Shown piece by piece: positions 1 to 64,000 of a DNA stretch of 64,000 bases. The stretch is from positions 62,001 through 126,000 of the forward strand of contig NZ_QTYB01000005.1 in assembly GCF_003461955.1 (NCBI RefSeq). Direction: 5' to 3'. The notes under the pieces are model-generated. The model did not search any database. It was not told the origin of the DNA and saw only the letters and a program-made list of their open reading frames with translations. The DNA is from Ruminococcus sp. AM36-2AA (GTDB lineage: Bacteria; Bacillota; Clostridia; Lachnospirales; Lachnospiraceae). Each line of letters opens with the position of its first letter. Within the stretch, counting starts at the first letter, position 1. Made by a program: the position numbers and the translations under genes.

Positions 1-1263
1 AAGAAAGCGTTTTACGCCCGTGAAGGCCTTGTGACTACTGCTTTAAGCTGGATCGTCCTCAGTATTGTCGGTGCTGTGCCGTTTGTGCTCAGCGGGGCTA
101 TCCCGAATCCCATTGATGCTTTTTTTGAGATTGTTTCCGGTTTCACTACAACCGGTTCCAGTATTCTCTCCGATCCATCACAGATGCCTTACAGCATCAA
201 TATCTGGAGATGTTTTTCCCACTGGATCGGTGGTATGGGTGTTCTGGTATTTATCCTGACACTGCTTCCGCTTGCAGGTGGCTATCATATGAACCTTATG
301 AAGGCAGAAAGCCCCGGTCCTTCCGTAGGAAAGCTTCTTCCAAAAGTCCAGTCAACTGCCAAGATCCTGTACAAGATCTACATTGCACTCACTGTTGCAC
401 TGATCATCCTCCTGCTTCTTGGGGGGATGCCTCTTTACGACAGTCTCTGTGCAGCATTTGGAACTGCCGGAACCGGTGGGTTCGGAATCAAATCCGACAG
501 TATGGGAAGTTACAGCTTATATATTCAGATCGTCATCACTATCTTTATGATCCTGTTTGGCGTAAACTTCAATGTCTATTTTCTTCTTCTCACCAGGAAG
601 TTTTCTCAGGCATTGAAATCTGAAGAGGTCCGCTGCTATTTCTTTGTGATCATCGCTTCTGCCCTGATGATCACTTTCAACGTCCGGCATCTGTTTGACA
701 ATGTGTGGGAAGCACTTCAGCAGGCATTTTTCCAGGTTGGTTCTATTATCACCACCACCGGTTATGCCACTACGGATTTTAACCAGTGGCCTGCGGTATC
801 CAGGACGATCCTGGTACTGCTTACCTTCTGTGGTGCCTGTGCCGGCAGTACAGGCGGCGGAATCAAGATTTCCCGTCTTCTGCTTCTTGCAAAATCCGTC
901 CGCAAGGAACTGCATCTTTATCTGCATCCCAATGCGGTAAAAAAGATCAAAATGGACGGAAAAGCGGTATCACACGAAGTAATGCGTGCCACCAATATTT
1001 ATATGATTGTTTACCTTATGCTGATGGCCGTATCTATTTTTCTCATCAGTTTTGACGAATTTGACCTCGTGACAAACTTCACTGCTGTAGCAACTACACT
1101 GAACAATGTAGGCCCCGGTCTTTCCCTGATCGGCCCTACCGGAAACTTCGGAATCTTTTCTCCCCTGTCCAAACTGGTTCTCTCTTTTGACATGCTTGCC
1201 GGACGACTGGAGCTGTTCCCGATTCTGATTCTTTTCCTTCGGGAAACCTGGAAAAAATTCTGA
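1..1263 (+). CDS. trkH: TrkH-family potassium uptake transporter, 5'-truncated by window edge
   Basis: Membrane subunit of a Trk/Ktr-type K+ uptake system; it would need a cytoplasmic TrkA/KtrA partner not seen here. The reading frame is open from base 1, and the codons before the first GTG (base 31) encode KREG-like sequence typical of an internal TrkH segment, so the real start is outside the window. The four P-loop selectivity elements are visible: GFTTTGSS, GTAGTGGFG, ITTTGYAT and LNNVGPGL, each between hydrophobic segments. The C-terminus (RLELFPILILF) is typical of the family, so the 3' end is complete. A strong hairpin terminator follows directly. Confidence 0.93.
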   Translation, partial: KKAFYAREGLVTTALSWIVLSIVGAVPFVLSGAIPNPIDAFFEIVSGFTTTGSSILSDPSQMPYSINIWRCFSHWIGGMGVLVFILTLLPLAGGYHMNLMKAESPGPSVGKLLPKVQSTAKILYKIYIALTVALIILLLLGGMPLYDSLCAAFGTAGTGGFGIKSDSMGSYSLYIQIVITIFMILFGVNFNVYFLLLTRKFSQALKSEEVRCYFFVIIASALMITFNVRHLFDNVWEALQQAFFQVGSIITTTGYATTDFNQWPAVSRTILVLLTFCGACAGSTGGGIKISRLLLLAKSVRKELHLYLHPNAVKKIKMDGKAVSHEVMRATNIYMIVYLMLMAVSIFLISFDEFDLVTNFTAVATTLNNVGPGLSLIGPTGNFGIFSPLSKLVLSFDMLAGRLELFPILILFLRETWKKF

Positions 1264-1275
1264 TAAAAAATATAA

Positions 1276-1313
1276 CCGGAGAAACATGGGTTTTCCCATT
1301 TCTCCGGTTTTTG
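1276..1313 (+). terminator. Rho-independent terminator of trkH
   Basis: CCGGAGAAA pairs with TTTCTCCGG around a short loop (a two-base bulge lies in the left arm), followed by TTTTTGTTT. It starts 12 bases after the trkH stop. Confidence 0.85.
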
Positions 1314-1555
1314 TTTCCCGCCGCCCTCGATCGGACATTCGCGGATCTCTTTCACTTTTTACTCATATCCATTTCACTGCAAGCATATTTTGTCATATTT
1401 GCGTCATAAATCGCATTTTTTCACATTTATTTCAAATCTTAGTCACACTTTCTTCACATTTTTCCTGTATATTATTAGCCATAGAAGGCGATGAGCTTTC
1501 TATAATATTTTTCTTTTTCATACGCGCCGGTACGAAAGTACCGGCCTCCTTCCAT
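1314..1555. other. Convergent intergenic region with a perfect hairpin
   Basis: No convincing gene. The only clear structure is a perfect 8-bp hairpin, GCCGGTAC-GAAA-GTACCGGC, at 1526-1545, just downstream of the minus-strand radical-SAM gene. It has no U-run on the minus side, so it is not a canonical terminator. The stretch 1380-1470 is AT-rich with several loose CACATT copies. Confidence 0.5.
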
Positions 1556-2479
1556 TTATGGGGTATTTTTTTTCACCCCTTCATAATCGAATTCCGGAAT
1601 GAAACTTTCGGAAGCAGTTTCCCCCTCCTGGATAAATCCATTTTGAATTCCCATATCTACCGCAGCATCCAGAACTTTTTCATATTCCCGCTTTGTTACT
1701 TTTCTGTTCAGCTCTTTAAACTTTTCAAATTTTCTTACTGGTGTATACTGGTTCATGATGCTGATATAAATATTTTCTCCATAAGTTTCATGAAGGTAGT
1801 TCAGAACTTCCCTTGAATTTCTGGTATGTCCCGGCAGGATCAGGTGCCGGACGATCGTTCCCCTTCGGATATAACCATCTGCTCCGAATTCACATGGACC
1901 TGTCTGTCTCACCATTTCCGCAACAGCTGCCTTTGCAATATCCGGATAGTCTGCCGCATGAGAATATTTTTCTGCCAGATCTGTTTCCATATACTTCATA
2001 TCCGGAAGATAAATATCTACATACCCTTCCAGCATTTTCAGTGTTTCAGTCTTTTCGTAACCGCTGGAATTATATACAACCGGAAGATCCATTCCTTCCA
2101 TACGGGCCTGATCCAGCGCCTGAACAATCTGTGGAACATAATGTGCTCCCGTCACCAGATTGATATTGGCGGCACCTTTTTCTTGCAATTCCAGAAAAAT
2201 TTCACTTAAACGCTCTACCGTTACCGCCAATCCTCTGCTTCCAATGGCAATATCATGGTTCTGACAGAAGCAGCACCTCAGTCCGCAACCGGAAAAAAAC
2301 ACTGCCCCGGATCCTTTCTTTCCGGAAATACAAGGTTCTTCCCACATATGAAGTGCCGCTCTCGCAAGATAAACCGTTTTATCTTCCCCGCAGAATCCTT
2401 TTTTACCGGCATTTCTGTCTACATGACAGTCTCTTGGACAGAGACTGCATGCAGACATGATTTCTTCAGTTTCACTCAT
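1556..2479 (-). CDS. Radical SAM protein, PflX/PflA-related (COG1313-like)
   Basis: Cytoplasmic radical S-adenosylmethionine protein related to pyruvate formate-lyase activating enzymes. The [4Fe-4S] cluster motif CxxxCxxC is at C65, C69 and C72 (SGCGLRCCFCQNHDI). A second N-terminal cysteine group (C11, C14, C18, C30) precedes it, as in PflX-type proteins, and may bind another metal centre. 307 residues is normal for the family. M8 (MSACSLCPRDC) is an alternative start. It lies 9 bases downstream of the cupin gene and is probably cotranscribed with it. The activated partner is unknown; no glycyl-radical enzyme is visible in the window. Confidence 0.85.
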   Translation of the reverse strand: MSETEEIMSACSLCPRDCHVDRNAGKKGFCGEDKTVYLARAALHMWEEPCISGKKGSGAVFFSGCGLRCCFCQNHDIAIGSRGLAVTVERLSEIFLELQEKGAANINLVTGAHYVPQIVQALDQARMEGMDLPVVYNSSGYEKTETLKMLEGYVDIYLPDMKYMETDLAEKYSHAADYPDIAKAAVAEMVRQTGPCEFGADGYIRRGTIVRHLILPGHTRNSREVLNYLHETYGENIYISIMNQYTPVRKFEKFKELNRKVTKREYEKVLDAAVDMGIQNGFIQEGETASESFIPEFDYEGVKKNTP

Positions 2480-2488
2480 AAAATTCCC

Positions 2489-2980
2489 TCAGTCTGTCAC
2501 GATCTTAAACCAGTCCTTCTCCTCAAACTCCACCACTGTACAGTCGTTTGCACAAGTGCATTCCGGCAAAATGATCATGGCGTGGAGTACTTCATTGTTT
2601 GCCGGCAGAGGGCATAAGTGCCAGATTGCAGCGTTGATCTTTACCATGGAACCTTTTGGTACGAGGAATGCTTTTGCGAGCTGTGGGACAGGGGTTCCGG
2701 CGGATGCAGGGGCTACGTGGATGATCATATCGTCGTCCAGCGCTACGATACCTTCCCAGGTGGTTGTGTGATACTCTGCACATTTTACGATCCGATCGTC
2801 CTTTTTTACTTCGATGGGTGAAAATGCTATGCTGCCCATGGCTGTTCCGGAAATGCGGTCCGGATAGAATTTGTGGATCTCGCCCTGAAGTGGATATCCG
2901 TCGGGATGAGTCATGTCATAAAATGTTCCGTATGGCGCGAATTCCTCTTTTGTGATGGTCACTGCTTTTACTTCTCTCAT
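2489..2980 (-). CDS. AllA/DUF4867-like cupin protein
   Basis: 163-residue cupin-fold protein resembling ureidoglycolate lyase (AllA) and DUF4867 proteins. Supporting sequence is ITKEEFAPYGTFYD at the N-terminus, EYHTTTWEGIVALDDD, an APASAGTPVPQLAKAFLVPKG turn region and an INAAIWH strand with a possible metal-binding histidine. Function is not proven: no other allantoin-pathway gene is nearby. It is first in a two-gene minus-strand unit with the radical-SAM gene. The start has an adequate upstream site (GAAAGAAGG). Confidence 0.6.
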   Translation of the reverse strand: MREVKAVTITKEEFAPYGTFYDMTHPDGYPLQGEIHKFYPDRISGTAMGSIAFSPIEVKKDDRIVKCAEYHTTTWEGIVALDDDMIIHVAPASAGTPVPQLAKAFLVPKGSMVKINAAIWHLCPLPANNEVLHAMIILPECTCANDCTVVEFEEKDWFKIVTD

Positions 2981-3066
2981 AATATATATACCTTCTTTCT
3001 TTGTAATTTCCCATTATAGAAAAAATCTTATATCAGGCATTCTCTTTTTGTTATTCAATGTATTAA

Positions 3067-3089
3067 TTAACCGAATCAGGGAAGTCCCC
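3067..3089 (-). repeat. Short dispersed intergenic repeat, family 2, copy 1
   Basis: Read on the minus strand this 23-base segment contains GACTTCCCTGATTCGGTTAA. The same 20-mer with one mismatch recurs at 19112-19131 and 62455-62474, all in or at the edge of intergenic DNA. Confidence 0.6.
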
Positions 3090-3132
3090 TGCAGGATTGT
3101 GAAAAACAATCATCCGCTGGTGGAGACTTATT

Positions 3133-3174
3133 ACAAAAAAATGCAGAACATCCATCCAGCCATGTTCTGCATTT
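3133..3174 (-). terminator. Terminator of the microcompartment operon
   Basis: AAATGCAGAACAT and ATGTTCTGCATTT form a 13-bp stem with a 10-base loop. On the minus strand it is followed by a run of seven T. It lies about 100 bases downstream of the EutP-like gene. Confidence 0.85.
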
Positions 3175-3194
3175 AATTTCTTAATTATCTGTAA

Positions 3195-3260
3195 GTCAAG
3201 CGGATAAAATCATCCGCATTCGTTACTTGCTCATAACCGAATAACTGCTTGATCCGGTTA
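3195..3260 (+). repeat. Dispersed intergenic repeat, family 1, copy 1
   Basis: A roughly 66-base element beginning GTCAAGCGGAT, with inner ATCCGCATTCG and ending near CCGAATAACTGCTT. Aligned copies are at 18974-19041 and 46675-46741. A 23-base inverted, perfectly matching fragment lies at 9787-9809. No open frame spans it. Confidence 0.7.
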
Positions 3261-3276
3261 ATGTCATGTCCCAACC

Positions 3277-3807
3277 TTACCGTATCGATTCCGGATATTC
3301 CACTCCCTCCGGCATGGGATCCCATTCATTCAGTCCAAGACTCTGCTTGAATTTCGCCTGTTCCAGTGTAAGCTTTGGAAGATCATCTTTCAGATAATCC
3401 ATCAGCTCACTGATTCCTTCTCTTGTTTTATTGTTTACCATGAAGATTCTCTCACAGCCCATGTTCTCCATCCACTGTCTGACCATGGGGATATTTGCAT
3501 GGGGAGAATCCACCTTGGTGATGATCCCGATCAGCGGGCGGAGAAGGAAATTCCTGCTTCCGTCACTGAACAGGTTAAATGGCTCATTAGCCGCCTGTAC
3601 AATGGCGATCACATCTGCCTCAAAAGAGAAACAGGCTAGCCCCACGCTGAAATGCTTGGACTCCGCATATTCTCCCGGTGAATCAATGGTATCTTCATTT
3701 GTGTTGGTATACTGGGTTTTATGATAATGAAGTTCTTCCCCTTTAAGTGCCTGTGTCAGGGATGTCTTGCCGGCTTCACTTCGACCCATCAGAAAAATTT
3801 TTTTCAT
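3277..3807 (-). CDS. eutP: EutP/PduV-family microcompartment-associated GTPase-like protein
   Basis: P-loop NTPase of the EutP/PduV family, proteins that associate with bacterial microcompartments. Walker A is GRSEAGKTS (residues 8-16), the G3 region is DSPGEY, and ITKVDS replaces the usual NKxD. 176 residues is somewhat longer than typical EutP because of an extended C-terminus. PduV-type proteins are known to work with PduU-type shell proteins, and two such shell genes lie immediately upstream (19-base gap). It ends the operon before a strong terminator. Whether it acts on ATP or GTP cannot be read from sequence. Confidence 0.85.
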   Translation of the reverse strand: MKKIFLMGRSEAGKTSLTQALKGEELHYHKTQYTNTNEDTIDSPGEYAESKHFSVGLACFSFEADVIAIVQAANEPFNLFSDGSRNFLLRPLIGIITKVDSPHANIPMVRQWMENMGCERIFMVNNKTREGISELMDYLKDDLPKLTLEQAKFKQSLGLNEWDPMPEGVEYPESIR

Positions 3808-3825
3808 TTATTATCCCGTCCTGCC

Positions 3826-4257
3826 TCAGCTTCTGTGGATCTCACAGACATCAAACTTCAATGTCTCATGGAAAAAACGCACCACTTCTTCCACAGCTGT
3901 CATCACTTCCGTAAAACCGCCTGTCAGAATCAGCGTTCCACAGAAACGATCCATAAATCCTACTTCCACGTGAGCTGCCTTCACTGCAACATCTGCCGCA
4001 ACTACGATCGCCTCCCAGGGTGTGACTCTGACCATACCGATCGCATCTCCTCTATGGTCCTCGCCTTCATGAACACCGATATGTAACGCAAGATTCTCAT
4101 AGACAGATTTATCACTTGGTGTAAAAACATGTGCAAAAGAAAGCTCTTTTCCAGGTACACGCACCCGGGTCAGTCGAAGTCTTTTTCCCTTAAGGTTCTC
4201 ATAATCATCATGAAACAGCCGCTCCAGCAGTTCTTCCTTCGTTATCCTTTCTTCCAT
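3826..4257 (-). CDS. EutS/PduU-type bacterial microcompartment shell protein (paralogue A)
   Basis: Shell protein with the circularly permuted BMC fold: VPGKELSFAHVFTP near the N-terminus and AIGMVRVTPWEAIVVAADVA followed by FMDRFCGTLILTGG in the core. I start at the internal ATG (143 residues) because AAGGAAG lies 6 bases upstream. The longer frame, starting at 4290, would overlap the upstream gene by 22 bases. It differs from its neighbour by a 25-residue charged N-terminal extension. It lies 11 bases after paralogue B and 18 before the EutP-like gene. It presumably forms hexameric tiles of a compartment whose other parts are encoded elsewhere. Confidence 0.88.
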   Translation of the reverse strand: MEERITKEELLERLFHDDYENLKGKRLRLTRVRVPGKELSFAHVFTPSDKSVYENLALHIGVHEGEDHRGDAIGMVRVTPWEAIVVAADVAVKAAHVEVGFMDRFCGTLILTGGFTEVMTAVEEVVRFFHETLKFDVCEIHRS

Positions 4258-4268
4258 GGTGCACTTCC

Positions 4269-4634
4269 TTATCTCTTGGTGATCTTGCAAACCACATATC
4301 CCAGGGTATCACGGAAATAGTCCACGATTTCTTCCATTGCTGTCTGCACATCGGAAATCTCTCCCGTTATGATCAGAGTTCCTGTAAAACGGTCTGCAAA
4401 ACCAAGATATACATTACCACTCTTCACTGCGATATCGGATGCGATCACAGCAGACTCGGAAGGTGTCATATTCATGATTCCGATCGCAGATGATCCATAG
4501 TCCACCTGTGGATTCAGTCCAAGCTTCTGATATATGATCGGTGCCGGACCACCCATGATATGGGCAAATGTGATCTCCTTACCGGCTACGGTCTCCTGTA
4601 CGATTCTGATCTGGTCTTTATGTTCATCTGCCAT
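4269..4634 (-). CDS. EutS/PduU-type bacterial microcompartment shell protein (paralogue B)
   Basis: 121-residue permuted BMC-domain protein. IVQETVAGKEITFAHIMG is followed by AIGIMNMTPSESAVIASDIAVKSG and FADRFTGTLIITGE, the hallmark strands of EutS/PduU. Length matches these families. First gene of a three-gene minus-strand unit (shell B, shell A, EutP-like). No catalytic core enzyme or canonical PduA-type hexamer is present in the window, so this locus is an accessory set. Upstream GCGAGGAATC provides a ribosome site. Confidence 0.9.
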   Translation of the reverse strand: MADEHKDQIRIVQETVAGKEITFAHIMGGPAPIIYQKLGLNPQVDYGSSAIGIMNMTPSESAVIASDIAVKSGNVYLGFADRFTGTLIITGEISDVQTAMEEIVDYFRDTLGYVVCKITKR

Positions 4635-4996
4635 GATGATTCCTCGCTTTCAAAAATTTCGTAATATGGCATTGTCAAAATCAATACCATAGTTTTTTCA
4701 ATCGATTTAATATTCGATAAGCCGGATTTTGTTCATCCGGCTTACAATTTCCCTACGATAAATTTTACTATTTATCCATTTTAATGTCAATACAATTCTT
4801 CTAAAACAAGGCAGAAAACAACGTTTTTAAAAATAAAAATCCACAGAAAACAACACTTGTTTTATATCTGTATAGAAAATCAGTCAGAAATTCTTATATT
4901 TCCCATTGCCACGATCATCGTTTTGCTCTCACACAAACAGTAAGCAACTTTCAGCAGGACCCAGACACAGCTTAAGTTCATCATACTCAGCTTCTC
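4635..4996. other. Intergenic region between NUDIX gene and microcompartment operon
   Basis: 362 bases with no convincing gene. A perfect 9-bp hairpin (AAGCCGGAT, 7-base loop, ATCCGGCTT) at 4719-4743 could end the upstream NUDIX transcript or lie in the leader of the shell operon; it has no clean U-run on the minus side. The remainder is AT-rich and unassigned. Confidence 0.5.
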
Positions 4997-5500
4997 TCAG
5001 AACTCAAATGCCCTCTTAATGCTGTCATAATGCAGGAATTTTCCCTCAGCCGCAAACGCCCTGATCTGATCCAGAGTTGCAAACATATATCCGTCTGTTT
5101 CTTCAGTCTGAAGTTCCAGATCCTTATCCTGCACATCCATCACAAAACGGTACACATCCACAAAATAATTATCTCCCTCACCAGGATTCTCTCTTTTATA
5201 GGTAAAAAGATATCCTCCCTCTGCCTCTCTTACATCCAGTCCTGTCTCTTCTTTTACTTCACGGAGCACTGCCTCCCTGGATCCCTCACCTGCCTGGGCA
5301 GCGCCACCGGAAACTTCCCACCAGCCCGGAGCCCAGGCTTTTGTCATCACACGTTTGGTGATCAGAAAGGTTTTATCCGGCCTTGCAACCACGCCAAGGA
5401 CTGTCAGATGATATTCTCCATCTTTCAGACACCAGTCATTCCGTTTCATGGTACGTCCCGTCGGTTTCTTATCTGCATCGTAAATATCCCAGAATTCCAT
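4997..5500 (-). CDS. NUDIX hydrolase
   Basis: NUDIX-fold (di)phosphohydrolase, 167 residues. The Nudix box is intact at residues 66-88 (GAAQAGE, seven residues, then REVKEETGL). The N-terminus MEFWDIYDADKKPTGRTMKR resembles the IPP-isomerase-like branch used by many generic Firmicute NUDIX proteins, so the substrate is uncertain. The start is set at 5500 because AGGAGA lies 6 bases upstream; a longer frame from 5530 lacks support. It stands alone, divergent from the island that starts at 5.8 kb. Confidence 0.88.
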   Translation of the reverse strand: MEFWDIYDADKKPTGRTMKRNDWCLKDGEYHLTVLGVVARPDKTFLITKRVMTKAWAPGWWEVSGGAAQAGEGSREAVLREVKEETGLDVREAEGGYLFTYKRENPGEGDNYFVDVYRFVMDVQDKDLELQTEETDGYMFATLDQIRAFAAEGKFLHYDSIKRAFEF

Positions 5501-5703
5501 TTTTCTATCTCCTGTCTTTATACAGTACACGGTAATACGATCTTATATTTAACCACCTGCAGCAGCAAATATAAATTACGGATATCTGCCCCGTCTCCCC
5601 GCATTCTGTATCTTTTTTATTTGTTATGATAACACGCTAAAGTCCTGTATGTAAACCCTGGAATCCTGCACTATTTTCCAGTCACTTTCCATCCGCTAAA
5701 AAT

Positions 5704-5720
5704 CTATAGATTATTTTTAT
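5704..5720 (+). promoter_or_regulatory. Candidate LysR box 1 (upstream of the first OYE reductase)
   Basis: CTATAGATTATTTTTAT carries the ATAGA half-site and T-rich spacer shared with boxes at 5747, 7882, 16702 and 18848. Its centre is about 65-70 bases before the predicted transcription start, where LysR recognition sites usually lie. Box 2 is 43 bases downstream, close to four helical turns. Confidence 0.5.
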
Positions 5721-5741
5721 TATATTACTGGTATTATGAAT

Positions 5742-5770
5742 TAGTTTTATAGATATTTTTGTTATATAAT
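5742..5770 (+). promoter_or_regulatory. Promoter of the OYE-aroE-aroD operon with LysR box 2
   Basis: Perfect TATAAT at 5765-5770; 17 bases upstream the -35 position (TAGTTT) is poor, as expected for an activator-dependent promoter. Box 2 (TTATAGATATTTTT, 5747-5760) lies between the two elements. An AGGGAGG ribosome site at 5805-5811 precedes the ATG by 9 bases. The rest of the 320-base gap (5501-5820) shows nothing else. Confidence 0.5.
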
Positions 5771-5820
5771 TAACACAAACAAACGATTCTATTAAAAAAT
5801 AACCAGGGAGGTTTTTCCAG

Positions 5821-7818
5821 ATGAAGAATGATTATCCGCATATTTTTTCCCCTTTAACCGTTAAAAATATGACTATTAAGAACCGTATTGTTATGATGCC
5901 GATGGGTACCAACTACGGTGAGCAGAACGGCGAAATGAGTTTTCTTCATATCAACTACTATGAGCAGCGTGCAAAGGGTGGCACAGGCCTCATTATCGTA
6001 GAGAACGCAAGCATCGATTCCCCGCAGGGTTCCAACGGTACTACCCAGCTTCGTATCGATCATGACAACTATCTTCCACGTCTTTTCAAATTCTGTGAGA
6101 ACATCCACAGATATGGAACAAAGATCGCGATCCAGATCAACCATGCAGGAGCTTCCGCAATTTCTTCCAGGATCAACATGCAGCCGGTTTCCGCATCTGA
6201 TGTTCCGTCAAAAGAAGGCGGCGAGATCCCGCGTCCTCTTTCCAGAGAAGAGATCCTTCACATTGTAAAGAAATACGGCGAGGCTGCAAAACGTGCACAG
6301 ACAGCCGGTTTTGACGCAGTAGAGATCCACGCAGGACATTCCTACCTGATCAGCCAGTTCCTTTCCCCGATCACAAACAAGCGTACCGACGAGTTCGGCG
6401 GATCTGTTGAGAACCGTACCCGTTTCTGCCGCATGGTCATCGACGAGGTAAGAAAACAGGTCGGACCATTCTTTCCGATCATGCTCCGTCTCAGTGCAGA
6501 TGAGCTGATGGAAGGTGGAAACACACTTGATGATACTCTGGAATATCTGGATTACCTTCAGGAAGAAGTTGATATCTTCGACGTTTCCTGCGGTCTCAAC
6601 GGTTCCATCCAGTACCAGATCGACGCAAACTATCTTCCGGATGGATGGCGTTCCTACATGGCAAAAGCTGTAAAAGAAAAATTCAACAAACCGTGTATTT
6701 CCATGGGTAACATCCGTGACCCGAAAGTTGCCGAGAGAATCCTCGCTGACGGCGACGCAGATCTTATCGGTATGGGACGCGGCCTTATCGCTGATCCTGC
6801 ATGGGTAAACAAAGTTGCCACAGGGCATGAGTGCGATCTCCGCAAATGTATCTCCTGTAACGTTGGATGCGCCGGAAACCGTATCGGTGTAAACCGTCCG
6901 ATCCGCTGTACCGTAAACCCGTCTGTTCTTGAGGGCGATGTATATAAGAAACTGCATGTAAACAAAAACTGCAACGTGGTTGTTATCGGCGGTGGTACTG
7001 CCGGACTGGAAGCTGCCTGCACAGCCGCAGAGGTTGGCTGCAACACCTTCCTTCTGGAAAAAGGCAGCGAGCTTGGCGGACTTGCATCTCTGATCTCAAA
7101 AATCCCTGCAAAGAACCGTCTGGCTGATTTCCCGCACTATCTCATGCACCGCGCAGAGCAGCTTGAGAACCTTTATATCTTCACAAATACAGAAGGAACA
7201 CCGGAGAACATTCGCAAGTTCCATCCGAATATCATCGTAAGTTCCACCGGTTCCGCTCCTCTTCTGCCTCCGATCGCAGGACTGAAGGATCGTATTGACA
7301 ACGAGGACTATAATATTTATTCTATTCTTGGTATGATCAACCACATTAATGATTTTCCAAAGGATCTGGAAGGCAAAAAAGTCGTTGTCGTAGGCGGCGG
7401 TGCTGTAGGTCTTGATGTTGTGGAATTCTTCGCAGACAGAAATGCAGACATCTCTATCGTTGAGATGATGGATCAGATCGGACGTGACCTTGATCCGGTA
7501 AGCAAGAACGACACAAAGGCCATGATGAAAAAACACAATGTACATCAGCTTACAAAAACTGCTCTCCTTGAGGTTAAGGATTCTTCCTTCCTTGTAAAAG
7601 GTGACGGCGAGCCTTATGAGCTTCCATTTGAATACGGTTTCGTATGTCTCGGAATGAGAGCCCAGGGACAGCTTTACCAGAGCCTTGCAGAAGAATTTTC
7701 TTCTGAGGATGTTGAGATCATGAACATCGGCGACAGCCAGAGAGCAAGAAGAATCATTGACGGTACCCAGGAAGGACGTAACATCCTTACCATTCTCGAG
7801 CAGAGAGGATACCTTTAA
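5821..7818 (+). CDS. OYE-family FMN/4Fe-4S/FAD oxidoreductase 1 (2,4-dienoyl-CoA reductase / BaiCD-like)
   Basis: Three-cofactor reductase of the 2,4-dienoyl-CoA reductase/enoate reductase/BaiCD group; such enzymes reduce electron-poor C=C bonds with NAD(P)H. Residues 1-340 form the FMN TIM barrel, with an EIHAGHSYLISQFLSP signature whose tyrosine matches the catalytic position. A 4Fe-4S site is at C343, C346, C350 and C363. Rossmann motifs are near residue 387 (VVIGGGTAGLEAA) and 522 (VVVVGGGAVGLDVV). 665 residues is full length. It heads a plus-strand operon with a quinate/shikimate dehydrogenase and dehydroquinase. A hydroaromatic substrate such as 3-dehydroshikimate or shikimate is my inference; bile-acid or enoyl-CoA substrates are not excluded. 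Confidence 0.9.
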   Translation: MKNDYPHIFSPLTVKNMTIKNRIVMMPMGTNYGEQNGEMSFLHINYYEQRAKGGTGLIIVENASIDSPQGSNGTTQLRIDHDNYLPRLFKFCENIHRYGTKIAIQINHAGASAISSRINMQPVSASDVPSKEGGEIPRPLSREEILHIVKKYGEAAKRAQTAGFDAVEIHAGHSYLISQFLSPITNKRTDEFGGSVENRTRFCRMVIDEVRKQVGPFFPIMLRLSADELMEGGNTLDDTLEYLDYLQEEVDIFDVSCGLNGSIQYQIDANYLPDGWRSYMAKAVKEKFNKPCISMGNIRDPKVAERILADGDADLIGMGRGLIADPAWVNKVATGHECDLRKCISCNVGCAGNRIGVNRPIRCTVNPSVLEGDVYKKLHVNKNCNVVVIGGGTAGLEAACTAAEVGCNTFLLEKGSELGGLASLISKIPAKNRLADFPHYLMHRAEQLENLYIFTNTEGTPENIRKFHPNIIVSSTGSAPLLPPIAGLKDRIDNEDYNIYSILGMINHINDFPKDLEGKKVVVVGGGAVGLDVVEFFADRNADISIVEMMDQIGRDLDPVSKNDTKAMMKKHNVHQLTKTALLEVKDSSFLVKGDGEPYELPFEYGFVCLGMRAQGQLYQSLAEEFSSEDVEIMNIGDSQRARRIIDGTQEGRNILTILEQRGYL

Positions 7819-8009
7819 TATCATCGCTATAACCTCCTGACGGGCATTTTCATATGTTATAAAGTCCGCTCCACGGAGTGTCTATAGATTTTCCACGTCT
7901 TCCTCCCGCTGCAGCCGTCCGAAGAACATCCGCAACTTCTTCAGACTGATGTGGCGGGAGGTTTTAAAAAAGTTACCCAAGATTTTTACCAATGAGAGGA
8001 GTTATTACC
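7819..8009 (+). promoter_or_regulatory. Operon-internal leader with LysR box 3 and long hairpin
   Basis: Box 3 (CTATAGATTTTCC, 7882-7894) repeats the island's ATAGA half-site. Downstream, CCTCCCGC (7902-7909) pairs with GCGGGAGG (7954-7961), followed by TTTT; the loop holds a second hairpin, GAAGAA/TTCTTC (7921-7942). This could be a partial terminator or attenuator between the reductase and the dehydrogenase. The following gene has its own GAGAGGAG ribosome site. Confidence 0.4.
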
Positions 8010-8888
8010 ATGTCAGAAAGAATCACAGGACACACAGAGCTCATCGGTCTTATGGCTTATCCGATCCGTCACTCCAGCTCTCCTGCCATGCAGAACGAAG
8101 CTTTTGCAAAGCTTGGCTATGACTATGCATACCTTGCATTTGAAGTTGGCGCAGATGAGATCGAGGATGCTGTAAAAGCCATCCGTACTCTGAAAATGAG
8201 AGGTTCCAACGTTTCCATGCCGAACAAGACTCTGGTAGGCCAGTACCTTGACGAGCTTTCACCGGCAGCAGAAATGTGCGGTGCTGTAAACACCATCGTC
8301 AATGATCACGGCCATCTTACAGGCCACATCACAGATGGCATCGGATTTATGGCAGCACTGAAAGACAACAACATTGACGCCATCGGAAAGAAAATGACCA
8401 TCGTAGGCGCAGGCGGTGCTGCTACTGCTATTGAGATCCAGGCTGCACTTGACGGTGTAGGCGAGATCGTGATCTTTAACCGTAAGGATGAGTTCTGGGA
8501 CCGTGCCGTATCTACTGTTGAAAAGATCAACACAAGAACATCCAGCCACGCAGTTCTCTATGATCTCTCCGACCTTGACCAGCTGAAAAAAGAAATGGCT
8601 GACAGTTATATTTTTGTAAATGCCACAGGCGTTGGAATGAAACCGCTGGAAGGCCAGTCCGTTGTCCCGGATAAATCTTACTTCCGTCCGGAGCTTATCG
8701 TTGTTGACGTACCATACTCCCCTCTTGAAACCACTATGCGTTCCATGGCAAAGGAAGTTGGCTGCAAGACAATGAACGGCCTTGGCATGATGCTTTTCCA
8801 GGGCTCCGCTGCATTTGAACTGTGGACCGGCGAGCCGATGCCGATCGAGCATATGAAAGAGATTCTTAATATCAGATACGATGACTGA
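8010..8888 (+). CDS. YdiB-like quinate/shikimate dehydrogenase 1
   Basis: Interconverts quinate with 3-dehydroquinate and shikimate with 3-dehydroshikimate using NAD(P). Substrate domain: HSSSPAMQN and GSNVSMPNK (catalytic lysine), GAVNTIV. Cofactor domain: GAGGAATAIEIQ followed by FNRKDEFWDRA, very like E. coli YdiB (NAD-tolerant) and unlike the NRT motif of biosynthetic AroE. The usual GxNTDG is GHITDG, losing the asparagine. 292 residues is typical. I start at 8010, preceded by GAGAGGAG, not at the upstream ATG (7993 region). It lies 31 bases before aroD. A catabolic rather than biosynthetic role is inferred from context. Confidence 0.88.
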   Translation: MSERITGHTELIGLMAYPIRHSSSPAMQNEAFAKLGYDYAYLAFEVGADEIEDAVKAIRTLKMRGSNVSMPNKTLVGQYLDELSPAAEMCGAVNTIVNDHGHLTGHITDGIGFMAALKDNNIDAIGKKMTIVGAGGAATAIEIQAALDGVGEIVIFNRKDEFWDRAVSTVEKINTRTSSHAVLYDLSDLDQLKKEMADSYIFVNATGVGMKPLEGQSVVPDKSYFRPELIVVDVPYSPLETTMRSMAKEVGCKTMNGLGMMLFQGSAAFELWTGEPMPIEHMKEILNIRYDD

Positions 8889-8919
8889 TAAAATCCCATC
8901 CGTATCGGAAAGGACCATT

Positions 8920-9681
8920 ATGAAAACAGTTCAGGTAAGAAATATCACAATCGGAGAGGGCAGACCGAAGATCTGTGTCCCGATCGTTGGACAGACAAAG
9001 GAGGATATCCTTCTTGAAGCAGGAACCTTCGAAAGAATCCCGGTGGATGTTGTAGAATGGCGTGTGGACTGGTTCGAGAATGTTTTTGACACAGACAAAG
9101 TTCTTGATGTGGCAAAAGATCTCCAGACCGTTTTAAAGGACACTCCGATCCTCTTTACCTTCCGTACTGCAAAGGAAGGCGGAGAAAAAGCAATCTCCAG
9201 CGAAGATTACAAAGCCCTCAACATGGCTGTTGCAAAAAGTGGCTATGTAGATTTCATTGATGTAGAAGCCTTCACAGGCGAAGAGATCGTAAAAAGCATG
9301 ATCCAGGAAGCTCACAGCTATGGCGTAAAAGTCATCGCTTCCAACCATGATTTTGATGCAACTCCTGAGAAAGATGAGATCGTGCGCCGTCTCCGCATGA
9401 TGCAGGATTATGGCGCAGATATCCCGAAGATGGCTGTTATGCCTAAGAGCAAACAGGACGTACTTACCCTTTTAAGTGCAACACTGGAAATGTCCGAGCA
9501 GTTCGCCGACCGCCCGATCATTACCATGTCCATGGCAGGAACCGGTGTTGTCAGCCGTCTCACTGGCGAAACCTTTGGTTCCGCCCTTACCTTCGGTGCC
9601 GCTACAAAAGCTTCCGCACCGGGGCAGATCAATGTCAACGAGCTTGAACAGGTTCTTGACATTATCCACAAAAGCCTGTGA
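8920..9681 (+). CDS. aroD: Type I 3-dehydroquinate dehydratase
   Basis: Dehydrates 3-dehydroquinate to 3-dehydroshikimate by a Schiff-base mechanism. The family signatures are in order: VEWRVDW (substrate-binding Glu/Arg), ASNHDFDATP (catalytic histidine), PKMAVMPK (Schiff-base lysine) and TGVVSRLTGETFGSALTF (arginine). 253 residues is standard. I place the start at 8920, where GGAAAGGA ends 5 bases upstream; an upstream ATG at 8881 would overlap the preceding stop. Last gene of the plus-strand operon. The enzyme serves both biosynthesis and quinate breakdown; adjacency to a YdiB-like gene mirrors the ydiB-aroD pair of E. coli. Confidence 0.95.
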   Translation: MKTVQVRNITIGEGRPKICVPIVGQTKEDILLEAGTFERIPVDVVEWRVDWFENVFDTDKVLDVAKDLQTVLKDTPILFTFRTAKEGGEKAISSEDYKALNMAVAKSGYVDFIDVEAFTGEEIVKSMIQEAHSYGVKVIASNHDFDATPEKDEIVRRLRMMQDYGADIPKMAVMPKSKQDVLTLLSATLEMSEQFADRPIITMSMAGTGVVSRLTGETFGSALTFGAATKASAPGQINVNELEQVLDIIHKSL

Positions 9682-9786
9682 TCCTGTAACCTCCCATTGA
9701 AAGGATCTACGGCTTCGTTTAAGAAAGAACGTGAATTATAGACCAATTTTAATCCCAATTAATGTAACAAATTTAACCAAATAGCA

Positions 9787-9809
9787 AATGCGGATGATTT
9801 TATCCGCTT
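9787..9809 (-). repeat. Dispersed intergenic repeat, family 1, inverted fragment
   Basis: A 23-base segment that, on the minus strand, is identical to positions 3198-3220 of the first repeat copy (AAGCGGATAAAA followed by TCATCCGCATT). The surrounding gap (9682-9861) also holds loose direct repeats of TTTAATCCCA, TAGCAAAT and TGTAACAAA. Confidence 0.6.
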
Positions 9810-9861
9810 TAATCCCATAATAGCAAATCTATTTTGTAACAAAAACAAATCTCATGACAAA

Positions 9862-9905
9862 AATAGGAACTGCGCTGACCCATCCAGTGCAGTTCCTATT
9901 TTCTT
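9862..9905. terminator. Bidirectional terminator between aroD and the NCS2-like permease gene
   Basis: AATAGGAACTGC pairs with GCAGTTCCTATT; the stem extends inward to about 16 bp with one G-U pair. It has T-rich flanks on both strands (TTCTTTT on plus, TTTTT on minus), serving the two convergent genes. Confidence 0.85.
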
Positions 9906-9920
9906 TTATCGCTTTACTTA

Positions 9921-11312
9921 TTATTTCTCAGTTTTTTCCTCAATGACATTTTCCTGTGATTTTTTCCTTGGGTCCCAGTTGGAAAGGAAGATATTCAGTC
10001 CGAAACCAACAGCCAGAGCCCATGCAGATGCCCATGCAGTTCCCTGGGTTGCAAGGACAGCAGCCATAACACCTGCGATCATCTTGTCACGGTCTGTCTT
10101 ACAGTAATCCATACCGATCCTTGCACAGACAAAGGCCTGGAACATCAGAGTGATGGAAGAACCAACTCCGAAGATCGGGCGGAAGAAACTTACAACTGGA
10201 ATGATCAGCACACTTAAGAAAGTTGCAATACGGAAGGACGCCATACCGCCAAGAAGAGACTTCATGGCTTTCTTTCCTTCTTTGTAACGGATGGAGACAG
10301 ATACGGTCATGCCAACCCATAACGGACCGGAAAGGGGCGGGAACGGTGCGATGATGGAAAGAATCAGATTTCGAAGTCCGCTGACCAGGTTGGAACGGCT
10401 GGAATTGAAATCAATGTACTCATCATCTCTGGACTGACGTGCCTCAGTAACCAGGGTTTCTGTGGTAACAAAATCACCAAATGCGATAACATAGCATACA
10501 AGTGCCAGAGGAAGCGCTTTGATAAACATGGAAAGCGGCGGGATTCCCACACCGAAAATACTTACCTGTGAGATGATCTCTTTAAACTGCGGGATCTTGA
10601 TAAAAGTTCCAATCTCTAATCCCGGTTTGTCCAGCTCCCCCACAAGAAGGCCAACTACCATGGCGATCAGATACGGGAAAAGGTTTCCATAGCGGGCAAC
10701 AAGATCCAGAAATTTATTGTTCTTTCTCTTCTCCTGGTATTTATCCGAAAAACTGATCAGGATCAGAAGGCCAACACCTGCGACGATCGCCAAGGGATAT
10801 TTGTGCATATTGCCGCCCTCTCCCAGCTGACCTGCCATAACCGTAACCGGCGCTGCAAGAAGGATTCCACCCTTGACGGAATCCGGTACAGCATGGACAA
10901 ATTTATCCGCAAGTTTGGTAACGCCCATAAATATGAACACAAGACCAACCAGCATCTGCAGGGCGATCATTGCCTGGATACGCTCTTTTCCCAGGGGAAA
11001 GCCTTCCAGAAATACGATAGTCAGCGGAAGGGTCGGCGTGATCCATCCGGGAACTACCGGATCGCCAAGTAAACTGTGTAGCATATACAGCATGGTCTCT
11101 ATGATGACACAGCTCCATGCCAGCTCATAAGGCAGTCCCAGATACTGTTCCAGATAAGGGACAGCCGCAAGTGCCGTAACGCCAAGGATCAGGCCCTGGA
11201 TAAATTCTACGGACTCAAGTTTGTAATGAATAAAGGGAAGACGAACCTGAAATGGCCCAAACGGAATGTAGGGCAGTTCGTTTTCTCTTCTCTGTCTTGC
11301 TGCACGCGCCAT
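9921..11312 (-). CDS. NCS2-like (xanthine/uracil permease superfamily) membrane transporter
   Basis: 463-residue polytopic membrane protein with about 12-14 hydrophobic segments. It shows FGDFVTTETLVTEARQSRDDE, then SGLRNLI and FPPLSGP, arranged as in NCS2/SulP-fold carriers, though divergent from true uracil permeases such as the one at 59.6 kb. The basic N-terminus (MARAARQRREN) is cytoplasmic. It is the last member of the minus-strand island but is separated from the MFS gene by 237 bases and has its own promoter with a perfect palindrome. The substrate is unknown; a hydroaromatic carboxylate fits the context, a nucleobase the family. Confidence 0.7.
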   Translation of the reverse strand: MARAARQRRENELPYIPFGPFQVRLPFIHYKLESVEFIQGLILGVTALAAVPYLEQYLGLPYELAWSCVIIETMLYMLHSLLGDPVVPGWITPTLPLTIVFLEGFPLGKERIQAMIALQMLVGLVFIFMGVTKLADKFVHAVPDSVKGGILLAAPVTVMAGQLGEGGNMHKYPLAIVAGVGLLILISFSDKYQEKRKNNKFLDLVARYGNLFPYLIAMVVGLLVGELDKPGLEIGTFIKIPQFKEIISQVSIFGVGIPPLSMFIKALPLALVCYVIAFGDFVTTETLVTEARQSRDDEYIDFNSSRSNLVSGLRNLILSIIAPFPPLSGPLWVGMTVSVSIRYKEGKKAMKSLLGGMASFRIATFLSVLIIPVVSFFRPIFGVGSSITLMFQAFVCARIGMDYCKTDRDKMIAGVMAAVLATQGTAWASAWALAVGFGLNIFLSNWDPRKKSQENVIEEKTEK

Positions 11313-11350
11313 AACGATTCTCCTTTGTCAGTTTTTTTGATAATACATAT

Positions 11351-11398
11351 ATAGTATCTTTTGTTCTGGAAGTTTGTTAATTAACAAACATTTCCAGA
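11351..11398 (-). promoter_or_regulatory. Permease promoter overlapped by a long palindromic operator
   Basis: On the minus strand TTAACA (11375-11380) is followed after 18 bases by TACTAT (11351-11356). A perfect 18-bp palindrome, GTTTGTTAATTAACAAAC (11372-11389), covers the -35 element, and the dyad extends outward with TCTGGAA/TTCCAGA arms (11365-11398). Its half-sites resemble Rex sites but lack the usual 4-base centre. Confidence 0.6.
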
Positions 11399-11404
11399 AA
11401 CATC

Positions 11405-11530
11405 AAAGTCCAATCCGGGAATTGTTCCCGAATTGGAACTTTATTTTGTACAGATTCCGTCATCTTCGTCCGAATCCATACAATGATTGTTACGGTTCAC
11501 TCCGTGACCTGCGAACCGTAACTGATCATT
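11405..11530. other. Two intergenic hairpins between MFS carrier and permease
   Basis: Hairpin one (11405-11441) pairs AAAGTCCAAT and CCGGGAA with TTCCCG and ATTGGAACTT with small mismatches. Hairpin two (11482-11530) has AATGAT and TTACGGTTC paired with GAACCGTAA and ATCATT around a 13-base loop. Neither has a clean U-run; they may end the MFS transcript or protect its 3' end. Confidence 0.5.
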
Positions 11531-11549
11531 CACTTATTTCCACCCTGTC

Positions 11550-12749
11550 TCAGGCTTCTTTTCCACGGTTCATCTTGACAAACAGTGCAAGAAGGATTCC
11601 AATGAATGTCACTGCCATGTTAAGAAGCAGGATCATTCTCGGAGCGCTGGTTCCGGCAGTCTTTGTAATGTAACCTGCCAGTGTCAGGATGGTATAGTTT
11701 GCAACGCTGGATGCGATCATAACCATGGATGTTGCAGTTCCCTTGTTCTCCGGGAAGAATTCAGCGGTTGTGGAAACTGCCAGCTGCAATACACCGCCTG
11801 CGCCCGCGAAACCGATGACAAATCCACCGATGAGGCAGATAGTCGGGTTCTGGATAAAATAGCACAGTCCCAGCATGATAAAGGAAATCAGCGGATAGAT
11901 GATCAGGATATTGATCTCTTTCAGTCCTTTTTTGATAAATACAGAGGAACACAGGATCGCTGCAAAAGTTCCAACTGCATAGAAGGACTGGATCTTGGAA
12001 GGATCACTTAAATTATAAAGTTTTCCAAGCTCCTGGTTACAGTTCAGCCACAGCATGAATGTGGAAGAACTTGTAAATCCAATGAGGATCGCTGCAATTG
12101 CCGCAGGAGTGATCTTTAACTTTGTTTTCTCTTTCTTTTCTGCACCTGTTGTATTTCTGTCCGGGAATGGCAGGAACAGGATCAGGATTCCATCGATGAA
12201 GATTGCAGCACCTGCAACGATAAAGATGGTTCTGTAGGACATATTAGCCGCTGCTACGAATCCGATGAGGAACGGAAGCAGGAACTGACTGATACACATG
12301 GAGAATTTTGTAAACAGGTTCGCCACAGAAGGATTGTTTACATAGATTTCCATGCATGTAGGGCTTACACAGGTATCCAGGAAAGAGTTTGCGATACCAC
12401 CTACAATGGCAAAGGCATAGGCAACGCCCATAGACGGAGCAAATGCGATTCCCATAAAGTATGCTGCATAGCAGATCACACCAATGATTCCACTTAATCT
12501 GCGTCCGAATTTGTCGGACAGGGGACCGGAAAACGGAAGGGAGATCAGTCTTCCAAGTCCCAGTGCAGCGATTACGGATACTACCATGCTGACATCCATA
12601 GTTCCGTCACTTAAAGCCTTTGCTCCCCAGTGAGCCGCAAGCTCCGGCTTGTACTGGCCCATGATGGAAGCTCCGATTCCGTGAATGAAATATGTAAAAT
12701 ACAGCGCGATAGAAGTAATTACCAAATTTTTCTTACCTGTCTGGCTCAT
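11550..12749 (-). CDS. MFS transporter, YdiM/YdiN-like (putative hydroaromatic acid carrier)
   Basis: 399-residue major facilitator with 12 predicted membrane segments and loop motif A as GPLSDKFGRR. Resemblance to E. coli YdiN is visible in LGLGRLIS, GGIANSFLDT, GFAGAGGVLQLAVS and AEFFPENKG. In E. coli ydiN sits beside ydiB and aroD, as this gene sits beside a YdiB-like gene here (5-base gap), so import of quinate or shikimate is a reasonable inference. The ribosome site (AAGGGAA) lies in the end of the upstream gene, suggesting coupled translation. Confidence 0.82.
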   Translation of the reverse strand: MSQTGKKNLVITSIALYFTYFIHGIGASIMGQYKPELAAHWGAKALSDGTMDVSMVVSVIAALGLGRLISLPFSGPLSDKFGRRLSGIIGVICYAAYFMGIAFAPSMGVAYAFAIVGGIANSFLDTCVSPTCMEIYVNNPSVANLFTKFSMCISQFLLPFLIGFVAAANMSYRTIFIVAGAAIFIDGILILFLPFPDRNTTGAEKKEKTKLKITPAAIAAILIGFTSSSTFMLWLNCNQELGKLYNLSDPSKIQSFYAVGTFAAILCSSVFIKKGLKEINILIIYPLISFIMLGLCYFIQNPTICLIGGFVIGFAGAGGVLQLAVSTTAEFFPENKGTATSMVMIASSVANYTILTLAGYITKTAGTSAPRMILLLNMAVTFIGILLALFVKMNRGKEA

Positions 12750-12754
12750 GATTC

Positions 12755-13636
12755 TTATTTCCCTTCGTTCTCAGCCTGGAATTTCTGGTACTCATCTGTA
12801 GGCATCTCAAGTCCTGTGTACAGTTTATAGGACTCAGCGCCCTGCCACAGAAGCATTCCTTTTCCGCCTACTGCAAGTTTTACGCCTGCTTCTTTTGCCT
12901 CTTTTACCATTCTTGTCTCTGCAGGATTGTATACGCAGTCAGCAACGACAAGATCTTTGTGGAACATGGATTTGTCAACCAGAGTAAGGTCATCGTGTGG
13001 TTTCATTCCTGCAAGTGTTCCGTTTGCAAGAATGTCTGCGTTTGCGATCTCTTCTCTCAGTTTGTCCTGATCGTCCAGGCAGTATACGCTTACTTTGCAG
13101 TCCGGTACTTCTTTTGCAAGCTTCTCTGCTGTTCCTTTTGCTCTTTCAAGGAACGGGTCATCCGGATTGAAGATCGCGATGGATGCTGCTCCGTCAAGGG
13201 CACACTGTACAGTAAGAGCTGTAGCTGCTCCGCCTGCTCCTAAGACTACCATCTTTTTGCCTTTTACGTCAACGCCGTGCTCTTTTAAGTTGCGGACAAA
13301 TCCGATACCGTCTGTGATATGTCCTACAAGTTTTCCATCCTCATTCACAATGGTGTTTACAGCGCCGATGATCTTTGCTGCCGGTGAAAGCTCGTCTACA
13401 CACTGAGCTACTTTGTTCTTGCAAGGCATGGTTACGTTGCATCCTCTCATTTTGAAAAGGCGCATTGCATCAAGAGCTGCCGGAACCTGATCCTCTTTGA
13501 TATCGAATGCCATGTAAGCATAGTCCAGGTTATGGTACTGGAAGCTGAAGTTGTACATAGCCGGTGATCCGGAGTGTCCTACCGGACTTCCGATCAGCGC
13601 GAGTAAACCAGTTGTTCCTTTAATTCTCTGTTCCAT
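12755..13636 (-). CDS. YdiB-like quinate/shikimate dehydrogenase 2
   Basis: Second shikimate-dehydrogenase-family enzyme, 293 residues. It has HSGSPAMYN, GCNVTMPCK (catalytic lysine), GAVNTIV, GAGGAATALTVQ and a cofactor loop FNPDDPFLERA that differs from the NADP-type NRT motif. It shares the altered GHITDG motif and the C-terminal GMLLWQGAE signature of YdiB. The start is at 13636, preceded by GCAGGAGG; the longer frame adds 12 unlikely residues. Cotranscribed with the MFS gene and probably the reductase upstream. Two paralogues in one island may divide quinate and shikimate or the oxidative and reductive directions; which does which is unknown. Confidence 0.87.
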   Translation of the reverse strand: MEQRIKGTTGLLALIGSPVGHSGSPAMYNFSFQYHNLDYAYMAFDIKEDQVPAALDAMRLFKMRGCNVTMPCKNKVAQCVDELSPAAKIIGAVNTIVNEDGKLVGHITDGIGFVRNLKEHGVDVKGKKMVVLGAGGAATALTVQCALDGAASIAIFNPDDPFLERAKGTAEKLAKEVPDCKVSVYCLDDQDKLREEIANADILANGTLAGMKPHDDLTLVDKSMFHKDLVVADCVYNPAETRMVKEAKEAGVKLAVGGKGMLLWQGAESYKLYTGLEMPTDEYQKFQAENEGK

Positions 13637-13796
13637 TTCTTTTTTCCTCCTGCATTCTCTCCTTGCAGCCACCGGATGTTTTCTCCGGTGCCTGTCAGGA
13701 TGTTTCTTTTATTTTTCTTCTGTCCTGTTTATTGGACAATTATTTTCTTGTGTATTGATACGATCCGGTGCCTGACGCTGTCAGGCGGATATCCCA
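13637..13796. other. Intergenic spacer with two small hairpins
   Basis: 160 bases between reductase 2 and dehydrogenase 2. CACCGGA/TCCGGTG (13670-13690) and GCCTGAC-GCT-GTCAGGC (13770-13786) form hairpins, the second directly after the reductase stop. No U-run follows on the minus strand, so they may process or stabilise the message rather than end it. Confidence 0.45.
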
Positions 13797-15722
13797 TCAG
13801 AGTCTGGAAGCTACCTCATAAGCCTCTTTTGTTGCATCCAGTGCACGTCTTGCACGGATGGCATCTCCGATCACGTGTGTCTCAGGTACAAGATCTTTGA
13901 TCTTTTCTTCAAGTGGATTGTAATTGCGGAATCCCATGGAAAGGATAACGGAATCATATCCTCTTGTCTCATGACGTACTCCGTCAGCTGTCTCGTACTC
14001 TACACCGTCTTCATAGAATTTGCATACCTTTGCTCCGGTGATCTCTTTGATTCCGTAGTCCTCGAAATCTTTCATGAGATAGACTCTGTGCTCATGGATC
14101 ACGTCTGCACCTACGGTATCACGGAACTCGATCACCGTTACATCATGCTCCTGCTCGCCCAGGAATGCAGCGGTCTCACATCCTACCATTCCACCGCCCA
14201 CAACAAGAACTTTTTTGCCTGCTGGTCTCTTTCCGTCCAGAAGATCAGAACCGTGGATGATGGCCGGATTGTCGATTCCCTCGATAGGAAGGATCAGAGT
14301 CTTGGAACCCGTTGCGATGATCACACTGTCCGGTTTCTCCTCTTTGATAAGCTCCGGAGTTACCTCACAGTTCATCACGATCTTCACGCCGTCTTTCTGG
14401 CAGCGGTGGATATAGCTGCGGATCATGTTTGTGATATCACCTTTTCCTGGTGGATAAGCCGCAAGTCTCATGTTTCCGCCGAGAACATCTCCTGCTTCAT
14501 AAAGTGTTACTTCGTGTCCTTTCTCTTTTGCGATAAATGCAGCGCAAAGTCCTGCAACACCACCGCCGATCACCATAACTTTCTTCGGATTCTCTGTCTT
14601 AGCAATTGGCTCTGCCTCATGTCCAAGGAACGGGTTGGTCAGACAGCAGATCGGGTTTCCTGCATACATGTTTGCAACACATCCCTGAAGACAGGCGATA
14701 CATGGAGTCATATCCTCCAGACGCTCTTCCAGTGCTTTTTTCGGCATAGCAGGATCTGCAAGGCTCTGACGGCCAAATGCTACAAGGTCTGCTCTTCCTT
14801 CTTTTACCATCAGTTCTGCAAACTGTGGCTCTGTATAACGTCCGACTGTGATCACCGGAATGTTTACCGCACGTTTGATCTCCTCAACCTCTGATGCGGA
14901 GAATCCACCATGGATAACCGTCGGTGCCCACATAAATTCATCTTTGATATGAACGGCACGGGATACGTGGATGGCATCCAGTCCGCAGCTTTCCAGGTAT
15001 GCTGCGATCGCCGCGCTGTCATGGATGTCAAGGCCGCCTGGAACCTCATCTGCACAGTTGATTCTTGCAAGGATCGCAATCCTGCCCTGTGTTGTTTTCT
15101 TGATCTCCTCAATGATCAGGCGTGAGAAACGCATGCGGTTCTCAAAGCATCCGCCAAACTCATCCACTCTCTTGTTTGTTCTTGGAGAGAGGAATGTGCT
15201 TACCAGATAGCCGTGTGCCATATGGATCTCAACAGCATCTGCACCTGCTTCCATGGCTCTTCTTGCTGCCTCGCCATATCCTTTGATCAGCTCATAAACT
15301 TCCTCTGTTGTAAGCTGTTTCGGAATGTCACGTCCACATACAGACGGGATGCTGGTTGCTGCTGTGATCGGTGCTCCTGCGTTCTTTGCATTTCCTTCCG
15401 GACCTGCATTCTGAAGCTGGATGGAAACTTTTGCACCTTCCACATGGCATCCGTCAATAACTTTGCGGAAGCTCTCGATGGTAGAATCATCATAGAGACA
15501 TGGTTTACGCGGGCCGCCTTTTGCGCCTTTGTGAACGACGGTAGCCTCGATAGTGATCAGGCCAAATCCGCCTTTTGCTCTTTCCTTATAATATGCAGCG
15601 GACTGCTCGCTCATAGTTCCGTCTGTATTTGCAAAGTTATTTCCCATTGGCGGAACAACGAAACGGTTTTTTACGGTCATAGGGCCGATCTCGATCGGCT
15701 GAAACATCGCATTGAATTTCAT
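13797..15722 (-). CDS. OYE-family FMN/4Fe-4S/FAD oxidoreductase 2
   Basis: Second three-cofactor ene-reductase, 641 residues, clearly homologous but not near-identical to the one at 5.8 kb. The FMN barrel has EIHMAHGYLVSTFLSP with the catalytic-type tyrosine. The Fe-S cysteines start at C341 and follow CIACLQGC, with the fourth in PICCLTNP. FAD and NAD(P) Rossmann motifs are VMVIGGGVAGLCAA and VLVVGGGMVGCETA. It follows the dehydratase-like gene by 18 bases. In this setting it may reduce the ring C=C of a hydroaromatic or cyclohexadienoid acid, possibly as an electron sink. The substrate is inference. Confidence 0.9.
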   Translation of the reverse strand: MKFNAMFQPIEIGPMTVKNRFVVPPMGNNFANTDGTMSEQSAAYYKERAKGGFGLITIEATVVHKGAKGGPRKPCLYDDSTIESFRKVIDGCHVEGAKVSIQLQNAGPEGNAKNAGAPITAATSIPSVCGRDIPKQLTTEEVYELIKGYGEAARRAMEAGADAVEIHMAHGYLVSTFLSPRTNKRVDEFGGCFENRMRFSRLIIEEIKKTTQGRIAILARINCADEVPGGLDIHDSAAIAAYLESCGLDAIHVSRAVHIKDEFMWAPTVIHGGFSASEVEEIKRAVNIPVITVGRYTEPQFAELMVKEGRADLVAFGRQSLADPAMPKKALEERLEDMTPCIACLQGCVANMYAGNPICCLTNPFLGHEAEPIAKTENPKKVMVIGGGVAGLCAAFIAKEKGHEVTLYEAGDVLGGNMRLAAYPPGKGDITNMIRSYIHRCQKDGVKIVMNCEVTPELIKEEKPDSVIIATGSKTLILPIEGIDNPAIIHGSDLLDGKRPAGKKVLVVGGGMVGCETAAFLGEQEHDVTVIEFRDTVGADVIHEHRVYLMKDFEDYGIKEITGAKVCKFYEDGVEYETADGVRHETRGYDSVILSMGFRNYNPLEEKIKDLVPETHVIGDAIRARRALDATKEAYEVASRL

Positions 15723-15740
15723 GTGGGTTCTCCTTTCTGA

Positions 15741-16580
15741 TTAAAGTACCTCTGGCCAGGCTTCTTCCAGTACCTTCTTTGTGTTCTCGTATGTATGTTT
15801 TGCAGCATACTCGATACCTTTTTCAAGGTTTGCATCGCTGATAACCTCTACGCCGATAGCGTTTGGTTTAATTCCTTTTTCACGGATCATTTTCACGAAC
15901 GGTACGGTTGTTCCGATTCCGGTTCCAGGAGCAAGGCGGTCATGCATGGACTCATCTCTTAAGATAGTTGTCGCATATGGTCTTTCCCATACATCGTTGA
16001 TCTGGATGGATACGATCTTATCTGCCGGGATTCCCTCAAGTACAGAAAGTTCGATCGGCTGGTTTGCTCTTACCCAGTGCCATGTATCGAGGATCAGTTT
16101 TGCATTCTCGCAGTCAGCAGCTTTTACAACAGCCCAGCCTTTTTTTACATCCGGGATTCCGCTGTATGGCATTGGCTCAACGCCGATGATGTATTTGCCA
16201 GCTCTCTGGCAGAGCTCACGAAGTTTCTGTGCTGTATACTCCACAGAATAGTTCTCCATCAGTCCACAGTTGATCTGTTTTACGTTAAATAATTCACACA
16301 TATGGAAGCAGAGCTGTTCTTTGTATTTCTGCTCGTAGGAACGATGCTCCTCTGCCCACTGTACGATATACTCAACCTCTGTTACCTTCATGTCATATTT
16401 ATCCAGGATTGCCAGGATATCCTTATCGAAAAGTCCCTCATTCAGGGCATCTACGTAGGTTTCCGCTCTCAGGCCGATTCCCTCATAGCCAGCTTCTTTG
16501 GCAGCTTTTACACGGTCCTCAAATTTGCACTGATCCCCAAGTGTCCAGGAACTGATTGTAATTGGAAATTCTTTTGACAT
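15741..16580 (-). CDS. TIM-barrel protein resembling 3-dehydroshikimate dehydratase
   Basis: AP-endonuclease-2/xylose-isomerase-like TIM barrel of 279 residues. Candidate divalent-metal ligands are E135 (GVEP), D165 (LDTWH), Q193 (IQIND) and E245 (GVEV), with H168 beside the second. Glutamine instead of the common histidine at the third position, together with the SMHDRLAPGTG loop, is what I recall for QuiC1/QsuB-type 3-dehydroshikimate dehydratases, which yield protocatechuate. A generic sugar-phosphate isomerase remains possible. The start at 16580 is set by CAGGAGGAG upstream. First gene of the minus-strand catabolic operon. Confidence 0.7.
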   Translation of the reverse strand: MSKEFPITISSWTLGDQCKFEDRVKAAKEAGYEGIGLRAETYVDALNEGLFDKDILAILDKYDMKVTEVEYIVQWAEEHRSYEQKYKEQLCFHMCELFNVKQINCGLMENYSVEYTAQKLRELCQRAGKYIIGVEPMPYSGIPDVKKGWAVVKAADCENAKLILDTWHWVRANQPIELSVLEGIPADKIVSIQINDVWERPYATTILRDESMHDRLAPGTGIGTTVPFVKMIREKGIKPNAIGVEVISDANLEKGIEYAAKHTYENTKKVLEEAWPEVL

Positions 16581-16653
16581 GATAACTCCTCCTGAAAATA
16601 TAAATAATTTTTTTAGGTTTTTTTTAATTATTTTGTATCTTTTTTCTATAAGC

Positions 16654-16682
16654 ATTATATAACTTCGTTAAATACAAAACAA
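16654..16682 (-). promoter_or_regulatory. Promoter of the minus-strand catabolic operon
   Basis: TTGTTT (16677-16682) and TATAAT (16654-16659) on the minus strand with exactly 17 bases between. The expected start near 16647 leaves a leader of about 67 bases. LysR box 4 sits near -64. Confidence 0.65.
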
Positions 16683-16701
16683 ATTGATTGTACCAGGAGA
16701 A

Positions 16702-16734
16702 TTCATAGATTTTATCAATATATCGTGGTATACT
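16702..16734. promoter_or_regulatory. LysR box 4 and LysR-1 promoter (divergent control region)
   Basis: TTCATAGATTTTATCAATAT (16702-16721) matches the island's half-site. It lies near -64 of the minus-strand operon promoter. On the plus strand TATACT (16729-16734), preceded by TGG as an extended -10, could drive the LysR gene, with the box overlapping its -35. This is the classical arrangement of an autoregulated LysR gene divergent from its target. Confidence 0.55.
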
Positions 16735-16863
16735 ATATAAAAACATTTTCACTGTACTGCCACCGTCACAGCAGTCAGACCGGCAATTCCTTCTGATCAT
16801 CCGACTTCACTGGAATCTGCCTGAATAAAACATTCAGCTAAACTTACGAAAGGAGCTTCGAAA

Positions 16864-17772
16864 ATGAACCTGTATCATCTTCGTTATTTCGTGACACTGG
16901 CGCATCTGGAACATTACACGAAAGCTGCTGATGTTCTGGCGATCACACAGCCCAGTTTAAGTCATGCGATCTCTTCCCTGGAGGAAGAACTTGGAGTGAA
17001 ATTATTTGAAAAAAACGGACGGAATGTTTCTCTCACCAAATATGGCAAGACTTTTCTGGGAGATGTGGAAGAAACCCTGAACCGGCTGGATTCCTCTGTA
17101 AACGGCCTCCAGCTTGCAGGAAAAGGAGAAGGGCAAATTGATGTGGCTTTTCTCAGGACCCTTGGAGTTGATTTTGTGCCGAAGATCATCCGCAATTTTC
17201 TCACCGCCAACGAAGGAAAACAGATCAATTTCAATCTGTTCTGTGACAAGGTTCTTACCGGCGATATCCTTACCGGGCTGAAAGAGAAGAAATATGATAT
17301 CGGCTTCTGTTCCAAATTTGATGACGAACCGCTGATCGAGTTTATCCCGGTTGCCAAACAGGACCTGGTGGTTATTGTTCCGCCCGGCCATCCTCTTGCG
17401 GAGAAATCCGAGATCCATCTGGAGGAAACCCTTCCTTACAAACAGATCATTTTTAAGAAACGAAGTGGGCTCCGCCAGATCATCGACCAGCTGTTTAAGA
17501 GTATCGGTCAGTACCCGGATGTGGCCTTTGAGATCGATGAGGACCAGGTTGCCGCAGGATTTGTTGCCAATGATTTCGGCATCTGCATTGCCCCGGATAT
17601 CCCCATCCTTCATTCTTTGGATCTTAAGATCCTGCCCCTTGTTTCTCCAAGCTGGCAGAGAAATTTCTACATGGCCATGCTGAAAGATGTATACCATCCT
17701 CCGGTTGTGGAAGCCTTTAAGAAGTTTGTAATCGAGAAAACATCAAAAGAGATTTTCTATAAAACAAATTAA
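16864..17772 (+). CDS. LysR-family regulator 1 of the hydroaromatic island
   Basis: 302-residue LysR-type transcription factor: winged helix-turn-helix in residues 1-60 (recognition helix region ITQPSLSHAISSLEEEL) and a periplasmic-binding-protein-like effector domain from about residue 90. It is transcribed divergently from the dehydratase/reductase/dehydrogenase/MFS operon, the standard position for a pathway activator. AAAGGAG upstream sets the start. The effector is probably a pathway intermediate such as 3-dehydroshikimate or protocatechuate (inference). Its recognition helix nearly equals that of LysR-2 at 19.2 kb. Confidence 0.9.
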   Translation: MNLYHLRYFVTLAHLEHYTKAADVLAITQPSLSHAISSLEEELGVKLFEKNGRNVSLTKYGKTFLGDVEETLNRLDSSVNGLQLAGKGEGQIDVAFLRTLGVDFVPKIIRNFLTANEGKQINFNLFCDKVLTGDILTGLKEKKYDIGFCSKFDDEPLIEFIPVAKQDLVVIVPPGHPLAEKSEIHLEETLPYKQIIFKKRSGLRQIIDQLFKSIGQYPDVAFEIDEDQVAAGFVANDFGICIAPDIPILHSLDLKILPLVSPSWQRNFYMAMLKDVYHPPVVEAFKKFVIEKTSKEIFYKTN

Positions 17773-17805
17773 GAGCTTCGGGAGACCTTCCAAAGGAGAT
17801 CTCCT

Positions 17806-17886
17806 GACAGCCAAAAAGACAGCTAAAAAGACAGCTGTCCAATTCCCGTCTTGTTTCTGTACGGTTTATTGGACAGCTGTCCTCTT
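17806..17886. terminator. Bidirectional terminator with tandem repeat between LysR-1 and shikimate kinase fusion
   Basis: A perfect 14-bp inverted repeat, GACAGCTGTCCAAT (17830-17843) and ATTGGACAGCTGTC (17868-17881), encloses a 24-base loop. It is preceded by two tandem copies of GACAGCYAAAAA. On the minus side A-rich tracts precede it; on the plus side CTCTTATT follows. Likely ends both convergent genes. Confidence 0.6.
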
Positions 17887-17921
17887 ATTATGTAAGAATA
17901 TTCTGTTTCTGTAATCAGTAA

Positions 17922-18710
17922 TTATTTATTCGCATCTGCCTCACGAAGTCTGTGGATCATCTCCTCACAGATCTCAAGCTCGCTCTTACCATCGGTCTCA
18001 ATAACGATGTCGGCTGCTGCCTCGTATTTCGCACGACGTTTCTCCATCAGATCTGCGATGAACGGAACCGTCTTGTTGTTCTCAAGCAGCGGACGGTCAT
18101 GGTTGTCTTTTACACGCTCCAGGATCGTCTCAGGTTTTGCGGTAAGGAGTACAACACGGCCGTTTTTCTTCATTTCAACAACGTTGCGCTCTCTCATGGG
18201 AACACCACCGCCACAGGATACGACAACATTGGACTGAGACTGCATCTCAATGAGAAGGTTTGTCTCAAGCTCACGGAAATACTCTTCTCCGTAAGTCTCA
18301 AAGATATCGGAAATGCTCATTCCCTGTCTCTCCACGATACACTGATCCATCTCCACAACATCCATAGCCAGCGCGTTCTTCAGATAATCAGAGATTGTGG
18401 ATTTCCCTGCGCCCATGAATCCGATCAGGAAAATATTGTAGTTGAAAAGATTTCTGGACTGGATTCTCTTACTGTTCTGTGTGATGCTTGCGAAAACATC
18501 ATTAACTTCTTTCTTATGGCGTCTGCCTTCCATTCTGGCTTCCAGCCATCCTTTCTGCTTCGCCTCCTGCTCCGGCTGCAGTACCGGAAGATTGTTGGCT
18601 TCCTTGTATACCATGATGTCCTCTACGATTCTGTTTCTCATAAGCAGTGCGTCCAGGATGATCTCATCGCACTGTCCAAGGCTCTCTCTTAATACTTCTA
18701 ACTGGTTCAT
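17922..18710 (-). CDS. aroK: Chorismate mutase-like/shikimate kinase fusion
   Basis: Shikimate kinase (ATP-dependent 3-phosphorylation of shikimate) with an N-terminal AroQ-type domain. Residues 1-85 resemble chorismate mutase (LR at 8, MRNRIVED, YKEAN with K36), but the position of the conserved second-half arginine appears to be Q48, so mutase activity is doubtful. Kinase domain 92-262: Walker A GFMGAGKST (97-105), EMD at 120-122, R146 (FRELE), SCGGG (166-169) and RPLL. 262 residues. It carries its own promoter with a perfect-dyad LysR-type box. Located in a catabolic island, it may pull imported shikimate into aromatic synthesis. Confidence 0.88.
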   Translation of the reverse strand: MNQLEVLRESLGQCDEIILDALLMRNRIVEDIMVYKEANNLPVLQPEQEAKQKGWLEARMEGRRHKKEVNDVFASITQNSKRIQSRNLFNYNIFLIGFMGAGKSTISDYLKNALAMDVVEMDQCIVERQGMSISDIFETYGEEYFRELETNLLIEMQSQSNVVVSCGGGVPMRERNVVEMKKNGRVVLLTAKPETILERVKDNHDRPLLENNKTVPFIADLMEKRRAKYEAAADIVIETDGKSELEICEEMIHRLREADANK

Positions 18711-18787
18711 AACTTCTCCTTTGCTTCGTTCGTTGTATCACGGATTTCCGTCATCACTTTATCACTTTAAACCAAGTGTCTGTTCTT

Positions 18788-18816
18788 ATTATACCAACTG
18801 GTCATTTTTATCTCAA
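18788..18816 (-). promoter_or_regulatory. Promoter of the shikimate kinase fusion
   Basis: TTGAGA (18811-18816) and TATAAT (18788-18793) on the minus strand with 17-base spacing; both elements are close to consensus. Confidence 0.75.
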
Positions 18817-18847
18817 CCTAAACTTTTATTGAATTTGCACATGTGAT

Positions 18848-18866
18848 TCATAGATATTTTCTATGA
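18848..18866. promoter_or_regulatory. LysR box 5, perfect dyad
   Basis: TCATAGATATTTTCTATGA is a perfect 7-5-7 inverted repeat centred about 76 bases before the predicted start of the shikimate kinase transcript. It is the most symmetrical member of the island's ATAGA box family and defines the likely consensus. Confidence 0.6.
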
Positions 18867-18973
18867 TTTTTTTCAGGGAATCCTGTCACATATCTTACCG
18901 AAGAATGAGCCCTGACACCCGGAATCACACTTCTTCCTCTGCCCTCATAACCAAAATCCTATTGAAATCTACA

Positions 18974-19041
18974 GTCAAACGGATATTCGCAATCCGCATT
19001 CGCTACACAGCTCTACACCGAATAACTGCTTCGCAGTTTAT
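18974..19041 (+). repeat. Dispersed intergenic repeat, family 1, copy 2
   Basis: Aligns over its length with 3195-3260 and 46675-46741; shares CGCTACACAGCTCT and TTCGCAGTTTAT with the third copy. It lies in the 483-base gap 18711-19193, which holds no convincing gene. That gap also contains a 9-bp hairpin, TCAGGAGGA/TCCTCCTGA (19041-19062), immediately after this repeat. Confidence 0.7.
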
Positions 19042-19108
19042 CAGGAGGATCACTCCTCCTGATACAAGCAACTCCCCCCGCTGCTTATTGCTTTTCGCAA
19101 GTGAAGCA

Positions 19109-19131
19109 GGGGACTTCCTTGATTCGATTAA
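19109..19131 (+). repeat. Short dispersed intergenic repeat, family 2, copy 2
   Basis: Contains GACTTCCTTGATTCGATTAA, one mismatch from the copy at 62455-62474 and two from 3067-3089 (opposite strand). Here it lies about 70 bases after a family 1 copy. Confidence 0.6.
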
Positions 19132-19170
19132 AAAATCTCTGCCCTATTATTACAAAAGCAGAGATTTTTT
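19130..19170. terminator. Terminator of LysR-2 (bidirectional form)
   Basis: AAAAAATCTCTGC and GCAGAGATTTTTT form a perfect 13-bp stem with a 15-base loop; U-runs exist in both directions. It lies 24 bases past the LysR-2 stop on the minus strand. Confidence 0.85.
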
Positions 19171-19193
19171 CATACAATTCTTTCACAGGTATT

Positions 19194-20093
19194 CTACTGT
19201 ATCACTTCATAGATCCGGTAATGTTTGAAAATATAATCCCGAAACTGCTCCACAAGAGAACTTGGGTACCGTTTTTTCAACATACCCATGTATATGTAAC
19301 GGCGGTAATGAAGATTCTCGATATTTAAGATCTTCACAGGCAGAGTATGGATCACCGGCACATCCGGCACGATTCCCACACCGAACCCTTCTGCCACCAT
19401 TCCCGCGAGGGCGCCATCCTCCTCCACTTCAAAAGCGGTTTCCGGTACGATCCCCTCTTTTTCAAAAAGTTCACGCACCACAAAATACAGCCCACTGGTA
19501 GGGGTAAAAGTCACCTGGGGATACTGGCCCAGTTCCTCTATGGTCACTGTATTTTTTCCGGCAAGAGCATGATCTTCCGGTACAACAGCCACCAGTTTTT
19601 CTTCCGCTACCGGTACAAAACTGATCTCTTTTTCCCCTTCCGCACGGGAGCAGAAGATCATGTCAAACTTTTCTTCTTTCAGGCCCCGGATCAGGTTCCC
19701 GGTAGCTGCATTCTGGAAATGAAAATCAATCTTCTTCCCTTCCTGCTCATCAAGAAACCCACGTACAAGTTCCGGAATAAATCTGCGTCCCTGGGTATGG
19801 ATATATCCGATGGAAATGCTTCCGCCTGGAATCCTTGCCGCCTCCTGGATCCTCTCCACACCAAGATTCAGGATATGTAAGGAGTCCTGCACATATTTCA
19901 GAAACATTTCCCCGTATTTGGTCATGGTCACATTTCTTCCGTGACGCTCAAAAAGTGGAACCTGGAGTTCTTTTTCCAGGTTGGAGATGGCATGGCTGAG
20001 GCTTGGCTGTGTAATATCCAGCCGCTTGGCTGCCCTGGTATAATTTTCGATCTGGGCAAGCGTCACAAAATATGTGAGCTGATTTAAGTTCAT
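19194..20093 (-). CDS. LysR-family regulator 2
   Basis: 299-residue LysR-type regulator. The DNA-binding segment (ITQPSLSHAISNLEKEL) is nearly identical to that of LysR-1, suggesting the two read the same boxes, while the effector domains diverge. It is transcribed in the same direction as the shikimate kinase fusion but lies upstream of it, separated by the repeat-rich gap and a terminator. An AAAGGA site precedes the ATG with a 9-base spacer. The effector is unknown. Confidence 0.88.
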   Translation of the reverse strand: MNLNQLTYFVTLAQIENYTRAAKRLDITQPSLSHAISNLEKELQVPLFERHGRNVTMTKYGEMFLKYVQDSLHILNLGVERIQEAARIPGGSISIGYIHTQGRRFIPELVRGFLDEQEGKKIDFHFQNAATGNLIRGLKEEKFDMIFCSRAEGEKEISFVPVAEEKLVAVVPEDHALAGKNTVTIEELGQYPQVTFTPTSGLYFVVRELFEKEGIVPETAFEVEEDGALAGMVAEGFGVGIVPDVPVIHTLPVKILNIENLHYRRYIYMGMLKKRYPSSLVEQFRDYIFKHYRIYEVIQ

Positions 20094-20172
20094 ATGTTAA
20101 AAAATCCTTTCTTTCCTCCGCTTAAGAGACTTTCCGGCAGGTAATTCAGCCTGCCTCGCTGCCTGGTCTGTT

Positions 20173-20844
20173 TCACATACCAAGGCTCAGGAGCTCTTTT
20201 CCCGCCGCAAGTCTCTCGTAAAACTGCTCATAAAAATCCCGGTTTCCATCATAAGGTTTCCGATAGAACTGGTTTACCACATACATATTCAGGTTTCGGA
20301 TCAGGTCACTGTCCTCACTCTCATAGAGAACTTCCTGTACATCCAGAAGAAAATAATGCCAGTCACAGACAAATTTTTCGTAATTTTTGAAATCCGGTGT
20401 ATCTACCCATTTCCGGACCTTGATCTTACTGCGGCTGGTCTTTTTGCACTCGTGGATCTGAAGGATGTACTTAAATCCACCATCCTCATAATATCTTCCC
20501 AGCGGAAACAGGCGGCAGAAACCCGGACGGAAGCTGTGGATGGAGCACCTCCCGTTTCCATCCAGAAATACGCATCGTTCCTCTGCGCCCGCCATCTTAA
20601 GATGCGGCAAAATGTTCCCGTCTGTAACGCCAAGTTCGATTTTTCCCGTGAGAAGCTGGTCCGCACTTAAATGAAGGCCCTGGCTTAACCGCCATACATC
20701 CAGCGGGTCCAACACAACGGAATCTCCCATTCCCGTACAGCAGTCAAAACAGCCTTTGCAGTCCTGGCAGTCTGCCTTTACCATGTCATTTGCTTCGTAT
20801 AAACGGCCGTCGGAAATCTCCTCCAGCGTAACTTCCCGCCGCAT
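20173..20844 (-). CDS. YkgJ-family cysteine cluster protein
   Basis: 223-residue protein of the YkgJ/UPF0153 (Zn or Fe chelating) family. The cysteine pattern DCQDCKGCFDCC is near residue 26, followed later by ERCVFLDGNGRCSIHSFRPGFCRLFPLG, the second conserved cluster. Biochemical role is unestablished for the family; a metal-binding or Fe-S function is likely. Its ATG overlaps the stop of the upstream gene by one base (TGATG), so translation is probably coupled. Confidence 0.8.
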   Translation of the reverse strand: MRREVTLEEISDGRLYEANDMVKADCQDCKGCFDCCTGMGDSVVLDPLDVWRLSQGLHLSADQLLTGKIELGVTDGNILPHLKMAGAEERCVFLDGNGRCSIHSFRPGFCRLFPLGRYYEDGGFKYILQIHECKKTSRSKIKVRKWVDTPDFKNYEKFVCDWHYFLLDVQEVLYESEDSDLIRNLNMYVVNQFYRKPYDGNRDFYEQFYERLAAGKELLSLGM

Positions 20845-21224
20845 CAGACCAGAGTCTCCAGTCCGGTAACGCCCCAGTCCTCTGCCAGGCTTTTCACTCC
20901 GTCCAGAACCTCTTCTCTGGAGTAACCGTGGTCATCCAGGTAATCTCCGTCCATATCGTTGAGATACAGATAAAACGTAAGGGCAAGTTCCAGATAATCT
21001 GGATCATCATCCTCCATATTCATAAGAAGCTCATTTTCCGCTCCGTTGATATCTCCCTCATCAGCAAGTCCGATAACCTTCTTAAAAAGATGATCTGCTT
21101 CTGTATAATCTGCCTCTGCTGCCGGAAGTGTATACTGTGGCATGTCTCCTTTAAGAAGAAGCCTTGTGATCAGTCTTGCGATATCCTGAATATTTCCTGA
21201 CATTCTGTCATCCTGTAATCCCAT
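20844..21224 (-). CDS. DUF6483-like acidic protein
   Basis: 126-residue acidic, mostly helical cytoplasmic protein with no catalytic motif that I recognise. It resembles the small DUF6483-type proteins of Lachnospiraceae (GNIQDIARLITRLLLKG near the start, then acidic repeats such as MEDDDPDYLELALTFYLYLND); this family call is tentative. AGAGGA seven bases upstream supports the first ATG. It is coupled to the YkgJ-like gene by a one-base stop/start overlap, so the two may act together. Confidence 0.6.
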   Translation of the reverse strand: MGLQDDRMSGNIQDIARLITRLLLKGDMPQYTLPAAEADYTEADHLFKKVIGLADEGDINGAENELLMNMEDDDPDYLELALTFYLYLNDMDGDYLDDHGYSREEVLDGVKSLAEDWGVTGLETLV

Positions 21225-21329
21225 ATCCGTTTCCTCTCTTTCTGCTGTCCTGTTCTGCCAGATACCTGCTTTCTGACCGGCGCATCTATATCCAAATCTC
21301 CGGGTACCTGCTTCTGACAGCCAACTTAT

Positions 21330-23522
21330 TTAATCCAGTCTGATTCCTGATAATGCCTGTGCAAATGCGTTGTTTACCGGCTCGTTGGCCTCTTTCTGCT
21401 GTTTTTTAAGATAACGCTGCACATCCCTTTTATTGACACCTGCACCTTCTTTGGCACGTCTTGCCTGGAAAGCTGAAAGCTTCTCTTTATATCCGCACTG
21501 GCATACAAAGGTCTCTTCTTTTCCCTTCAGAAGCATCTCCATCCGCTTGTGACATTTCGGGCAGCGCGCGTTGGTAGTTCTGGATACCGTCTCCCTGTAT
21601 CCGCATTCTCTGTCCTCACATACCAGCATCTTCGCATTCTTTCCATTAACTGCCAAAAGGTGTTTGCCACAGTTGGGGCATTTCTTGTTTGTCATATTGT
21701 CATGGCGGAACGTTCCCTGTCCGCTCTTGATCTCATCTACGATCTCACAGGCATACTCACGGATCCCTGTGAGGAATTTATCCTGACGGAGTTTCCCGTT
21801 TGCGATATCGCTGAGTTTCATCTCCCAGTCTGCGGTAAGTTCCGGCTTCTTCAGTTCTTCCGGAACCAGTTCCAGGAGCTGTTTTGCCTTGGAGGTAATG
21901 TAGATCTCATTGCCTCTTTTTTCCATCATAAAACTGTTAAAAAGTTTCTCGATGATATCGGCTCTTGTTGCTACTGTTCCAAGACCGCCGGTTTCGCCCA
22001 GAGTTTTTGCCGCCTTTTTGTCGTGGCTTTCCATAAAGTGGACCGGATTCTCCATGGCGCCAAGAAGTGTGGCCTCTGTAAATCTTGCAGGCGGTTTTGT
22101 CTGTCCATTTGTAAGGGATGCAGATTCCACAGTAAGAATCTGGCCTTCCGCAAGGGCCGGAAGCTTCTGGTCTTTCAGCCTGTCAGCCTCCTCTTCTTCC
22201 TCATCCTGACAGCCACCTTCATAGACTTCTCTCCATCCGGCGCTTTTTACGATTCGTCCGCTTGCGGCGAAAGTTTCTCCTGCTGCCGTTCCTTCCATGC
22301 TCACCTGCTCATATACAGCCGGCGGATACAGCACACTTAAGAAACGGCGGACTACCATATCATAAATTTTCCGTTCCTCATTTGTCATATGATCCAGCTG
22401 TACAAACTGTTCTGTCGGAATAATTGCATGATGGTCACTGACTTTCTTATCATCCACAAAACTTGCATTGGCCTGGATTGGTTTGTTGGCAAGCACACCG
22501 GCAAGTTTCCGGTAAGGACCTGTTCCACATGCCTGAAGACGTTCTTTAATAGTAGGAACTACGTCTTTTCCGATATATCTGGAATCGGTCCTTGGATAAG
22601 TAAGAACCTTATGGTTCTCATAGAGCCGCTGCATGATGTTCAGCGTCTCTTTTGCGGAAAAACCGTATTTCTGATTGGCCTCTCTCTGAAGAGTTGTCAG
22701 ATCATAAAGTCCCGGTGCATAAGTTTTCTTCGGCTTTCTGGAAACTTTTGTTACGGTAATGCTGCCTTTTCCGGCTTTTGTCTGGATCTCCTGGGCACGT
22801 TCCTTCTTAAATGTACGGAGGCTTCCGCTCTTTCCGTCACGCCAAGTCCAGCGCACGTTTCCTGCCTCAATAGTAATTCCGTAATAGCTTTCCGGTTTAA
22901 ATTCCCGGATCTCCTGCTCTCTTCTTGCGATCATGGCAAGGGTCGGTGTCTGCACACGTCCGCAGGAAAGCTGTGCATTGTATTTACAGGTCAGCGCTCT
23001 GGTTCCGTTCATTCCCACCAACCAGTCTGCCTCTGCCCTTGCCTGTGCCGCACGGTAAAGATTATCATAATCATGACCATTCTTAAGGTGGGCAAAACCG
23101 TCACGGATCGCCTTGTCCGTTACCGATGAGATCCACAGACGTTTGATTGGTTTATGACAGTCTGCCTTTGCAAGGATCCATCTGGCTACCAGTTCTCCCT
23201 CTCGTCCGGCATCTGTGGCAATGATGATCTCCCCGATATCCTTCCGGTAAAGCTGGGTTTTTACTGCATTGTACTGTTTGGATGTCTGACGGATCACCAC
23301 CAGTTTCATCTTCTCCGGCATCATGGGAAGAGTGGAAAGTTCCCATTTGGTATATTTTTTATCGTATTCTTCCGGATCTGCCAGGGTTACCAGATGTCCC
23401 AGTGCCCAGGTCACCACATAGTCTTTTCCTTCCAGGGTTCCGTTCCCTTTCTGGCTGCAGTGGAGGACTCTGGCAATGTCTCTGGCAACCGACGGTTTCT
23501 CTGCGATCACTAATGATTTCAT
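21330..23522 (-). CDS. topB: DNA topoisomerase III (type IA)
   Basis: Single-strand-passing type IA topoisomerase, 730 residues. N-terminal Toprim domain (VIAEKPSVARDIARVL; ATDAGREGELVARW), active-site tyrosine in VLTYPRTDSRY, and two C-terminal zinc-ribbon-like units (CPNCGKHLL with CEDRECGY; CPKCHKRM with CQCGYKEK). Length and domain order match the chromosomal TopB of clostridia; conjugative-element TopB copies look similar, but no other mobile genes are nearby. Confidence 0.95.
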   Translation of the reverse strand: MKSLVIAEKPSVARDIARVLHCSQKGNGTLEGKDYVVTWALGHLVTLADPEEYDKKYTKWELSTLPMMPEKMKLVVIRQTSKQYNAVKTQLYRKDIGEIIIATDAGREGELVARWILAKADCHKPIKRLWISSVTDKAIRDGFAHLKNGHDYDNLYRAAQARAEADWLVGMNGTRALTCKYNAQLSCGRVQTPTLAMIARREQEIREFKPESYYGITIEAGNVRWTWRDGKSGSLRTFKKERAQEIQTKAGKGSITVTKVSRKPKKTYAPGLYDLTTLQREANQKYGFSAKETLNIMQRLYENHKVLTYPRTDSRYIGKDVVPTIKERLQACGTGPYRKLAGVLANKPIQANASFVDDKKVSDHHAIIPTEQFVQLDHMTNEERKIYDMVVRRFLSVLYPPAVYEQVSMEGTAAGETFAASGRIVKSAGWREVYEGGCQDEEEEEADRLKDQKLPALAEGQILTVESASLTNGQTKPPARFTEATLLGAMENPVHFMESHDKKAAKTLGETGGLGTVATRADIIEKLFNSFMMEKRGNEIYITSKAKQLLELVPEELKKPELTADWEMKLSDIANGKLRQDKFLTGIREYACEIVDEIKSGQGTFRHDNMTNKKCPNCGKHLLAVNGKNAKMLVCEDRECGYRETVSRTTNARCPKCHKRMEMLLKGKEETFVCQCGYKEKLSAFQARRAKEGAGVNKRDVQRYLKKQQKEANEPVNNAFAQALSGIRLD

Positions 23523-23592
23523 ATTTTTTATTTCACCTCATGCTCTTTGGAGCCTTCTCGATTACGCTCCAGGGTTCACCTATTATAGCATG

Positions 23593-23650
23593 AAAAAAGC
23601 ACTTCGTCCAGAAAAGGGCCAAAGCCTTTTTCCGTCGAAATGCTCTTTTA
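23593..23650 (-). terminator. Terminator of the response-regulator gene
   Basis: On the minus strand AGCATTTCG pairs with CGAAGTGCT, followed by TTTTTT; an inner hairpin of AAAAGG/CCTTTT type lies in the loop. It sits between the regulator and topB. Confidence 0.7.
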
Positions 23651-23673
23651 TTTTTTTGTGTTTTTTGTTTTTA

Positions 23674-24348
23674 TTACGCGCATTTTCCGCTGATCTTATA
23701 ACCTACCCCACGAACCGTTTCCACCAGATCACCGGCTGAACCAAGTTTCTGGCGGAGGGTACGGATATGTACATCTACGGTTCTGCTTTCCCCGTCAAAT
23801 TCATATCCCCAGATCTGATTTAAAAGCTGAGTTCTGGAGAGAACCGTTCCACTGTTTTTCAGAAGGAGACAAAGCATCTCATATTCTTTCAGTGTCAGAT
23901 TCACTGGTTCCTGGTCAACCGTCACCTCATGTCTTCCCGGACACACATAAAGATTTTCCATGCGGTATTCCTCTGCGCCATTGTCCTCTGATCTCCGAAG
24001 AAGGGCCCGTACCCTGGAGATCAGTTCCATCATGCGGAACGGTTTCGGAATATAGTCATCTGCACCGCTGTCCAGGCCTACCACTGTATCAAATTCACTG
24101 CCTTTTGCAGTAAGCATGATCACCGGAAGTTTCCGGACATCCGGACGGATACGGATTTTCTTTAAAATAGACAGTCCGTCTTCTTCCGGAAGCATAATAT
24201 CCAGAAGTACCAGAGAAGGCTGTTCTTTTTCCATCGCCTTCCAGAAAAGTGATGGCCGTTCAAATCCCTGTGCATCAAGGCCCTGACTGTTTAATGTATA
24301 TACAACAAGTTCACGGATACTTTCGTCATCTTCCACCAGATATATCAT
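23674..24348 (-). CDS. OmpR/PhoB-family response regulator (orphan)
   Basis: 224-residue two-component regulator. Receiver domain 1-115 with acidic pocket VEDDES, phospho-acceptor aspartate in LVLLDIMLPEEDG and the switch lysine in PKPF. C-terminal winged helix 130-222 with the RTVDVHIRTLRQKL recognition segment and GVGYKI end. No sensor kinase gene is adjacent in either direction, which is unusual for this subfamily. It is transcribed divergently from the diacylglycerol-kinase-like gene. Confidence 0.92.
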   Translation of the reverse strand: MIYLVEDDESIRELVVYTLNSQGLDAQGFERPSLFWKAMEKEQPSLVLLDIMLPEEDGLSILKKIRIRPDVRKLPVIMLTAKGSEFDTVVGLDSGADDYIPKPFRMMELISRVRALLRRSEDNGAEEYRMENLYVCPGRHEVTVDQEPVNLTLKEYEMLCLLLKNSGTVLSRTQLLNQIWGYEFDGESRTVDVHIRTLRQKLGSAGDLVETVRGVGYKISGKCA

Positions 24349-24468
24349 AATTTTCCTCCAACTTCATTTTTCACCTGACAGTTGCAAGTATAAAGTGCCT
24401 TCGTAAAATCCAACATAGAAAAAACGTTAAGTTTATGTAAAATATAGAAATCCTTAAGAAATTTTAAT

Positions 24469-24497
24469 TTGTAAAAGCCGGACGTCAATGTTATGAT
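24469..24497 (+). promoter_or_regulatory. Promoter of the lipid-kinase-like gene
   Basis: TTGTAA (24469-24474) and TATGAT (24492-24497) with 17-base spacing, followed 15 bases later by a GGAGG ribosome site. Confidence 0.6.
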
Positions 24498-24527
24498 AAA
24501 GCTGACAGTTGTTTGGAGGTTTTTATT

Positions 24528-25460
24528 ATGTATTCTTTTATTGTGAATCCCAATTCAAGATCCGGAGAGGGGCGTAATGTCTGGAACCGGCTTCGCAGCA
24601 TCATGGAAAGTCAGGGGATTTCATATCAGTATTTTCTCACAGAATATGTGGGACACGCCACAGTGCTGGCGGAAAAGATCAGTGCCGCTGGAACGCCGGA
24701 AGATCCGGTAACGCTGGTAACTGTAGGCGGTGATGGCACAATTTACGAAGTACTTACCGGGATCCGTGATCTGTCTTCAGTCATCTTTGGATTTATTCCG
24801 GTTGGGTCCGGCAATGATTTCTGCCGCAGCATGGGCCTGCCATTTGATCCTTTTGAAGCACTTCACTCCATCCTTGAGAACAGAAGGACGATTTCCATGG
24901 ATGTTCCTGTGATCCATCTTGGCAGCCATTCTTACCGGTTCGGCATCAGTGCGGGAATGGGTTACGATGCTGCAGTCTGCCAGGAAGTCCTGATCACCCC
25001 GGGGAAAAAATTTCTCAACCGTCTCCATATGGGCAAACTGATCTATCTTATGGTGGCGCTGAAACAGTTTCTCTTCCTCACCCCGTCTTCGGTTACGGTA
25101 ACCTTTGACGGAAGCGAACCACAAACCTTCGGGAAAACCTGGTTTGTGGCTGTAATGAACCAGAAATACGAAGGAGGCGGCTTTAAGTTCTGCCCGGATG
25201 CCAGTCCGGATGACGGCCTTCTGGATGTAATCGTCATTGAAGGAATCTCCAAACTGAAAATGCCTTTCTGCCTGCCAGGTGCACTCTGGGGAAAACATAC
25301 ACACCTTCGCGGTGTACATATTTCGCAGTGCAAAAACGTACATATTACAAGTGACCGTCCTCTTCCTGTGCATAAAGACGGAGAATCCGGCGGAATCCAG
25401 CGTGAATTTTCTGTGACCATTGAAAAGAAACCTTTAAAAATCATAATGCCTGTGTTATAG
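24528..25460 (+). CDS. Diacylglycerol/lipid kinase family protein (DagK/YegS-like)
   Basis: 310-residue ATP-dependent lipid kinase with the DAGK catalytic domain: NPNSRSGEG near the start, VGGDGTIYEVLTGI as the nucleotide-binding glycine loop, PVGSGNDF as the next conserved motif, and a C-terminal beta domain. In Firmicutes such enzymes recycle diacylglycerol released by lipoteichoic acid synthesis. The start at 24528 has GGAGG with 9-base spacing; the earlier in-frame ATG lies inside this ribosome site. The PAP2-family gene 84 bases downstream points to a shared lipid-phosphate role. Confidence 0.9.
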   Translation: MYSFIVNPNSRSGEGRNVWNRLRSIMESQGISYQYFLTEYVGHATVLAEKISAAGTPEDPVTLVTVGGDGTIYEVLTGIRDLSSVIFGFIPVGSGNDFCRSMGLPFDPFEALHSILENRRTISMDVPVIHLGSHSYRFGISAGMGYDAAVCQEVLITPGKKFLNRLHMGKLIYLMVALKQFLFLTPSSVTVTFDGSEPQTFGKTWFVAVMNQKYEGGGFKFCPDASPDDGLLDVIVIEGISKLKMPFCLPGALWGKHTHLRGVHISQCKNVHITSDRPLPVHKDGESGGIQREFSVTIEKKPLKIIMPVL

Positions 25461-25544
25461 TAGCAGGTAGATACTTGACAAAAAAGAAGCTTAAGACTGA
25501 CACCCATGGCATTTTGGCCATACATCAAGAAAAGGAGCGGCAAA

Positions 25545-26234
25545 ATGTTGAGTAAGATAAAAAAATACAGGCACGGTTTTATCATAGCGATCTATTTCGT
25601 TGTGTATCTTATCCTGTTTGGATATCTGGAACAGCGGCCTGTACGTGCCTACCATGTTGTACATACTGTTTTTGATGATATGATCCCGTTCTGCGAGATT
25701 TTTATTATTCCGTACCTTTTATGGTTTCCATATGTGATACTGACAGTTGTGTATTTCCTGTTCCGCAATAAGAATAAACGGGAATATTTCCAGCTGATCT
25801 TCAATCTGATGATGGGAATGACGGTTTTCCTTGTTGTTTCCTACATCTATCCGAATATTCAGCATCTCCGCCCTGCGGTATTCCCGAGAAACAATATCTT
25901 TACACAGCTGATTGCAGAAATCTACAGGACAGATACCCCGACCAACATCCTGCCAAGTATCCATGTATTTAATTCCCTGGCTGTTTATTTTGCCATCCAT
26001 CACTGCCAGGCACTGAAAGATAAGAAATGGATCCAGAGAGGATCTCTGATCCTTTCCATTCTGATCATCCTGTCCACCATGTTTATCAAACAGCATTCGG
26101 TGATCGATGTATGTCTCGGTACCACACTGGCATTGTTCGGACATCTGCTGTTCTACCCACAGAGAGTGGAAGATTATGAGGAACAGCGTGCTATGGCACA
26201 GATGAGCAAGAAGAAACCGGAACAAAATTTATAA
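25545..26234 (+). CDS. PAP2-superfamily membrane protein
   Basis: 229-residue membrane protein with about six hydrophobic segments and the PAP2 phosphatase signatures HLRP, PSIHVFNS and a KQHSVIDV H-x3-D. It probably dephosphorylates a lipid phosphate at the membrane; the family also contains lipid-headgroup transferases. AAGGAG 7 bases upstream of 25545 decides the start. It follows the lipid kinase gene in the same direction and ends at a strong terminator. Confidence 0.8.
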   Translation: MLSKIKKYRHGFIIAIYFVVYLILFGYLEQRPVRAYHVVHTVFDDMIPFCEIFIIPYLLWFPYVILTVVYFLFRNKNKREYFQLIFNLMMGMTVFLVVSYIYPNIQHLRPAVFPRNNIFTQLIAEIYRTDTPTNILPSIHVFNSLAVYFAIHHCQALKDKKWIQRGSLILSILIILSTMFIKQHSVIDVCLGTTLALFGHLLFYPQRVEDYEEQRAMAQMSKKKPEQNL

Positions 26235-26235
26235 C

Positions 26236-26262
26236 AAAAAAAGCCCCGTTGGGGGCTTTTTT
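26236..26262. terminator. Bidirectional terminator
   Basis: AAAAAAGCCCC-GTT-GGGGGCTTTTTT: a compact GC stem with A/T flanks, serving the PAP2 gene and the convergent glycosyltransferase gene. Confidence 0.92.
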
Positions 26263-26271
26263 ATTTGCGTC

Positions 26272-27288
26272 CTAGTTAAATCCATAAAACTTCTGACAGA
26301 TCTTATAGGCTGCCACAAACATCTTTCTTCCACCTCTTCCCGGAAGGTTGGACACTCTTCCGAAAAGACTTCTCCGAAGTTTCCGGTACAGTCCCATATT
26401 CTGATCTTTGATATAATCCTGCAGCTCCTGTTTTTTATCCAGGCATTCCTGCGTTGCAGCTCTTACCAGCATGATTGAAGAAACGGTTGTGATGATATCC
26501 AGATAGCTGAACATATACGCACGGAGTCTCCGGTTGCTTACATTTGCTTTCAGATAGGCATCCACCATCAGCTTGTTTACACGGATCTGCTGATCAATAC
26601 GTTTGATCATTACTTTCTCATTGACGGACTGATCATCTCTTCCAATAAAATACCGGTAGAAATTCACATCCAGATAATAGAGATTTTTTACATAGGGAAG
26701 CGGCTCAAACGCAAACAGATTATCTACATAGAACGTATGCTTCGGAAGTTCCATTCCACAGTCATGAAGAAGTTTGGTACGGTAGATCATGGAATGCATA
26801 AGAAGGTACTGGCCTTTTTTCATATGGCGTACTTCGTCCCATCCGAAAATCTGGTTTGTTGGAAAACAGTGTCTGTACTGCATGACCTTTTTGCGGGTAG
26901 CTCCCTGCTTCTCATAGACGAAATTACTGATAAGAAGATCCACAGTCTCGGCTCCGCGGGTGAGATCGTAAAGTGTCTTCAGAATCTCATAATAGGCATC
27001 CTGATTTACCCAGTCATCGCTGTCCACAACTTTGAAATAAAGTCCTGTTGCGTTTTTGATTCCTGTGTTCACTGCCTGTCCATGGCCGCCGTTTTCCTGA
27101 TGGATGGCTTTTACGATGGTTGGATATTTCTCGGCATAATCCTCTGCAATCTCGGCAGTACGGTCACTGGAACCATCATCTACAATGATGATCTCTACTT
27201 CCTCTCCTCCGATCAGCAGGGAATTGATGCATTTTGACATATAAGCCTCTGAATTATAGCATGGTATTGCTACGCTCAAAAGTTTCAT
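26272..27288 (-). CDS. Family 2 glycosyltransferase
   Basis: 338-residue cytoplasmic or membrane-associated GT-A enzyme. The nucleotide-sugar binding region is IPCYNSEAYMSKCI followed by IIVDDGSSDRT, and the DxD-like motif is VVDSDDWV. ENGGHGQAVNTGI is typical of the family. The acceptor is unknown, probably a cell-surface glycan. Its start overlaps the mutY stop by four bases (ATGA), so the two genes are translationally coupled despite unrelated roles. Confidence 0.88.
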   Translation of the reverse strand: MKLLSVAIPCYNSEAYMSKCINSLLIGGEEVEIIIVDDGSSDRTAEIAEDYAEKYPTIVKAIHQENGGHGQAVNTGIKNATGLYFKVVDSDDWVNQDAYYEILKTLYDLTRGAETVDLLISNFVYEKQGATRKKVMQYRHCFPTNQIFGWDEVRHMKKGQYLLMHSMIYRTKLLHDCGMELPKHTFYVDNLFAFEPLPYVKNLYYLDVNFYRYFIGRDDQSVNEKVMIKRIDQQIRVNKLMVDAYLKANVSNRRLRAYMFSYLDIITTVSSIMLVRAATQECLDKKQELQDYIKDQNMGLYRKLRRSLFGRVSNLPGRGGRKMFVAAYKICQKFYGFN

Positions 27289-28340
27289 GTGTTTTCCTCC
27301 TTCATGTATCTGGTGTATGCGCGAAACGCAGATGGTATTGCATATTTCTCGGCAGATTCTCTCTTATCTGCAAACAGGAACTTTTCCCTAGGTGCTTCTT
27401 CCAGAGAAGATACCGCGATACGGTAAGCGCACATCCTCCATTCAATATGTGAAAAAATGTGCTTCGCATCCGGCAGTGCTTCGATCCTTAAGGGTTCCAG
27501 TCCCATATCTTTTACCTGGGCGAGAGCTGCCTTTTTGGTCAGGTGTCCTTCCACATTGGGAAGCTCATAAAGGCCTGCCAAAAGTCCTGTATCCGGGCGT
27601 TTCCGAATTGCTGTGCTGGCACCGTCCTGGATTACAAGGATGGTGCGCTGTTCTATGGTGCGGGCTTTTTTCGGTGCTTTTACCGGAAGTTCTTCTACTG
27701 TTCCGTGTTTTCTGGCAAGGCAGAATTCTCCTAGAGGACATTCTTCGCATTTTGCCGTTCCGTTTGGAACACAGACTACAGCTCCCAGTTCCATCATGGC
27801 CTGGTTGAAATCTCCGGGCCGATCCTTGGGCATCCGCTCTGTAAGCTCGTTTTCTACAGCTTTCCGCACAGACTGTTTCATGATATCTTCATGGTTTTCG
27901 GTTAGTCTTGTATATACCCGCAGTACATTTCCATCTACTGCCGGGACTTTCTTCCCGTAGGCAATGGATGCAATGGCACCTGCCGTATATCTTCCTATTC
28001 CTTTTAACGAGAGAAGTGTCTCAAAGTCTTCAGGAATCCTGCCGTCATATTCTTCCATGACCTGAATGGCCGCTTTCTGCATGTTGCGGACACGGCTGTA
28101 ATAGCCAAGTCCCTCCCACAGCTTGACAATACGCTCCTCCGGCGCCGCCGCAAGTGCTGCCACATCTGGAAGCTCCTGGATAAACCGTGCAAAATAAGGT
28201 TTCACAGCTTCCACTCTGGTCTGCTGGAGCATGATCTCCGATACCCAGGTGTAATAGGCATTGTCCTTATCACGCCAGGGCAGGATCCTCTTGTTTTTAT
28301 CGTACCATTTCAGAAGGGGTTCTGCAATGTTTTCGGTCAT
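27285..28340 (-). CDS. mutY: A/G-specific adenine DNA glycosylase
   Basis: Base-excision repair enzyme that removes adenine opposite 8-oxoguanine. HhH-GPD region with LKGIGRYTAGAIASIAYG and the catalytic aspartate in VDGNVLRV, a 4Fe-4S loop (CVPNGTAKCEECPLGEFC), and a C-terminal NUDIX-like domain that reads 8-oxoG. 351 residues is full length. It lies 12 bases after sfsA on the same strand. Confidence 0.93.
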   Translation of the reverse strand: MTENIAEPLLKWYDKNKRILPWRDKDNAYYTWVSEIMLQQTRVEAVKPYFARFIQELPDVAALAAAPEERIVKLWEGLGYYSRVRNMQKAAIQVMEEYDGRIPEDFETLLSLKGIGRYTAGAIASIAYGKKVPAVDGNVLRVYTRLTENHEDIMKQSVRKAVENELTERMPKDRPGDFNQAMMELGAVVCVPNGTAKCEECPLGEFCLARKHGTVEELPVKAPKKARTIEQRTILVIQDGASTAIRKRPDTGLLAGLYELPNVEGHLTKKAALAQVKDMGLEPLRIEALPDAKHIFSHIEWRMCAYRIAVSSLEEAPREKFLFADKRESAEKYAIPSAFRAYTRYMKEENT

Positions 28341-28352
28341 ATTGTTTCCTTT

Positions 28353-29033
28353 CTATAATTTCACCGGTACCGGATCACAGATCTTCATGGAATCTTCCGT
28401 GATGGCGCAGTCATAGGCCAGGATGTGGACACCGGCATCTGCTGCCTCCTTAAGTGTTTCCCCGAACTTCGGATGTGTCTCCCGGTTCGGTTCAAAATAC
28501 CGTACGTCCTTCATCTGGATCACCAGAAGAAGATAGGCCTCATAGCCGTCAGATGCCGCTTTCATCAGTTCGTGGAGATGCTTGATCCCACGCTCTGTAG
28601 GCGCGTCCGGAAAACGCACGATATCATTTTCTTCCAGGGTGACGCCTTTTACCTCAATAAAAGCCTTTCGCTCTTCAGATTCCACATACAGATCAAAACG
28701 GGAGTTTCCATATGTCTTCTCCCGCCTGACAGTCACTTTCTCCGGAAAAAGATTTCCGGCTGCCACCCACTCTTCTGCTGCTTTATTCGGAGCCTGGGAA
28801 TCCATATTGATCCAACGGCCCGCCTTGTTTACACAGATCAGATCGTATTTTGTTTTCCTGGCAGGATTGTCACTCTTTTCCAGGATCACTTCTGTTTCCG
28901 GAACAAGAAGTTCTCTGCATCTGCCTGTGTTCTTTACGTGAACCGTCTCCAGCTGATCCCCGATCTGTACATGGGCGATAAACCGGTTTGGCCTGTCTTT
29001 GAAAATACCTCTGATCGTATTTTTATAGTTCAT
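28353..29033 (-). CDS. sfsA: SfsA-family DNA/RNA nuclease-like protein
   Basis: 226-residue SfsA protein: N-terminal OB-like part (FIAHVQIGDQLETVHVKNTGRC) and a PD-(D/E)XK-like nuclease core (SRFDLYVESEERKAFIEVKGVTL). SfsA was named for sugar fermentation stimulation, and its real role is unclear. The start at 29033 follows GAGGGAAAAAAT; the longer frame, starting at 29105, overlaps the divergent gene's promoter region and looks spurious. Forms a minus-strand run with mutY and the glycosyltransferase. Confidence 0.88.
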   Translation of the reverse strand: MNYKNTIRGIFKDRPNRFIAHVQIGDQLETVHVKNTGRCRELLVPETEVILEKSDNPARKTKYDLICVNKAGRWINMDSQAPNKAAEEWVAAGNLFPEKVTVRREKTYGNSRFDLYVESEERKAFIEVKGVTLEENDIVRFPDAPTERGIKHLHELMKAASDGYEAYLLLVIQMKDVRYFEPNRETHPKFGETLKEAADAGVHILAYDCAITEDSMKICDPVPVKL

Positions 29034-29182
29034 ATTTTTTCCCTCATATCTTTTACTATAACATAAAATCTTCAAAAGCGCAGTTGCTTTTTTTTCTTTT
29101 CTCATATAGAATTGTTTTGTACTATGTCCAGTACAAAGAGTTGCTTTTTTACATATTACAGATATTTTGGGAGGTTTTTCTG

Positions 29183-29803
29183 ATGGACAGTATTATTTTT
29201 GATGTTGACGGTACGCTCTGGGATTCCACAGGAATCGTGGCTGAGGCATGGAGCGATTACCTTATCCATACGGAACACATGGATACTGATGTAAGTTCTG
29301 CGCGACTGATGGGGCTTTTTGGTCAGCTTTTACCGGATATTGCCAGAGCTCTTTTTCCGGAGCTTTCGGAAGCGGAACAGCTTCGGATCATTGACGGCTG
29401 CTGCCAGGCAGAGCACGAGGCACTGCTTCGCAAATGTGCTCCGCTGTATCCGGATCTTGAGGAAACACTGAAGATCCTTTCCAGCCGTTTTCCTCTTTTT
29501 ATCGTCAGCAACTGTCAGGCCGGATATATTGAAGTGTTCCTAAAATCCACAGGCTTTGGCCACTATTTCAAGGGCCATCTCTGTCCCGGTGACACCGGCA
29601 TGGCCAAAGCGGAAAATATCATGAAGATCCGCGAGGATAATAATCTTTCCGATCCGGTTTATATCGGTGATACTATAGGAGACTTTAATGCCTGCCGGAA
29701 AGCAGGAGTTCCTTTTATCTTTGCTGAATACGGTTTCGGTCAGGTGGATAAACCGGATTACCGGATCACCAGGCCTTTTGACCTTACGGAGATATGCAGA
29801 TGA
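29183..29803 (+). CDS. HAD-superfamily phosphatase (Gph/PGMB-like)
   Basis: 206-residue haloacid-dehalogenase-like hydrolase. Motif I is DVDGTLWDS, motif II FIVSNC, motif III a lysine in AKAENI, and motif IV YIGDTIGDFNAC. The cap domain is helical (subclass IA), as in phosphoglycolate phosphatases and beta-phosphoglucomutases; the substrate is not defined. A GGGAGG site 8 bases upstream sets the start. Its stop overlaps the MATE gene's start (ATGA). Confidence 0.87.
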   Translation: MDSIIFDVDGTLWDSTGIVAEAWSDYLIHTEHMDTDVSSARLMGLFGQLLPDIARALFPELSEAEQLRIIDGCCQAEHEALLRKCAPLYPDLEETLKILSSRFPLFIVSNCQAGYIEVFLKSTGFGHYFKGHLCPGDTGMAKAENIMKIREDNNLSDPVYIGDTIGDFNACRKAGVPFIFAEYGFGQVDKPDYRITRPFDLTEICR

Positions 29804-31182
29804 GTATGAAAAGATCAAAATCCATAGACCTTACTTCCGGTCCAATCCTGAAAACTCTTGCGGAACTGGCCCTTCCTATCATGGCCTCTTCCTTTCTGGG
29901 AACTGCCTATAATATCACGGACATGGCCTGGATCGGGCTTCTGGGATCCAAAGCAGTTGCCGGCGTAGGGGTAGGTGGCATGTATGTGTGGCTTTCCCAG
30001 GGACTGGTCGCCCTTCCCCGAATGGGCGGACAGGTAAACACTGCCCAGGCCTGCGGCAGGAAAGATTATAAAGAAGCCGGTTTCTACGCAGCCAGTGCCT
30101 TGCAGATGACCATTCTGTTCGGCCTCTTATTTGCTTTGGCAAGCATCGTTTTTCTCGATCCGCTGATCGGATTTTTTAATCTGGCAGACCCTGATGCCTA
30201 TGCTTCTGCCAGATCTTATATGCTGATCACCTGCGGACTGATCATTTTTTCCTTCCTGAACCTGACCCTCACCGGACTTTTCACAGCTCAGGGAGATTCC
30301 AGGTCACCACTGATGGCCAATTTTCTGGGACTTGTAGGAAATATGATCCTGGATCCACTCCTGATTCTTGGCGTGGGACCGTTTCCACGGCTTGAGACTG
30401 TGGGGGCTGCCATTGCCACAGTAACTGCTCAGATCCTGGTTTTTTCAGTGTTGGTTTTCCGTATTTTTACGTCCAGGCTGGAACCCAATGTACTTCGTGG
30501 GCTTCATCTTTTCTCACGTTTTCCGGGAAAATTTTATAAAAATATCCTCCGCATTGGTCTGCCAACAGCTATCCAGAGCATGATCTACTGCATGATCTCC
30601 ATGGTACTGACCAGAATGGTTTCCGCCTTCGGTGCTGCTGCCATCGCTGTCCAGCGTGTGGGCGGGCAGATCGAATCTGTTTCCTGGAATACCGCAGATG
30701 GTTTTGCCTCTGCATTAAATGCATTTACCGCACAGAATTTCGGTGCAAAAAAATACGACCGAATCCGCCATGGATACCGCATTTCTTTCGGCATCCTGGC
30801 AATCTGGGGTCTTATTATAACCGCATCTTTTGTGCTGCTTCCACGCCCGATCTCCGGTCTGTTTTTCCATGATCCGGAGTCACTTGGAATTTCCGTAAAT
30901 TACCTGATCATCATTGGTTTCAGCGAGGCGTTTATGGCCATTGAGCTGATGACCATCGGTGCTCTGTCCGGTCTTGGAATGACCAAACTCTGCAGTATCA
31001 TCAGCATTATCCTGACCGGTTCCAGAATTCCGCTTGCCATGCTGCTGACTCACGTGGGAATGGGACTTGACGGTATCTGGTGGGCGCTTTCCCTTACTTC
31101 CATTGTAAAGGGCATTGTCTTTACAATGACATTCCGTCATACCAGCCGTACAAAATTAAACGATAGTAGTTCCGGGAATTAA
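29800..31182 (+). CDS. MATE-family efflux transporter 1
   Basis: 460-residue multidrug and toxin extrusion carrier with 12 predicted membrane segments in two homologous halves (LAELALPIMASSFLGT in the first, GLPTAIQSMIYCMISMVL in the second). It exports cationic or other small molecules with Na+ or H+. I choose the ATG at 29800: it overlaps the HAD stop, and GGAG lies 8 bases before. Coupled translation suggests the HAD enzyme and exporter are co-regulated. Confidence 0.88.
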   Translation: MSMKRSKSIDLTSGPILKTLAELALPIMASSFLGTAYNITDMAWIGLLGSKAVAGVGVGGMYVWLSQGLVALPRMGGQVNTAQACGRKDYKEAGFYAASALQMTILFGLLFALASIVFLDPLIGFFNLADPDAYASARSYMLITCGLIIFSFLNLTLTGLFTAQGDSRSPLMANFLGLVGNMILDPLLILGVGPFPRLETVGAAIATVTAQILVFSVLVFRIFTSRLEPNVLRGLHLFSRFPGKFYKNILRIGLPTAIQSMIYCMISMVLTRMVSAFGAAAIAVQRVGGQIESVSWNTADGFASALNAFTAQNFGAKKYDRIRHGYRISFGILAIWGLIITASFVLLPRPISGLFFHDPESLGISVNYLIIIGFSEAFMAIELMTIGALSGLGMTKLCSIISIILTGSRIPLAMLLTHVGMGLDGIWWALSLTSIVKGIVFTMTFRHTSRTKLNDSSSGN

Positions 31183-31260
31183 TGCATCAAAAGGAACTTG
31201 TCCGGATGTGATCTACCGCTTCCCACAATGCTGTCAGACCTTTACAGGATTACTCAAAAT

Positions 31261-31326
31261 AAAAACCTCTCTGCGAATCCGGAAACGATAAGAATCGTTT
31301 CCGGATATCCACAGAGAGGTTTTTTA
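31261..31326. terminator. Long bidirectional terminator
   Basis: AAAAACCTCTCTG pairs with CAGAGAGGTTTTTT, and the interior ATCCGGAAACGAT pairs with ATCGTTTCCGGAT. It separates the MATE gene (+) and the small membrane protein gene (-). Confidence 0.9.
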
Positions 31327-31350
31327 TGGATCACAGAAATCGGCCCTATA

Positions 31351-31650
31351 TTATTTTTTCAGACATTTTGTTCTGAGAAGAAACAGAAAAACTGCGAGGA
31401 TCACAAATAAGATAACCACATATGCAATCTTTGCTGCCATGCTTTCGGTAAAAGCATCGACCCCGGTGGCAATTCCAATAAGAATCAGGCAGATTCCGGA
31501 AAACTTTTCCATTTTTTTCTCATCATATTTCTGTGCTCTGGCCTGAGTATTCCCACCTTTCATAAACACAGATCCATGACCTGTAAGAAGCATAACGCCT
31601 ATTACCAGCGCCGCAATTGCCAGTACATAACTGAATGTCTGATCAAACAT
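31351..31650 (-). CDS. Small membrane protein, DUF3784-like
   Basis: 99-residue protein with three hydrophobic segments (about residues 8-24, 49-65 and 72-92) separated by a charged loop that includes QKYDEKKMEKFSG. It resembles the DUF3784 family of small Firmicute membrane proteins; this match is tentative and no function is known. A strong AAGGAGG site precedes the ATG. It is followed on the minus strand by the bidirectional terminator. Confidence 0.65.
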   Translation of the reverse strand: MFDQTFSYVLAIAALVIGVMLLTGHGSVFMKGGNTQARAQKYDEKKMEKFSGICLILIGIATGVDAFTESMAAKIAYVVILFVILAVFLFLLRTKCLKK

Positions 31651-31674
31651 AATTATTTTCCTCCTTATAAATAA

Positions 31675-31709
31675 CAGGAGCCCCGCACCGGATCACCGGC
31701 TGGCTCCTG
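31675..31709 (-). terminator. Terminator of the L,D-transpeptidase gene
   Basis: CAGGAGCC and GGCTCCTG pair around a GC-rich loop, followed on the minus strand by TTATTTAT. Confidence 0.6.
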
Positions 31710-31731
31710 TTTGTTATTGCTATAGATCCGA

Positions 31732-33492
31732 TCAATAAAAACAGATAATCGGAACATTGTACTGAATAATATTGTAAAGCTCTCCTGCCTTATCCGGCGG
31801 CATATTGATACAGCCGTGGGAACCTCCTGTGAGATACCGGTCACCACCAAAGTATGGCTGCCAGTCCGCATCATGGAATCCAATTCCTCCGTTAAACGGC
31901 ATCCAGTAAGTTACCGGCTGTTCATAAGAATATGTTCCATCTGCTTTCTTGGTACCACGGAGTACATCCGGGCTCTTCTTGTAATACATGGTGAAAATTC
32001 CAGGAGGCGTTTTTCTCTCCGGATCACTTGCGAGTCCGGATACGATATCCGACTCAAATATTACATTTCCATCCTGATAATACCACATATACTGCTCAGT
32101 CAGATCCACCTCAATGTAAGTATTACCCAGATCATTGACGCCATAGGAATTGGCTCTCATGGAATAAACCGGCTCTCTGGTCGTCTGCGTTCCGGACTGT
32201 ATCTCCTGGGTAAGCTGTGCTACCTCTCCGTCCTGATCGATCTTCCAGCCATATGCAGATCCATATACAGATACTGTTCTTCCACTTGTAGTCTGGAACT
32301 GCCGCTCTGTGCCAACTGTGTCATGTGCTGCCGCAAGCTGTGCTACATAATCAACAATATGCTGTTTAAAAGACGCATCATCCTGGATCAGCTGTCCTTT
32401 CTCGTCAAACTGCAGCCAGTCTTTGATCGTATTTCCGTCAAGAGTTACTGTCTCATCCCCAAATGTATACGTGATACTTGCTTTCGCAAAATTGTTGTAT
32501 GCATCTACAGTTGCCTGAAGATCAGCACTGTCACTTGTGATATCGGCTGTGACATAAGCATCCGGATTGCTTCCCAGATCTACTTCCGCGTCATCACTGC
32601 TGATGGCCTCACTGATCATCTGATAAGCTTCTTTTACCTTCAGCTCACTTCCTGCTGTCTCCGGCACAATAGTGAACTCAGAATTATTAAAACTTACGTA
32701 TGCATTTTCCGGAGCTACCTGATTCTCCTTCTGTGCACAGTTCAGCGACTTCACCTCATTCTCCAGCTTGGTCTTGTCAAAAGCTGTCTCCTCTTTCGCT
32801 GTATAGGTTGTTTTTTCAAAAAAACCTTTCACCCATTCATAAGGTTTCTGCTCTTTCAGAAGATTCAATATCTCTCCACTTGATATATAGCGATAGTCGA
32901 TATCCGAACCGGTGATCGTCTGTGCTTCCTGATCTCTGGCCTTTATCTCAATGCTGTAATCCGCCATCTTACTGGCGATCTCCTGTTCTACCTCATACGC
33001 AGTTTTATTGGAACTGTTAATTCCATTGATCGTTGTCCCCTCAAAAAAATGATTCGTGTAGTAATAAGACACTCCTGCGTACGCACACCCGGCAGCAACC
33101 AGAACCATCGCTGCGATCATTCCAGTTACCCTCAAAGCCTTATGCTTTTTCTTTTTGGGGAGAACGATGGGGGCAAATTCAGATTCATCAATAGGCACAT
33201 AACTGATCTTCTTCGGCCTCGCTGACTTGGAAGTGACTGTACCATTGCCAGATGGCCGTCCTGATCTTGAAGTTCCTGATCCACCGGATGATCTCGCAGA
33301 TCTTGCATGCGACACATTAGATGGTCTGGCTGACTTCGAATGTCCTGCAGATTTTGAGTTCTCTGCTGTTACGTGAGAAGCGGATGGATCTGATTTTTTC
33401 TCAGGCTGGACATCTCCGACTGTATCACTGACAATCTTCGCCATGGCGTCATTGATCTTATCTTCGATGTCTTTCTTCTCCTCGTTGCTCAT
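31732..33492 (-). CDS. Membrane-anchored L,D-transpeptidase (YkuD) with peptidoglycan-binding-like modules
   Basis: 586-residue cell-wall enzyme that makes 3-3 or lipoprotein-type peptide links. Residues 1-119 are a cytoplasmic, disordered Ser/Arg-rich tail with repeated SARPS-like units; 120-144 is a membrane anchor. About 150-450 holds two repeated extracellular modules of the kind found before YkuD domains. The catalytic domain ends with GGSHGCINMPP, C561 being the nucleophile. An ATG preceded by GAGGTG is used. The cytoplasmic tail is unusually long for the family. A GTGTCTTT hairpin (33518-33536) lies in the leader. Confidence 0.9.
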   Translation of the reverse strand: MSNEEKKDIEDKINDAMAKIVSDTVGDVQPEKKSDPSASHVTAENSKSAGHSKSARPSNVSHARSARSSGGSGTSRSGRPSGNGTVTSKSARPKKISYVPIDESEFAPIVLPKKKKHKALRVTGMIAAMVLVAAGCAYAGVSYYYTNHFFEGTTINGINSSNKTAYEVEQEIASKMADYSIEIKARDQEAQTITGSDIDYRYISSGEILNLLKEQKPYEWVKGFFEKTTYTAKEETAFDKTKLENEVKSLNCAQKENQVAPENAYVSFNNSEFTIVPETAGSELKVKEAYQMISEAISSDDAEVDLGSNPDAYVTADITSDSADLQATVDAYNNFAKASITYTFGDETVTLDGNTIKDWLQFDEKGQLIQDDASFKQHIVDYVAQLAAAHDTVGTERQFQTTSGRTVSVYGSAYGWKIDQDGEVAQLTQEIQSGTQTTREPVYSMRANSYGVNDLGNTYIEVDLTEQYMWYYQDGNVIFESDIVSGLASDPERKTPPGIFTMYYKKSPDVLRGTKKADGTYSYEQPVTYWMPFNGGIGFHDADWQPYFGGDRYLTGGSHGCINMPPDKAGELYNIIQYNVPIICFY

Positions 33493-33600
33493 ATTTATAT
33501 TTCACCTCTATGTTTATGTGTCTTTCGAAAAGACACCTTTCCATTGATACTTTCCGGGCTAATCCGCACTGATGTGCACGGATCAGTTACCAGCTTTTTC

Positions 33601-33609
33601 ATTATATCA
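33601..33609 (-). promoter_or_regulatory. Extended -10 promoter of the L,D-transpeptidase gene
   Basis: On the minus strand TGATATAAT forms an extended -10 element (TATAAT at 33601-33606). No good -35 is present. A leader of roughly 100 bases holds a hairpin near the ribosome site. Confidence 0.4.
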
Positions 33610-33645
33610 TACTTTCTGGAAATTGCATCTCATTTCACGGTTTTT

Positions 33646-34998
33646 TTATAACTTATTTGTACCGTACAATTTCCGGGACATATCTTTCATAACATAAAAA
33701 TACATGCCCCATAAAAGCACCGATGCAAAAACCCATGCCACCGGACTTGCCAGGCAGGTACCAACATAGCTGCTTTTTCCGGCTGCAACGGTAGCGGTGA
33801 TCCCTCTTCCTGCAAGCTCAGCCACACCGGCCATCATAGGAAGAAGACCATATCCCATTCCCTGGATCCCGTTTCGCAGTACATTGACAAAATACAGAGG
33901 AATAAAAAACAGTGCCACACATTTTACATAGATTGCTACCATAGGAAGCACTTCTTCAATGTTATCTGAGATAAACAGATATGCAAAATATTTTCCCGCA
34001 AAGAACAGAAAACTACCAACAACAACAGAATATACAATTCCTATAAAATGCGAAGCCCGGAAGCCTTCGCGCACTCTCTCAAGCTTTCCGGCTCCGATAT
34101 TCTGTGCATTGTAGGTAGCGCTGGCAGTTCCCTGTGCCACATATGCCTGGGTGAAGATCTGCTCGATCTTACTTCCTGCTGTAAACGCCGCCACCGCATA
34201 AGAGCCAAGCATATTTAAGGCTGACTGTACCATCATGGTTCCGATCGCCGTAATGGAATACTGCAGTCCCATTGGGATTCCCACACCGATCTGCTTGGCT
34301 GCGAGGTTACATCTGAAATACCAGTCTTCTTTTTTCATACGGAGCTCCGGTACAAACTTCCAGATATATACCAGACATAAGACTCCTGAAACTCCCTGGG
34401 AAATAATGGTAGCCCAGGCTGCTCCAGGCGCTCCCAGCTTAAACACGATGATAAATACGAGATCCAGCACAATATTCAGCATTGCAGATAAGATCAGAAA
34501 ATACAGTGGCACTTTACTGTTTCCCAGTGCACGTAGGATGCTGGCCAGGATATTATATAATGCCTGGGCAAAAATACCTCCGCAGATAATCATAACGTAG
34601 GCATATGCGTCCTTAAAAATATCATCCGGTGTATGCATGAATTTCAGAAGTGCATGCATGCCTGTCATGCTGATGGCTGTCATAACTGCGGAAATCACAG
34701 CGGTCAGGATCAGTGCGTTTCCTACGGTCTGGCGCATCTCATCCATTTTTCCCGCACCATATTTCTGCGCAGTCAGTACGGTAAATCCGGCTGTCAGTCC
34801 CAGAAGGAAACCTATGATCAGAAAGATGATCGTTCCCGTTGAGCCGACTGCCGCCAGTGCCTTTGTTCCTACAAATTTTCCCACAACTACCGCATCTACC
34901 ATATTGTAGAACTGCTGAAATACATTACCGATAAATACCGGGATCGTAAATCCCAGGAGCACTTTTACCGGCTTCCCCTGTGTCATGTCTGTTTTCAT
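33646..34998 (-). CDS. MATE-family efflux transporter 2
   Basis: 450-residue MATE carrier with 12 membrane segments; MTQGKPVKVLLGFTIPVFIGNVFQQFYNMVDAVVVGKF at the start, in two adjacent halves with GIPMGLQYSITAIGTMMVQ in the second, marks the NorM/DinF-like Firmicute group. It is only distantly similar to the MATE protein at 29.8 kb. The gene stands alone. The 244-base gap upstream (34999-35242) holds only the gpmI terminator and AT-rich sequence. Confidence 0.88.
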   Translation of the reverse strand: MKTDMTQGKPVKVLLGFTIPVFIGNVFQQFYNMVDAVVVGKFVGTKALAAVGSTGTIIFLIIGFLLGLTAGFTVLTAQKYGAGKMDEMRQTVGNALILTAVISAVMTAISMTGMHALLKFMHTPDDIFKDAYAYVMIICGGIFAQALYNILASILRALGNSKVPLYFLILSAMLNIVLDLVFIIVFKLGAPGAAWATIISQGVSGVLCLVYIWKFVPELRMKKEDWYFRCNLAAKQIGVGIPMGLQYSITAIGTMMVQSALNMLGSYAVAAFTAGSKIEQIFTQAYVAQGTASATYNAQNIGAGKLERVREGFRASHFIGIVYSVVVGSFLFFAGKYFAYLFISDNIEEVLPMVAIYVKCVALFFIPLYFVNVLRNGIQGMGYGLLPMMAGVAELAGRGITATVAAGKSSYVGTCLASPVAWVFASVLLWGMYFYVMKDMSRKLYGTNKL

Positions 34999-35189
34999 GA
35001 AATACTTTTCCCCCTGCTTAATTCATTCAATTATAAACTTTGTGCTGCTTTTGTTATTCTTTTTATAACTTTATACTTACTCAAAACTTACCTATCTTTA
35101 TGTATCAGAGGGATTATAGTTGAAATGGAATGATTTTACAAGATGATTTTGAAAAATTTTTCCATGTGTGAAAATAGGAACAATCCGAC

Positions 35190-35229
35190 GAAAAAAATCC
35201 CCGCAGATCTTTGAAAATCTGCAGGGATT
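35190..35229 (-). terminator. Terminator of gpmI
   Basis: On the minus strand AATCCCTGCAGAT pairs with ATCTGCGGGGATT with one bulge, followed by seven T. It lies 14 bases after the gpmI stop. Confidence 0.88.
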
Positions 35230-35242
35230 CCATATATCTTAT

Positions 35243-36784
35243 TTATTTCTCAACAAGAAGAGACTCTCCTGTCATTTCCTTCGGCTGCTCCATGCCCATA
35301 AGCTGGATCAGTGTCGGAACGATGTCTGCAAGGCATCCGTTCTCACGAAGTGTGTATTTCGGATCTGCATTTACCAGGATAAACGGAACCGGATTGGTTG
35401 TATGAGCAGTCCATGGCTCACCGGTCTCATAATTTATAAGTTGTTCTGCATTACCGTGGTCAGCGCAGATAAAGAGCTGTCCGTCAACCTCTTTGATTGC
35501 CTCTACAGCCTTTCCTACACACTCATCAACAGTCTCAACAGCCTTGATCGCAGCTGCCTCGACACCTGTGTGGCCAACCATATCCGGGTTTGCGAAGTTG
35601 ATGATGATCACATCATATTTATCAGATTTGATTGCCTCAACAAGTTTCTCGCAAACTTCCGGTGCGCTCATCTCCGGCTGCATGTCATAGGTCGGAACCT
35701 TCGGGGATTTTACAAGGATTCTGTCCTCTCCCTTGTTCGGCTCCTCAACGCCACCGTTGAAGAAGAAAGTAACGTGTGCGTACTTCTCTGTCTCAGCGAT
35801 ACGTGCCTGTGTCATATTGTGAGCTGCAAGATATTCACCGAATGTATTGTGAAGAAGAACTTTGTGGAATGCTACCAGTTTGTTCTGGATCGTATCATCA
35901 TACTCTGTGAAGCATACGAATGTAGTATCCAGTCTCTTCACTCTCTCAAAGCCTTTGAAATCATCATCGCAGAAAGCTCTTGTGATCTCTCTTGCACGGT
36001 CCGGACGGAAGTTGAAGAATACAACGGAATCCTTATCAGAAATGGTTGCAACCGGTTTGCCGTCTTTCTCGATCACTGTCGGAAGTACGAACTCATCGGT
36101 CTTGCCATCATCATAGGAAGCCTGAACTGCTGCCGCAGCATCTGTTCCCTTTACTCCTTCGCCCTGTGTAAGAGCTTTGTATGCAAGCTCTACACGATCC
36201 CAGCGGTTATCACGGTCCATTGCATAGTAACGTCCGGAAATCACACCGATCTCACCAACGCCGATCTCTTTCATCTTGGCTTCCAGCTGCTCTACAAACT
36301 CTTTACCGGATGCAGGCGGTGTGTCACGTCCGTCCAGGAAGCAGTGTACGTAAACTTTCTTAAGTCCTTCTCTCTTGGCCATCTCAAGAAGTCCATAGAG
36401 ATGGGTATTGTGGCTGTGTACACCACCGTCAGAAAGAAGTCCCATGAAATGGATTGCAGAATCGTTCTCTTTTGCATTCTTCATAGCAGCGAGAAGTGCC
36501 TCGTTCTTGAAGAAATCTCCGTCCTGGATCTCTTTTGTGATTCTTGTAAGCTCCTGGTATACGATACGGCCTGCGCCCATGTTCATATGGCCAACCTCTG
36601 AGTTACCCATCTGTCCATCCGGAAGACCTACAGCAAGACCGCTGGCATTGCCTTTTACAAACGGATAATCTTTCATAAGTCCGTCCATAACCGGTGTCTT
36701 CGCCTCATATACAGCATTTCCGTCATGTCTGTCATTGAGTCCGTATCCATCAAGGATCATTAAAACTGTTGGTTTTTTACTCAT
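35243..36784 (-). CDS. gpmI: 2,3-bisphosphoglycerate-independent phosphoglycerate mutase
   Basis: Mn2+-dependent interconversion of 3- and 2-phosphoglycerate in glycolysis. 513 residues, the usual length. MILDGYG (metal aspartate), the phospho-serine in GQMGNSEVGHMNMGAGR, and the second metal centre in ADHGNAE near the C-terminus are present. The start at 36784 follows AAGAAGGGG; a longer frame from 36826 lacks a site. Separate from the gap-pgk-tpiA cluster 4 kb away. Confidence 0.95.
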   Translation of the reverse strand: MSKKPTVLMILDGYGLNDRHDGNAVYEAKTPVMDGLMKDYPFVKGNASGLAVGLPDGQMGNSEVGHMNMGAGRIVYQELTRITKEIQDGDFFKNEALLAAMKNAKENDSAIHFMGLLSDGGVHSHNTHLYGLLEMAKREGLKKVYVHCFLDGRDTPPASGKEFVEQLEAKMKEIGVGEIGVISGRYYAMDRDNRWDRVELAYKALTQGEGVKGTDAAAAVQASYDDGKTDEFVLPTVIEKDGKPVATISDKDSVVFFNFRPDRAREITRAFCDDDFKGFERVKRLDTTFVCFTEYDDTIQNKLVAFHKVLLHNTFGEYLAAHNMTQARIAETEKYAHVTFFFNGGVEEPNKGEDRILVKSPKVPTYDMQPEMSAPEVCEKLVEAIKSDKYDVIIINFANPDMVGHTGVEAAAIKAVETVDECVGKAVEAIKEVDGQLFICADHGNAEQLINYETGEPWTAHTTNPVPFILVNADPKYTLRENGCLADIVPTLIQLMGMEQPKEMTGESLLVEK

Positions 36785-36887
36785 AATTTTCCCCTTCTTA
36801 TCTTTGATCGAAGTTCCATCCGGCACAGATTTCCGACGATATGGAAACTTCCTGCGCCATCCGGGATTCTTTTGTTTTCCATTTTAT

Positions 36888-36915
36888 ATAGTACCAAAAT
36901 CCAGGAATTTTGCAA
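36888..36915 (-). promoter_or_regulatory. Candidate promoter of gpmI
   Basis: TTGCAA (36910-36915) and TACTAT (36888-36893) on the minus strand with 16-base spacing. Confidence 0.4.
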
Positions 36916-36923
36916 CGCTTTTT

Positions 36924-38219
36924 TTATTTCTCATATACACGGATCATGGAAGAGATCTTTCTTACAGATGCACTGTTCTCCAGTTCTTCCTTAACCTTAA
37001 AGAAAGCGCCCTCACTTACCAGCTTGGTGATCACAACAACCTCTGCTGTATCCGGTCTCTTGCTCTCTTTCTGCATGATCTGTGCAACACTTGCCTGATA
37101 TTTTGCAAAATGCTCCAGGATCTCCGCAAGCACACCACAGCGGTCCTCAACCTGCAGACGGAGGAAATAACGGTTGTGGGTATCTGCCATGGCTTTTACG
37201 GGAAGTGTCTTATAGCAGGTGCAGCCCACACGTCCACAGCAGTCTGCTTTCATGTTACGGACTACCTCAAATATATCACCGACAACTGCACTTGCTGTTG
37301 GAAGTTCTCCTGCTCCACGTCCGTAGAACATGGTATCACCTACAGCATCTCCATGTACAAATACCGCATTGTAGGAATCATTGACAGATGCAAGCGGATG
37401 CTCTGCCGGGATCAGCATCGGGCATACATAAGCCTCAACACCGTCCTCCTGGCAGCGTGCAACACCCAGAAGTTTGATCTCACAGCCCATTTCCTTGGCG
37501 TAGCGGATATCTTTCGCTGTGATCTTGGTGATTCCCTCGATATGAACATTGTCAAGAGTAACTCTGGAATTAAAAGCAACGGAGGCAAGGATCGCTACCT
37601 TTCTTCCTGCGTCAATTCCTTCTATATCTGCAGTAGGATCTGCCTCTGCATATCCAAGCTCTGTGGCAAGAGCAAGGGCATCTGAAAATTCCATTCCCTC
37701 CTGGGACATCTTGGTGAGGATAAAGTTCGTAGTTCCGTTTACGATTCCCATCACTTCCGTTACATGGTTGGCCTCGAGGCTGTTCTTCAGCGGGCTGATG
37801 ATCGGAATTCCTCCGGCAACAGCAGCCTCAAACAGGAAATCTTTCTGTGCAGCCTTGGCGGTTTCCAGAATCTCTTTTCCGTGGACTGCGATCAGATCCT
37901 TGTTTGCAGTCACCACGTTCTTTCCGGCTTTCAGTGCTGCAAGAATATAAGTACGTGCCGGCTCAATTCCTCCGATCAGCTCGATCACAATATCTATGGA
38001 AGAATCTCCTTCTATATCTGCCCAGTCTGTTGTAAGAACAGATGGATCTTCCACCTTCTTAGATGCTTTCTCAAGGTTACGCACCAGGATCTTCGTGATC
38101 TTTACCTGACGTCCAAGCTTGGCTGTCATTTCCTGCTCCTGATTTTTGATAACTTTATAGACTCCGGTTCCTACTGTTCCAAGACCAAGAAGGGCCGCAT
38201 TTACGACTTTTTCGCTCAT
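36924..38219 (-). CDS. hom: Homoserine dehydrogenase with ACT domain
   Basis: NAD(P)H-dependent reduction of aspartate semialdehyde to homoserine for threonine and methionine synthesis. 431 residues: Rossmann motif GLGTVGTGV, catalytic region ANKDLIAVHG and GGIPIISPL, GIVNGTTNFILTKM, and a C-terminal ACT domain (about 350-430) for threonine feedback. AAAGGGG and a short spacer place the start at 38219. No other threonine gene is adjacent. The stop is very near the gpmI promoter, with no clear terminator. Confidence 0.95.
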   Translation of the reverse strand: MSEKVVNAALLGLGTVGTGVYKVIKNQEQEMTAKLGRQVKITKILVRNLEKASKKVEDPSVLTTDWADIEGDSSIDIVIELIGGIEPARTYILAALKAGKNVVTANKDLIAVHGKEILETAKAAQKDFLFEAAVAGGIPIISPLKNSLEANHVTEVMGIVNGTTNFILTKMSQEGMEFSDALALATELGYAEADPTADIEGIDAGRKVAILASVAFNSRVTLDNVHIEGITKITAKDIRYAKEMGCEIKLLGVARCQEDGVEAYVCPMLIPAEHPLASVNDSYNAVFVHGDAVGDTMFYGRGAGELPTASAVVGDIFEVVRNMKADCCGRVGCTCYKTLPVKAMADTHNRYFLRLQVEDRCGVLAEILEHFAKYQASVAQIMQKESKRPDTAEVVVITKLVSEGAFFKVKEELENSASVRKISSMIRVYEK

Positions 38220-38273
38220 TTTCTGATGTCCCCTTTCCGTTTTTTCCAATTTTTATCAGAGTTAACTCCTATG

Positions 38274-39392
38274 TTATGGCAGAAAACGCTTTTTGTCAAG
38301 CTCCGGCAGCGGAAGGAGTTCCAGCCAGCTGCCGAAAATTCCGGCGATCAGTTCCTGAACCATGATCTTGGACCGGGGTTCCAGTTTATCCAGCTGACGT
38401 ACCATGGCCGCCAGACTTTTCAGGCCGCCGTCCTGAATCTGTGAAATCGTCTCTGCTCCGGTTGCTTCCAGCACGGAAAAAAGTTCCCCGATCAGATGCT
38501 CCCTCTGTCTTTCATCCATATGGTCGATCCATTTATGGAGACTCCGATCTGATGCCGCCGCTCTTCTCGTCAGACTTTCTTTCTCTATAAAGGATGGTCC
38601 CATCACCTCCCAGGTAAAAGCATCATGCTGCAGGATTCCCTTCTGGGTACTCGCTACAATCAGAGGATCTTTCTGGTGGTTGAGCAGCATACCGATCACC
38701 GATGCCTCAGGAATGATACGAGTGACTTTTGGCAAAACCTTTTCTACTTTCTCTGAACTGAAAAACGCTTCCGGGAAACCCGGGCCGTCGTTGTCATAAA
38801 CGGAAAGGATTTTTTCCTGAAGTGCGTCATCACACTGCATTGCCGTGTACATAGCCAGATTTCCTCCCTTGGAATGCCCTCCGAGTCGAATCATGGACTG
38901 CATGTAAGTCCCATTAAATTCCAGATATTCCAGTGCTTTTCTATGAGAGGGCACAATTCCGTTGCTCAGGTTAAAATCTTCTTTCCATCCTACAATGGTA
39001 TCGTCCGTTCCACGAAAAGAAATATATGCAGTTCCGTCAGGAAGTTCCACTGTAACTGCCGAAAACTGCTGCGCTTTCCGGAAAAGGATCTCATTAACAT
39101 ATCCTCCTGCCCTGCATTTTCGAAATCTTTCTGAGCTGGCCATTTTTTCAAGAAGAATTGGTGTATTTTGCAGAAAAGCACTTTCTGCTTTCACCTCTCC
39201 ATCCTTTTCTTTTCCGGAAAATATCTCAAAAAGTTCTTCCACAGAAAGAGTATTCCCGTTTTTTACATCAGCTATTTCATCCAGATCCAGATAAGAAAAA
39301 CATGCCAGTATCAGATTGTCTACTTGATTAAAGGGTGTCTGTTCAAAAGTAAGATCCCCTCTCCAGTCCAGATAATCCAGAATATTTCCCAT
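38274..39392 (-). CDS. Mbeg1-like (DUF2974) alpha/beta-hydrolase
   Basis: 372-residue lipase-like alpha/beta-hydrolase of the DUF2974/Mbeg1 family. The nucleophile elbow is GGHSKGGNLA (serine in GxSxGG), preceded by the core strand YISFRGTDDTIVGWKEDF, as in class 3 lipases. Substrate is unknown. GGGGAGG six bases upstream of 39392 favours the second ATG over the one at 39407. It lies upstream of hom on the same strand with a 54-base gap. Confidence 0.82.
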   Translation of the reverse strand: MGNILDYLDWRGDLTFEQTPFNQVDNLILACFSYLDLDEIADVKNGNTLSVEELFEIFSGKEKDGEVKAESAFLQNTPILLEKMASSERFRKCRAGGYVNEILFRKAQQFSAVTVELPDGTAYISFRGTDDTIVGWKEDFNLSNGIVPSHRKALEYLEFNGTYMQSMIRLGGHSKGGNLAMYTAMQCDDALQEKILSVYDNDGPGFPEAFFSSEKVEKVLPKVTRIIPEASVIGMLLNHQKDPLIVASTQKGILQHDAFTWEVMGPSFIEKESLTRRAAASDRSLHKWIDHMDERQREHLIGELFSVLEATGAETISQIQDGGLKSLAAMVRQLDKLEPRSKIMVQELIAGIFGSWLELLPLPELDKKRFLP

Positions 39393-39520
39393 TAAAATCC
39401 TCCCCAAATGATCCTATAAGCGTCTTCCGCACAGTTGCAGGCTTTCTTTCTATTATAATACGTAACAGCTATGCTGTATCCCCAATAATCTCCTTACTCT
39501 TATCATAACATAAATCCAAA

Positions 39521-39742
39521 TCATTTGCTCTTTTCATCCAGTTTTTTTCTGAGGTAAATAATGTAGTGAATGCATCCACAGGTAAACGCTGGAAAAAGAA
39601 TTGACAGACCTGCTGCTGACATTATATAGATTGCTGCTCCTTTTCCCGCTTCCGGTGTTCCGGCTACAAAACAATAAAACATTGTAGCTGAAAAATAAAG
39701 TATAACTACCACCGAAAAAAAGATCTTAAAAAACTTCCTCAT
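39521..39742 (-). CDS. Small two-helix membrane protein
   Basis: 73-residue hydrophobic protein: two predicted membrane helices (about 7-27 and 36-62) flanked by basic residues, no recognised family. AAAGGAG seven bases upstream supports expression. It is divergent from an XRE-type regulator, with an inverted repeat directly in front of its ribosome site, a layout suggesting repression by that protein. Confidence 0.55.
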   Translation of the reverse strand: MRKFFKIFFSVVVILYFSATMFYCFVAGTPEAGKGAAIYIMSAAGLSILFPAFTCGCIHYIIYLRKKLDEKSK

Positions 39743-39758
39743 CGTTTCTCCTTTCCAT

Positions 39759-39778
39759 AGTGTCGGTATAAGGACACT
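39759..39778. promoter_or_regulatory. Inverted repeat between divergent small genes (candidate operator)
   Basis: AGTGTCGGTATAAGGACACT: six-base arms around an 8-base centre, placed between the membrane-protein gene and the XRE gene. Confidence 0.45.
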
Positions 39779-39843
39779 GTTGTAATCCCAATTTTACCCT
39801 CATAATAAGATTAATTCAAGGACGAATCGGACAGGATATACAT

Positions 39844-40116
39844 ATGATAAAATATGACAGATTTTGGGTCACGATGAAGGAACGCGGAATTACTCAGTAT
39901 GATCTTTATGAACATTATCAGATCACCCGTTCACTTCTGGACAGACTGCGAAAAAATAAAAATGTTGAAATTTACACAATAGACAGGCTATGTTCCATTC
40001 TCCACTGTGAGATTGAAGATATTGTGGAGCATATTCCAGAGCCTGATGAAATGAATGAAAAAACAGATACGAAGAATTATACTTCTTCCTCTAAAGATGA
40101 TAAAAACTCTCTCTGA
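39844..40116 (+). CDS. XRE/Cro-type helix-turn-helix protein
   Basis: 90-residue DNA-binding protein. The HTH covers about residues 12-60 (GITQYDLYEHYQITRSLLDRLRKN, then DRLCSILHCEIEDIVE), of the short YozG-like class common in Firmicutes. The C-terminal 25 residues are polar and probably disordered. The likely target is the inverted repeat at 39759 (inference). Followed by a terminator. Confidence 0.8.
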   Translation: MIKYDRFWVTMKERGITQYDLYEHYQITRSLLDRLRKNKNVEIYTIDRLCSILHCEIEDIVEHIPEPDEMNEKTDTKNYTSSSKDDKNSL

Positions 40117-40173
40117 CTGTAAAGGAATGCAGCTTTTCGTCGGCTGTGTCATCCATGTCAGAAAGAGTTTTTT
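40103..40173 (+). terminator. Terminator of the XRE gene
   Basis: AAAACTCTCTCTGAC pairs with GTCAGAAAGAGTTTT (one mismatch) around a 39-base loop, then extra T. It overlaps the end of the coding region. Confidence 0.65.
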
Positions 40174-40242
40174 ATGTTATTATCACTTTTTTACTTTCCA
40201 GCTCGATTCTTTTCCTGAAAGTGATATCTGCTATTCTGTCAA

Positions 40243-40307
40243 AAAAGAACCCCTTCCACAGTTTATCCGGCAATTTTACCAGATTTATCTGTGTTCAGGG
40301 GTTCTTT
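40243..40307 (-). terminator. Terminator of tpiA
   Basis: On the minus strand AAAGAACCCC pairs with GGGGTTCTTT, with an inner CACAG/CTGTG pairing, and six T follow. Confidence 0.8.
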
Positions 40308-40346
40308 CATACAATTTATTTATTCAGTTTGAACAAAATATACGAT

Positions 40347-41096
40347 TTATTTGTAGTTTACAATCTTTCCGAAATCTGGTTTCAGGGAAGCGCCACCTAC
40401 AAGACCGCCGTCGATGTCAGCCTGAGCAAATAAGTCAGGAGCTGTTGCAGCGTTTACAGATCCGCCGTACTGGATACGGATCTCTGCTGCTGTAGCGTCA
40501 TCATAGATCTCAGCGATGCATTTACGGATATCAGCGCAAACCTCCTGAGCCTGCTCTGTTGTAGCTGTCTTACCTGTTCCGATAGCCCAGATCGGCTCGT
40601 AAGCGATAACTGCTGTCTTAGCCTGATCAGCTGTAACACCCTGGAATCCAACCTTAACCTGCTGACGGATGAAGTCCATTGTTACGCCCTGCTCTCTCTG
40701 AGTAAGTGTCTCACCGCAGCACATGATCGGTGTGATACCATGCTCGAAAGCTTTGAGCATTTTTTTGTTAACGTCTTCGTTTGTCTCACCGAAGTACTCT
40801 CTTCTCTCGGAATGTCCAAGTACTACATACTTAACGCCTGCATCTACGAGCATAGCCGGAGCAATCTCGCCTGTGTAAGCACCTTTCTCCTCGAAGTACA
40901 TGTTCTCAGCACCAACCTGGATGTTTGTTCCTTTAGCTGCCTCAACAACAGGGATGATGTCGATAGCCGGTACGCAGAATACTACGTCAACTTCGTCGTT
41001 AACAACAAGCGGTTTTAAAGTCTCAACGAGCTTTACAGCCTCGCTTGGTGTCATGTTCATTTTCCAGTTTCCAGCAATAATTTTCTTTCTTGCCAT
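40347..41096 (-). CDS. tpiA: Triosephosphate isomerase
   Basis: Interconverts dihydroxyacetone phosphate and glyceraldehyde 3-phosphate. 249-residue TIM barrel: AGNWKMN (lysine), [13 protein letters not shown] (electrophilic histidine), [15 protein letters not shown] (catalytic glutamate) and GGSVNAA phosphate loop. The start at 41096 has AAGGAG upstream. Last gene in the pgk-tpiA unit (44-base gap). Confidence 0.97.
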
Positions 41097-41140
41097 TGTT
41101 TTTATCTCCTTTTTGTGTTCGTGGAACACTTTATTTTTTA

Positions 41141-42337
41141 TCAGTCTTTATCGTTAGCTGCTGCTACACCTGGGAGCTCTTTGCCCTCAAGGAACTCAAG
41201 AGAAGCACCGCCACCTGTGGAGATGTGTGTCATCTTGTCGCCATATCCGAGGATATTTACAGCTGCTGCGGAATCACCGCCACCGATGATTGTTGTTGCG
41301 TCTGTCTCAGCAAGAGCTTTTGCAACTGCCTCTGTACCATGTGCGAAGTTCGGCATCTCGAAGCATCCCATCGGTCCGTTCCATACAACTGTCTTAGCAT
41401 CTTTTACAGCATCTGCGAAAAGCTTCTCAGTCTCCGGTCCGATGTCCATTCCTTCCCATCCGTCCGGAATCTCACCACGTTTTACAATCTGGATGTTGCA
41501 GTCGTTGGAGAAGTCATCACCGATTCTGTTATCTACAGGAAGAAGAAGCTTCACACCTTTCTCCTCTGCTTTCTTCATCATATCGAGAGCATACTGAAGG
41601 TAATCATCCTCGCAGAGGGATGTTCCGATATGTCCGCCCATAGCCTTGGAGAATGTATAGGACATACCACCACCGATGATCAGTGTATCTACCTTGTCAA
41701 GAAGGTTGTTGATAACGGAGATCTTGCTGGAAACCTTAGCACCGCCAAGGATTGCTACGAATGGTCTCTCCGGATTGTTTACAGCGTTTCCGAGGAAATC
41801 GATCTCTTTCTGCATCAGATATCCTACAACTGCTGTCTTCACATATTTGGTAACACCTACGTTGGAGCAGTGAGCTCTGTGAGCAGTTCCAAATGCATCG
41901 TTTACGAATACATCGCAGAGGGAAGCAAGATCTTCGCTGAACTTGTCTTCGTTCTTTGTCTCTTCTGCACGATAACGTGTGTTCTCAAGAAGAACTACAT
42001 CGCCATCTTTCATCTCTGCTACAGCAGCTTTTGCGTTCGGTCCTACTACCTCAGGATCTGCTGCAAATTTTACTTCCTGGCCAAGAAGCTCAGAAAGACG
42101 AACTGCTACAGGTGCAAGAGAAAGCTCCGGTTTCGGCTCTCCCTTCGGTTTTCCAAGGTGGGAGCAAAGGATAACTTTTCCGCCGTCTGCGATCAGTTTC
42201 TTGATTGTAGGAAGAGCAGCTACAAGACGGTTCTCATCTGTGATCTTTCCATCCTGAAGCGGAACGTTGAAGTCGCATCTTACAAGTACTTTCTGTCCTT
42301 TTACATTGATATCGTCAACACTTTTTTTGTTCAGCAT
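41141..42337 (-). CDS. pgk: Phosphoglycerate kinase
   Basis: Glycolytic substrate-level phosphorylation of ADP by 1,3-bisphosphoglycerate. 398 residues. [12 protein letters not shown] at the N-terminus, the [11 protein letters not shown] and [10 protein letters not shown] basic patch, [11 protein letters not shown], and IGGGDSAAA for nucleotide binding are all present. AAGGAG upstream. It lies downstream of gap but behind a strong terminator, so readthrough or a separate promoter controls pgk-tpiA. Confidence 0.97.
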
Positions 42338-42453
42338 CTCTATATCTCCTTAACTTTTATTTCTGCAAAAGCAGATGAATAAGGGCGAGCGGTATTGTTG
42401 TCCGCTCTGTTAACAGTCATTTCCTCAGACATTTTTTTGTTTGGTCTTTTGGA

Positions 42454-42489
42454 AAAAAAGGGCCCGGTCCTCTTCAGACCGGACCCTTT
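42454..42489 (-). terminator. Terminator between gap and pgk
   Basis: On the minus strand AAAGGGTCCGGTC pairs with GACCGGGCCCTTT with one mismatch, followed by seven T. Confidence 0.9.
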
Positions 42490-42523
42490 CTGAGTCTATT
42501 CTTCTACACCCGTTCGCAGAAAA

Positions 42524-43543
42524 TTAAGCGTTCAGAAGTTTTCCGAAGTGCTTGATTGTACGAACCATCTGGCTTGTGTAGGAGTTCTCGTTGTCATACC
42601 AGGAAACTACCTGAACCTCTGTTGTGCCATTCTCAAGTGGAAGTACCATTGTCTGAGTAGCATCGAAGAGGGAACCAAATCTCATACCAACGATATCGCT
42701 GGATACGATCTCATCCTCGTTGTATCCGAAGGACTCATTGGAAGCTGCTTTCATAGCTGCGTTGATCTGCTCTTTAGTAACGTTTCCTTCAACTACTGCT
42801 GTAAGGATTGTTGTAGAACCTGTTGGGGTAGGTACACGCTGTGCAGAACCGATAAGTTTGCCGTTAAGCTCTGGGATAACAAGTCCGATAGCTTTAGCAG
42901 CACCTGTGCTGTTCGGAACGATGTTAACTGCAGCTGCACGGGATCTTCTCAGATCGCCTTTTCTCTGCGGTCCGTCAAGTGTCATCTGATCGCCTGTGTA
43001 AGCGTGGATTGTGCACATGATACCGGATTTGATCGGTGCAAGATCGTTAAGAGCCTTAGCCATTGGTGCAAGGCAGTTTGTTGTACAGGAAGCTGCGGAG
43101 ATGATCTTGTCCTCGTTTGTAAGACCCTGATGGTTTACGTTGTAAACGATTGTCTTAAGGTCGTTTCCAGCCGGAGCGGAAATAACTACGTGCTTAGCAC
43201 CTGCATCGATATGAGCCTGAGCTTTGTCTTTGGATGTGTAGAAACCTGTGCACTCAAGAACTACGTCTACACCGATCTCTCCCCATGGAAGCTCTGCAGC
43301 GTTAGCCTTAGCATAGATTTTGATCTCTTTTCCGTCTACTGTGATGGAATCCTCGCCTGCTGTTACTTTATCAGCAAGAGCATATCTTCCCTGTGTAGAA
43401 TCATATTTTAATAAGTGAGCAAGCATCTTAGGAGATGTAAGATCGTTGATTGCTACGATCTCAAATCCTTCTGCTCCAAACATCTGACGGAATGCAAGAC
43501 GACCGATACGTCCAAAACCATTAATTGCAACTTTTACTGCCAT
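42524..43543 (-). CDS. gap: Glyceraldehyde-3-phosphate dehydrogenase
   Basis: NAD-dependent oxidation and phosphorylation of glyceraldehyde 3-phosphate. 339 residues: [13 protein letters not shown] nucleotide fold, [12 protein letters not shown] with the catalytic cysteine and the histidine in [23 protein letters not shown] near the C-terminus is typical of the glycolytic type. AGGAGG upstream. Own near-consensus promoter and own terminator imply high, separately tuned expression. Confidence 0.97.
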
Positions 43544-43615
43544 GATAAATTCCTCCTATGAATTGAATGGTGATTTAAATCGTTCCTTTGTTAAAGAAAC
43601 ATCAACCTGTCTCAT

Positions 43616-43644
43616 ATTGTACCTAATTCCAAACAAAAATTCAA
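43616..43644 (-). promoter_or_regulatory. Promoter of gap
   Basis: TTGAAT (43639-43644) and TACAAT (43616-43621) on the minus strand with 17-base spacing; leader about 65 bases. A weak TATAAT (43704-43709) on the plus strand may serve the divergent PHP gene. Confidence 0.7.
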
Positions 43645-43803
43645 GAGCTATTTATAAAAAAGCACATTAAAATAAATATTAAGAAAATTTATGAAAAATG
43701 TGTTATAATTCTGTGAGAGAAATCTCTGTCCTGCCAGCTCTAAATTTCAAAGCAGGTACAGCATCTGTTGCACACTCGTCAGACTTGAATATGGAGGTAC
43801 AAA

Positions 43804-44622
43804 ATGGGCCAGAAAATTTTATGGGACTGTCATATGCATTCCTCTTTTTCCGCAGATTCCGAAACACCCATGGAAGATATGATCCAGACTGCGGTTGATA
43901 AAGGTCTTACTGGAATCTGTTTTACCGAGCATCTTGATCCGGATTACCCGGAAACACCGGAAAATCTGGACTTTTCACTGGATATCCCGGCATACCGCCA
44001 GCGTCTTTTTGAACTGGCTGATGCTTTCCGGGACCAGATTTCTGTAAATTTCGGAATCGAACTGGGACTTCAGCCTCATCTTTCCGAATCTTTTTCCGGA
44101 CTTCTGAAAGAAATCCCTTTTGACTTTGTTATTGGTTCTTCCCATGTGGTGCACGGATATGATCCCTATTATCCTTCTTATTTTGAAGGCCGGAAAGAAT
44201 CCGCCTGCTATATGGAATATTTTGAATCCATTCTGGAAAATATCGCCGCATTTGATAAAATGGATGTCTACGGACACATTGATTATGTAGTGCGTTACGG
44301 CCCCAATCAGAACCGTCAGTACTCCTATGGCCGCTATAAGGAAATCCTGGATGAAATTCTGCGTACACTGATCCGCAAAAACATCGGAATTGAACTGAAT
44401 ACCGGAGGTTATCACTACGGTCTTGGAGAACCCAATCCATGTGTGAATGTAATCCGCCGTTATCGTGAACTTGGCGGCGAAATCATTACCATCGGTGCAG
44501 ACGCCCACACCCCGGATAAAATTGCCTATGCTTTTGACAGGGCAGCCGATGTTCTCCGTGACTGTGGCTTTTCCTATTATACTGTGTTCAAAAACCGTCA
44601 GCCGGTTTTTCACAAACTGTAG
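43804..44622 (+). CDS. PHP-domain histidinol-phosphatase (HisJ/HisK-like)
   Basis: 272-residue metal-dependent phosphatase that probably removes phosphate from histidinol phosphate. Metal-binding motifs of the PHP fold: DCHMHSSFSAD at the start, FTEHLD, GIELG, IGSSHVVHGYDPYY, YGHIDYV and TIGADAHTPD near the C-terminus. GGAGG sets the start. No other his gene is in the window, so a different phosphoester is possible. Confidence 0.85.
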   Translation: MGQKILWDCHMHSSFSADSETPMEDMIQTAVDKGLTGICFTEHLDPDYPETPENLDFSLDIPAYRQRLFELADAFRDQISVNFGIELGLQPHLSESFSGLLKEIPFDFVIGSSHVVHGYDPYYPSYFEGRKESACYMEYFESILENIAAFDKMDVYGHIDYVVRYGPNQNRQYSYGRYKEILDEILRTLIRKNIGIELNTGGYHYGLGEPNPCVNVIRRYRELGGEIITIGADAHTPDKIAYAFDRAADVLRDCGFSYYTVFKNRQPVFHKL

Positions 44623-44696
44623 ATCTATTTCTCTCTCCAGTCAGAGAGTTTACATTTTATACCGAAAATACCAATTTATTTAAGGAGGAACTCTAT

Positions 44697-46667
44697 ATGT
44701 CAACAAAAAGACTCCAGAAAAAGAAAGCTGCCATGCAGGCAAAAAAAGAACAACAGCTGAAAAAGAAGCCAGAAACTGTTAAGATTGAAACTTCAAAAAC
44801 CGAAACCGTCAAAATCGAAACTTCAAAAACTGAACCGGTCAAGGTCGAAACCTCCAAAACCGAGCCAATTAAAGTTGAGACTTCAAAAACCGAGCCAATT
44901 AAAGTTGAGACTTCAAAAACTGAGCCGATCAAAGTTGAGACTTCAAAGACCGAACCGATCAAAGTCGAAACTTTCAAAACTGAACCGGCGAAAGTTACTA
45001 CTTCCAAAACCGAACCTCTGAAAGTCGAAACTTCTAAGGAAGACACTGCCTACGATGCACTCTACGAGAAACGCCTGAACCACTACTACAACGATCTGAA
45101 ATGGCTCTACTGCGAGCTGTTCCGTGACCATCCAGAGGTTGCCGGCACATTCTCAAGCCTCACAAAAAAAATGAAAGAAATCTACTGCGAGCGTTCTCTT
45201 TCCATGAAAGAAGCTGACCAGAACTGTGCTGCTGATCCGGACTGGTTCCGTAAGACCACGTTTACCGGAATGGCTGTAAATCCTGCTGATTTCGCAGATA
45301 CCCTTGCCGGACTGTCCGGTAAGCTGGACTATATCAGTGAATGCAAGGCAGACACTCTGTACCTGACAGATCTTTTCCAGGCAACTTCCAACTGCTCTCT
45401 TCGCATTATCCCGGAGATCGGAACCTCAGAAGATCTGCACGACCTTGCAGTTAACTGCCAGAAAGCAGGTATCCGCCTGGCTCTTGAAATCCCGTTAAGC
45501 CTTTCTGTGGACGACCCACAGTCCGGCGCGCCATGTGTACTTCAGACTCCGGCCTTTTTCAATGCAATGCTTCTCCAGATCCTGGAGCTTGCAAATGAGG
45601 GCGCTTCTGTATTCAGTCTTGGTGTCCTTCCTGTGATGGATAGCGAAAATCTCTGGAAACTGCACTCTCTTCTCCGCATGACACGTATGGTCTGCGAGAT
45701 CGTATGCCCTGGAGTTCTTCTCCTTGGTGAGACAGACCGCACACCAGCAGAAGCGGCTGCATTCGGTGGAACTTCCGATATGCCGGAACTCCATATTGTA
45801 AACAGCACTCAGCTGATGTCCGATATCTGGCACACTGTTGCCACAAAAGATACCACTCTTCTCCGCCGCGGAATTGATAAGACGGCCAGTCTTCCACAGG
45901 CACCTGTATTCCAGAATTACCTCCGCAACCGCAACACGGTACGCTGGAACCTGGACTATGATTTCCTGAAAGACAGCTTTATCACAGAGGGTCCTCACAG
46001 AGATTATCTGAATGAATTCCTTTCCGGTCTTTTCCCGAATTCCTTTGCTCGGGGTGAGATCTATGTAAATCCGGAAACAGAAGAATCCGAGCTCTGCGGA
46101 ACAACTGCCTCCCTTGCAGGAATCGAGCGTTTTGATTATGAGGGAAATACAGATGGTGTCAGCCGCGGAATCCGATATGATGTAGCACTTCATGCACTGC
46201 TTCTTTCCCTTCCTGGAATCCCGGTACTTCGAAGCGGTGATGAAATCGGACAGCTCAACGACTACACCTATAAAGCAGACCCTTCCAGGGCTTCTGACCC
46301 CCGTTGGCTCCACAACGGCCATTTCAACTGGATTCTTGCCCGGAACAGAGCCGATGCCGAGACGATCCAGGGACGCATTTTTAACAGTTTGGAACAGTTG
46401 GAGTCCATCCGCGCCAGCCATCCGGTATTTGCCCCTGAGATTCCTGCACACACACTGGAAACCTGGGAAAAATCCCTTCTTGCCCTGGTAAGAGAAACTT
46501 CCGAAGAGAAACTGATCTGCATTTACAACTTCAGTGACCAGGACAAAGTAGCCTGGATCAACGAACAGGACGGCACTTATACAGATCTCCTCACAGGAGT
46601 TCAAAGAGATGCACAGGCCGTAGAGATCACGGCCTTTGGATTTATCTGGCTCATGCATACGAAATAG
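44697..46667 (+). CDS. Decapeptide-repeat protein with degenerate amylosucrase-like GH13 domain
   Basis: 656-residue protein. Residues 26-115 are nine tandem 10-residue units of consensus EPIKVETSKT after a Lys/Gln-rich start. The rest aligns with GH13_4 amylosucrase: DPDWF, then LDYISECKADTLYLTDLFQ, and a clear SGDEIGQLNDYTYKADPSRASDPRW. The nucleophile aspartate position is G309 (FSLGVLP) and the HD pair is RN (R412/N413), while the acid/base glutamate E345 (GETDR) remains. It therefore looks like a pseudoenzyme, perhaps glucan-binding. No signal peptide is seen. Strong AAGGAGG site. Genes beside it give no hint of the role. Confidence 0.8.
   Translation: MSTKRLQKKKAAMQAKKEQQLKKKPETVKIETSKTETVKIETSKTEPVKVETSKTEPIKVETSKTEPIKVETSKTEPIKVETSKTEPIKVETFKTEPAKVTTSKTEPLKVETSKEDTAYDALYEKRLNHYYNDLKWLYCELFRDHPEVAGTFSSLTKKMKEIYCERSLSMKEADQNCAADPDWFRKTTFTGMAVNPADFADTLAGLSGKLDYISECKADTLYLTDLFQATSNCSLRIIPEIGTSEDLHDLAVNCQKAGIRLALEIPLSLSVDDPQSGAPCVLQTPAFFNAMLLQILELANEGASVFSLGVLPVMDSENLWKLHSLLRMTRMVCEIVCPGVLLLGETDRTPAEAAAFGGTSDMPELHIVNSTQLMSDIWHTVATKDTTLLRRGIDKTASLPQAPVFQNYLRNRNTVRWNLDYDFLKDSFITEGPHRDYLNEFLSGLFPNSFARGEIYVNPETEESELCGTTASLAGIERFDYEGNTDGVSRGIRYDVALHALLLSLPGIPVLRSGDEIGQLNDYTYKADPSRASDPRWLHNGHFNWILARNRADAETIQGRIFNSLEQLESIRASHPVFAPEIPAHTLETWEKSLLALVRETSEEKLICIYNFSDQDKVAWINEQDGTYTDLLTGVQRDAQAVEITAFGFIWLMHTK
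44772..45041 (+). repeat. Nine in-frame 30-base tandem repeats
   Basis: Nine 30-base units encoding EPIKVETSKT-type decapeptides; the central units are nearly identical in DNA, so copy number is likely to vary between strains. They form the charged linker of the amylosucrase-like protein. Confidence 0.9.
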
Positions 46668-46674
46668 TATCTTC

Positions 46675-46741
46675 GTCAAGCGGATATGCGTGATCCACAT
46701 TCGCTACACAGCTCTGCTTCGGATATCTGTTTCGCAGTTTA
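46675..46741 (+). repeat. Dispersed intergenic repeat, family 1, copy 3
   Basis: GTCAAGCGGATATGCG at its start and TTCGCAGTTTAT at its end align with 18974-19041. It directly follows the amylosucrase-like gene and may lie in its 3' untranslated region. The following stretch (46756-46796) shows AGAGGACACTGCC and a matching AGTGTCCTCT, a hairpin ending at TACTTTT. Confidence 0.7.
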
Positions 46742-46755
46742 TTCACTCAACCTAA

Positions 46756-46797
46756 AGAGGACACTGCCCGTTTCCAGGTAGTGTCCTCTTACTTTTC
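46756..46797. terminator. Terminator between the amylosucrase-like gene and the P-type ATPase gene
   Basis: AAGAGGACACTGCC and GGTAGTGTCCTCTT pair with a short loop; TACTTTTCT follows on the plus strand. Likely serves the plus-strand gene. Confidence 0.7.
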
Positions 46798-46805
46798 TCA
46801 TATTA

Positions 46806-49391
46806 TTATTTTCTCAGCTTATCAATAAATGTGGCAAATTTTCCCTGTTCTCCTTTATCCAGTGAACGGCTGTAAATGTTCCTGATCCAGGCTGTGATCA
46901 CATCGATCAGAATCGGAGAAAACGTCATCAGAAGGAATACCAGAATGATCATTCCGAATTCCAGAGATCCCAGCGTCAGCAGATTCTGCAGAACCACCGC
47001 CGCCCCGAAAAAGATCACCTGCATACTGTAAATGATCACCTTACGATAGGTATTCAAAGGTGCGTAAACCGTCTTAAGTGCGGCCATATAATTCCACCCG
47101 GTTACAAGCACACAGGCCGTATTCAGCATCGCATTGGAATGATATACGTTCTGACATACCAGCATCACACTGAACACGCAGCCTGTGATTGTCACAGCGG
47201 CCGGAAATGCATTCATAAACACGTGACGCAAAAATGTATGGTCAATCTTCTCATAATTATTCTCCTGGGCCAGAAGAAACGTAGGAATACCAACTGCACA
47301 GGCGCTGATCAGTGACATCTGGATCGGCTCAAAGGGATAGGCATCCCCGAAGAAAATTGTGATCAGTGACAGCAGCACGGAAAAAATTGTCTTGATCAGA
47401 AACATGGATGCTGCAGTACGGATATTATTTACAACCCTGCGTCCCTGGTTCACGATCTCCGGCATCGCTGCAAAATTGGAATCCAGCAATACCACATTGG
47501 CAATATTCTTGGCCGCATCACTTCCTTCAGCCATGGCAATACTGCAGTCAGCCTCTTTAAGGGCCAAAACATCGTTTACACCATCACCGGTCATTGCAAC
47601 CGTATGCTTCTGTGCCTGAAGAGATTTCACCATCGCCTGCTTCTGCTGCGGTGTCACACGTCCGAACACACTGTATGTTGCAACTGCCTCGTCCATCTGT
47701 TCCTGGGTTGTGATCGTTGTTGCATCTACATACTGCTCCGCATTTTTAAGGCCTGCACGTCTGGCTATGGCAGAAACGGTCACCGGATCATCACCGGAGA
47801 TCACCTTCAGATCCACCCCCTGGCTTTCGAAATATGCCAGGGTATCCGGTGCCTCCTGGCGGATCACATCCGTAAGAAGAAGAAGTCCGATCGGCTCAAG
47901 CCCTGCCGGGATCTCAGTGCCTTCATTTACATTCTCACTGTGAGCAACAACCAGAACACGAAGTCCTTCTTTCGCAAAACCGCTGCAGTATTCTGCCAGC
48001 TCCGGATTCCCTTCCGGAAAAAGAAACTGCACAGCACCCATCAGATAAGTGCCTGTATCTTTAAAAGCAGCTCCACTGTACTTTCTGTCAGAAGAGAACG
48101 GGATCACATGATCCAGCTCCATATCCTGGGATACTTTAAATCTCGCCCGCAGTGCATCGGCAGTAGCATTCTGGTCTTTCAGCACAGAAAGGAGATTTCC
48201 CATGATATGCTCGATCTCCCGGATTTTCTCCGGATCTTCCTGGCTGTACGTCTCTGTGCCAGCTTCAGACTCTTCCCGTGGTGAAAGAATCGAACTCCCA
48301 TCCTCTTTTGCAATCGCTTCTGCGGCTGAAACTGCTGAAATTTCAGAAGCTGCTGAAACCTCGACCAGATCAGAACTCTCAGTTCTGTCGTTCTTACTTT
48401 CACCAGACTCAGTCTTATTTCCTGCTGCTTCACCTGAAATCTCATCATACACCGGCGGATAGCTCTCCACTGCTTCCACACACATGGTACCTTCTGTAAT
48501 GGTTCCTGTCTTATCCAGGCAGAGCGTATCCACACGCGCAAGAGTCTCAATACAGTACAGCTCCTGCACCAGAGTCTTCTTCTGAGCCAGTTTCAGCGCA
48601 CCCAGAGTCAGCGCCACACTGGTAAGGAGAACAAGTCCCTCGGGGATCATTCCAAGAACTGCTGCAACCATATTGACGACGGAATCCCGGATATTATCTC
48701 CCACAAAATAATACTGTTTATAAAAAAGCATCGCACCCAGTGGTACGATAATGATACTGATCACCTTCAGGATGGCATTCAGGGAATTTCGAAGCTCTGA
48801 ATTATGGCGTTTGAATTCCTTGGCCTCACTGGTGATCCTTGACGCATAGTTGTCACTTCCAACATGGATGATCTGGCAGCATGCCTGTCCCGCCGTCACA
48901 AAACTTCCGGAAAAAAGCTCATCTCCCGTATTCTTCGGAAGATTGTCTGCCTCACCGGTCAGCAGAGATTCATTGACCTCCAGGCTTCCTTCCAGAATCT
49001 TCGCATCTGCCGGAACCTGTTCTCCGGCTTTCAGAAAGATCAGATCATCGACAACCAGCTTCTCTGTAGAAATTTTCCATTTTTTTCCTTCACGCAGAAC
49101 AACCGTCTTGGATTCTGTCAGGATAGCCAGCTTGTCAATGGTCTTCTTGGCACGGATCTCCTGAATGATTCCAATTACGGTATTAATAAAAATGATTCCT
49201 ACAAACATGGAGTTTTTGTAGGAACCAACCAGCAGTACGAGAACCAGCAGCACCAGGTTCAGAAAATTGAAGAACGTCAGTGTATTCTCCAGAATGATCT
49301 GCTTATATGTCCTGGTGTTGGGGTTTTCGTTATTATTTACCTGGCCCTGCGCAATTCTTTCCTGAACTTCTTCGTTCGTAAGTCCTGTCAT
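46806..49391 (-). CDS. P-type cation-transporting ATPase, CtpE-like, with acidic insertion
   Basis: 861-residue P-type ATPase. TGEA loop (LLTGEADN), phosphorylated D293 in CLDKTGTITEG, and hinge TGDGVNDVLALKEAD are intact. The fourth-helix motif is MIPEGLVLL, as in the CtpE branch linked to Ca2+ uptake, rather than the PEGLP of SERCA types. Between about residues 313 and 390 there is a low-complexity Ser/Glu-rich insertion (EAAGNKTESGESKND and following) in the nucleotide-binding domain, absent from most relatives. It stands alone. Ion specificity is inference. Confidence 0.88.
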   Translation of the reverse strand: MTGLTNEEVQERIAQGQVNNNENPNTRTYKQIILENTLTFFNFLNLVLLVLVLLVGSYKNSMFVGIIFINTVIGIIQEIRAKKTIDKLAILTESKTVVLREGKKWKISTEKLVVDDLIFLKAGEQVPADAKILEGSLEVNESLLTGEADNLPKNTGDELFSGSFVTAGQACCQIIHVGSDNYASRITSEAKEFKRHNSELRNSLNAILKVISIIIVPLGAMLFYKQYYFVGDNIRDSVVNMVAAVLGMIPEGLVLLTSVALTLGALKLAQKKTLVQELYCIETLARVDTLCLDKTGTITEGTMCVEAVESYPPVYDEISGEAAGNKTESGESKNDRTESSDLVEVSAASEISAVSAAEAIAKEDGSSILSPREESEAGTETYSQEDPEKIREIEHIMGNLLSVLKDQNATADALRARFKVSQDMELDHVIPFSSDRKYSGAAFKDTGTYLMGAVQFLFPEGNPELAEYCSGFAKEGLRVLVVAHSENVNEGTEIPAGLEPIGLLLLTDVIRQEAPDTLAYFESQGVDLKVISGDDPVTVSAIARRAGLKNAEQYVDATTITTQEQMDEAVATYSVFGRVTPQQKQAMVKSLQAQKHTVAMTGDGVNDVLALKEADCSIAMAEGSDAAKNIANVVLLDSNFAAMPEIVNQGRRVVNNIRTAASMFLIKTIFSVLLSLITIFFGDAYPFEPIQMSLISACAVGIPTFLLAQENNYEKIDHTFLRHVFMNAFPAAVTITGCVFSVMLVCQNVYHSNAMLNTACVLVTGWNYMAALKTVYAPLNTYRKVIIYSMQVIFFGAAVVLQNLLTLGSLEFGMIILVFLLMTFSPILIDVITAWIRNIYSRSLDKGEQGKFATFIDKLRK

Positions 49392-49480
49392 GCTATTTGC
49401 TTACCTGTCCTTTCAATGGCTTACGGTTCCGTTTGCGTACAGCTTGCTCATGCCATGGCTCTGATCATGATCTTCGTGGA

Positions 49481-49927
49481 TCAATACTCTTCCTCTGTAT
49501 CCTCTTCTCCCTCATGGATATCAGACTTCGGTTTCGCAAGACCCTCAATCTTAATGTGATGCTTCTCTGCATAATCCCAGAGAGCTGCATGAATAGCCTC
49601 CTCAGCAAGCAGGGAACAGTGGATTTTTACCGGTGGAAGTCCGTCCAGAGCCTCCATAACGGCTTTGTTTGTTACTTCCATGGCTTCCTCGATGGTTTTG
49701 CCCTTTACAAGCTCTGTTGCCATGCTGCTTGTCGCAACGGCTGCACCGCATCCAAATGTTTTGAATTTGCAGTCTTTGATAATATGGGTTTCGTCATCAA
49801 TATCAAGGAATATTCTCATAATATCACCGCATTTTGCATTTCCTACAGTACCCACGCCGCTTGCGTTCTCAATCTCACCTACATTACGTGGATGCTGAAA
49901 ATGATCCATTACTTTTTCACTATACAT
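49481..49927 (-). CDS. iscU: NifU/IscU-family iron-sulfur cluster scaffold
   Basis: Scaffold on which Fe-S clusters are assembled. 148 residues with the three conserved cysteines C33 (NAKCGD, with the adjacent aspartate), C60 (FGCGAA) and C104 (HCSLLAEE). An acidic tail (HEGEEDTEEEY) extends the C-terminus beyond the usual end. The start at 49927 follows AGGAGG; the longer frame, from 49987, overlaps iscS. It lies 28 bases after iscS in the same unit. Confidence 0.93.
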   Translation of the reverse strand: MYSEKVMDHFQHPRNVGEIENASGVGTVGNAKCGDIMRIFLDIDDETHIIKDCKFKTFGCGAAVATSSMATELVKGKTIEEAMEVTNKAVMEALDGLPPVKIHCSLLAEEAIHAALWDYAEKHHIKIEGLAKPKSDIHEGEEDTEEEY

Positions 49928-49955
49928 TATTTTTTCCTCCTGGCAAGTGTTTTTA

Positions 49956-51143
49956 TTATTTTTTCTGCTTTTTAATAAAATCTTCATATAATGGAGACAT
50001 ACTTCTTAAGTTTGCAGTAATATCTTTCAGTTTATCTACTACAAAATCAGCATCCTCCATTGTTGTCTCCTCGCTTAATGTCATACGGAGAGATCCATGT
50101 GCGATCTCATGAGGAAGGCCGATAGCCAGCAGAACATGTGACGGATCCAGAGAACCGGATGTACATGCAGAACCGCTGGATGCGCAGATTCCGAAGTTGT
50201 CAAGCATCAGAAGAAGGGACTCACCCTCGATAAACTGAATGCTTACGTTTACGTTGTTCGGAAGACGTTTTACCTTATCTCCGTTGAGACGTACGTATGG
50301 GATCTCTGTAAGGATCCTGTTAATCATATGGTCACGGATCTCAATTTCCTTTGCGGTACGCTCTTTCATGGATTTGTTGGCACGTTCTGCAGCAAGGCCG
50401 TATCCTACGATTCCAGGAACGTTCTCTGTACCTGCACGACGTTTTCTCTCCTGTGCTCCACCATGTACAAAGGAACGGATCTTGACACCTTTACGGATGT
50501 AGAGGAAACCGATTCCCTTCGGTCCGTTGATCTTATGTCCACTGGAGCTGAGCATATCAATATTACACTCATCTACATTGATCGGGATCTGACAAAATGC
50601 CTGAACAGCATCTGTATGGAACAGAATGCCATGCTCATGTGCGATCTGACCAATCTCTTTAATCGGCTCAATCGTACCGATTTCATTGTTGGCAGTCATA
50701 ACAGAGATCAGGATTGTTTCCGGTGTAATGGCTTTCTGAAGCTCATCCAGATCAACAAAACCATTCTCATCTACATCCAGGTATGTGATCTTCGCTCCGC
50801 GCTCTTTCTCAAGATACTCACAGGTATGAAGAATCGCATGATGCTCGATCTTGGTTGTAATGATATGGTTTCCTTTGTTCTTGTATGCTTCAAATGTAGC
50901 CTTCAGAGCCCAGTTATCAGACTCAGATCCACCTGCTGTAAAATAGATTTCTTCTTTCTTGGCTCCGATCACATCTGCAATCTGCTGTCTTCCCTTGGCA
51001 ATAGCAGCCTTGCTGTTTGCAGCAAAATCATAAACAGTAGAAGCATTTCCATAAAACTCTGTAAAATACGGCAGCATTGCCTCCACAACTTCCGGTGCGG
51101 TCTTTGTGGTAGCCGCATTGTCCAGATATATCATTTTTCCCAT
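49956..51143 (-). CDS. iscS: Cysteine desulfurase (NifS/IscS)
   Basis: PLP enzyme that takes sulfur from cysteine and loads it on the scaffold. 395 residues: the start MIYLDNAATT, the PLP lysine in SSGHKINGPKG, the ATKIEHHAILHTCEYLE segment, and the persulfide cysteine in ASSGSACTSGSL. AGGAGG upstream. Middle gene of iscR-iscS-iscU. Confidence 0.95.
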   Translation of the reverse strand: MGKMIYLDNAATTKTAPEVVEAMLPYFTEFYGNASTVYDFAANSKAAIAKGRQQIADVIGAKKEEIYFTAGGSESDNWALKATFEAYKNKGNHIITTKIEHHAILHTCEYLEKERGAKITYLDVDENGFVDLDELQKAITPETILISVMTANNEIGTIEPIKEIGQIAHEHGILFHTDAVQAFCQIPINVDECNIDMLSSSGHKINGPKGIGFLYIRKGVKIRSFVHGGAQERKRRAGTENVPGIVGYGLAAERANKSMKERTAKEIEIRDHMINRILTEIPYVRLNGDKVKRLPNNVNVSIQFIEGESLLLMLDNFGICASSGSACTSGSLDPSHVLLAIGLPHEIAHGSLRMTLSEETTMEDADFVVDKLKDITANLRSMSPLYEDFIKKQKK

Positions 51144-51168
51144 TTTCTTTTCCTCCTGTTCAGGATAA

Positions 51169-51597
51169 TTATTTTTCGTGTATTCTCCGGCTCTCTTCGA
51201 TCAGCTCACTGAGCATCAGTGTATCCACCGCATCTGTGATGCTGTCGTTGATCCTCTTCCACACTAATTTAGCTACGCAGAGATCAGAACCCTGGCAGCC
51301 TCCGTCACCTTCTGTTCCCGGGCATGTAGCAGCCTCCAGGCCGCCCTCCAGAACACGAAGGATATCTCCCACTGAAATCTCTTCTGCCGGTCTTCCAAGA
51401 AAGTATCCTCCGGCAGCACCGCGGACACTCTTCACAAGGCCCGCTTTCTTCAAAAGCGCCATCAGCTGTTCCAGATAGCTGACTGATATATTCTGACGGC
51501 CCGCAATACTCTGAAGCGAGACCGCTTCTTTTTCACTGTAAAGACCAAGGTCTATCAGGGCCTTAAGTCCGTATTTTGCTCTTGTTGACAGTTTCAT
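51169..51597 (-). CDS. iscR: Rrf2-family regulator (IscR-like)
   Basis: 142-residue winged-helix regulator: MKLSTRAKYGLKALIDLG, recognition region ISVSYLEQLMALLKKAGLVKSVRGAAGGYFL, and three cysteines in CPGTEGDGGCQGSDLC that would bind an Fe-S cluster, as in IscR. First gene of the isc unit, and probably its own regulator. AGGTGAG precedes the ATG. A dyad lies in its promoter. Confidence 0.92.
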   Translation of the reverse strand: MKLSTRAKYGLKALIDLGLYSEKEAVSLQSIAGRQNISVSYLEQLMALLKKAGLVKSVRGAAGGYFLGRPAEEISVGDILRVLEGGLEAATCPGTEGDGGCQGSDLCVAKLVWKRINDSITDAVDTLMLSELIEESRRIHEK

Positions 51598-51646
51598 CCG
51601 CTCACCTCTTTTTCAATTCCCAGTGTTTTCCTCGGATTTCATGTTT

Positions 51647-51675
51647 ACTCTATCAGAAACCTATGGTTCTGTCAA
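51647..51675 (-). promoter_or_regulatory. isc promoter with internal dyad
   Basis: TTGACA (51670-51675) and TAGAGT (51647-51652) on the minus strand, 17-base spacing. CAGAAACCTATGGTTCTG (51654-51671), an imperfect inverted repeat, fills the spacer and is a plausible IscR site. Confidence 0.6.
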
Positions 51676-51719
51676 GACTAACTTCTTCATATACTGACAA
51701 AAAAGGCTCCAGGTTATCC

Positions 51720-53054
51720 ATGTCAAAAAAAGTATTTCTCAAAGGAACCTTGATTCTTGCCTGCACGGGACTTGTCAGCCGTATTGCTGGTTTCTTTTAT
51801 AGGATATTCCTATCCCATGCCATTGGTGCGGAAGGTCTTGGTCTGTATCAGCTGATCCTTCCTCTGCAGGGACTTATGGCTGCTCTTTCCTATACCGGAA
51901 TCCAGTCTGCACTTTCCCGGCTGATTGCGTCCAGACTTGCTCTTCAGGAAAAAAAGGAGGCATATTTTTCTCTGGTTACGGGAATCTTTGCGGCTGTCTT
52001 TTTTTCTGCTGTAACCGGTTTTCTGCTTTTTCGGCATGCAGATTTTTTTGCTTCCACAATCCTGAAAGCACCCGGGACCTCCGATCTTCTTCGGCTGACG
52101 GCTGCCAGTATACCACTCTGCGCCATTCACTCCTGCATTGACAGCTATTATTATGCCCGGAAAAAAGCTTCTGTACCCGCAGCTGTGCAGCTTAGCGAGC
52201 AGGCTGTCCGGATCGGTGCCACTTATATCCTGTATCTGATCTTTCTCTCCGAAGGCCGTCCGGTCACTGCGATGATCGCAGCCGGCGGTTCCCTCGCAGG
52301 AGAAGCTGCCGCTTCTCTGATATCACTCCTTATGGTTTCTTTTCATTTTGGAAATCATCCTGTAAAAGAAAAAACTTCCGTTAAAATTTTTCCGCTGATA
52401 AAAGATCTTTTTACCCTGTCTTTCCCCATATCCCTGAACCGCATCCTCCTGACACTTCTCGGAAGCATAGAAGCGGTTCTGATTCCACAGATGCTGATTC
52501 GCTGTGGAATGACTTCTTCAGAGGCACTGAAAATTTACGGGATCTTTACGGGAATGGCCCTTCCCCTGCTCCTGTTTCCTTCCACCCTTACAACTTCCGC
52601 AGCTGTAATGCTGATGCCCTCTGTCGCAAGAATGGATGCCCTTGGAGATCAGAAACAGATCCGCCATGTCACAGACCAGACTTTTTTTCTCTGCATGTTT
52701 CTGGGATTTTTGTGTGGAAGCGGATTCTTTCTCTTTGGACCATTCCTTGGAACACTGCTTTTTCACAGCAAAACTGCCGGAACTTACATACGGTATCTTT
52801 CTTTCATCTGTCCTTTTCTTTATACCAACACCATGCTCACCAGCATCCTTCAGGGGCTTGGAAGGCCGGGGCGCTGCCTGATCCACAGCGCTGCCGGCAT
52901 TCTCATCCGTATTTTTTCTGTTGTTTTTATGATTCCGGCAATTGGGATTCGAGGCTATTTTTACGGCATTTTTCTGGGTGAACTGCTCCTTTCCCTTCTA
53001 CACGTGAAAGCGCTAAAATTTCCCTATCGACAAGCGGGCGATAATCGTTTATAA
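51720..53054 (+). CDS. SpoVB/MurJ-like polysaccharide flippase (MOP superfamily)
   Basis: 444-residue membrane protein with 12-14 hydrophobic segments. The start KKVFLKGTLILACTGLVSRIAGFFYRIFLSHAIGAEGLGLYQL is the typical opening of stage V sporulation protein B and lipid II flippase relatives. I start at the ATG at 51720 by homology; the ribosome site there is weak, and an open frame extends upstream across the isc promoter. Role inferred as lipid-linked glycan export during cell wall or spore cortex synthesis. Confidence 0.87.
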   Translation: MSKKVFLKGTLILACTGLVSRIAGFFYRIFLSHAIGAEGLGLYQLILPLQGLMAALSYTGIQSALSRLIASRLALQEKKEAYFSLVTGIFAAVFFSAVTGFLLFRHADFFASTILKAPGTSDLLRLTAASIPLCAIHSCIDSYYYARKKASVPAAVQLSEQAVRIGATYILYLIFLSEGRPVTAMIAAGGSLAGEAAASLISLLMVSFHFGNHPVKEKTSVKIFPLIKDLFTLSFPISLNRILLTLLGSIEAVLIPQMLIRCGMTSSEALKIYGIFTGMALPLLLFPSTLTTSAAVMLMPSVARMDALGDQKQIRHVTDQTFFLCMFLGFLCGSGFFLFGPFLGTLLFHSKTAGTYIRYLSFICPFLYTNTMLTSILQGLGRPGRCLIHSAAGILIRIFSVVFMIPAIGIRGYFYGIFLGELLLSLLHVKALKFPYRQAGDNRL

Positions 53055-53055
53055 T
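53027..53055 (+). promoter_or_regulatory. Promoter of the DAHP synthase gene
   Basis: TCGACA (53027-53032) and TATAAT (53050-53055) with 17-base spacing; the -10 overlaps the stop codon of the flippase gene. A second TATAAT is at 53071. Confidence 0.65.
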
Positions 53056-53095
53056 TAATAACCGAAATGTTATAATTATGGAGGAATAAAGTACT

Positions 53096-54127
53096 ATGAG
53101 TTTTGAATTCATAAAAAAACTGCCAACTCCTGAGGAAATCCGCAATCAGTATCCCATCGATGCTGAACTTCAGGCTCTCAAGGAGAAACGCGATGCTGAG
53201 ATTCGCGACGTTTTCACCGGAAAATCTGATAAATTCCTCGCTATCATCGGACCATGTTCTGCAGATAACGAAGATGCTGTATGCGATTATCTTTTAAGAC
53301 TTCGCAAAGTACAGGAAAAGATCGAGGATAAAGTCCTCATTATCCCGCGTGTTTACACAAACAAACCACGTACAACCGGAGAAGGATACAAAGGAATGGT
53401 CCATCAGCCGGATCCTGAGAAGAAACCGAACCTTCTTGCCGGACTGATTGCAATCCGTAAGATGCACATGCGTGCCATCCGCGAAAGTGGTTTTACCTGT
53501 GCAGATGAGATGCTTTACCCGGAGAACTACCGTTATCTTTCTGATCTTCTTTCCTACGTTGCTGTAGGTGCACGTTCTGTTGAAGATCAGCAGCACAGAC
53601 TGACAGTCAGCGGCATGGACGTTCCGGCTGGTATGAAGAATCCTACCAGTGGCGACTACAGCGTTATGCTGAACTCCATCGTTGCAGCACAGGGCGCTCA
53701 CCGCTTCATTTACAGAAGCTGGGAAGTTGAGACCACCGGTAACCCGCTCTCCCACGCAATCCTTCGTGGTGCGGTAAACAAACACGGAGAAGCTATCCCG
53801 AACTACCATTATGAGGATCTTCGTCTTCTCTATGACAAATACCACGCAAAGAACCTTGCCAACCCGGCAGTGATCGTGGATACCAACCATTCCAACTCCA
53901 ACAAGCACTACGAGCAGCAGGTTCGTATCGCAAGCGAGGTTCTTCACAGCCGTCAGGTAGATCCTGAGCTTCACACTATGGTAAAAGGTCTCATGATCGA
54001 GAGCTATATTGAGCCAGGCAATCAGAAGATCGGTGTAGATCACATCTACGGAAAATCCATCACAGATGCATGCCTTGGATGGGATGAGTCTGAGAAACTG
54101 CTTTATACGATCGCTGAGAACTGCTAA
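53096..54127 (+). CDS. 3-deoxy-7-phosphoheptulonate (DAHP) synthase, AroG type
   Basis: Condenses phosphoenolpyruvate and erythrose 4-phosphate, the first step of aromatic amino acid synthesis. 343 residues of the type I-alpha (AroFGH) family: IIGPCSADN, PRVYTNKPRTTGEGYKG (substrate loop), VAVGARSVEDQQHR, GMKNPTSGDY, and DTNHSNSNK (metal site). GGAGG lies 8 bases upstream. It stands apart from the other aro genes here, with its own promoter and terminator; no leader peptide or T-box was seen. Confidence 0.95.
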   Translation: MSFEFIKKLPTPEEIRNQYPIDAELQALKEKRDAEIRDVFTGKSDKFLAIIGPCSADNEDAVCDYLLRLRKVQEKIEDKVLIIPRVYTNKPRTTGEGYKGMVHQPDPEKKPNLLAGLIAIRKMHMRAIRESGFTCADEMLYPENYRYLSDLLSYVAVGARSVEDQQHRLTVSGMDVPAGMKNPTSGDYSVMLNSIVAAQGAHRFIYRSWEVETTGNPLSHAILRGAVNKHGEAIPNYHYEDLRLLYDKYHAKNLANPAVIVDTNHSNSNKHYEQQVRIASEVLHSRQVDPELHTMVKGLMIESYIEPGNQKIGVDHIYGKSITDACLGWDESEKLLYTIAENC

Positions 54128-54206
54128 GGTCTGTCTGATCTGCAGTTTTAACAAATCAAGGGGTCCCTACGGGATTGCAAATATTCCCTTGACTGAAATG
54201 CACATC

Positions 54207-54253
54207 AAAAGAACCGGCGTTCTTCCTTTCTTTGGAAGCGTCGGTTCTTTTTT
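54207..54253 (+). terminator. Terminator of the DAHP synthase gene
   Basis: AAAAGAACCG and inner CTTCC pair with GGAAG and CGGTTCTTTT, followed by T. Just before, 54155-54190 holds a second pairing, TCAAGGG with CCCTTGA. Confidence 0.85.
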
Positions 54254-54311
54254 CAATCCCTTTTTAAGCAGATATGACCATTCTCATGATCTGTTAGACT
54301 TATAATATATC

Positions 54312-54358
54312 AAAAAAAGCGGAAAACAGAACTGTCCTGTCGTTCCATTCTCCGCTTA
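54312..54358 (-). terminator. Terminator of xerD
   Basis: On the minus strand AGCGGAGAA pairs with TTTTCCGCT (one mismatch), followed by seven T. Confidence 0.75.
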
Positions 54359-54394
54359 TTTCTTTCTGCCTAATATCATATTCCTCTTTACAGG

Positions 54395-55279
54395 TTAATG
54401 CCTCGGATGCGCCTTCATGTATACATCACGCATTTTCGCAACACCAAAATTCAAATAGATCTGTGTTGTAGAAATATCTGAATGTCCCAGCATTTCCTGT
54501 ACACTCTTCACATCTGCTCCGTTCTGCAGCATATGTGCGGCAAAAGAATGTCTCAGGGTGTGTGGTGTGATATCATGCTGGATTCCTGCTTCTTCCGCAT
54601 ATCCCTTCAGCACTTTCCAGAACCCCTGTCTGCTCATGGACTTTCCTGAACAGTTGGTAAAAAGGCTCTGCGTCTCATTTTCCTTTACAAATATTCTGCG
54701 GGCTTCTTTCAGATATTTGTCCATGGCATTCCTGCAGACATTTCCTACAGGGATTACCCGCTCCTTCTCTTCATCGTGGCAGACTACATAACCAAGCTGA
54801 AGATTAATATCCTCCAGATTCAGGTGAAGTAGTTCACTGACACGCATTCCTGTGGCATAAAGAAGTTCCAGCATGGCGCTGTCCCGAATTCCCTTCGGAG
54901 TATTCAAATCCGGCTGTCTCAGAAGTCTGTCCACTTCATCCACAGAAAGGATCTCCGGCATCCTCTTCTCAACCTTGGGTGGCTTCAGCTCCAGGGACGG
55001 ATCTCTCTCAATCCGGCCTTCCTGCTGAAGATACTGAAACAGTGCACGGATGGAAGCTACATTCCTTGAGATTGTAGAAGAGGCAAACTGTCCCCTCTCC
55101 ATGTAACTGAGATATCCCTCCAGTTCCAACTCTCCCACGTCACGGATATCGTAAATCCCACGTTCCTCAAAATATGCTGCCATTTTCTTCAGATCTCTCT
55201 GATATGACACCTCTGTATTATGAGATGTTCTTTTTCTGTTATGTAAATATGTAATAAATTCCCGTATCTCTATGTCCAT
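54395..55279 (-). CDS. xerD: Site-specific tyrosine recombinase XerD-like
   Basis: Resolves chromosome dimers at dif. 294 residues: N-terminal SAM-like core-binding domain (residues 1-90) and catalytic domain with arginine in ATGMRVSELL, lysine in the HDEEKERVIP turn, HTLRHSFAAHML (H-x-x-R), LGHSDISTTQIY and the C-terminal tyrosine region. Start chosen by homology at MDIEIREF; the frame runs 12 residues further upstream. No integrated element lies beside it, which supports a housekeeping role. Confidence 0.88.
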   Translation of the reverse strand: MDIEIREFITYLHNRKRTSHNTEVSYQRDLKKMAAYFEERGIYDIRDVGELELEGYLSYMERGQFASSTISRNVASIRALFQYLQQEGRIERDPSLELKPPKVEKRMPEILSVDEVDRLLRQPDLNTPKGIRDSAMLELLYATGMRVSELLHLNLEDINLQLGYVVCHDEEKERVIPVGNVCRNAMDKYLKEARRIFVKENETQSLFTNCSGKSMSRQGFWKVLKGYAEEAGIQHDITPHTLRHSFAAHMLQNGADVKSVQEMLGHSDISTTQIYLNFGVAKMRDVYMKAHPRH

Positions 55280-55482
55280 TCTCTTACATCCCGTTTCTAA
55301 ATAACTCGTTATCAACCAAACCGTAAAATCTGTATTCTTTTATGACTGAATTATACTGTGTATTTTACATAAAATCAAACGGTTTTTCAGCGCAAAACCT
55401 CGCAATTTCAACACATTCCGCCTCAAACCACCAAATATCGCAGATTTTATGGAAACCATTACTACATATTGTAAAAATTTTT

Positions 55483-56091
55483 TTAAAAAAATTTCAGTCC
55501 CTTTACAACTTTTTCAAGAATCCACGGATTCAGGAAACTTTCCGCAAGAATTCCCCCTGTATACACCAGAAATGCAGTCATTCCCTGCCGGATATATAGC
55601 CTCGATTTCTGAGGTACAAGCCCATAGTTTTTCCAGATATCATAGGACTGTCTGTATACAAGACCAGCAAGATAAAAATACACCGGAATATAGATCACAT
55701 ACTGAGGAATCAGAAGTCCGGCCCCGGCCACACCTCCGTAAATACCAAATTCCAGCACGGATAAAGTCAGGATAAGTCCTGTCTCCATCCCAAGAATCAG
55801 CATATAAGCCACTGACAGCGGTACCCCAAATATGGTAAACCCACAGAAAAACAGAAAAAGAAAGAGTACTCCCCTGTGTCGTAACACTTCCAGCAAATAT
55901 GCTCCGCCGGAAATATCTTTCCCCGCAAAATTCCGGATCAGATAGAAAGAAGCCAGGGTTTTCTGTTTCCATTCCATTTTCCAGATCAGATTCGGTATGA
56001 TATTTCCCACCAGAAAACCGGTCAAAAAAAGAATCTCTGCCGGAAAACGACCAGCTGTTTTCCATTTTCTGCTTTCATTTCTTTTTTCCAT
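55483..56091 (-). CDS. spoIIM: Stage II sporulation protein M-like membrane protein
   Basis: 202-residue membrane protein with five to six hydrophobic segments. GFLVGNIIPNL near the start, the central FCGFTIFGVPLSVAYMLILGMETG and the GGVAGAGLLIPQYVIYIP loop match the SpoIIM/DUF95 fold. SpoIIM acts with SpoIID and SpoIIP in engulfment. It presumably has its own promoter because the rny terminator lies upstream. Confidence 0.85.
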   Translation of the reverse strand: MEKRNESRKWKTAGRFPAEILFLTGFLVGNIIPNLIWKMEWKQKTLASFYLIRNFAGKDISGGAYLLEVLRHRGVLFLFLFFCGFTIFGVPLSVAYMLILGMETGLILTLSVLEFGIYGGVAGAGLLIPQYVIYIPVYFYLAGLVYRQSYDIWKNYGLVPQKSRLYIRQGMTAFLVYTGGILAESFLNPWILEKVVKGLKFF

Positions 56092-56152
56092 TCACTCACC
56101 CTGTACCAGTTTACGTCCAAACTCTCCGTAATATAACCTGTTTCCGGGCAGC

Positions 56153-56188
56153 AAAAAAGCCGGCCAGCTATTAAAGCTGTCCGGCTTT
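56153..56188 (-). terminator. Terminator of rny
   Basis: AAAGCCGGACAGCT pairs with AGCTGGCCGGCTTT (one mismatch), with six T on the minus strand. Confidence 0.92.
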
Positions 56189-56220
56189 CATTATTTCCAG
56201 AGTATTCTGTGAGCGAAAGC

Positions 56221-57780
56221 TTATTTTGCGTAATCAACCGCTCTGCTTTCACGGATCACATTAACCTTGATCTGTCCCGGATATTCAAGTTCTGCTTCGA
56301 TCTGCTTTGCAATGTCTCTTGCAAGGAGAACCATATCTGCATCACTTACGTGATCCGGTACAACCATAACACGAATTTCTCTTCCTGCCTGAATAGCAAA
56401 AGATTTCTCTACGCCCTTGAACTCATTGGTGATATCCTCGAGCTGTTTCAGACGATTGGTATAGGTTTCCAGTGTCTCTCGTCTTGCACCAGGTCTTGCT
56501 GCGGAAATCGCGTCAGCAGCCTGTACAATACATGCGATAAGAGATTCCGGTTCCACATCGCCATGATGGGACGCAACTGTGTTGATAACGATCGGGGATT
56601 CCTTATATTTCTTACAGAGATCCACACCAATCTGGATATGAGAACCTTCCACCTCATGATCAATGGATTTACCGATATCATGAAGAAGTCCGGCACGTTT
56701 GGCCATACGCACATCCACACCGATCTCTCCTGCGAGAAGTCCGGAAAGCTGTGCAACCTCAATGGAATGCCTCAAAGCATTCTGACCATAACTGGAACGG
56801 AATTTCATACGTCCAAGAAGTTTCAGAAGTTCCGGATGGATTCCATGAACACCCACATCCATGGCTGCTGTCTCACCGTCTTCACGGATCTGTGTTTCCA
56901 CTTCTTTCTGGGCTTTCTCCACCATCTCTTCAATTCTTGCCGGATGAATACGTCCATCCACAATAAGTTTCTCCAGAGCCACTCTGGCGATCTCTCTACG
57001 GATCGGATCAAACGCGGAGAGAACAACTGCCTCCGGTGTATCATCAATGATCAGATCCACACCGGTAAGTGTCTCCAATGTACGGATGTTACGGCCCTCA
57101 CGACCGATAATCCTTCCCTTCATTTCATCACTTGGAAGCTGTACCACAGAAATTGTTGTCTCAGATACGTGATCCACTGCGCATTTCTGAATGGCATTGA
57201 CCACATATTCCTTGGCTTTCTTGTTGGCTTCTTCTTTGGCTCTGTTCTCAAGCTCTTTATAGAGTCTTGCAACATCCACCTTTACGTCATCTTCTACAGA
57301 TTTCAGTAATTCTTCTTTTGCCTGTTCGGAGGTAAGACCTGAAACTCGTTCCAGTTCCCGTACTCCTTTTTCCTCAAGTTCATTTACTCGTTTTTCTTTT
57401 TCTTGTAACTCGTTAAATTTCGCTGTACATTCCAGCTCACGCTTCTCCACTGCATTGGCTTTTTTGTCAACAGATTCCTCTTTTGACAAAACTCGTTTCT
57501 CGTATCTCTGCAGCTCGTTTCTCCGTTCCTTGGTTTCCCTTTCCAGTTCATTTTTAGTTCGCAGAGATTCTTCCTTTACTTCAAGTAAAGTTTCGCGTTT
57601 CTTGGTCTCTGCTGCTTTCAATGCTTCATCAAGAATATTCCTTGCTTTATCCTCTGCTGTACCTACGATTTCCGCATCCTTGCGTACTTTCTTGTCAACA
57701 GCAACCTTGCAAGTAACAGGAACTGCAATAAGTAGCGTGACTACCACAGCGACAATAACACCGATAATTGTGCCTGCCAC
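56221..57780 (-). CDS. rny: Ribonuclease Y
   Basis: Membrane-tethered endoribonuclease that starts mRNA decay. 519 residues: membrane helix 4-24, long charged coiled coil to about 200, KH domain ([22 protein letters not shown]) and HD domain ([13 protein letters not shown], then SHHGD). The standard length is met. AGGTGC(T) upstream gives a modest ribosome site. Transcribed after recX with a 140-base gap. Confidence 0.96.
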
Positions 57781-57920
57781 AGGAGCACCTCCTTATTTAG
57801 TTTTCATTGTACAAATACAACAATACAAGTTTAGCTGTTTTTCACATTTATGTCAAGTTTTTCTCATGAAAAAGCCGATTTTGGTTAGCATGCATGAACT
57901 GTGACTTTTTTTGTATGGAA

Positions 57921-58409
57921 TTATTCCATCTCGTGTCTCACACGGATGTTCATTTCTTCCAGAATATGAGAAATATCCTCGTACTTAAATGCTCTTCTGG
58001 CAAGGTAACCATAGAGTCTCCGCATCTGTCCTTCATCAAGCTCGGTATCCGGTGCATATTTCTTCTCTATGGTCTTTCGTAAAACGGCACGTTCATCAGG
58101 TTCCATAAGTTCTTCCATTTCCTCCCAGGCTTCCAGTGCAGTCTGACGGTCTACACCTTTCATCTGAAGCTCGGAAAGGATCTTCTGGCGGCTCTTGGAC
58201 TCCATGCGGAAAGAAATGTATGTCCTGGCATAACGGGCATCATTAATATAGCCGTAAGACTTCACATAGGCAATTGCATCCTCCACTGCCTCCGGTGAAA
58301 ATTCAGCCTGACGGAGTTTATCCGTCAGGCCTTTCTCTGTACGATCCATATGTTCCAGAAGCCGCATGGCTTTCTTTCTTGCCCGGTTTCGCTCTTCCGG
58401 ATTCAGCAT
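57921..58409 (-). CDS. recX: RecX regulatory protein
   Basis: Binds RecA filaments and limits their activity. 162 residues of three helical repeats (RTEKGLTDKLRQAEFSPEAVEDAIAYVKSYGYINDARYART and the following). It starts 3 bases after the recA stop, the conserved recA-recX order, so it is coupled to recA expression and to the SOS response. Confidence 0.92.
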   Translation of the reverse strand: MLNPEERNRARKKAMRLLEHMDRTEKGLTDKLRQAEFSPEAVEDAIAYVKSYGYINDARYARTYISFRMESKSRQKILSELQMKGVDRQTALEAWEEMEELMEPDERAVLRKTIEKKYAPDTELDEGQMRRLYGYLARRAFKYEDISHILEEMNIRVRHEME

Positions 58410-58412
58410 GGA

Positions 58413-59465
58413 TTATTCCTCTTCTTCCGTATCCGCTGCCTGTGCCGCAGATTCTGCTGTTTCATCAGCCGGATCCAGATGATACTGTACACGTACCTTC
58501 TTCTCGATCTCATCACGGATCTCCGGATGCTCTCTCAGGAATAATTTGGCATTCTCACGTCCCTGTCCGATCTTGTCCCCTTCGTATGCATACCACGCAC
58601 CACTCTTGTTTACAATGGAGCAGTCTGCCGCAAGATCCAGGATGTCTCCCTCTCTGGAAATACCGGTTCCGAACATAATATCAAATTCTGCCTGTTTAAA
58701 TGGCGGAGCCACCTTATTCTTGACTACTTTCACACGGGTATGGTTACCTACCATCTCACCGCCCTGCTTCAGTGTCTCCACGCGGCGGACATCCATACGG
58801 ACAGATGCATAGAACTTCAGGGCACGTCCACCGGTTGTAGTCTCCGGATTACCGAACATTACGCCGACCTTCTCACGGAGCTGGTTGATAAAGATTACCA
58901 CACAGTTGGACTTGCTGATAACAGCAGTCAGTTTACGGAGTGCCTGTGACATCAGACGTGCCTGCAGGCCCACATGGCTGTCTCCCATATCGCCTTCGAT
59001 CTCTGCCTTGGGAACCAATGCTGCAACAGAGTCCACGATCACGATATCCACAGCACCAGAGCGCACCATGGTCTCTGTAATCTCCAGAGCCTGCTCTCCG
59101 TTATCCGGCTGTGAAATGTAAAGATTATCAATATCCACACCGATATTCTTGGCGTAAACCGGATCAAGGGCATGCTCCGCATCGATGAATCCTGCGATTC
59201 CGCCTCTCTTCTGAACCTCGGCAACCATATGTAAGGCTACGGTTGTCTTACCACTGGACTCCGGTCCGTAGATCTCCACGATACGTCCTTTCGGCACACC
59301 ACCTACGCCAAGAGCAATATCAAGGCTTAAGCATCCTGTTGGAACTGCCTCCACCTGCATATGGGAACTGGAATCTCCAAGCTTCATAACAGAGCCCTTA
59401 CCAAACTGTTTCTCAATATTTCCAAGGGCTGCTTCCAGCGCCTTCTGCTTCTCTTCACTGATCAT
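58413..59465 (-). CDS. recA: Recombinase A
   Basis: DNA strand exchange and SOS co-protease. 350 residues: Walker [10 protein letters not shown], Walker [13 protein letters not shown], loop L1 [12 protein letters not shown] region, loop L2 [19 protein letters not shown], acidic C-terminus ending in EEE. AATAGGAG upstream. A consensus SOS box and promoter lie in front of it. Confidence 0.98.
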
Positions 59466-59517
59466 TCTACAATCTCCTATTCTTTATTCTCTTCTATCGC
59501 CAAGTTTCCTGTTTTTT

Positions 59518-59575
59518 CGAACCTTTGTTCGTGTTTTCTGTATTACATAGTATTATAAAACGGAATGATTGTCAA
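59518..59575 (-). promoter_or_regulatory. recA promoter with LexA (SOS) box
   Basis: TTGACA (59570-59575) and TACTAT (59547-59552) with 17-base spacing. A perfect Gram-positive SOS box, CGAACCTTTGTTCG (59518-59531), lies just downstream of the -10, so LexA would block initiation. Confidence 0.9.
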
Positions 59576-59581
59576 GCAGAA

Positions 59582-59617
59582 AAAGCAGATAGAAAGGTTT
59601 CCCTTTTTATCTGCTTT
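59582..59617 (-). terminator. Terminator of uraA
   Basis: AAAGCAGAT and ATCTGCTTT pair with an inner AAAGG/CCTTT; T-run on the minus strand. It ends seven bases from the recA -35. Confidence 0.85.
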
Positions 59618-59640
59618 GTAAAATGAACGCCGCTTATTTT

Positions 59641-60897
59641 TTACTGATCGTTGGTCAGTTTCAGTTTATCCAGGATATAGAACACAAGGCTTAATGCCAT
59701 GGCAACCACACACGCCAGTACCATACCTGTAAGCTCCACATTTCCAAGTTTCAGGGCAATTCCGGAAAGTCCCACAACAAAGACAACACTTGTCAGTGTC
59801 AGGTTTCTGGATTTGCTGTAATCCACGTGATTGTCAACCAGCATACGAAGTCCGGAAGTTCCGATCATTCCGTAAAGGAGGAAAGAAATTCCGCCGATAA
59901 CCGGACCAGGGATAGTACTGATCAGAGCTGCCAGTTTGCCAAGGAAAGAACAGCAGATGGAAAGCACTGCCGCACCGCCGATAACCTGTACGCTGTAAAC
60001 CTTTGTCACAGCCATAACACCGATGTTCTCACCGTAAGTGGTGGTCGGCACAGAACCAAGGCATCCGGAAACTGTGGTGGAGAAGAAATCCGCAAACAGG
60101 GATCTGTGAAGACCCGGATCTTTCAGAAGATTCCTTCCGACGATCTTTCCGGTTACGATCTGATGTCCGATATGCTCGGAAGTTACCAGAAGCAGTGCGG
60201 GGAAAATCGTCATGACAGCCTCAAAATTAAATTTCGGGGATGTAAAGTTGGGAAGAGCAAAAAACGCCGCTTCTCTTACCTGGGTAAAATCCAGAAGTCC
60301 GCATGCCCCTGCTGCCACATATCCTGCAATGATCGCGATCAGGATCGGAATAACAGAAAGAAAACCACGGAACAGGATCTGCCCGAATACCGCAACTCCA
60401 AGTGTCACCAGAAATACGATCACATTCTTCGGATCTACCTTTTCATCCAGAAGTCCTGCCGTGCTTGCCGCATTTCCCGCAAGTTCCAGACCGATCAGTG
60501 CAACTACCGGTCCCATTGCCGCGGTAGGAAGCACGATATCGATCCAGTCCGTTCCACACTGACGGACAATAAACGCCACGCACATACCTGCGATACCAAG
60601 TACGACGAAACCGCCAAGGGCATACTCATAACCGTACTTGCTGATGACCAGAAGTGCCGGTGAAAGAAAGGCAAAACTGGAGCCCAAGTATGCCGGTGCC
60701 TTTCCTTTTGTGATGAAAATAAAAAGAAGTGTTCCCACGCCGTTCATCAAAAGCACGATGGCCGGATTGATGCCAAAAAGGAACGGCACCAGTACGGATG
60801 CTCCGAACATGGCAAACATGTGCTGGATACTTAACGGTATCAGCATTTTTGCAGGTACTTTTTCTTCGACCTGTATGATTCTTTTTTCCACTCTCAA
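59641..60897 (-). CDS. uraA: Uracil/xanthine permease, NCS2 family
   Basis: 418-residue nucleobase:cation symporter with about 14 membrane segments. Signature regions include QHMFAMFGASVLVPFL, GSSFAFLSPAL, LLVTSEHIGHQIVTGKI and the PTTTYGENIGVMAVTKV half-helix. This is the typical UraA/PyrP architecture, and serves as a reference against which the divergent permease at 9.9 kb stands out. GGAGG upstream. Confidence 0.92.
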   Translation of the reverse strand: MRVEKRIIQVEEKVPAKMLIPLSIQHMFAMFGASVLVPFLFGINPAIVLLMNGVGTLLFIFITKGKAPAYLGSSFAFLSPALLVISKYGYEYALGGFVVLGIAGMCVAFIVRQCGTDWIDIVLPTAAMGPVVALIGLELAGNAASTAGLLDEKVDPKNVIVFLVTLGVAVFGQILFRGFLSVIPILIAIIAGYVAAGACGLLDFTQVREAAFFALPNFTSPKFNFEAVMTIFPALLLVTSEHIGHQIVTGKIVGRNLLKDPGLHRSLFADFFSTTVSGCLGSVPTTTYGENIGVMAVTKVYSVQVIGGAAVLSICCSFLGKLAALISTIPGPVIGGISFLLYGMIGTSGLRMLVDNHVDYSKSRNLTLTSVVFVVGLSGIALKLGNVELTGMVLACVVAMALSLVFYILDKLKLTNDQ

Positions 60898-61078
60898 ATC
60901 CTCCGTTTTTTATTATCCCACCGATTATAGCACAGGTTTTCTCATCGTGGGAGATTTTTTCCGCAAATATGCGTATGCTGTGTGGTATACTGTTGTTATC
61001 TCCTGGAAAACAGACGGATTCCGCAAATGCAAGTACAGTCTGTTCCGGACGAATTTTTTCAGAAAGGACTTTTCTTCT

Positions 61079-62305
61079 ATGAAAGCATACGAACGACTTT
61101 TATCCTATGTAAAAATATTCACACCAAGCAACGAAGAAAGCACTTCCTCCCCTTCTTCCAGATGTCAGTTTGACCTGGCCCGCCTTCTTGTGGAGGAACT
61201 GAAAGGGCTTGGCATCTCTGATGTAACACTGGACGATCACTGCTATGTTTACGCGCATCTTCCGGCCACAGAAGGTCTGGAACACTGCAAAGCCCTCGGC
61301 TTTATCGCACATATGGACACAGTTTCCGATTTCTGCGACCATGCAGTCACACCTGTGATCACTGAAAATTATGATGGAAAAGATCTCCCTCTTGGTACAA
61401 GCGGCAGAACGCTTTCTCCGGAAATGTTCTCACACCTTACTTCTCTTGCCGGACGGACCCTCATCACCTCAGACGGAACCACAATCCTGGGTGCTGACGA
61501 CAAGGCCGGCATTGCGGAGATCCTTACAGCGCTGGAGCATATCCTTACGGAAAAAATACCTCACGGACCTCTCTGTGTTGCATTTACGCCAGATGAAGAG
61601 ATCGGCATGGGACCGGCTCACTTCAATGTAAAAAAATTCGGTGCAGATTACGCCTATACCCTGGACGGTGATACAGAAGGCGAGATCCAGTATGAAAACT
61701 TCAATGCCTGCAGCGCAAAAGTAACCTTCCAGGGTGTTAATGTCCATCCCGGTTCTTCCAAAAATACCATGATCAACGCTGCCCTTGTTGCCATGGAGTT
61801 TGATTCCATGCTCCCGTCTGCGGATACACCACGGAACACAGCGGACTATCAGGGATTTTTCCATCTGTGCTCCATGAAAGGAGATGTTTCCCGGGCTGAA
61901 CTTCAGTATATTGTCCGGGATCACGATGCTGCTTCTTTTGAAGTCCGTCAGAAGACTCTTGCACATATCACCGAAATCCTCAACGAAAAATGGGGCGAAG
62001 GTACCGTGACCCTTACCATCACCCAGCAGTACCGCAATATGAAAGAGATCATTGATACCTGCCCGTGGCTGATCACCCTGGCAGAGGATGCCTGCCGTGC
62101 CTGCGGTGTCACGCCACTGATCCTGCCTATCCGTGGCGGCACAGACGGAGCCCAGTTAAGTTTCATGGGACTTCCCTGCCCGAACCTTGGAACCGGCGGA
62201 CATGCCTATCACGGGCCTTATGAGCACATTACTGTTGAAGGAATGGATGCTGCTGTAGATGTTACCCTGGAGATTATAAAACTGTTTTCCCAAAGGAAAG
62301 GCTAA
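61079..62305 (+). CDS. pepT: Peptidase T-like tripeptide aminopeptidase
   Basis: 408-residue zinc aminopeptidase of the M20 family. Metal and catalytic residues: AHMDTVSD, LGADDKAGIAEIL, TPDEEIGMG, LDGDTEGEIQYE and GGHAYHGPYEH, with the dimerisation domain around VNVHPGSSKN. Start at 61079 by homology, with AAAGGA upstream; the open frame continues 147 codons upstream antisense to uraA and is not used. Convergent with the flippase gene. Confidence 0.93.
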   Translation: MKAYERLLSYVKIFTPSNEESTSSPSSRCQFDLARLLVEELKGLGISDVTLDDHCYVYAHLPATEGLEHCKALGFIAHMDTVSDFCDHAVTPVITENYDGKDLPLGTSGRTLSPEMFSHLTSLAGRTLITSDGTTILGADDKAGIAEILTALEHILTEKIPHGPLCVAFTPDEEIGMGPAHFNVKKFGADYAYTLDGDTEGEIQYENFNACSAKVTFQGVNVHPGSSKNTMINAALVAMEFDSMLPSADTPRNTADYQGFFHLCSMKGDVSRAELQYIVRDHDAASFEVRQKTLAHITEILNEKWGEGTVTLTITQQYRNMKEIIDTCPWLITLAEDACRACGVTPLILPIRGGTDGAQLSFMGLPCPNLGTGGHAYHGPYEHITVEGMDAAVDVTLEIIKLFSQRKG

Positions 62306-62355
62306 AAAGAAATTTCTTCAAAAACCTGAATCGCCAGAAATCTGATATAAACAAA

Positions 62356-62410
62356 AAATACCCACAGATCCTCCGGCCGGTTATTTTCCGGAATAAATCT
62401 GTGGGTATTT
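62356..62410. terminator. Bidirectional terminator after pepT
   Basis: AAATACCCACAGAT pairs with ATCTGTGGGTATTT, with an inner TCCGG/CCGGA hairpin. Confidence 0.9.
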
Positions 62411-62454
62411 CTATACCATATAAAATTCATCTGAACCAGGTCGAATCAGACGAA

Positions 62455-62474
62455 GACTTCCTTGATTCGGTTAA
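62455..62474 (+). repeat. Short dispersed repeat, family 2, copy 3
   Basis: GACTTCCTTGATTCGGTTAA; it overlaps the stop codon of the minus-strand flippase gene and has one mismatch each to copies near 3.08 and 19.1 kb. Confidence 0.6.
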
Positions 62475-64000
62475 ATGATCTTCATCATTCTCGCCAGTTT
62501 CTTCATATACCTTCCACCAGGCATCATACCCAGCTCCTCTTCACCAGGCTTACTTACAAACAGATATACAATAAAGTATACACAAGCAGCCAGGATCACG
62601 GAAATACCAAGGCAGATCACATTGGAATGGATCAGTGCATACAGTCCGTAATATACCACTCCCGCAACAACTCCCATTGGGATAGATGCCAGGAACGGGC
62701 TTAAATAAGCACTTCTCCATGGATTTTTGTAACCCATGTATTTCTTGATGGAACGGTCATTAAGAAGACACATCACAACTGCATAGACGATCTGTGCGAT
62801 GACGATGGTATAAACACCAAGGTTGGTAAACACCAGAAGCAGTGCCATTGCGATCACATCCGCCACCAGAGCGATGGCTGCATGGATCATCGGAAGTTTC
62901 GGCTTGCCGATTCCCTGAAGTACACCGTTGGTAATATTGGAGTTACCGTTGAGGATAATGGTAATTCCTCCCAGAATCAGAAGCTGTCCGCCTACACCAT
63001 TGGTTCCCGGGAAGATCAGTCTTGTGATCGGTCCGGAAAGAACTGCAAGACCTACTGCCGCCGGAATGGAAATCAGCATGCTGATCCAGGTGGCACGGTC
63101 GGTCTTCATATTGGCACCCTCAATATCATGCATGGCATAATGTGCAGAAACCTCTGGAATCATGGAAGTCGGCGCCGTACTTGCCAGGGTAAGCGGGATA
63201 TTGATCAGTGTCATATAATATCCGTACTCGGAATACAGGGTCTGGATCACGTCTTTGGCAGCGCCTTTGATGTCCATAATACCGGAATACATATAGCTGT
63301 TGATATATCCGTTTACGTTGTAGATAAATGCGCTGAGAATGATCGGCATGATGATAAGCACGATATTACTCATTACATGTCCCATGCTCTCATTCACAGA
63401 GTGATGGTCATTAGCGATCCTTTTTCGAATGATCTTACGGTTTACCCCGTAGACGATCAGCATAAAGATCAGAGCGGACGCCACACCGGCACCGGTACCC
63501 ATGGTAGCACCTGCCGCACCCCAGCGATGGACCAGATCCATATCTCCCGTTGCGGAGAAGTGCTGAATAAATACATGTGACATCAGAAGCGCAAAGGTTG
63601 CCACAAAAATCTGTTCAATAATCTGTGAGATCGATGTCGGCATCATATTGCGGTATGCCTGGAAATATCCGCGGAATACACCGCACAGACCAGACATGAA
63701 AATTGTAGGCGCAAGCATCTGCAGTGCCAGACGGGCATTTGCCATACTGTCCGGAACCAGGATTCCCGCACCAAATACACAGACAAGTGCCACGATGCCG
63801 CCGGCAACTGCCGCATAGATCAGAGCACCGTAAAATACTTTCTGTGCATCTTTATATCTGTGAAAAGCGATCTTTTCCGCCATGATCTTGGATACCGCCT
63901 GTGGAATACTGAAAGACGCGATCATCAGCAGAATGAAATATACATTCTGTGCAAACTGGAAAAGTGCAAAACTCTGGCTTCCCAGTGTGGTTGAAAGCGG
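62471..64000 (-). CDS. MurJ/SpoVB-like polysaccharide flippase, 5'-truncated by window edge
   Basis: Lipid-linked glycan flippase of the MOP superfamily. The frame is open to base 64000: residues PLSTTLGSQSFALFQFAQ precede the first in-window ATG (63925), so the start is outside. About 12 membrane segments remain. GVLQGIGKPKLPMIHAAIALV and TSMIPEVSAHYA mark the family. Second such gene in the window and clearly different from the one at 51.7 kb. Confidence 0.88.
   Translation of the reverse strand, partial: PLSTTLGSQSFALFQFAQNVYFILLMIASFSIPQAVSKIMAEKIAFHRYKDAQKVFYGALIYAAVAGGIVALVCVFGAGILVPDSMANARLALQMLAPTIFMSGLCGVFRGYFQAYRNMMPTSISQIIEQIFVATFALLMSHVFIQHFSATGDMDLVHRWGAAGATMGTGAGVASALIFMLIVYGVNRKIIRKRIANDHHSVNESMGHVMSNIVLIIMPIILSAFIYNVNGYINSYMYSGIMDIKGAAKDVIQTLYSEYGYYMTLINIPLTLASTAPTSMIPEVSAHYAMHDIEGANMKTDRATWISMLISIPAAVGLAVLSGPITRLIFPGTNGVGGQLLILGGITIILNGNSNITNGVLQGIGKPKLPMIHAAIALVADVIAMALLLVFTNLGVYTIVIAQIVYAVVMCLLNDRSIKKYMGYKNPWRSAYLSPFLASIPMGVVAGVVYYGLYALIHSNVICLGISVILAACVYFIVYLFVSKPGEEELGMMPGGRYMKKLARMMKII

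Follow-up and report, generated by a model that had tools for sequence, protein, structure and literature searches.

A Listeria-type quinate/shikimate locus of Blautia with two three-cofactor reductases, and its possible use of the hydroaromatic ring as electron acceptor

Quinate and shikimate reach the gut with the diet, from coffee, fruit and vegetables. The Blautia locus described here raises the question of why two large flavin-dependent reductases should lie among genes for the use of these acids. That it belongs to the class of the Listeria quinate/shikimate loci, which we take to be those called qui1 and qui2, is well supported by gene content and order. The reductases may dump electrons onto the quinate/shikimate ring acids rather than help to burn them; we give a nearly even chance to the reading that a locus of qui1 plus qui2 type, under QuiR-like LysRs, employs the hydroaromatic ring as electron acceptor.

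Eleven intact genes lie at 5.8-20.1 kb of the window (the whole stretch of 64,000 nucleotides that was analysed), each a continuous frame in an ORF check of the window (Table 1). The likely internal starts of SDH1, SDH2 and QUIC were set by where relatives begin. Pfam and NCBIfam searches bore out the families named in the initial annotation for the two OYE/Fe-S/FAD reductases, the two YdiB-like dehydrogenases, the type I dehydroquinase, the kinase fusion and the two LysRs, and the barrel likened there to 3-dehydroshikimate dehydratase is an AP_endonuc_2 barrel with Lmo2234 as best solved relative. For the carrier labelled "YdiN-like", the family assigned is MFS_1. The label "NCS2-like" for the permease was not confirmed: there is no NCBIfam match, the Pfam match to MFS_MOT1 is sub-threshold (24.5 bits, cut-off 30), and the predicted model (pLDDT 45.6) is too poor for use. 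Relatives of this permease adjoin qui-type genes in three other loci (L039, L043 and L159). A NUDIX gene lies next to OYE1, and the window LysRs are at 16.9 and 19.2-20.1 kb. The upstream regions of OYE1 and QUIC/LYSR1 both contain the 7-mer ATAGATT in an alignment of six genomes, a weak signal in AT-rich DNA. Terminator-like sites number 22 in the stretch against 12.7 expected from shuffles, the repeat between DHQ1 and the permease gene being the longest.

Table 1. Features of the locus, in window coordinates
Feature	Position	Strand	Evidence or remark
OYE1, three-cofactor flavoenzyme (predicted), qui1-type	5821..7818	+	Pfam/NCBIfam; 60-61% to Listeria protein adjoining QuiR
SDH1, quinate/shikimate dehydrogenase, YdiB type	7992..8888, likely start ~8010	+	NF001313 500 bits, cut-off 431
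DHQ1, type I 3-dehydroquinate dehydratase	8881..9681	+	TIGR01093 258.6 bits, cut-off 139.3
Inverted repeat, 18 pairs, terminator-like	9860..9902	.	between convergent DHQ1 and permease genes
Polytopic permease	9921..11312	-	0 families over cut-off
Terminator-like hairpin, 13 pairs	11409..11437	-	3' of MFS gene
MFS carrier, qui2-type operon	11550..12749	-	MFS_1 (Pfam); 62% to Listeria carrier, locus L125
SDH2, second YdiB-like dehydrogenase	12755..13672, likely start ~13636	-	NF009200 486 bits, cut-off 432; 57% to Listeria copy, L125
OYE2, second three-cofactor flavoenzyme (predicted), qui2-type	13797..15722	-	Pfam/NCBIfam; 67% to Listeria protein
QUIC, QuiC2/Lmo2234-type TIM barrel	15741..16655, likely start ~16580	-	AP_endonuc_2; best solved relative Lmo2234
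LYSR1, QuiR-like LysR regulator, divergent from QUIC	16864..17772	+	best solved structure 5ted
Chorismate mutase-shikimate kinase fusion	17922..18710	-	PF01817 and PF01202 over cut-off
LYSR2, second QuiR-like LysR regulator	19194..20093	-	best solved structure 5ted

OYE1 (665 aa) and OYE2 (641 aa) each match Oxidored_FMN and Pyr_redox_2 (Pfam). Cys343, Cys346, Cys350 and Cys363 are invariant in eight aligned OYE1 sequences, and the same four cysteines are present in OYE2. Each protein is predicted to carry three cofactors, with an FMN barrel, a Cys4 Fe-S-type motif and a FAD/NAD domain in one chain, an architecture common to the flavoenzymes of the 2-enoate reductase, BaiCD and bilirubin reductase group. 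However, both score far too low for the NCBIfam models of mycofactocin OYE, BaiCD and bilirubin reductase. The BaiCD bile acid flavoenzyme (NF041087; scores of 473.7 for OYE1 and 538.8 for OYE2 against a cut-off of 825) and the long form of bilirubin reductase (NF045599; 352.6 and 472.9, respectively, against 750) were rejected as identities.

Do the reductases belong to the quinate/shikimate genes? We compared OYE1-family loci (OYE1 relatives of at least 50% identity; 51 named loci among the best 80 matches listed) with the 29 distant OYEs. Among these 80 matches, an SDH gene lies within 6 kb in 37 of the 51 loci and in none of the 29 distant OYEs, and a DHQ gene lies within 6 kb in 32 of the 51. 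The other 14 loci have no SDH within this distance, some of them being on short contigs; in five of these (L029, L054, L057, L059 and L060), ten neighbour proteins revealed no other pathway in common, and L060 has the kinase fusion and a LysR nearby. A link of the reductases to an unrelated pathway, which the initial annotation named as counter-evidence, thus did not show in the five loci scanned. For the genus, the reading of 20 of its 37 dehydroquinase loci puts OYE1, SDH1 and DHQ1 side by side in 7 or more of 38 genomes; outside it, many groups have OYE1 with SDH. The clustering is not a product of chance. The OYE1-SDH linkage covers Firmicutes, Actinobacteria and Klebsiella. Among Lactobacillales (presence thresholds, E <= 1e-140 for OYE1 and E <= 1e-60 for QUIC), 45 genomes have OYE1, and it lies beside SDH in 36 of the 37 examined. 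The two OYEs of Enteroscipio rubneri stand apart from their usual partners.

In five related island genomes no dehydroquinase other than DHQ1 was found, so that DHQ1 probably serves biosynthesis too, besides quinate/shikimate use. This would agree with a salvage role, in which shikimate is taken up and passed via the shikimate kinase fusion into chorismate and the OYEs are unrelated passengers; the chorismate mutase-shikimate kinase in the locus, which in 11 of the 51 named loci (best 80 matches listed) is likewise no more than 6 kb from OYE1, points the same way. Yet the five related genomes each carry, elsewhere, a third member of the SDH family and two or more further shikimate kinases, salvage does not need QUIC, and the OYE1-SDH linkage has the breadth described above. 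We consider such salvage quite improbable.

The barrel protein and the regulators lead back to Listeria. QUIC is homologous across the full barrel to Lmo2234, presumably a member of the dehydroshikimate dehydratase class designated QuiC2 (a work cited as ref. 40 in PMC9324987), and we infer that QuiC2 is Lmo2234 itself. The two-domain QuiC dehydroshikimate dehydratase (NF042435) was rejected for QUIC, a 304-aa protein scoring 22 bits against a cut-off of 1200 on a model of 635 positions. The best solved structure for SDH1 is 3tnl from Listeria monocytogenes, and 5ted (Lmo0488/QuiR) is the top solved-structure match for both LYSR1 and LYSR2 (E = 1.3e-43 and 3.4e-40, respectively). Shikimate is given as the ligand of 5ted in PMC11205737. 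The effector domains of both LysRs are putatively of this shikimate-binding QuiR type.

OYE2 keeps company with QUIC. A search with OYE2 itself yielded 10 genomes with OYE2 (at least 58% identity), and in 9 of them it is the neighbour of QUIC. When the best QUIC copy of each of the 37 Lactobacillales QUIC genomes was considered, OYE2 was found within 2.5 kb in 16, an SDR in 14, both in none and neither in 7. The same 37 genomes have OYE1 in 18 cases, a close flavoprotein in 6 and neither in 13. This flavoprotein (FMN_bind plus FAD_binding_2) shares a stretch with SDH1 and DHQ1 in 9 of the 14 genomes that have it. As a new element, many lactobacilli fill the reductase slots otherwise: the flavoprotein accompanies SDH1-DHQ1, and an SDR accompanies QUIC. 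That OYE1 and the flavoprotein exclude each other is not significant (zero overlap in 395 genomes, P(0) = 0.18).

In the reductive route that we propose, shikimate would induce the locus and SDH1 would oxidise quinate or shikimate, with DHQ1 dehydrating dehydroquinate to 3-dehydroshikimate. OYE1 would then reduce the C=C bond of 3-dehydroshikimate, which lies between a ketone and a carboxylate as in fumarate; QUIC would take the 5-hydroxyl off this reduced ring, leaving a diketone/diosphenol, which OYE2 would reduce to a hydroxyketone, and SDH2 would reduce the last ketone to yield 3,4-dihydroxycyclohexanecarboxylate. Each ring would yield one NADH and consume three, so that on balance two NADH would be disposed of. 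As 27 of the 45 OYE1-bearing Lactobacillales genomes have no QUIC gene, the substrate of OYE1 is expected to form ahead of the QUIC step, in agreement with 3-dehydroshikimate, and OYE2 should act after QUIC because of its adjacency to that gene. Protocatechuate is no plausible substrate of the OYEs. A role of quinate and shikimate in lactobacilli was reportedly described by Whiting and Coggins in 1971 (cited in PMC8149962). The product of the lactobacillus reaction is reportedly dihydroxycyclohexanecarboxylate. The sequence itself shows to which families the genes belong, that they form two sets, and that these are akin to those of Listeria; we infer the reductive route from the Listeria match, the QuiR-like LysRs, the OYE1-SDH tie, the OYE2-QUIC adjacency, the reductase swaps and the earlier work on lactobacilli. 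Going further, the locus might represent the reductive quinate/shikimate pathway of anaerobes that has so far been without genes, with 3-dehydroshikimate as a fumarate-like acceptor, QUIC dehydrating the reduced ring without aromatising it, and two reductase slots with unrelated fillers, one taking an OYE or the FMN_bind flavoprotein and the other an OYE or an SDR, across Lachnospiraceae, Listeria, enterococci and lactobacilli; this is a tentative idea, whose chances we place appreciably short of even. Counting against the reductive route are the dehydroshikimate dehydratase class of the QUIC relative, the formation of protocatechuate by Listeria, from which we know of no reduced ring product, the lack of significance for the exclusion of OYE1 and the flavoprotein, the OYE1 loci without SDH (14 of 51, best 80 matches listed), the lone OYEs of E. 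rubneri and the 13 of 37 QUIC genomes with neither OYE1 nor a close flavoprotein.

The main rival is the protocatechuate route as proposed for Listeria, in which SDH1/SDH2, DHQ1 and QUIC would lead to excreted protocatechuate and the OYEs would be auxiliary, for example in scavenging side products or recycling pyridine nucleotides. This route leaves unexplained both the OYE2 or SDR beside QUIC in 30 of 37 QUIC genomes and the OYE1 beside SDH1 in genomes lacking QUIC, and it offers no electron sink by itself; we hold it to be rather unlikely. Alternatively, the locus could deal with chlorogenate, the OYEs reducing hydroxycinnamates freed along with quinate, which SDH, DHQ and QUIC would handle. 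Clostridial enoate reductases of this architecture reduce cinnamates, and two hydrolases close to the OYE1 set of Listeria, one of CocE/NonD and one of GDSL type, might be esterases. According to PMC13101492, HcrA/HcrB of L. plantarum reduce hydroxycinnamates as acceptors, and the swapped flavoprotein could do likewise. However, neither an esterase nor a CoA ligase was found by Pfam and NCBIfam in the eleven genes of the locus, and the annotation next to the Klebsiella set shows neither. We give a chlorogenate locus little credence.

In the open PMC literature, outside which most subscription papers lie, we found none that deals with OYE enzymes at quinate loci or names genes for the reduction of quinate. 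Gilliamella quiA was set aside as a quinone-linked enzyme of another kind (PMC11325843). If the reductive route is true, the gene set, which is found in Klebsiella, Blautia, lactobacilli and enterococci, could help to identify the gut bacteria that produce reduced ring acids, and genes would be assigned to the reaction examined in lactobacilli in 1971, some fifty years ago; should the protocatechuate route be true instead, the same set would mark protocatechuate producers. Mice with a microbiota have lower faecal shikimate, lower serum quinate and higher serum hippurate than germ-free mice (PMC8526691), and several bee gut bacteria use quinate (PMC5726620).

It is also instructive to set the locus beside known systems. 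The aerobic qui/qsu clusters of Acinetobacter and Corynebacterium encode dehydrogenase, dehydroquinase and dehydroshikimate dehydratase functions. The Blautia locus is predicted to share these three enzyme functions, but has reductases and, by Pfam and NCBIfam, no protocatechuate ring-cleavage gene among its eleven genes. An OYE-SDH-MFS-aroD-LysR cluster beside leuABCD in Klebsiella pneumoniae is of qui1 type (OYE1 55%, SDH1 61% and DHQ1 51% identity), and the part of it that was read lacks QUIC, OYE2 and SDH2; a megablast search gave no match to this set in E. coli genomes. The cluster on pMP118 of Ligilactobacillus salivarius resembles the locus in QUIC (70%), SDH1 (60%), DHQ1 (45%), a LysR (43% to LYSR1) and MFS genes, but is plasmid-borne, with the FMN_bind/FAD_binding_2 flavoprotein in the OYE1 slot and an SDR in the OYE2 slot. 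The likeness to Listeria covers both halves. Its qui1, beside QuiR/Lmo0488, has OYE, SDH and type I DHQ on one strand in the order of OYE1-SDH1-DHQ1, an arrangement shown by loci L121, L122 and L127, and its qui2, the Lmo2234 set, has QuiC2-OYE-SDH-MFS in the order of QUIC-OYE2-SDH2-MFS, with a divergent LysR as in LYSR1. Identities to the Listeria locus L125 are 57% for the LysR, QUIC and SDH2, 62% for the MFS carrier and 67% for OYE2; enzymes and carrier thus range from 57 to 67%, and QuiR-type LysRs are present in both organisms. In Listeria the two loci are separate and a QuiR-type LysR is directly divergent from OYE-SDH-DHQ, whereas in Blautia they form one stretch with convergent halves, no LysR is directly beside OYE1, and a permease and the chorismate mutase-shikimate kinase are additional. 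The initial annotation is supported in seeing a quinate/shikimate locus, to which conserved neighbourhoods tie the reductases. Its view of the pairing of each dehydrogenase with its own three-cofactor reductase as an unrecognised layout is not supported: the pairing is present in both Listeria loci, and the OYE1-SDH pair occurs also in Enterococcus, Klebsiella and others. The layout is that of Listeria's two quinate/shikimate loci, placed side by side within one 14-kb stretch.

The gene cluster described in the initial annotation is borne out by eleven open genes in the window ORF reading, with families assigned by NCBIfam and Pfam. It holds two three-cofactor flavoenzymes (OYE1 and OYE2), two YdiB-type quinate/shikimate dehydrogenases (SDH1 and SDH2), a type I dehydroquinase (DHQ1), a QuiC2/Lmo2234-type TIM barrel (QUIC) and two QuiR-like LysR regulators (LYSR1 and LYSR2). 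Two hairpins, one of 18 pairs separating DHQ1 from the permease gene and one of 13 pairs after the MFS gene, fit a layout of two units, OYE1-SDH1-DHQ1 and QUIC-OYE2-SDH2-MFS. The island differs little in GC content (0.464) from the remaining window (0.456). Where a source name is given, OYE1 proteins of ~100% identity are labeled Blautia sp. or Ruminococcus sp. AM41-10BH. The EutS-like proteins elsewhere in the window score under the NCBIfam cut-off, their BMC domain passes the Pfam threshold, and no microcompartment enzyme was found among the scanned neighbors of the EutS-like and EutP genes.

Features of the window with their coordinates and strands
Feature	Coordinates	Strand	Placement
Island	5821-20093		
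OYE1 (665 aa), SDH1, DHQ1		+	
Permease of unassigned family		-	convergent with OYE1-SDH1-DHQ1
QUIC, OYE2, SDH2, MFS carrier	from 16655 downwards	-	in this order
LYSR1			divergent from QUIC
Chorismate mutase-shikimate kinase fusion, LYSR2		-	beyond LYSR1
Two EutS-like microcompartment shell proteins in tandem, EutP/PduV-type GTPase	3277-4634	-	

Of the more than 80 loci from a scan of named genomes by OYE1 alignment, the best 80 include 51 with at least 50% identity to OYE1, of which 37 bear SDH, 32 DHQ, 34 a QuiR-like LysR and 34 MFS within 6 kb, whereas each of these families is found at 0 of the 29 loci below 50% identity (P = 1.6e-11 for SDH, Fisher test, kinship ignored). The 51 loci include Lachnospiraceae, Enterococcus, Paenibacillus, Agrilactobacillus, Cellulomonas and others, and Klebsiella pneumoniae bears OYE1-SDH-MFS-aroD-LysR adjoining leuABCD. 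By gene context, the reductases belong to the quinate/shikimate pathway. OYE1 is patchily distributed, occurring in 5 of 41 relatives (E <= 1e-100; the genome nearest to the window shares 27% of sampled words), in 7 of 393 genomes of the class (E <= 1e-135) and in 45 of 395 Lactobacillales genomes (E <= 1e-140); SDH1 adjoins it in 36 of the 37 positive Lactobacillales examined, the exception being genome G829. In each of five related island-bearing genomes, of which one is 83% complete, a single type I dehydroquinase was found, located in the island, together with three SDH-family genes and three to four shikimate kinases, and a search of these five found no type II dehydroquinase. As the sole dehydroquinase found, DHQ1 is probably shared with biosynthesis and would serve both directions, unless the strains do not make chorismate. 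Type I dehydroquinase is present in 37 of 38 genomes of the genus; among the 20 of these 37 loci that were read, seven show OYE1-SDH1-DHQ1 and the other 13 a copy of 40-66% identity with no OYE1 beside it.

The reductase slots can also be refilled by other enzymes, as judged from lactobacilli. Ligilactobacillus salivarius pMP118 carries MFS, LysR, QUIC (70%), an SDR, a flavoprotein, SDH and DHQ, and the flavoprotein has the FMN_bind and FAD_binding_2 domains, an architecture shared with fumarate, acrylate and urocanate reductases. Close kin of this flavoprotein (E <= 1e-150) occur in 14 Lactobacillales genomes, sharing their stretch (8-18 kb read) with SDH1 and DHQ1 in nine, with another gene of the set in two and with none in three. 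QUIC (E <= 1e-60) is found in 37 of the 395 Lactobacillales genomes and, counting a genome's best place or second copy, has OYE2 within 2.5 kb in 16, the SDR in 14, both in 0 and neither in 7. Because of these swaps, the initial guess that 3-dehydroshikimate is an electron acceptor appears more likely. The SDR and flavoprotein score far below cut-off on NCBIfam cyclohexanecarboxylate enzyme models, among many other models, which is only a hint. The pMP118 plasmid, with the swapped cluster at 5171-14104, is typed mobilizable and has a bile salt hydrolase gene nearby; QUIC matches lie in 28 Ligilactobacillus plasmid records.

OYE1 and QUIC often occur apart in the 395 Lactobacillales genomes (OYE1 without QUIC in 27 of 45; QUIC without OYE1 in 19 of 37, of which 6 have the close flavoprotein and 13 neither), so OYE1 should act on 3-dehydroshikimate, the product of SDH1 and DHQ1, where the double bond between ketone and carboxylate would be its target. 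OYE2 (at least 58% identity) adjoins QUIC in nine of the ten genomes found by OYE2 search and should for this reason act after QUIC; the exception is Enteroscipio rubneri, in which homologs of OYE1 (65%) and OYE2 (64%) are both present and their usual partners are not in the stretch read (loci L059 and L272). The two enzymes could reduce acceptors that other species supply. Since an OYE cannot plausibly reduce protocatechuate, the QUIC product here should not be aromatic. With OYE1 before and OYE2 after QUIC, we infer a reductive route as the best explanation, in which the window enzymes would lead to 3,4-dihydroxycyclohexanecarboxylate.

Both halves lie within about 10 kb in a Ruminococcus MAG (L028), as do OYE1, SDH, QUIC, OYE2 and SDH2 in Eubacterium aggregans (L043; no DHQ found in the stretch read), and their joining is thus not unique to the window. 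QUIC, OYE2 and OYE1 are directly adjacent on a short Eubacteriales contig (L058, 7.1-11.1 kb), with neither SDH nor DHQ in the stretch read. For Listeria, Prezioso and others (2018) reportedly described a response to shikimate and used the names qui1 and qui2. The best solved relative is Lmo2234 for QUIC (E 6e-97), the Listeria monocytogenes dehydrogenase 3tnl for SDH1, and Lmo0488 for both LYSR1 and LYSR2; Lmo0488 is listed as QuiR, with shikimate, in an appendix of PMC11205737. One Listeria stretch reads LysR-OYE1-SDH1-DHQ1 (43-44%, 60-61%, 65% and 59-60% identity with the window) and another LysR-QUIC-OYE2-SDH2-MFS-MFS (57%, 57%, 67%, 57% and, for MFS, 62%). The solved-structure sequences match genes of these stretches at 99-100%, which identifies them as the Lmo0488 and Lmo2234 neighborhoods. 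These Listeria loci sit in records filed as plasmids, L121, L125 (NZ_CP030101.1) and L127 (NZ_LR134402.1), which look like mislabeled chromosome sequence because the first is 2.9 Mb long. LysR adjoins OYE1 in Listeria, whereas the window OYE1 has no LysR directly beside it. On sequence grounds, the window island is the Listeria pair of loci joined in one place, and the layout that the initial annotation did not recognize is known from the qui1 and qui2 sets.
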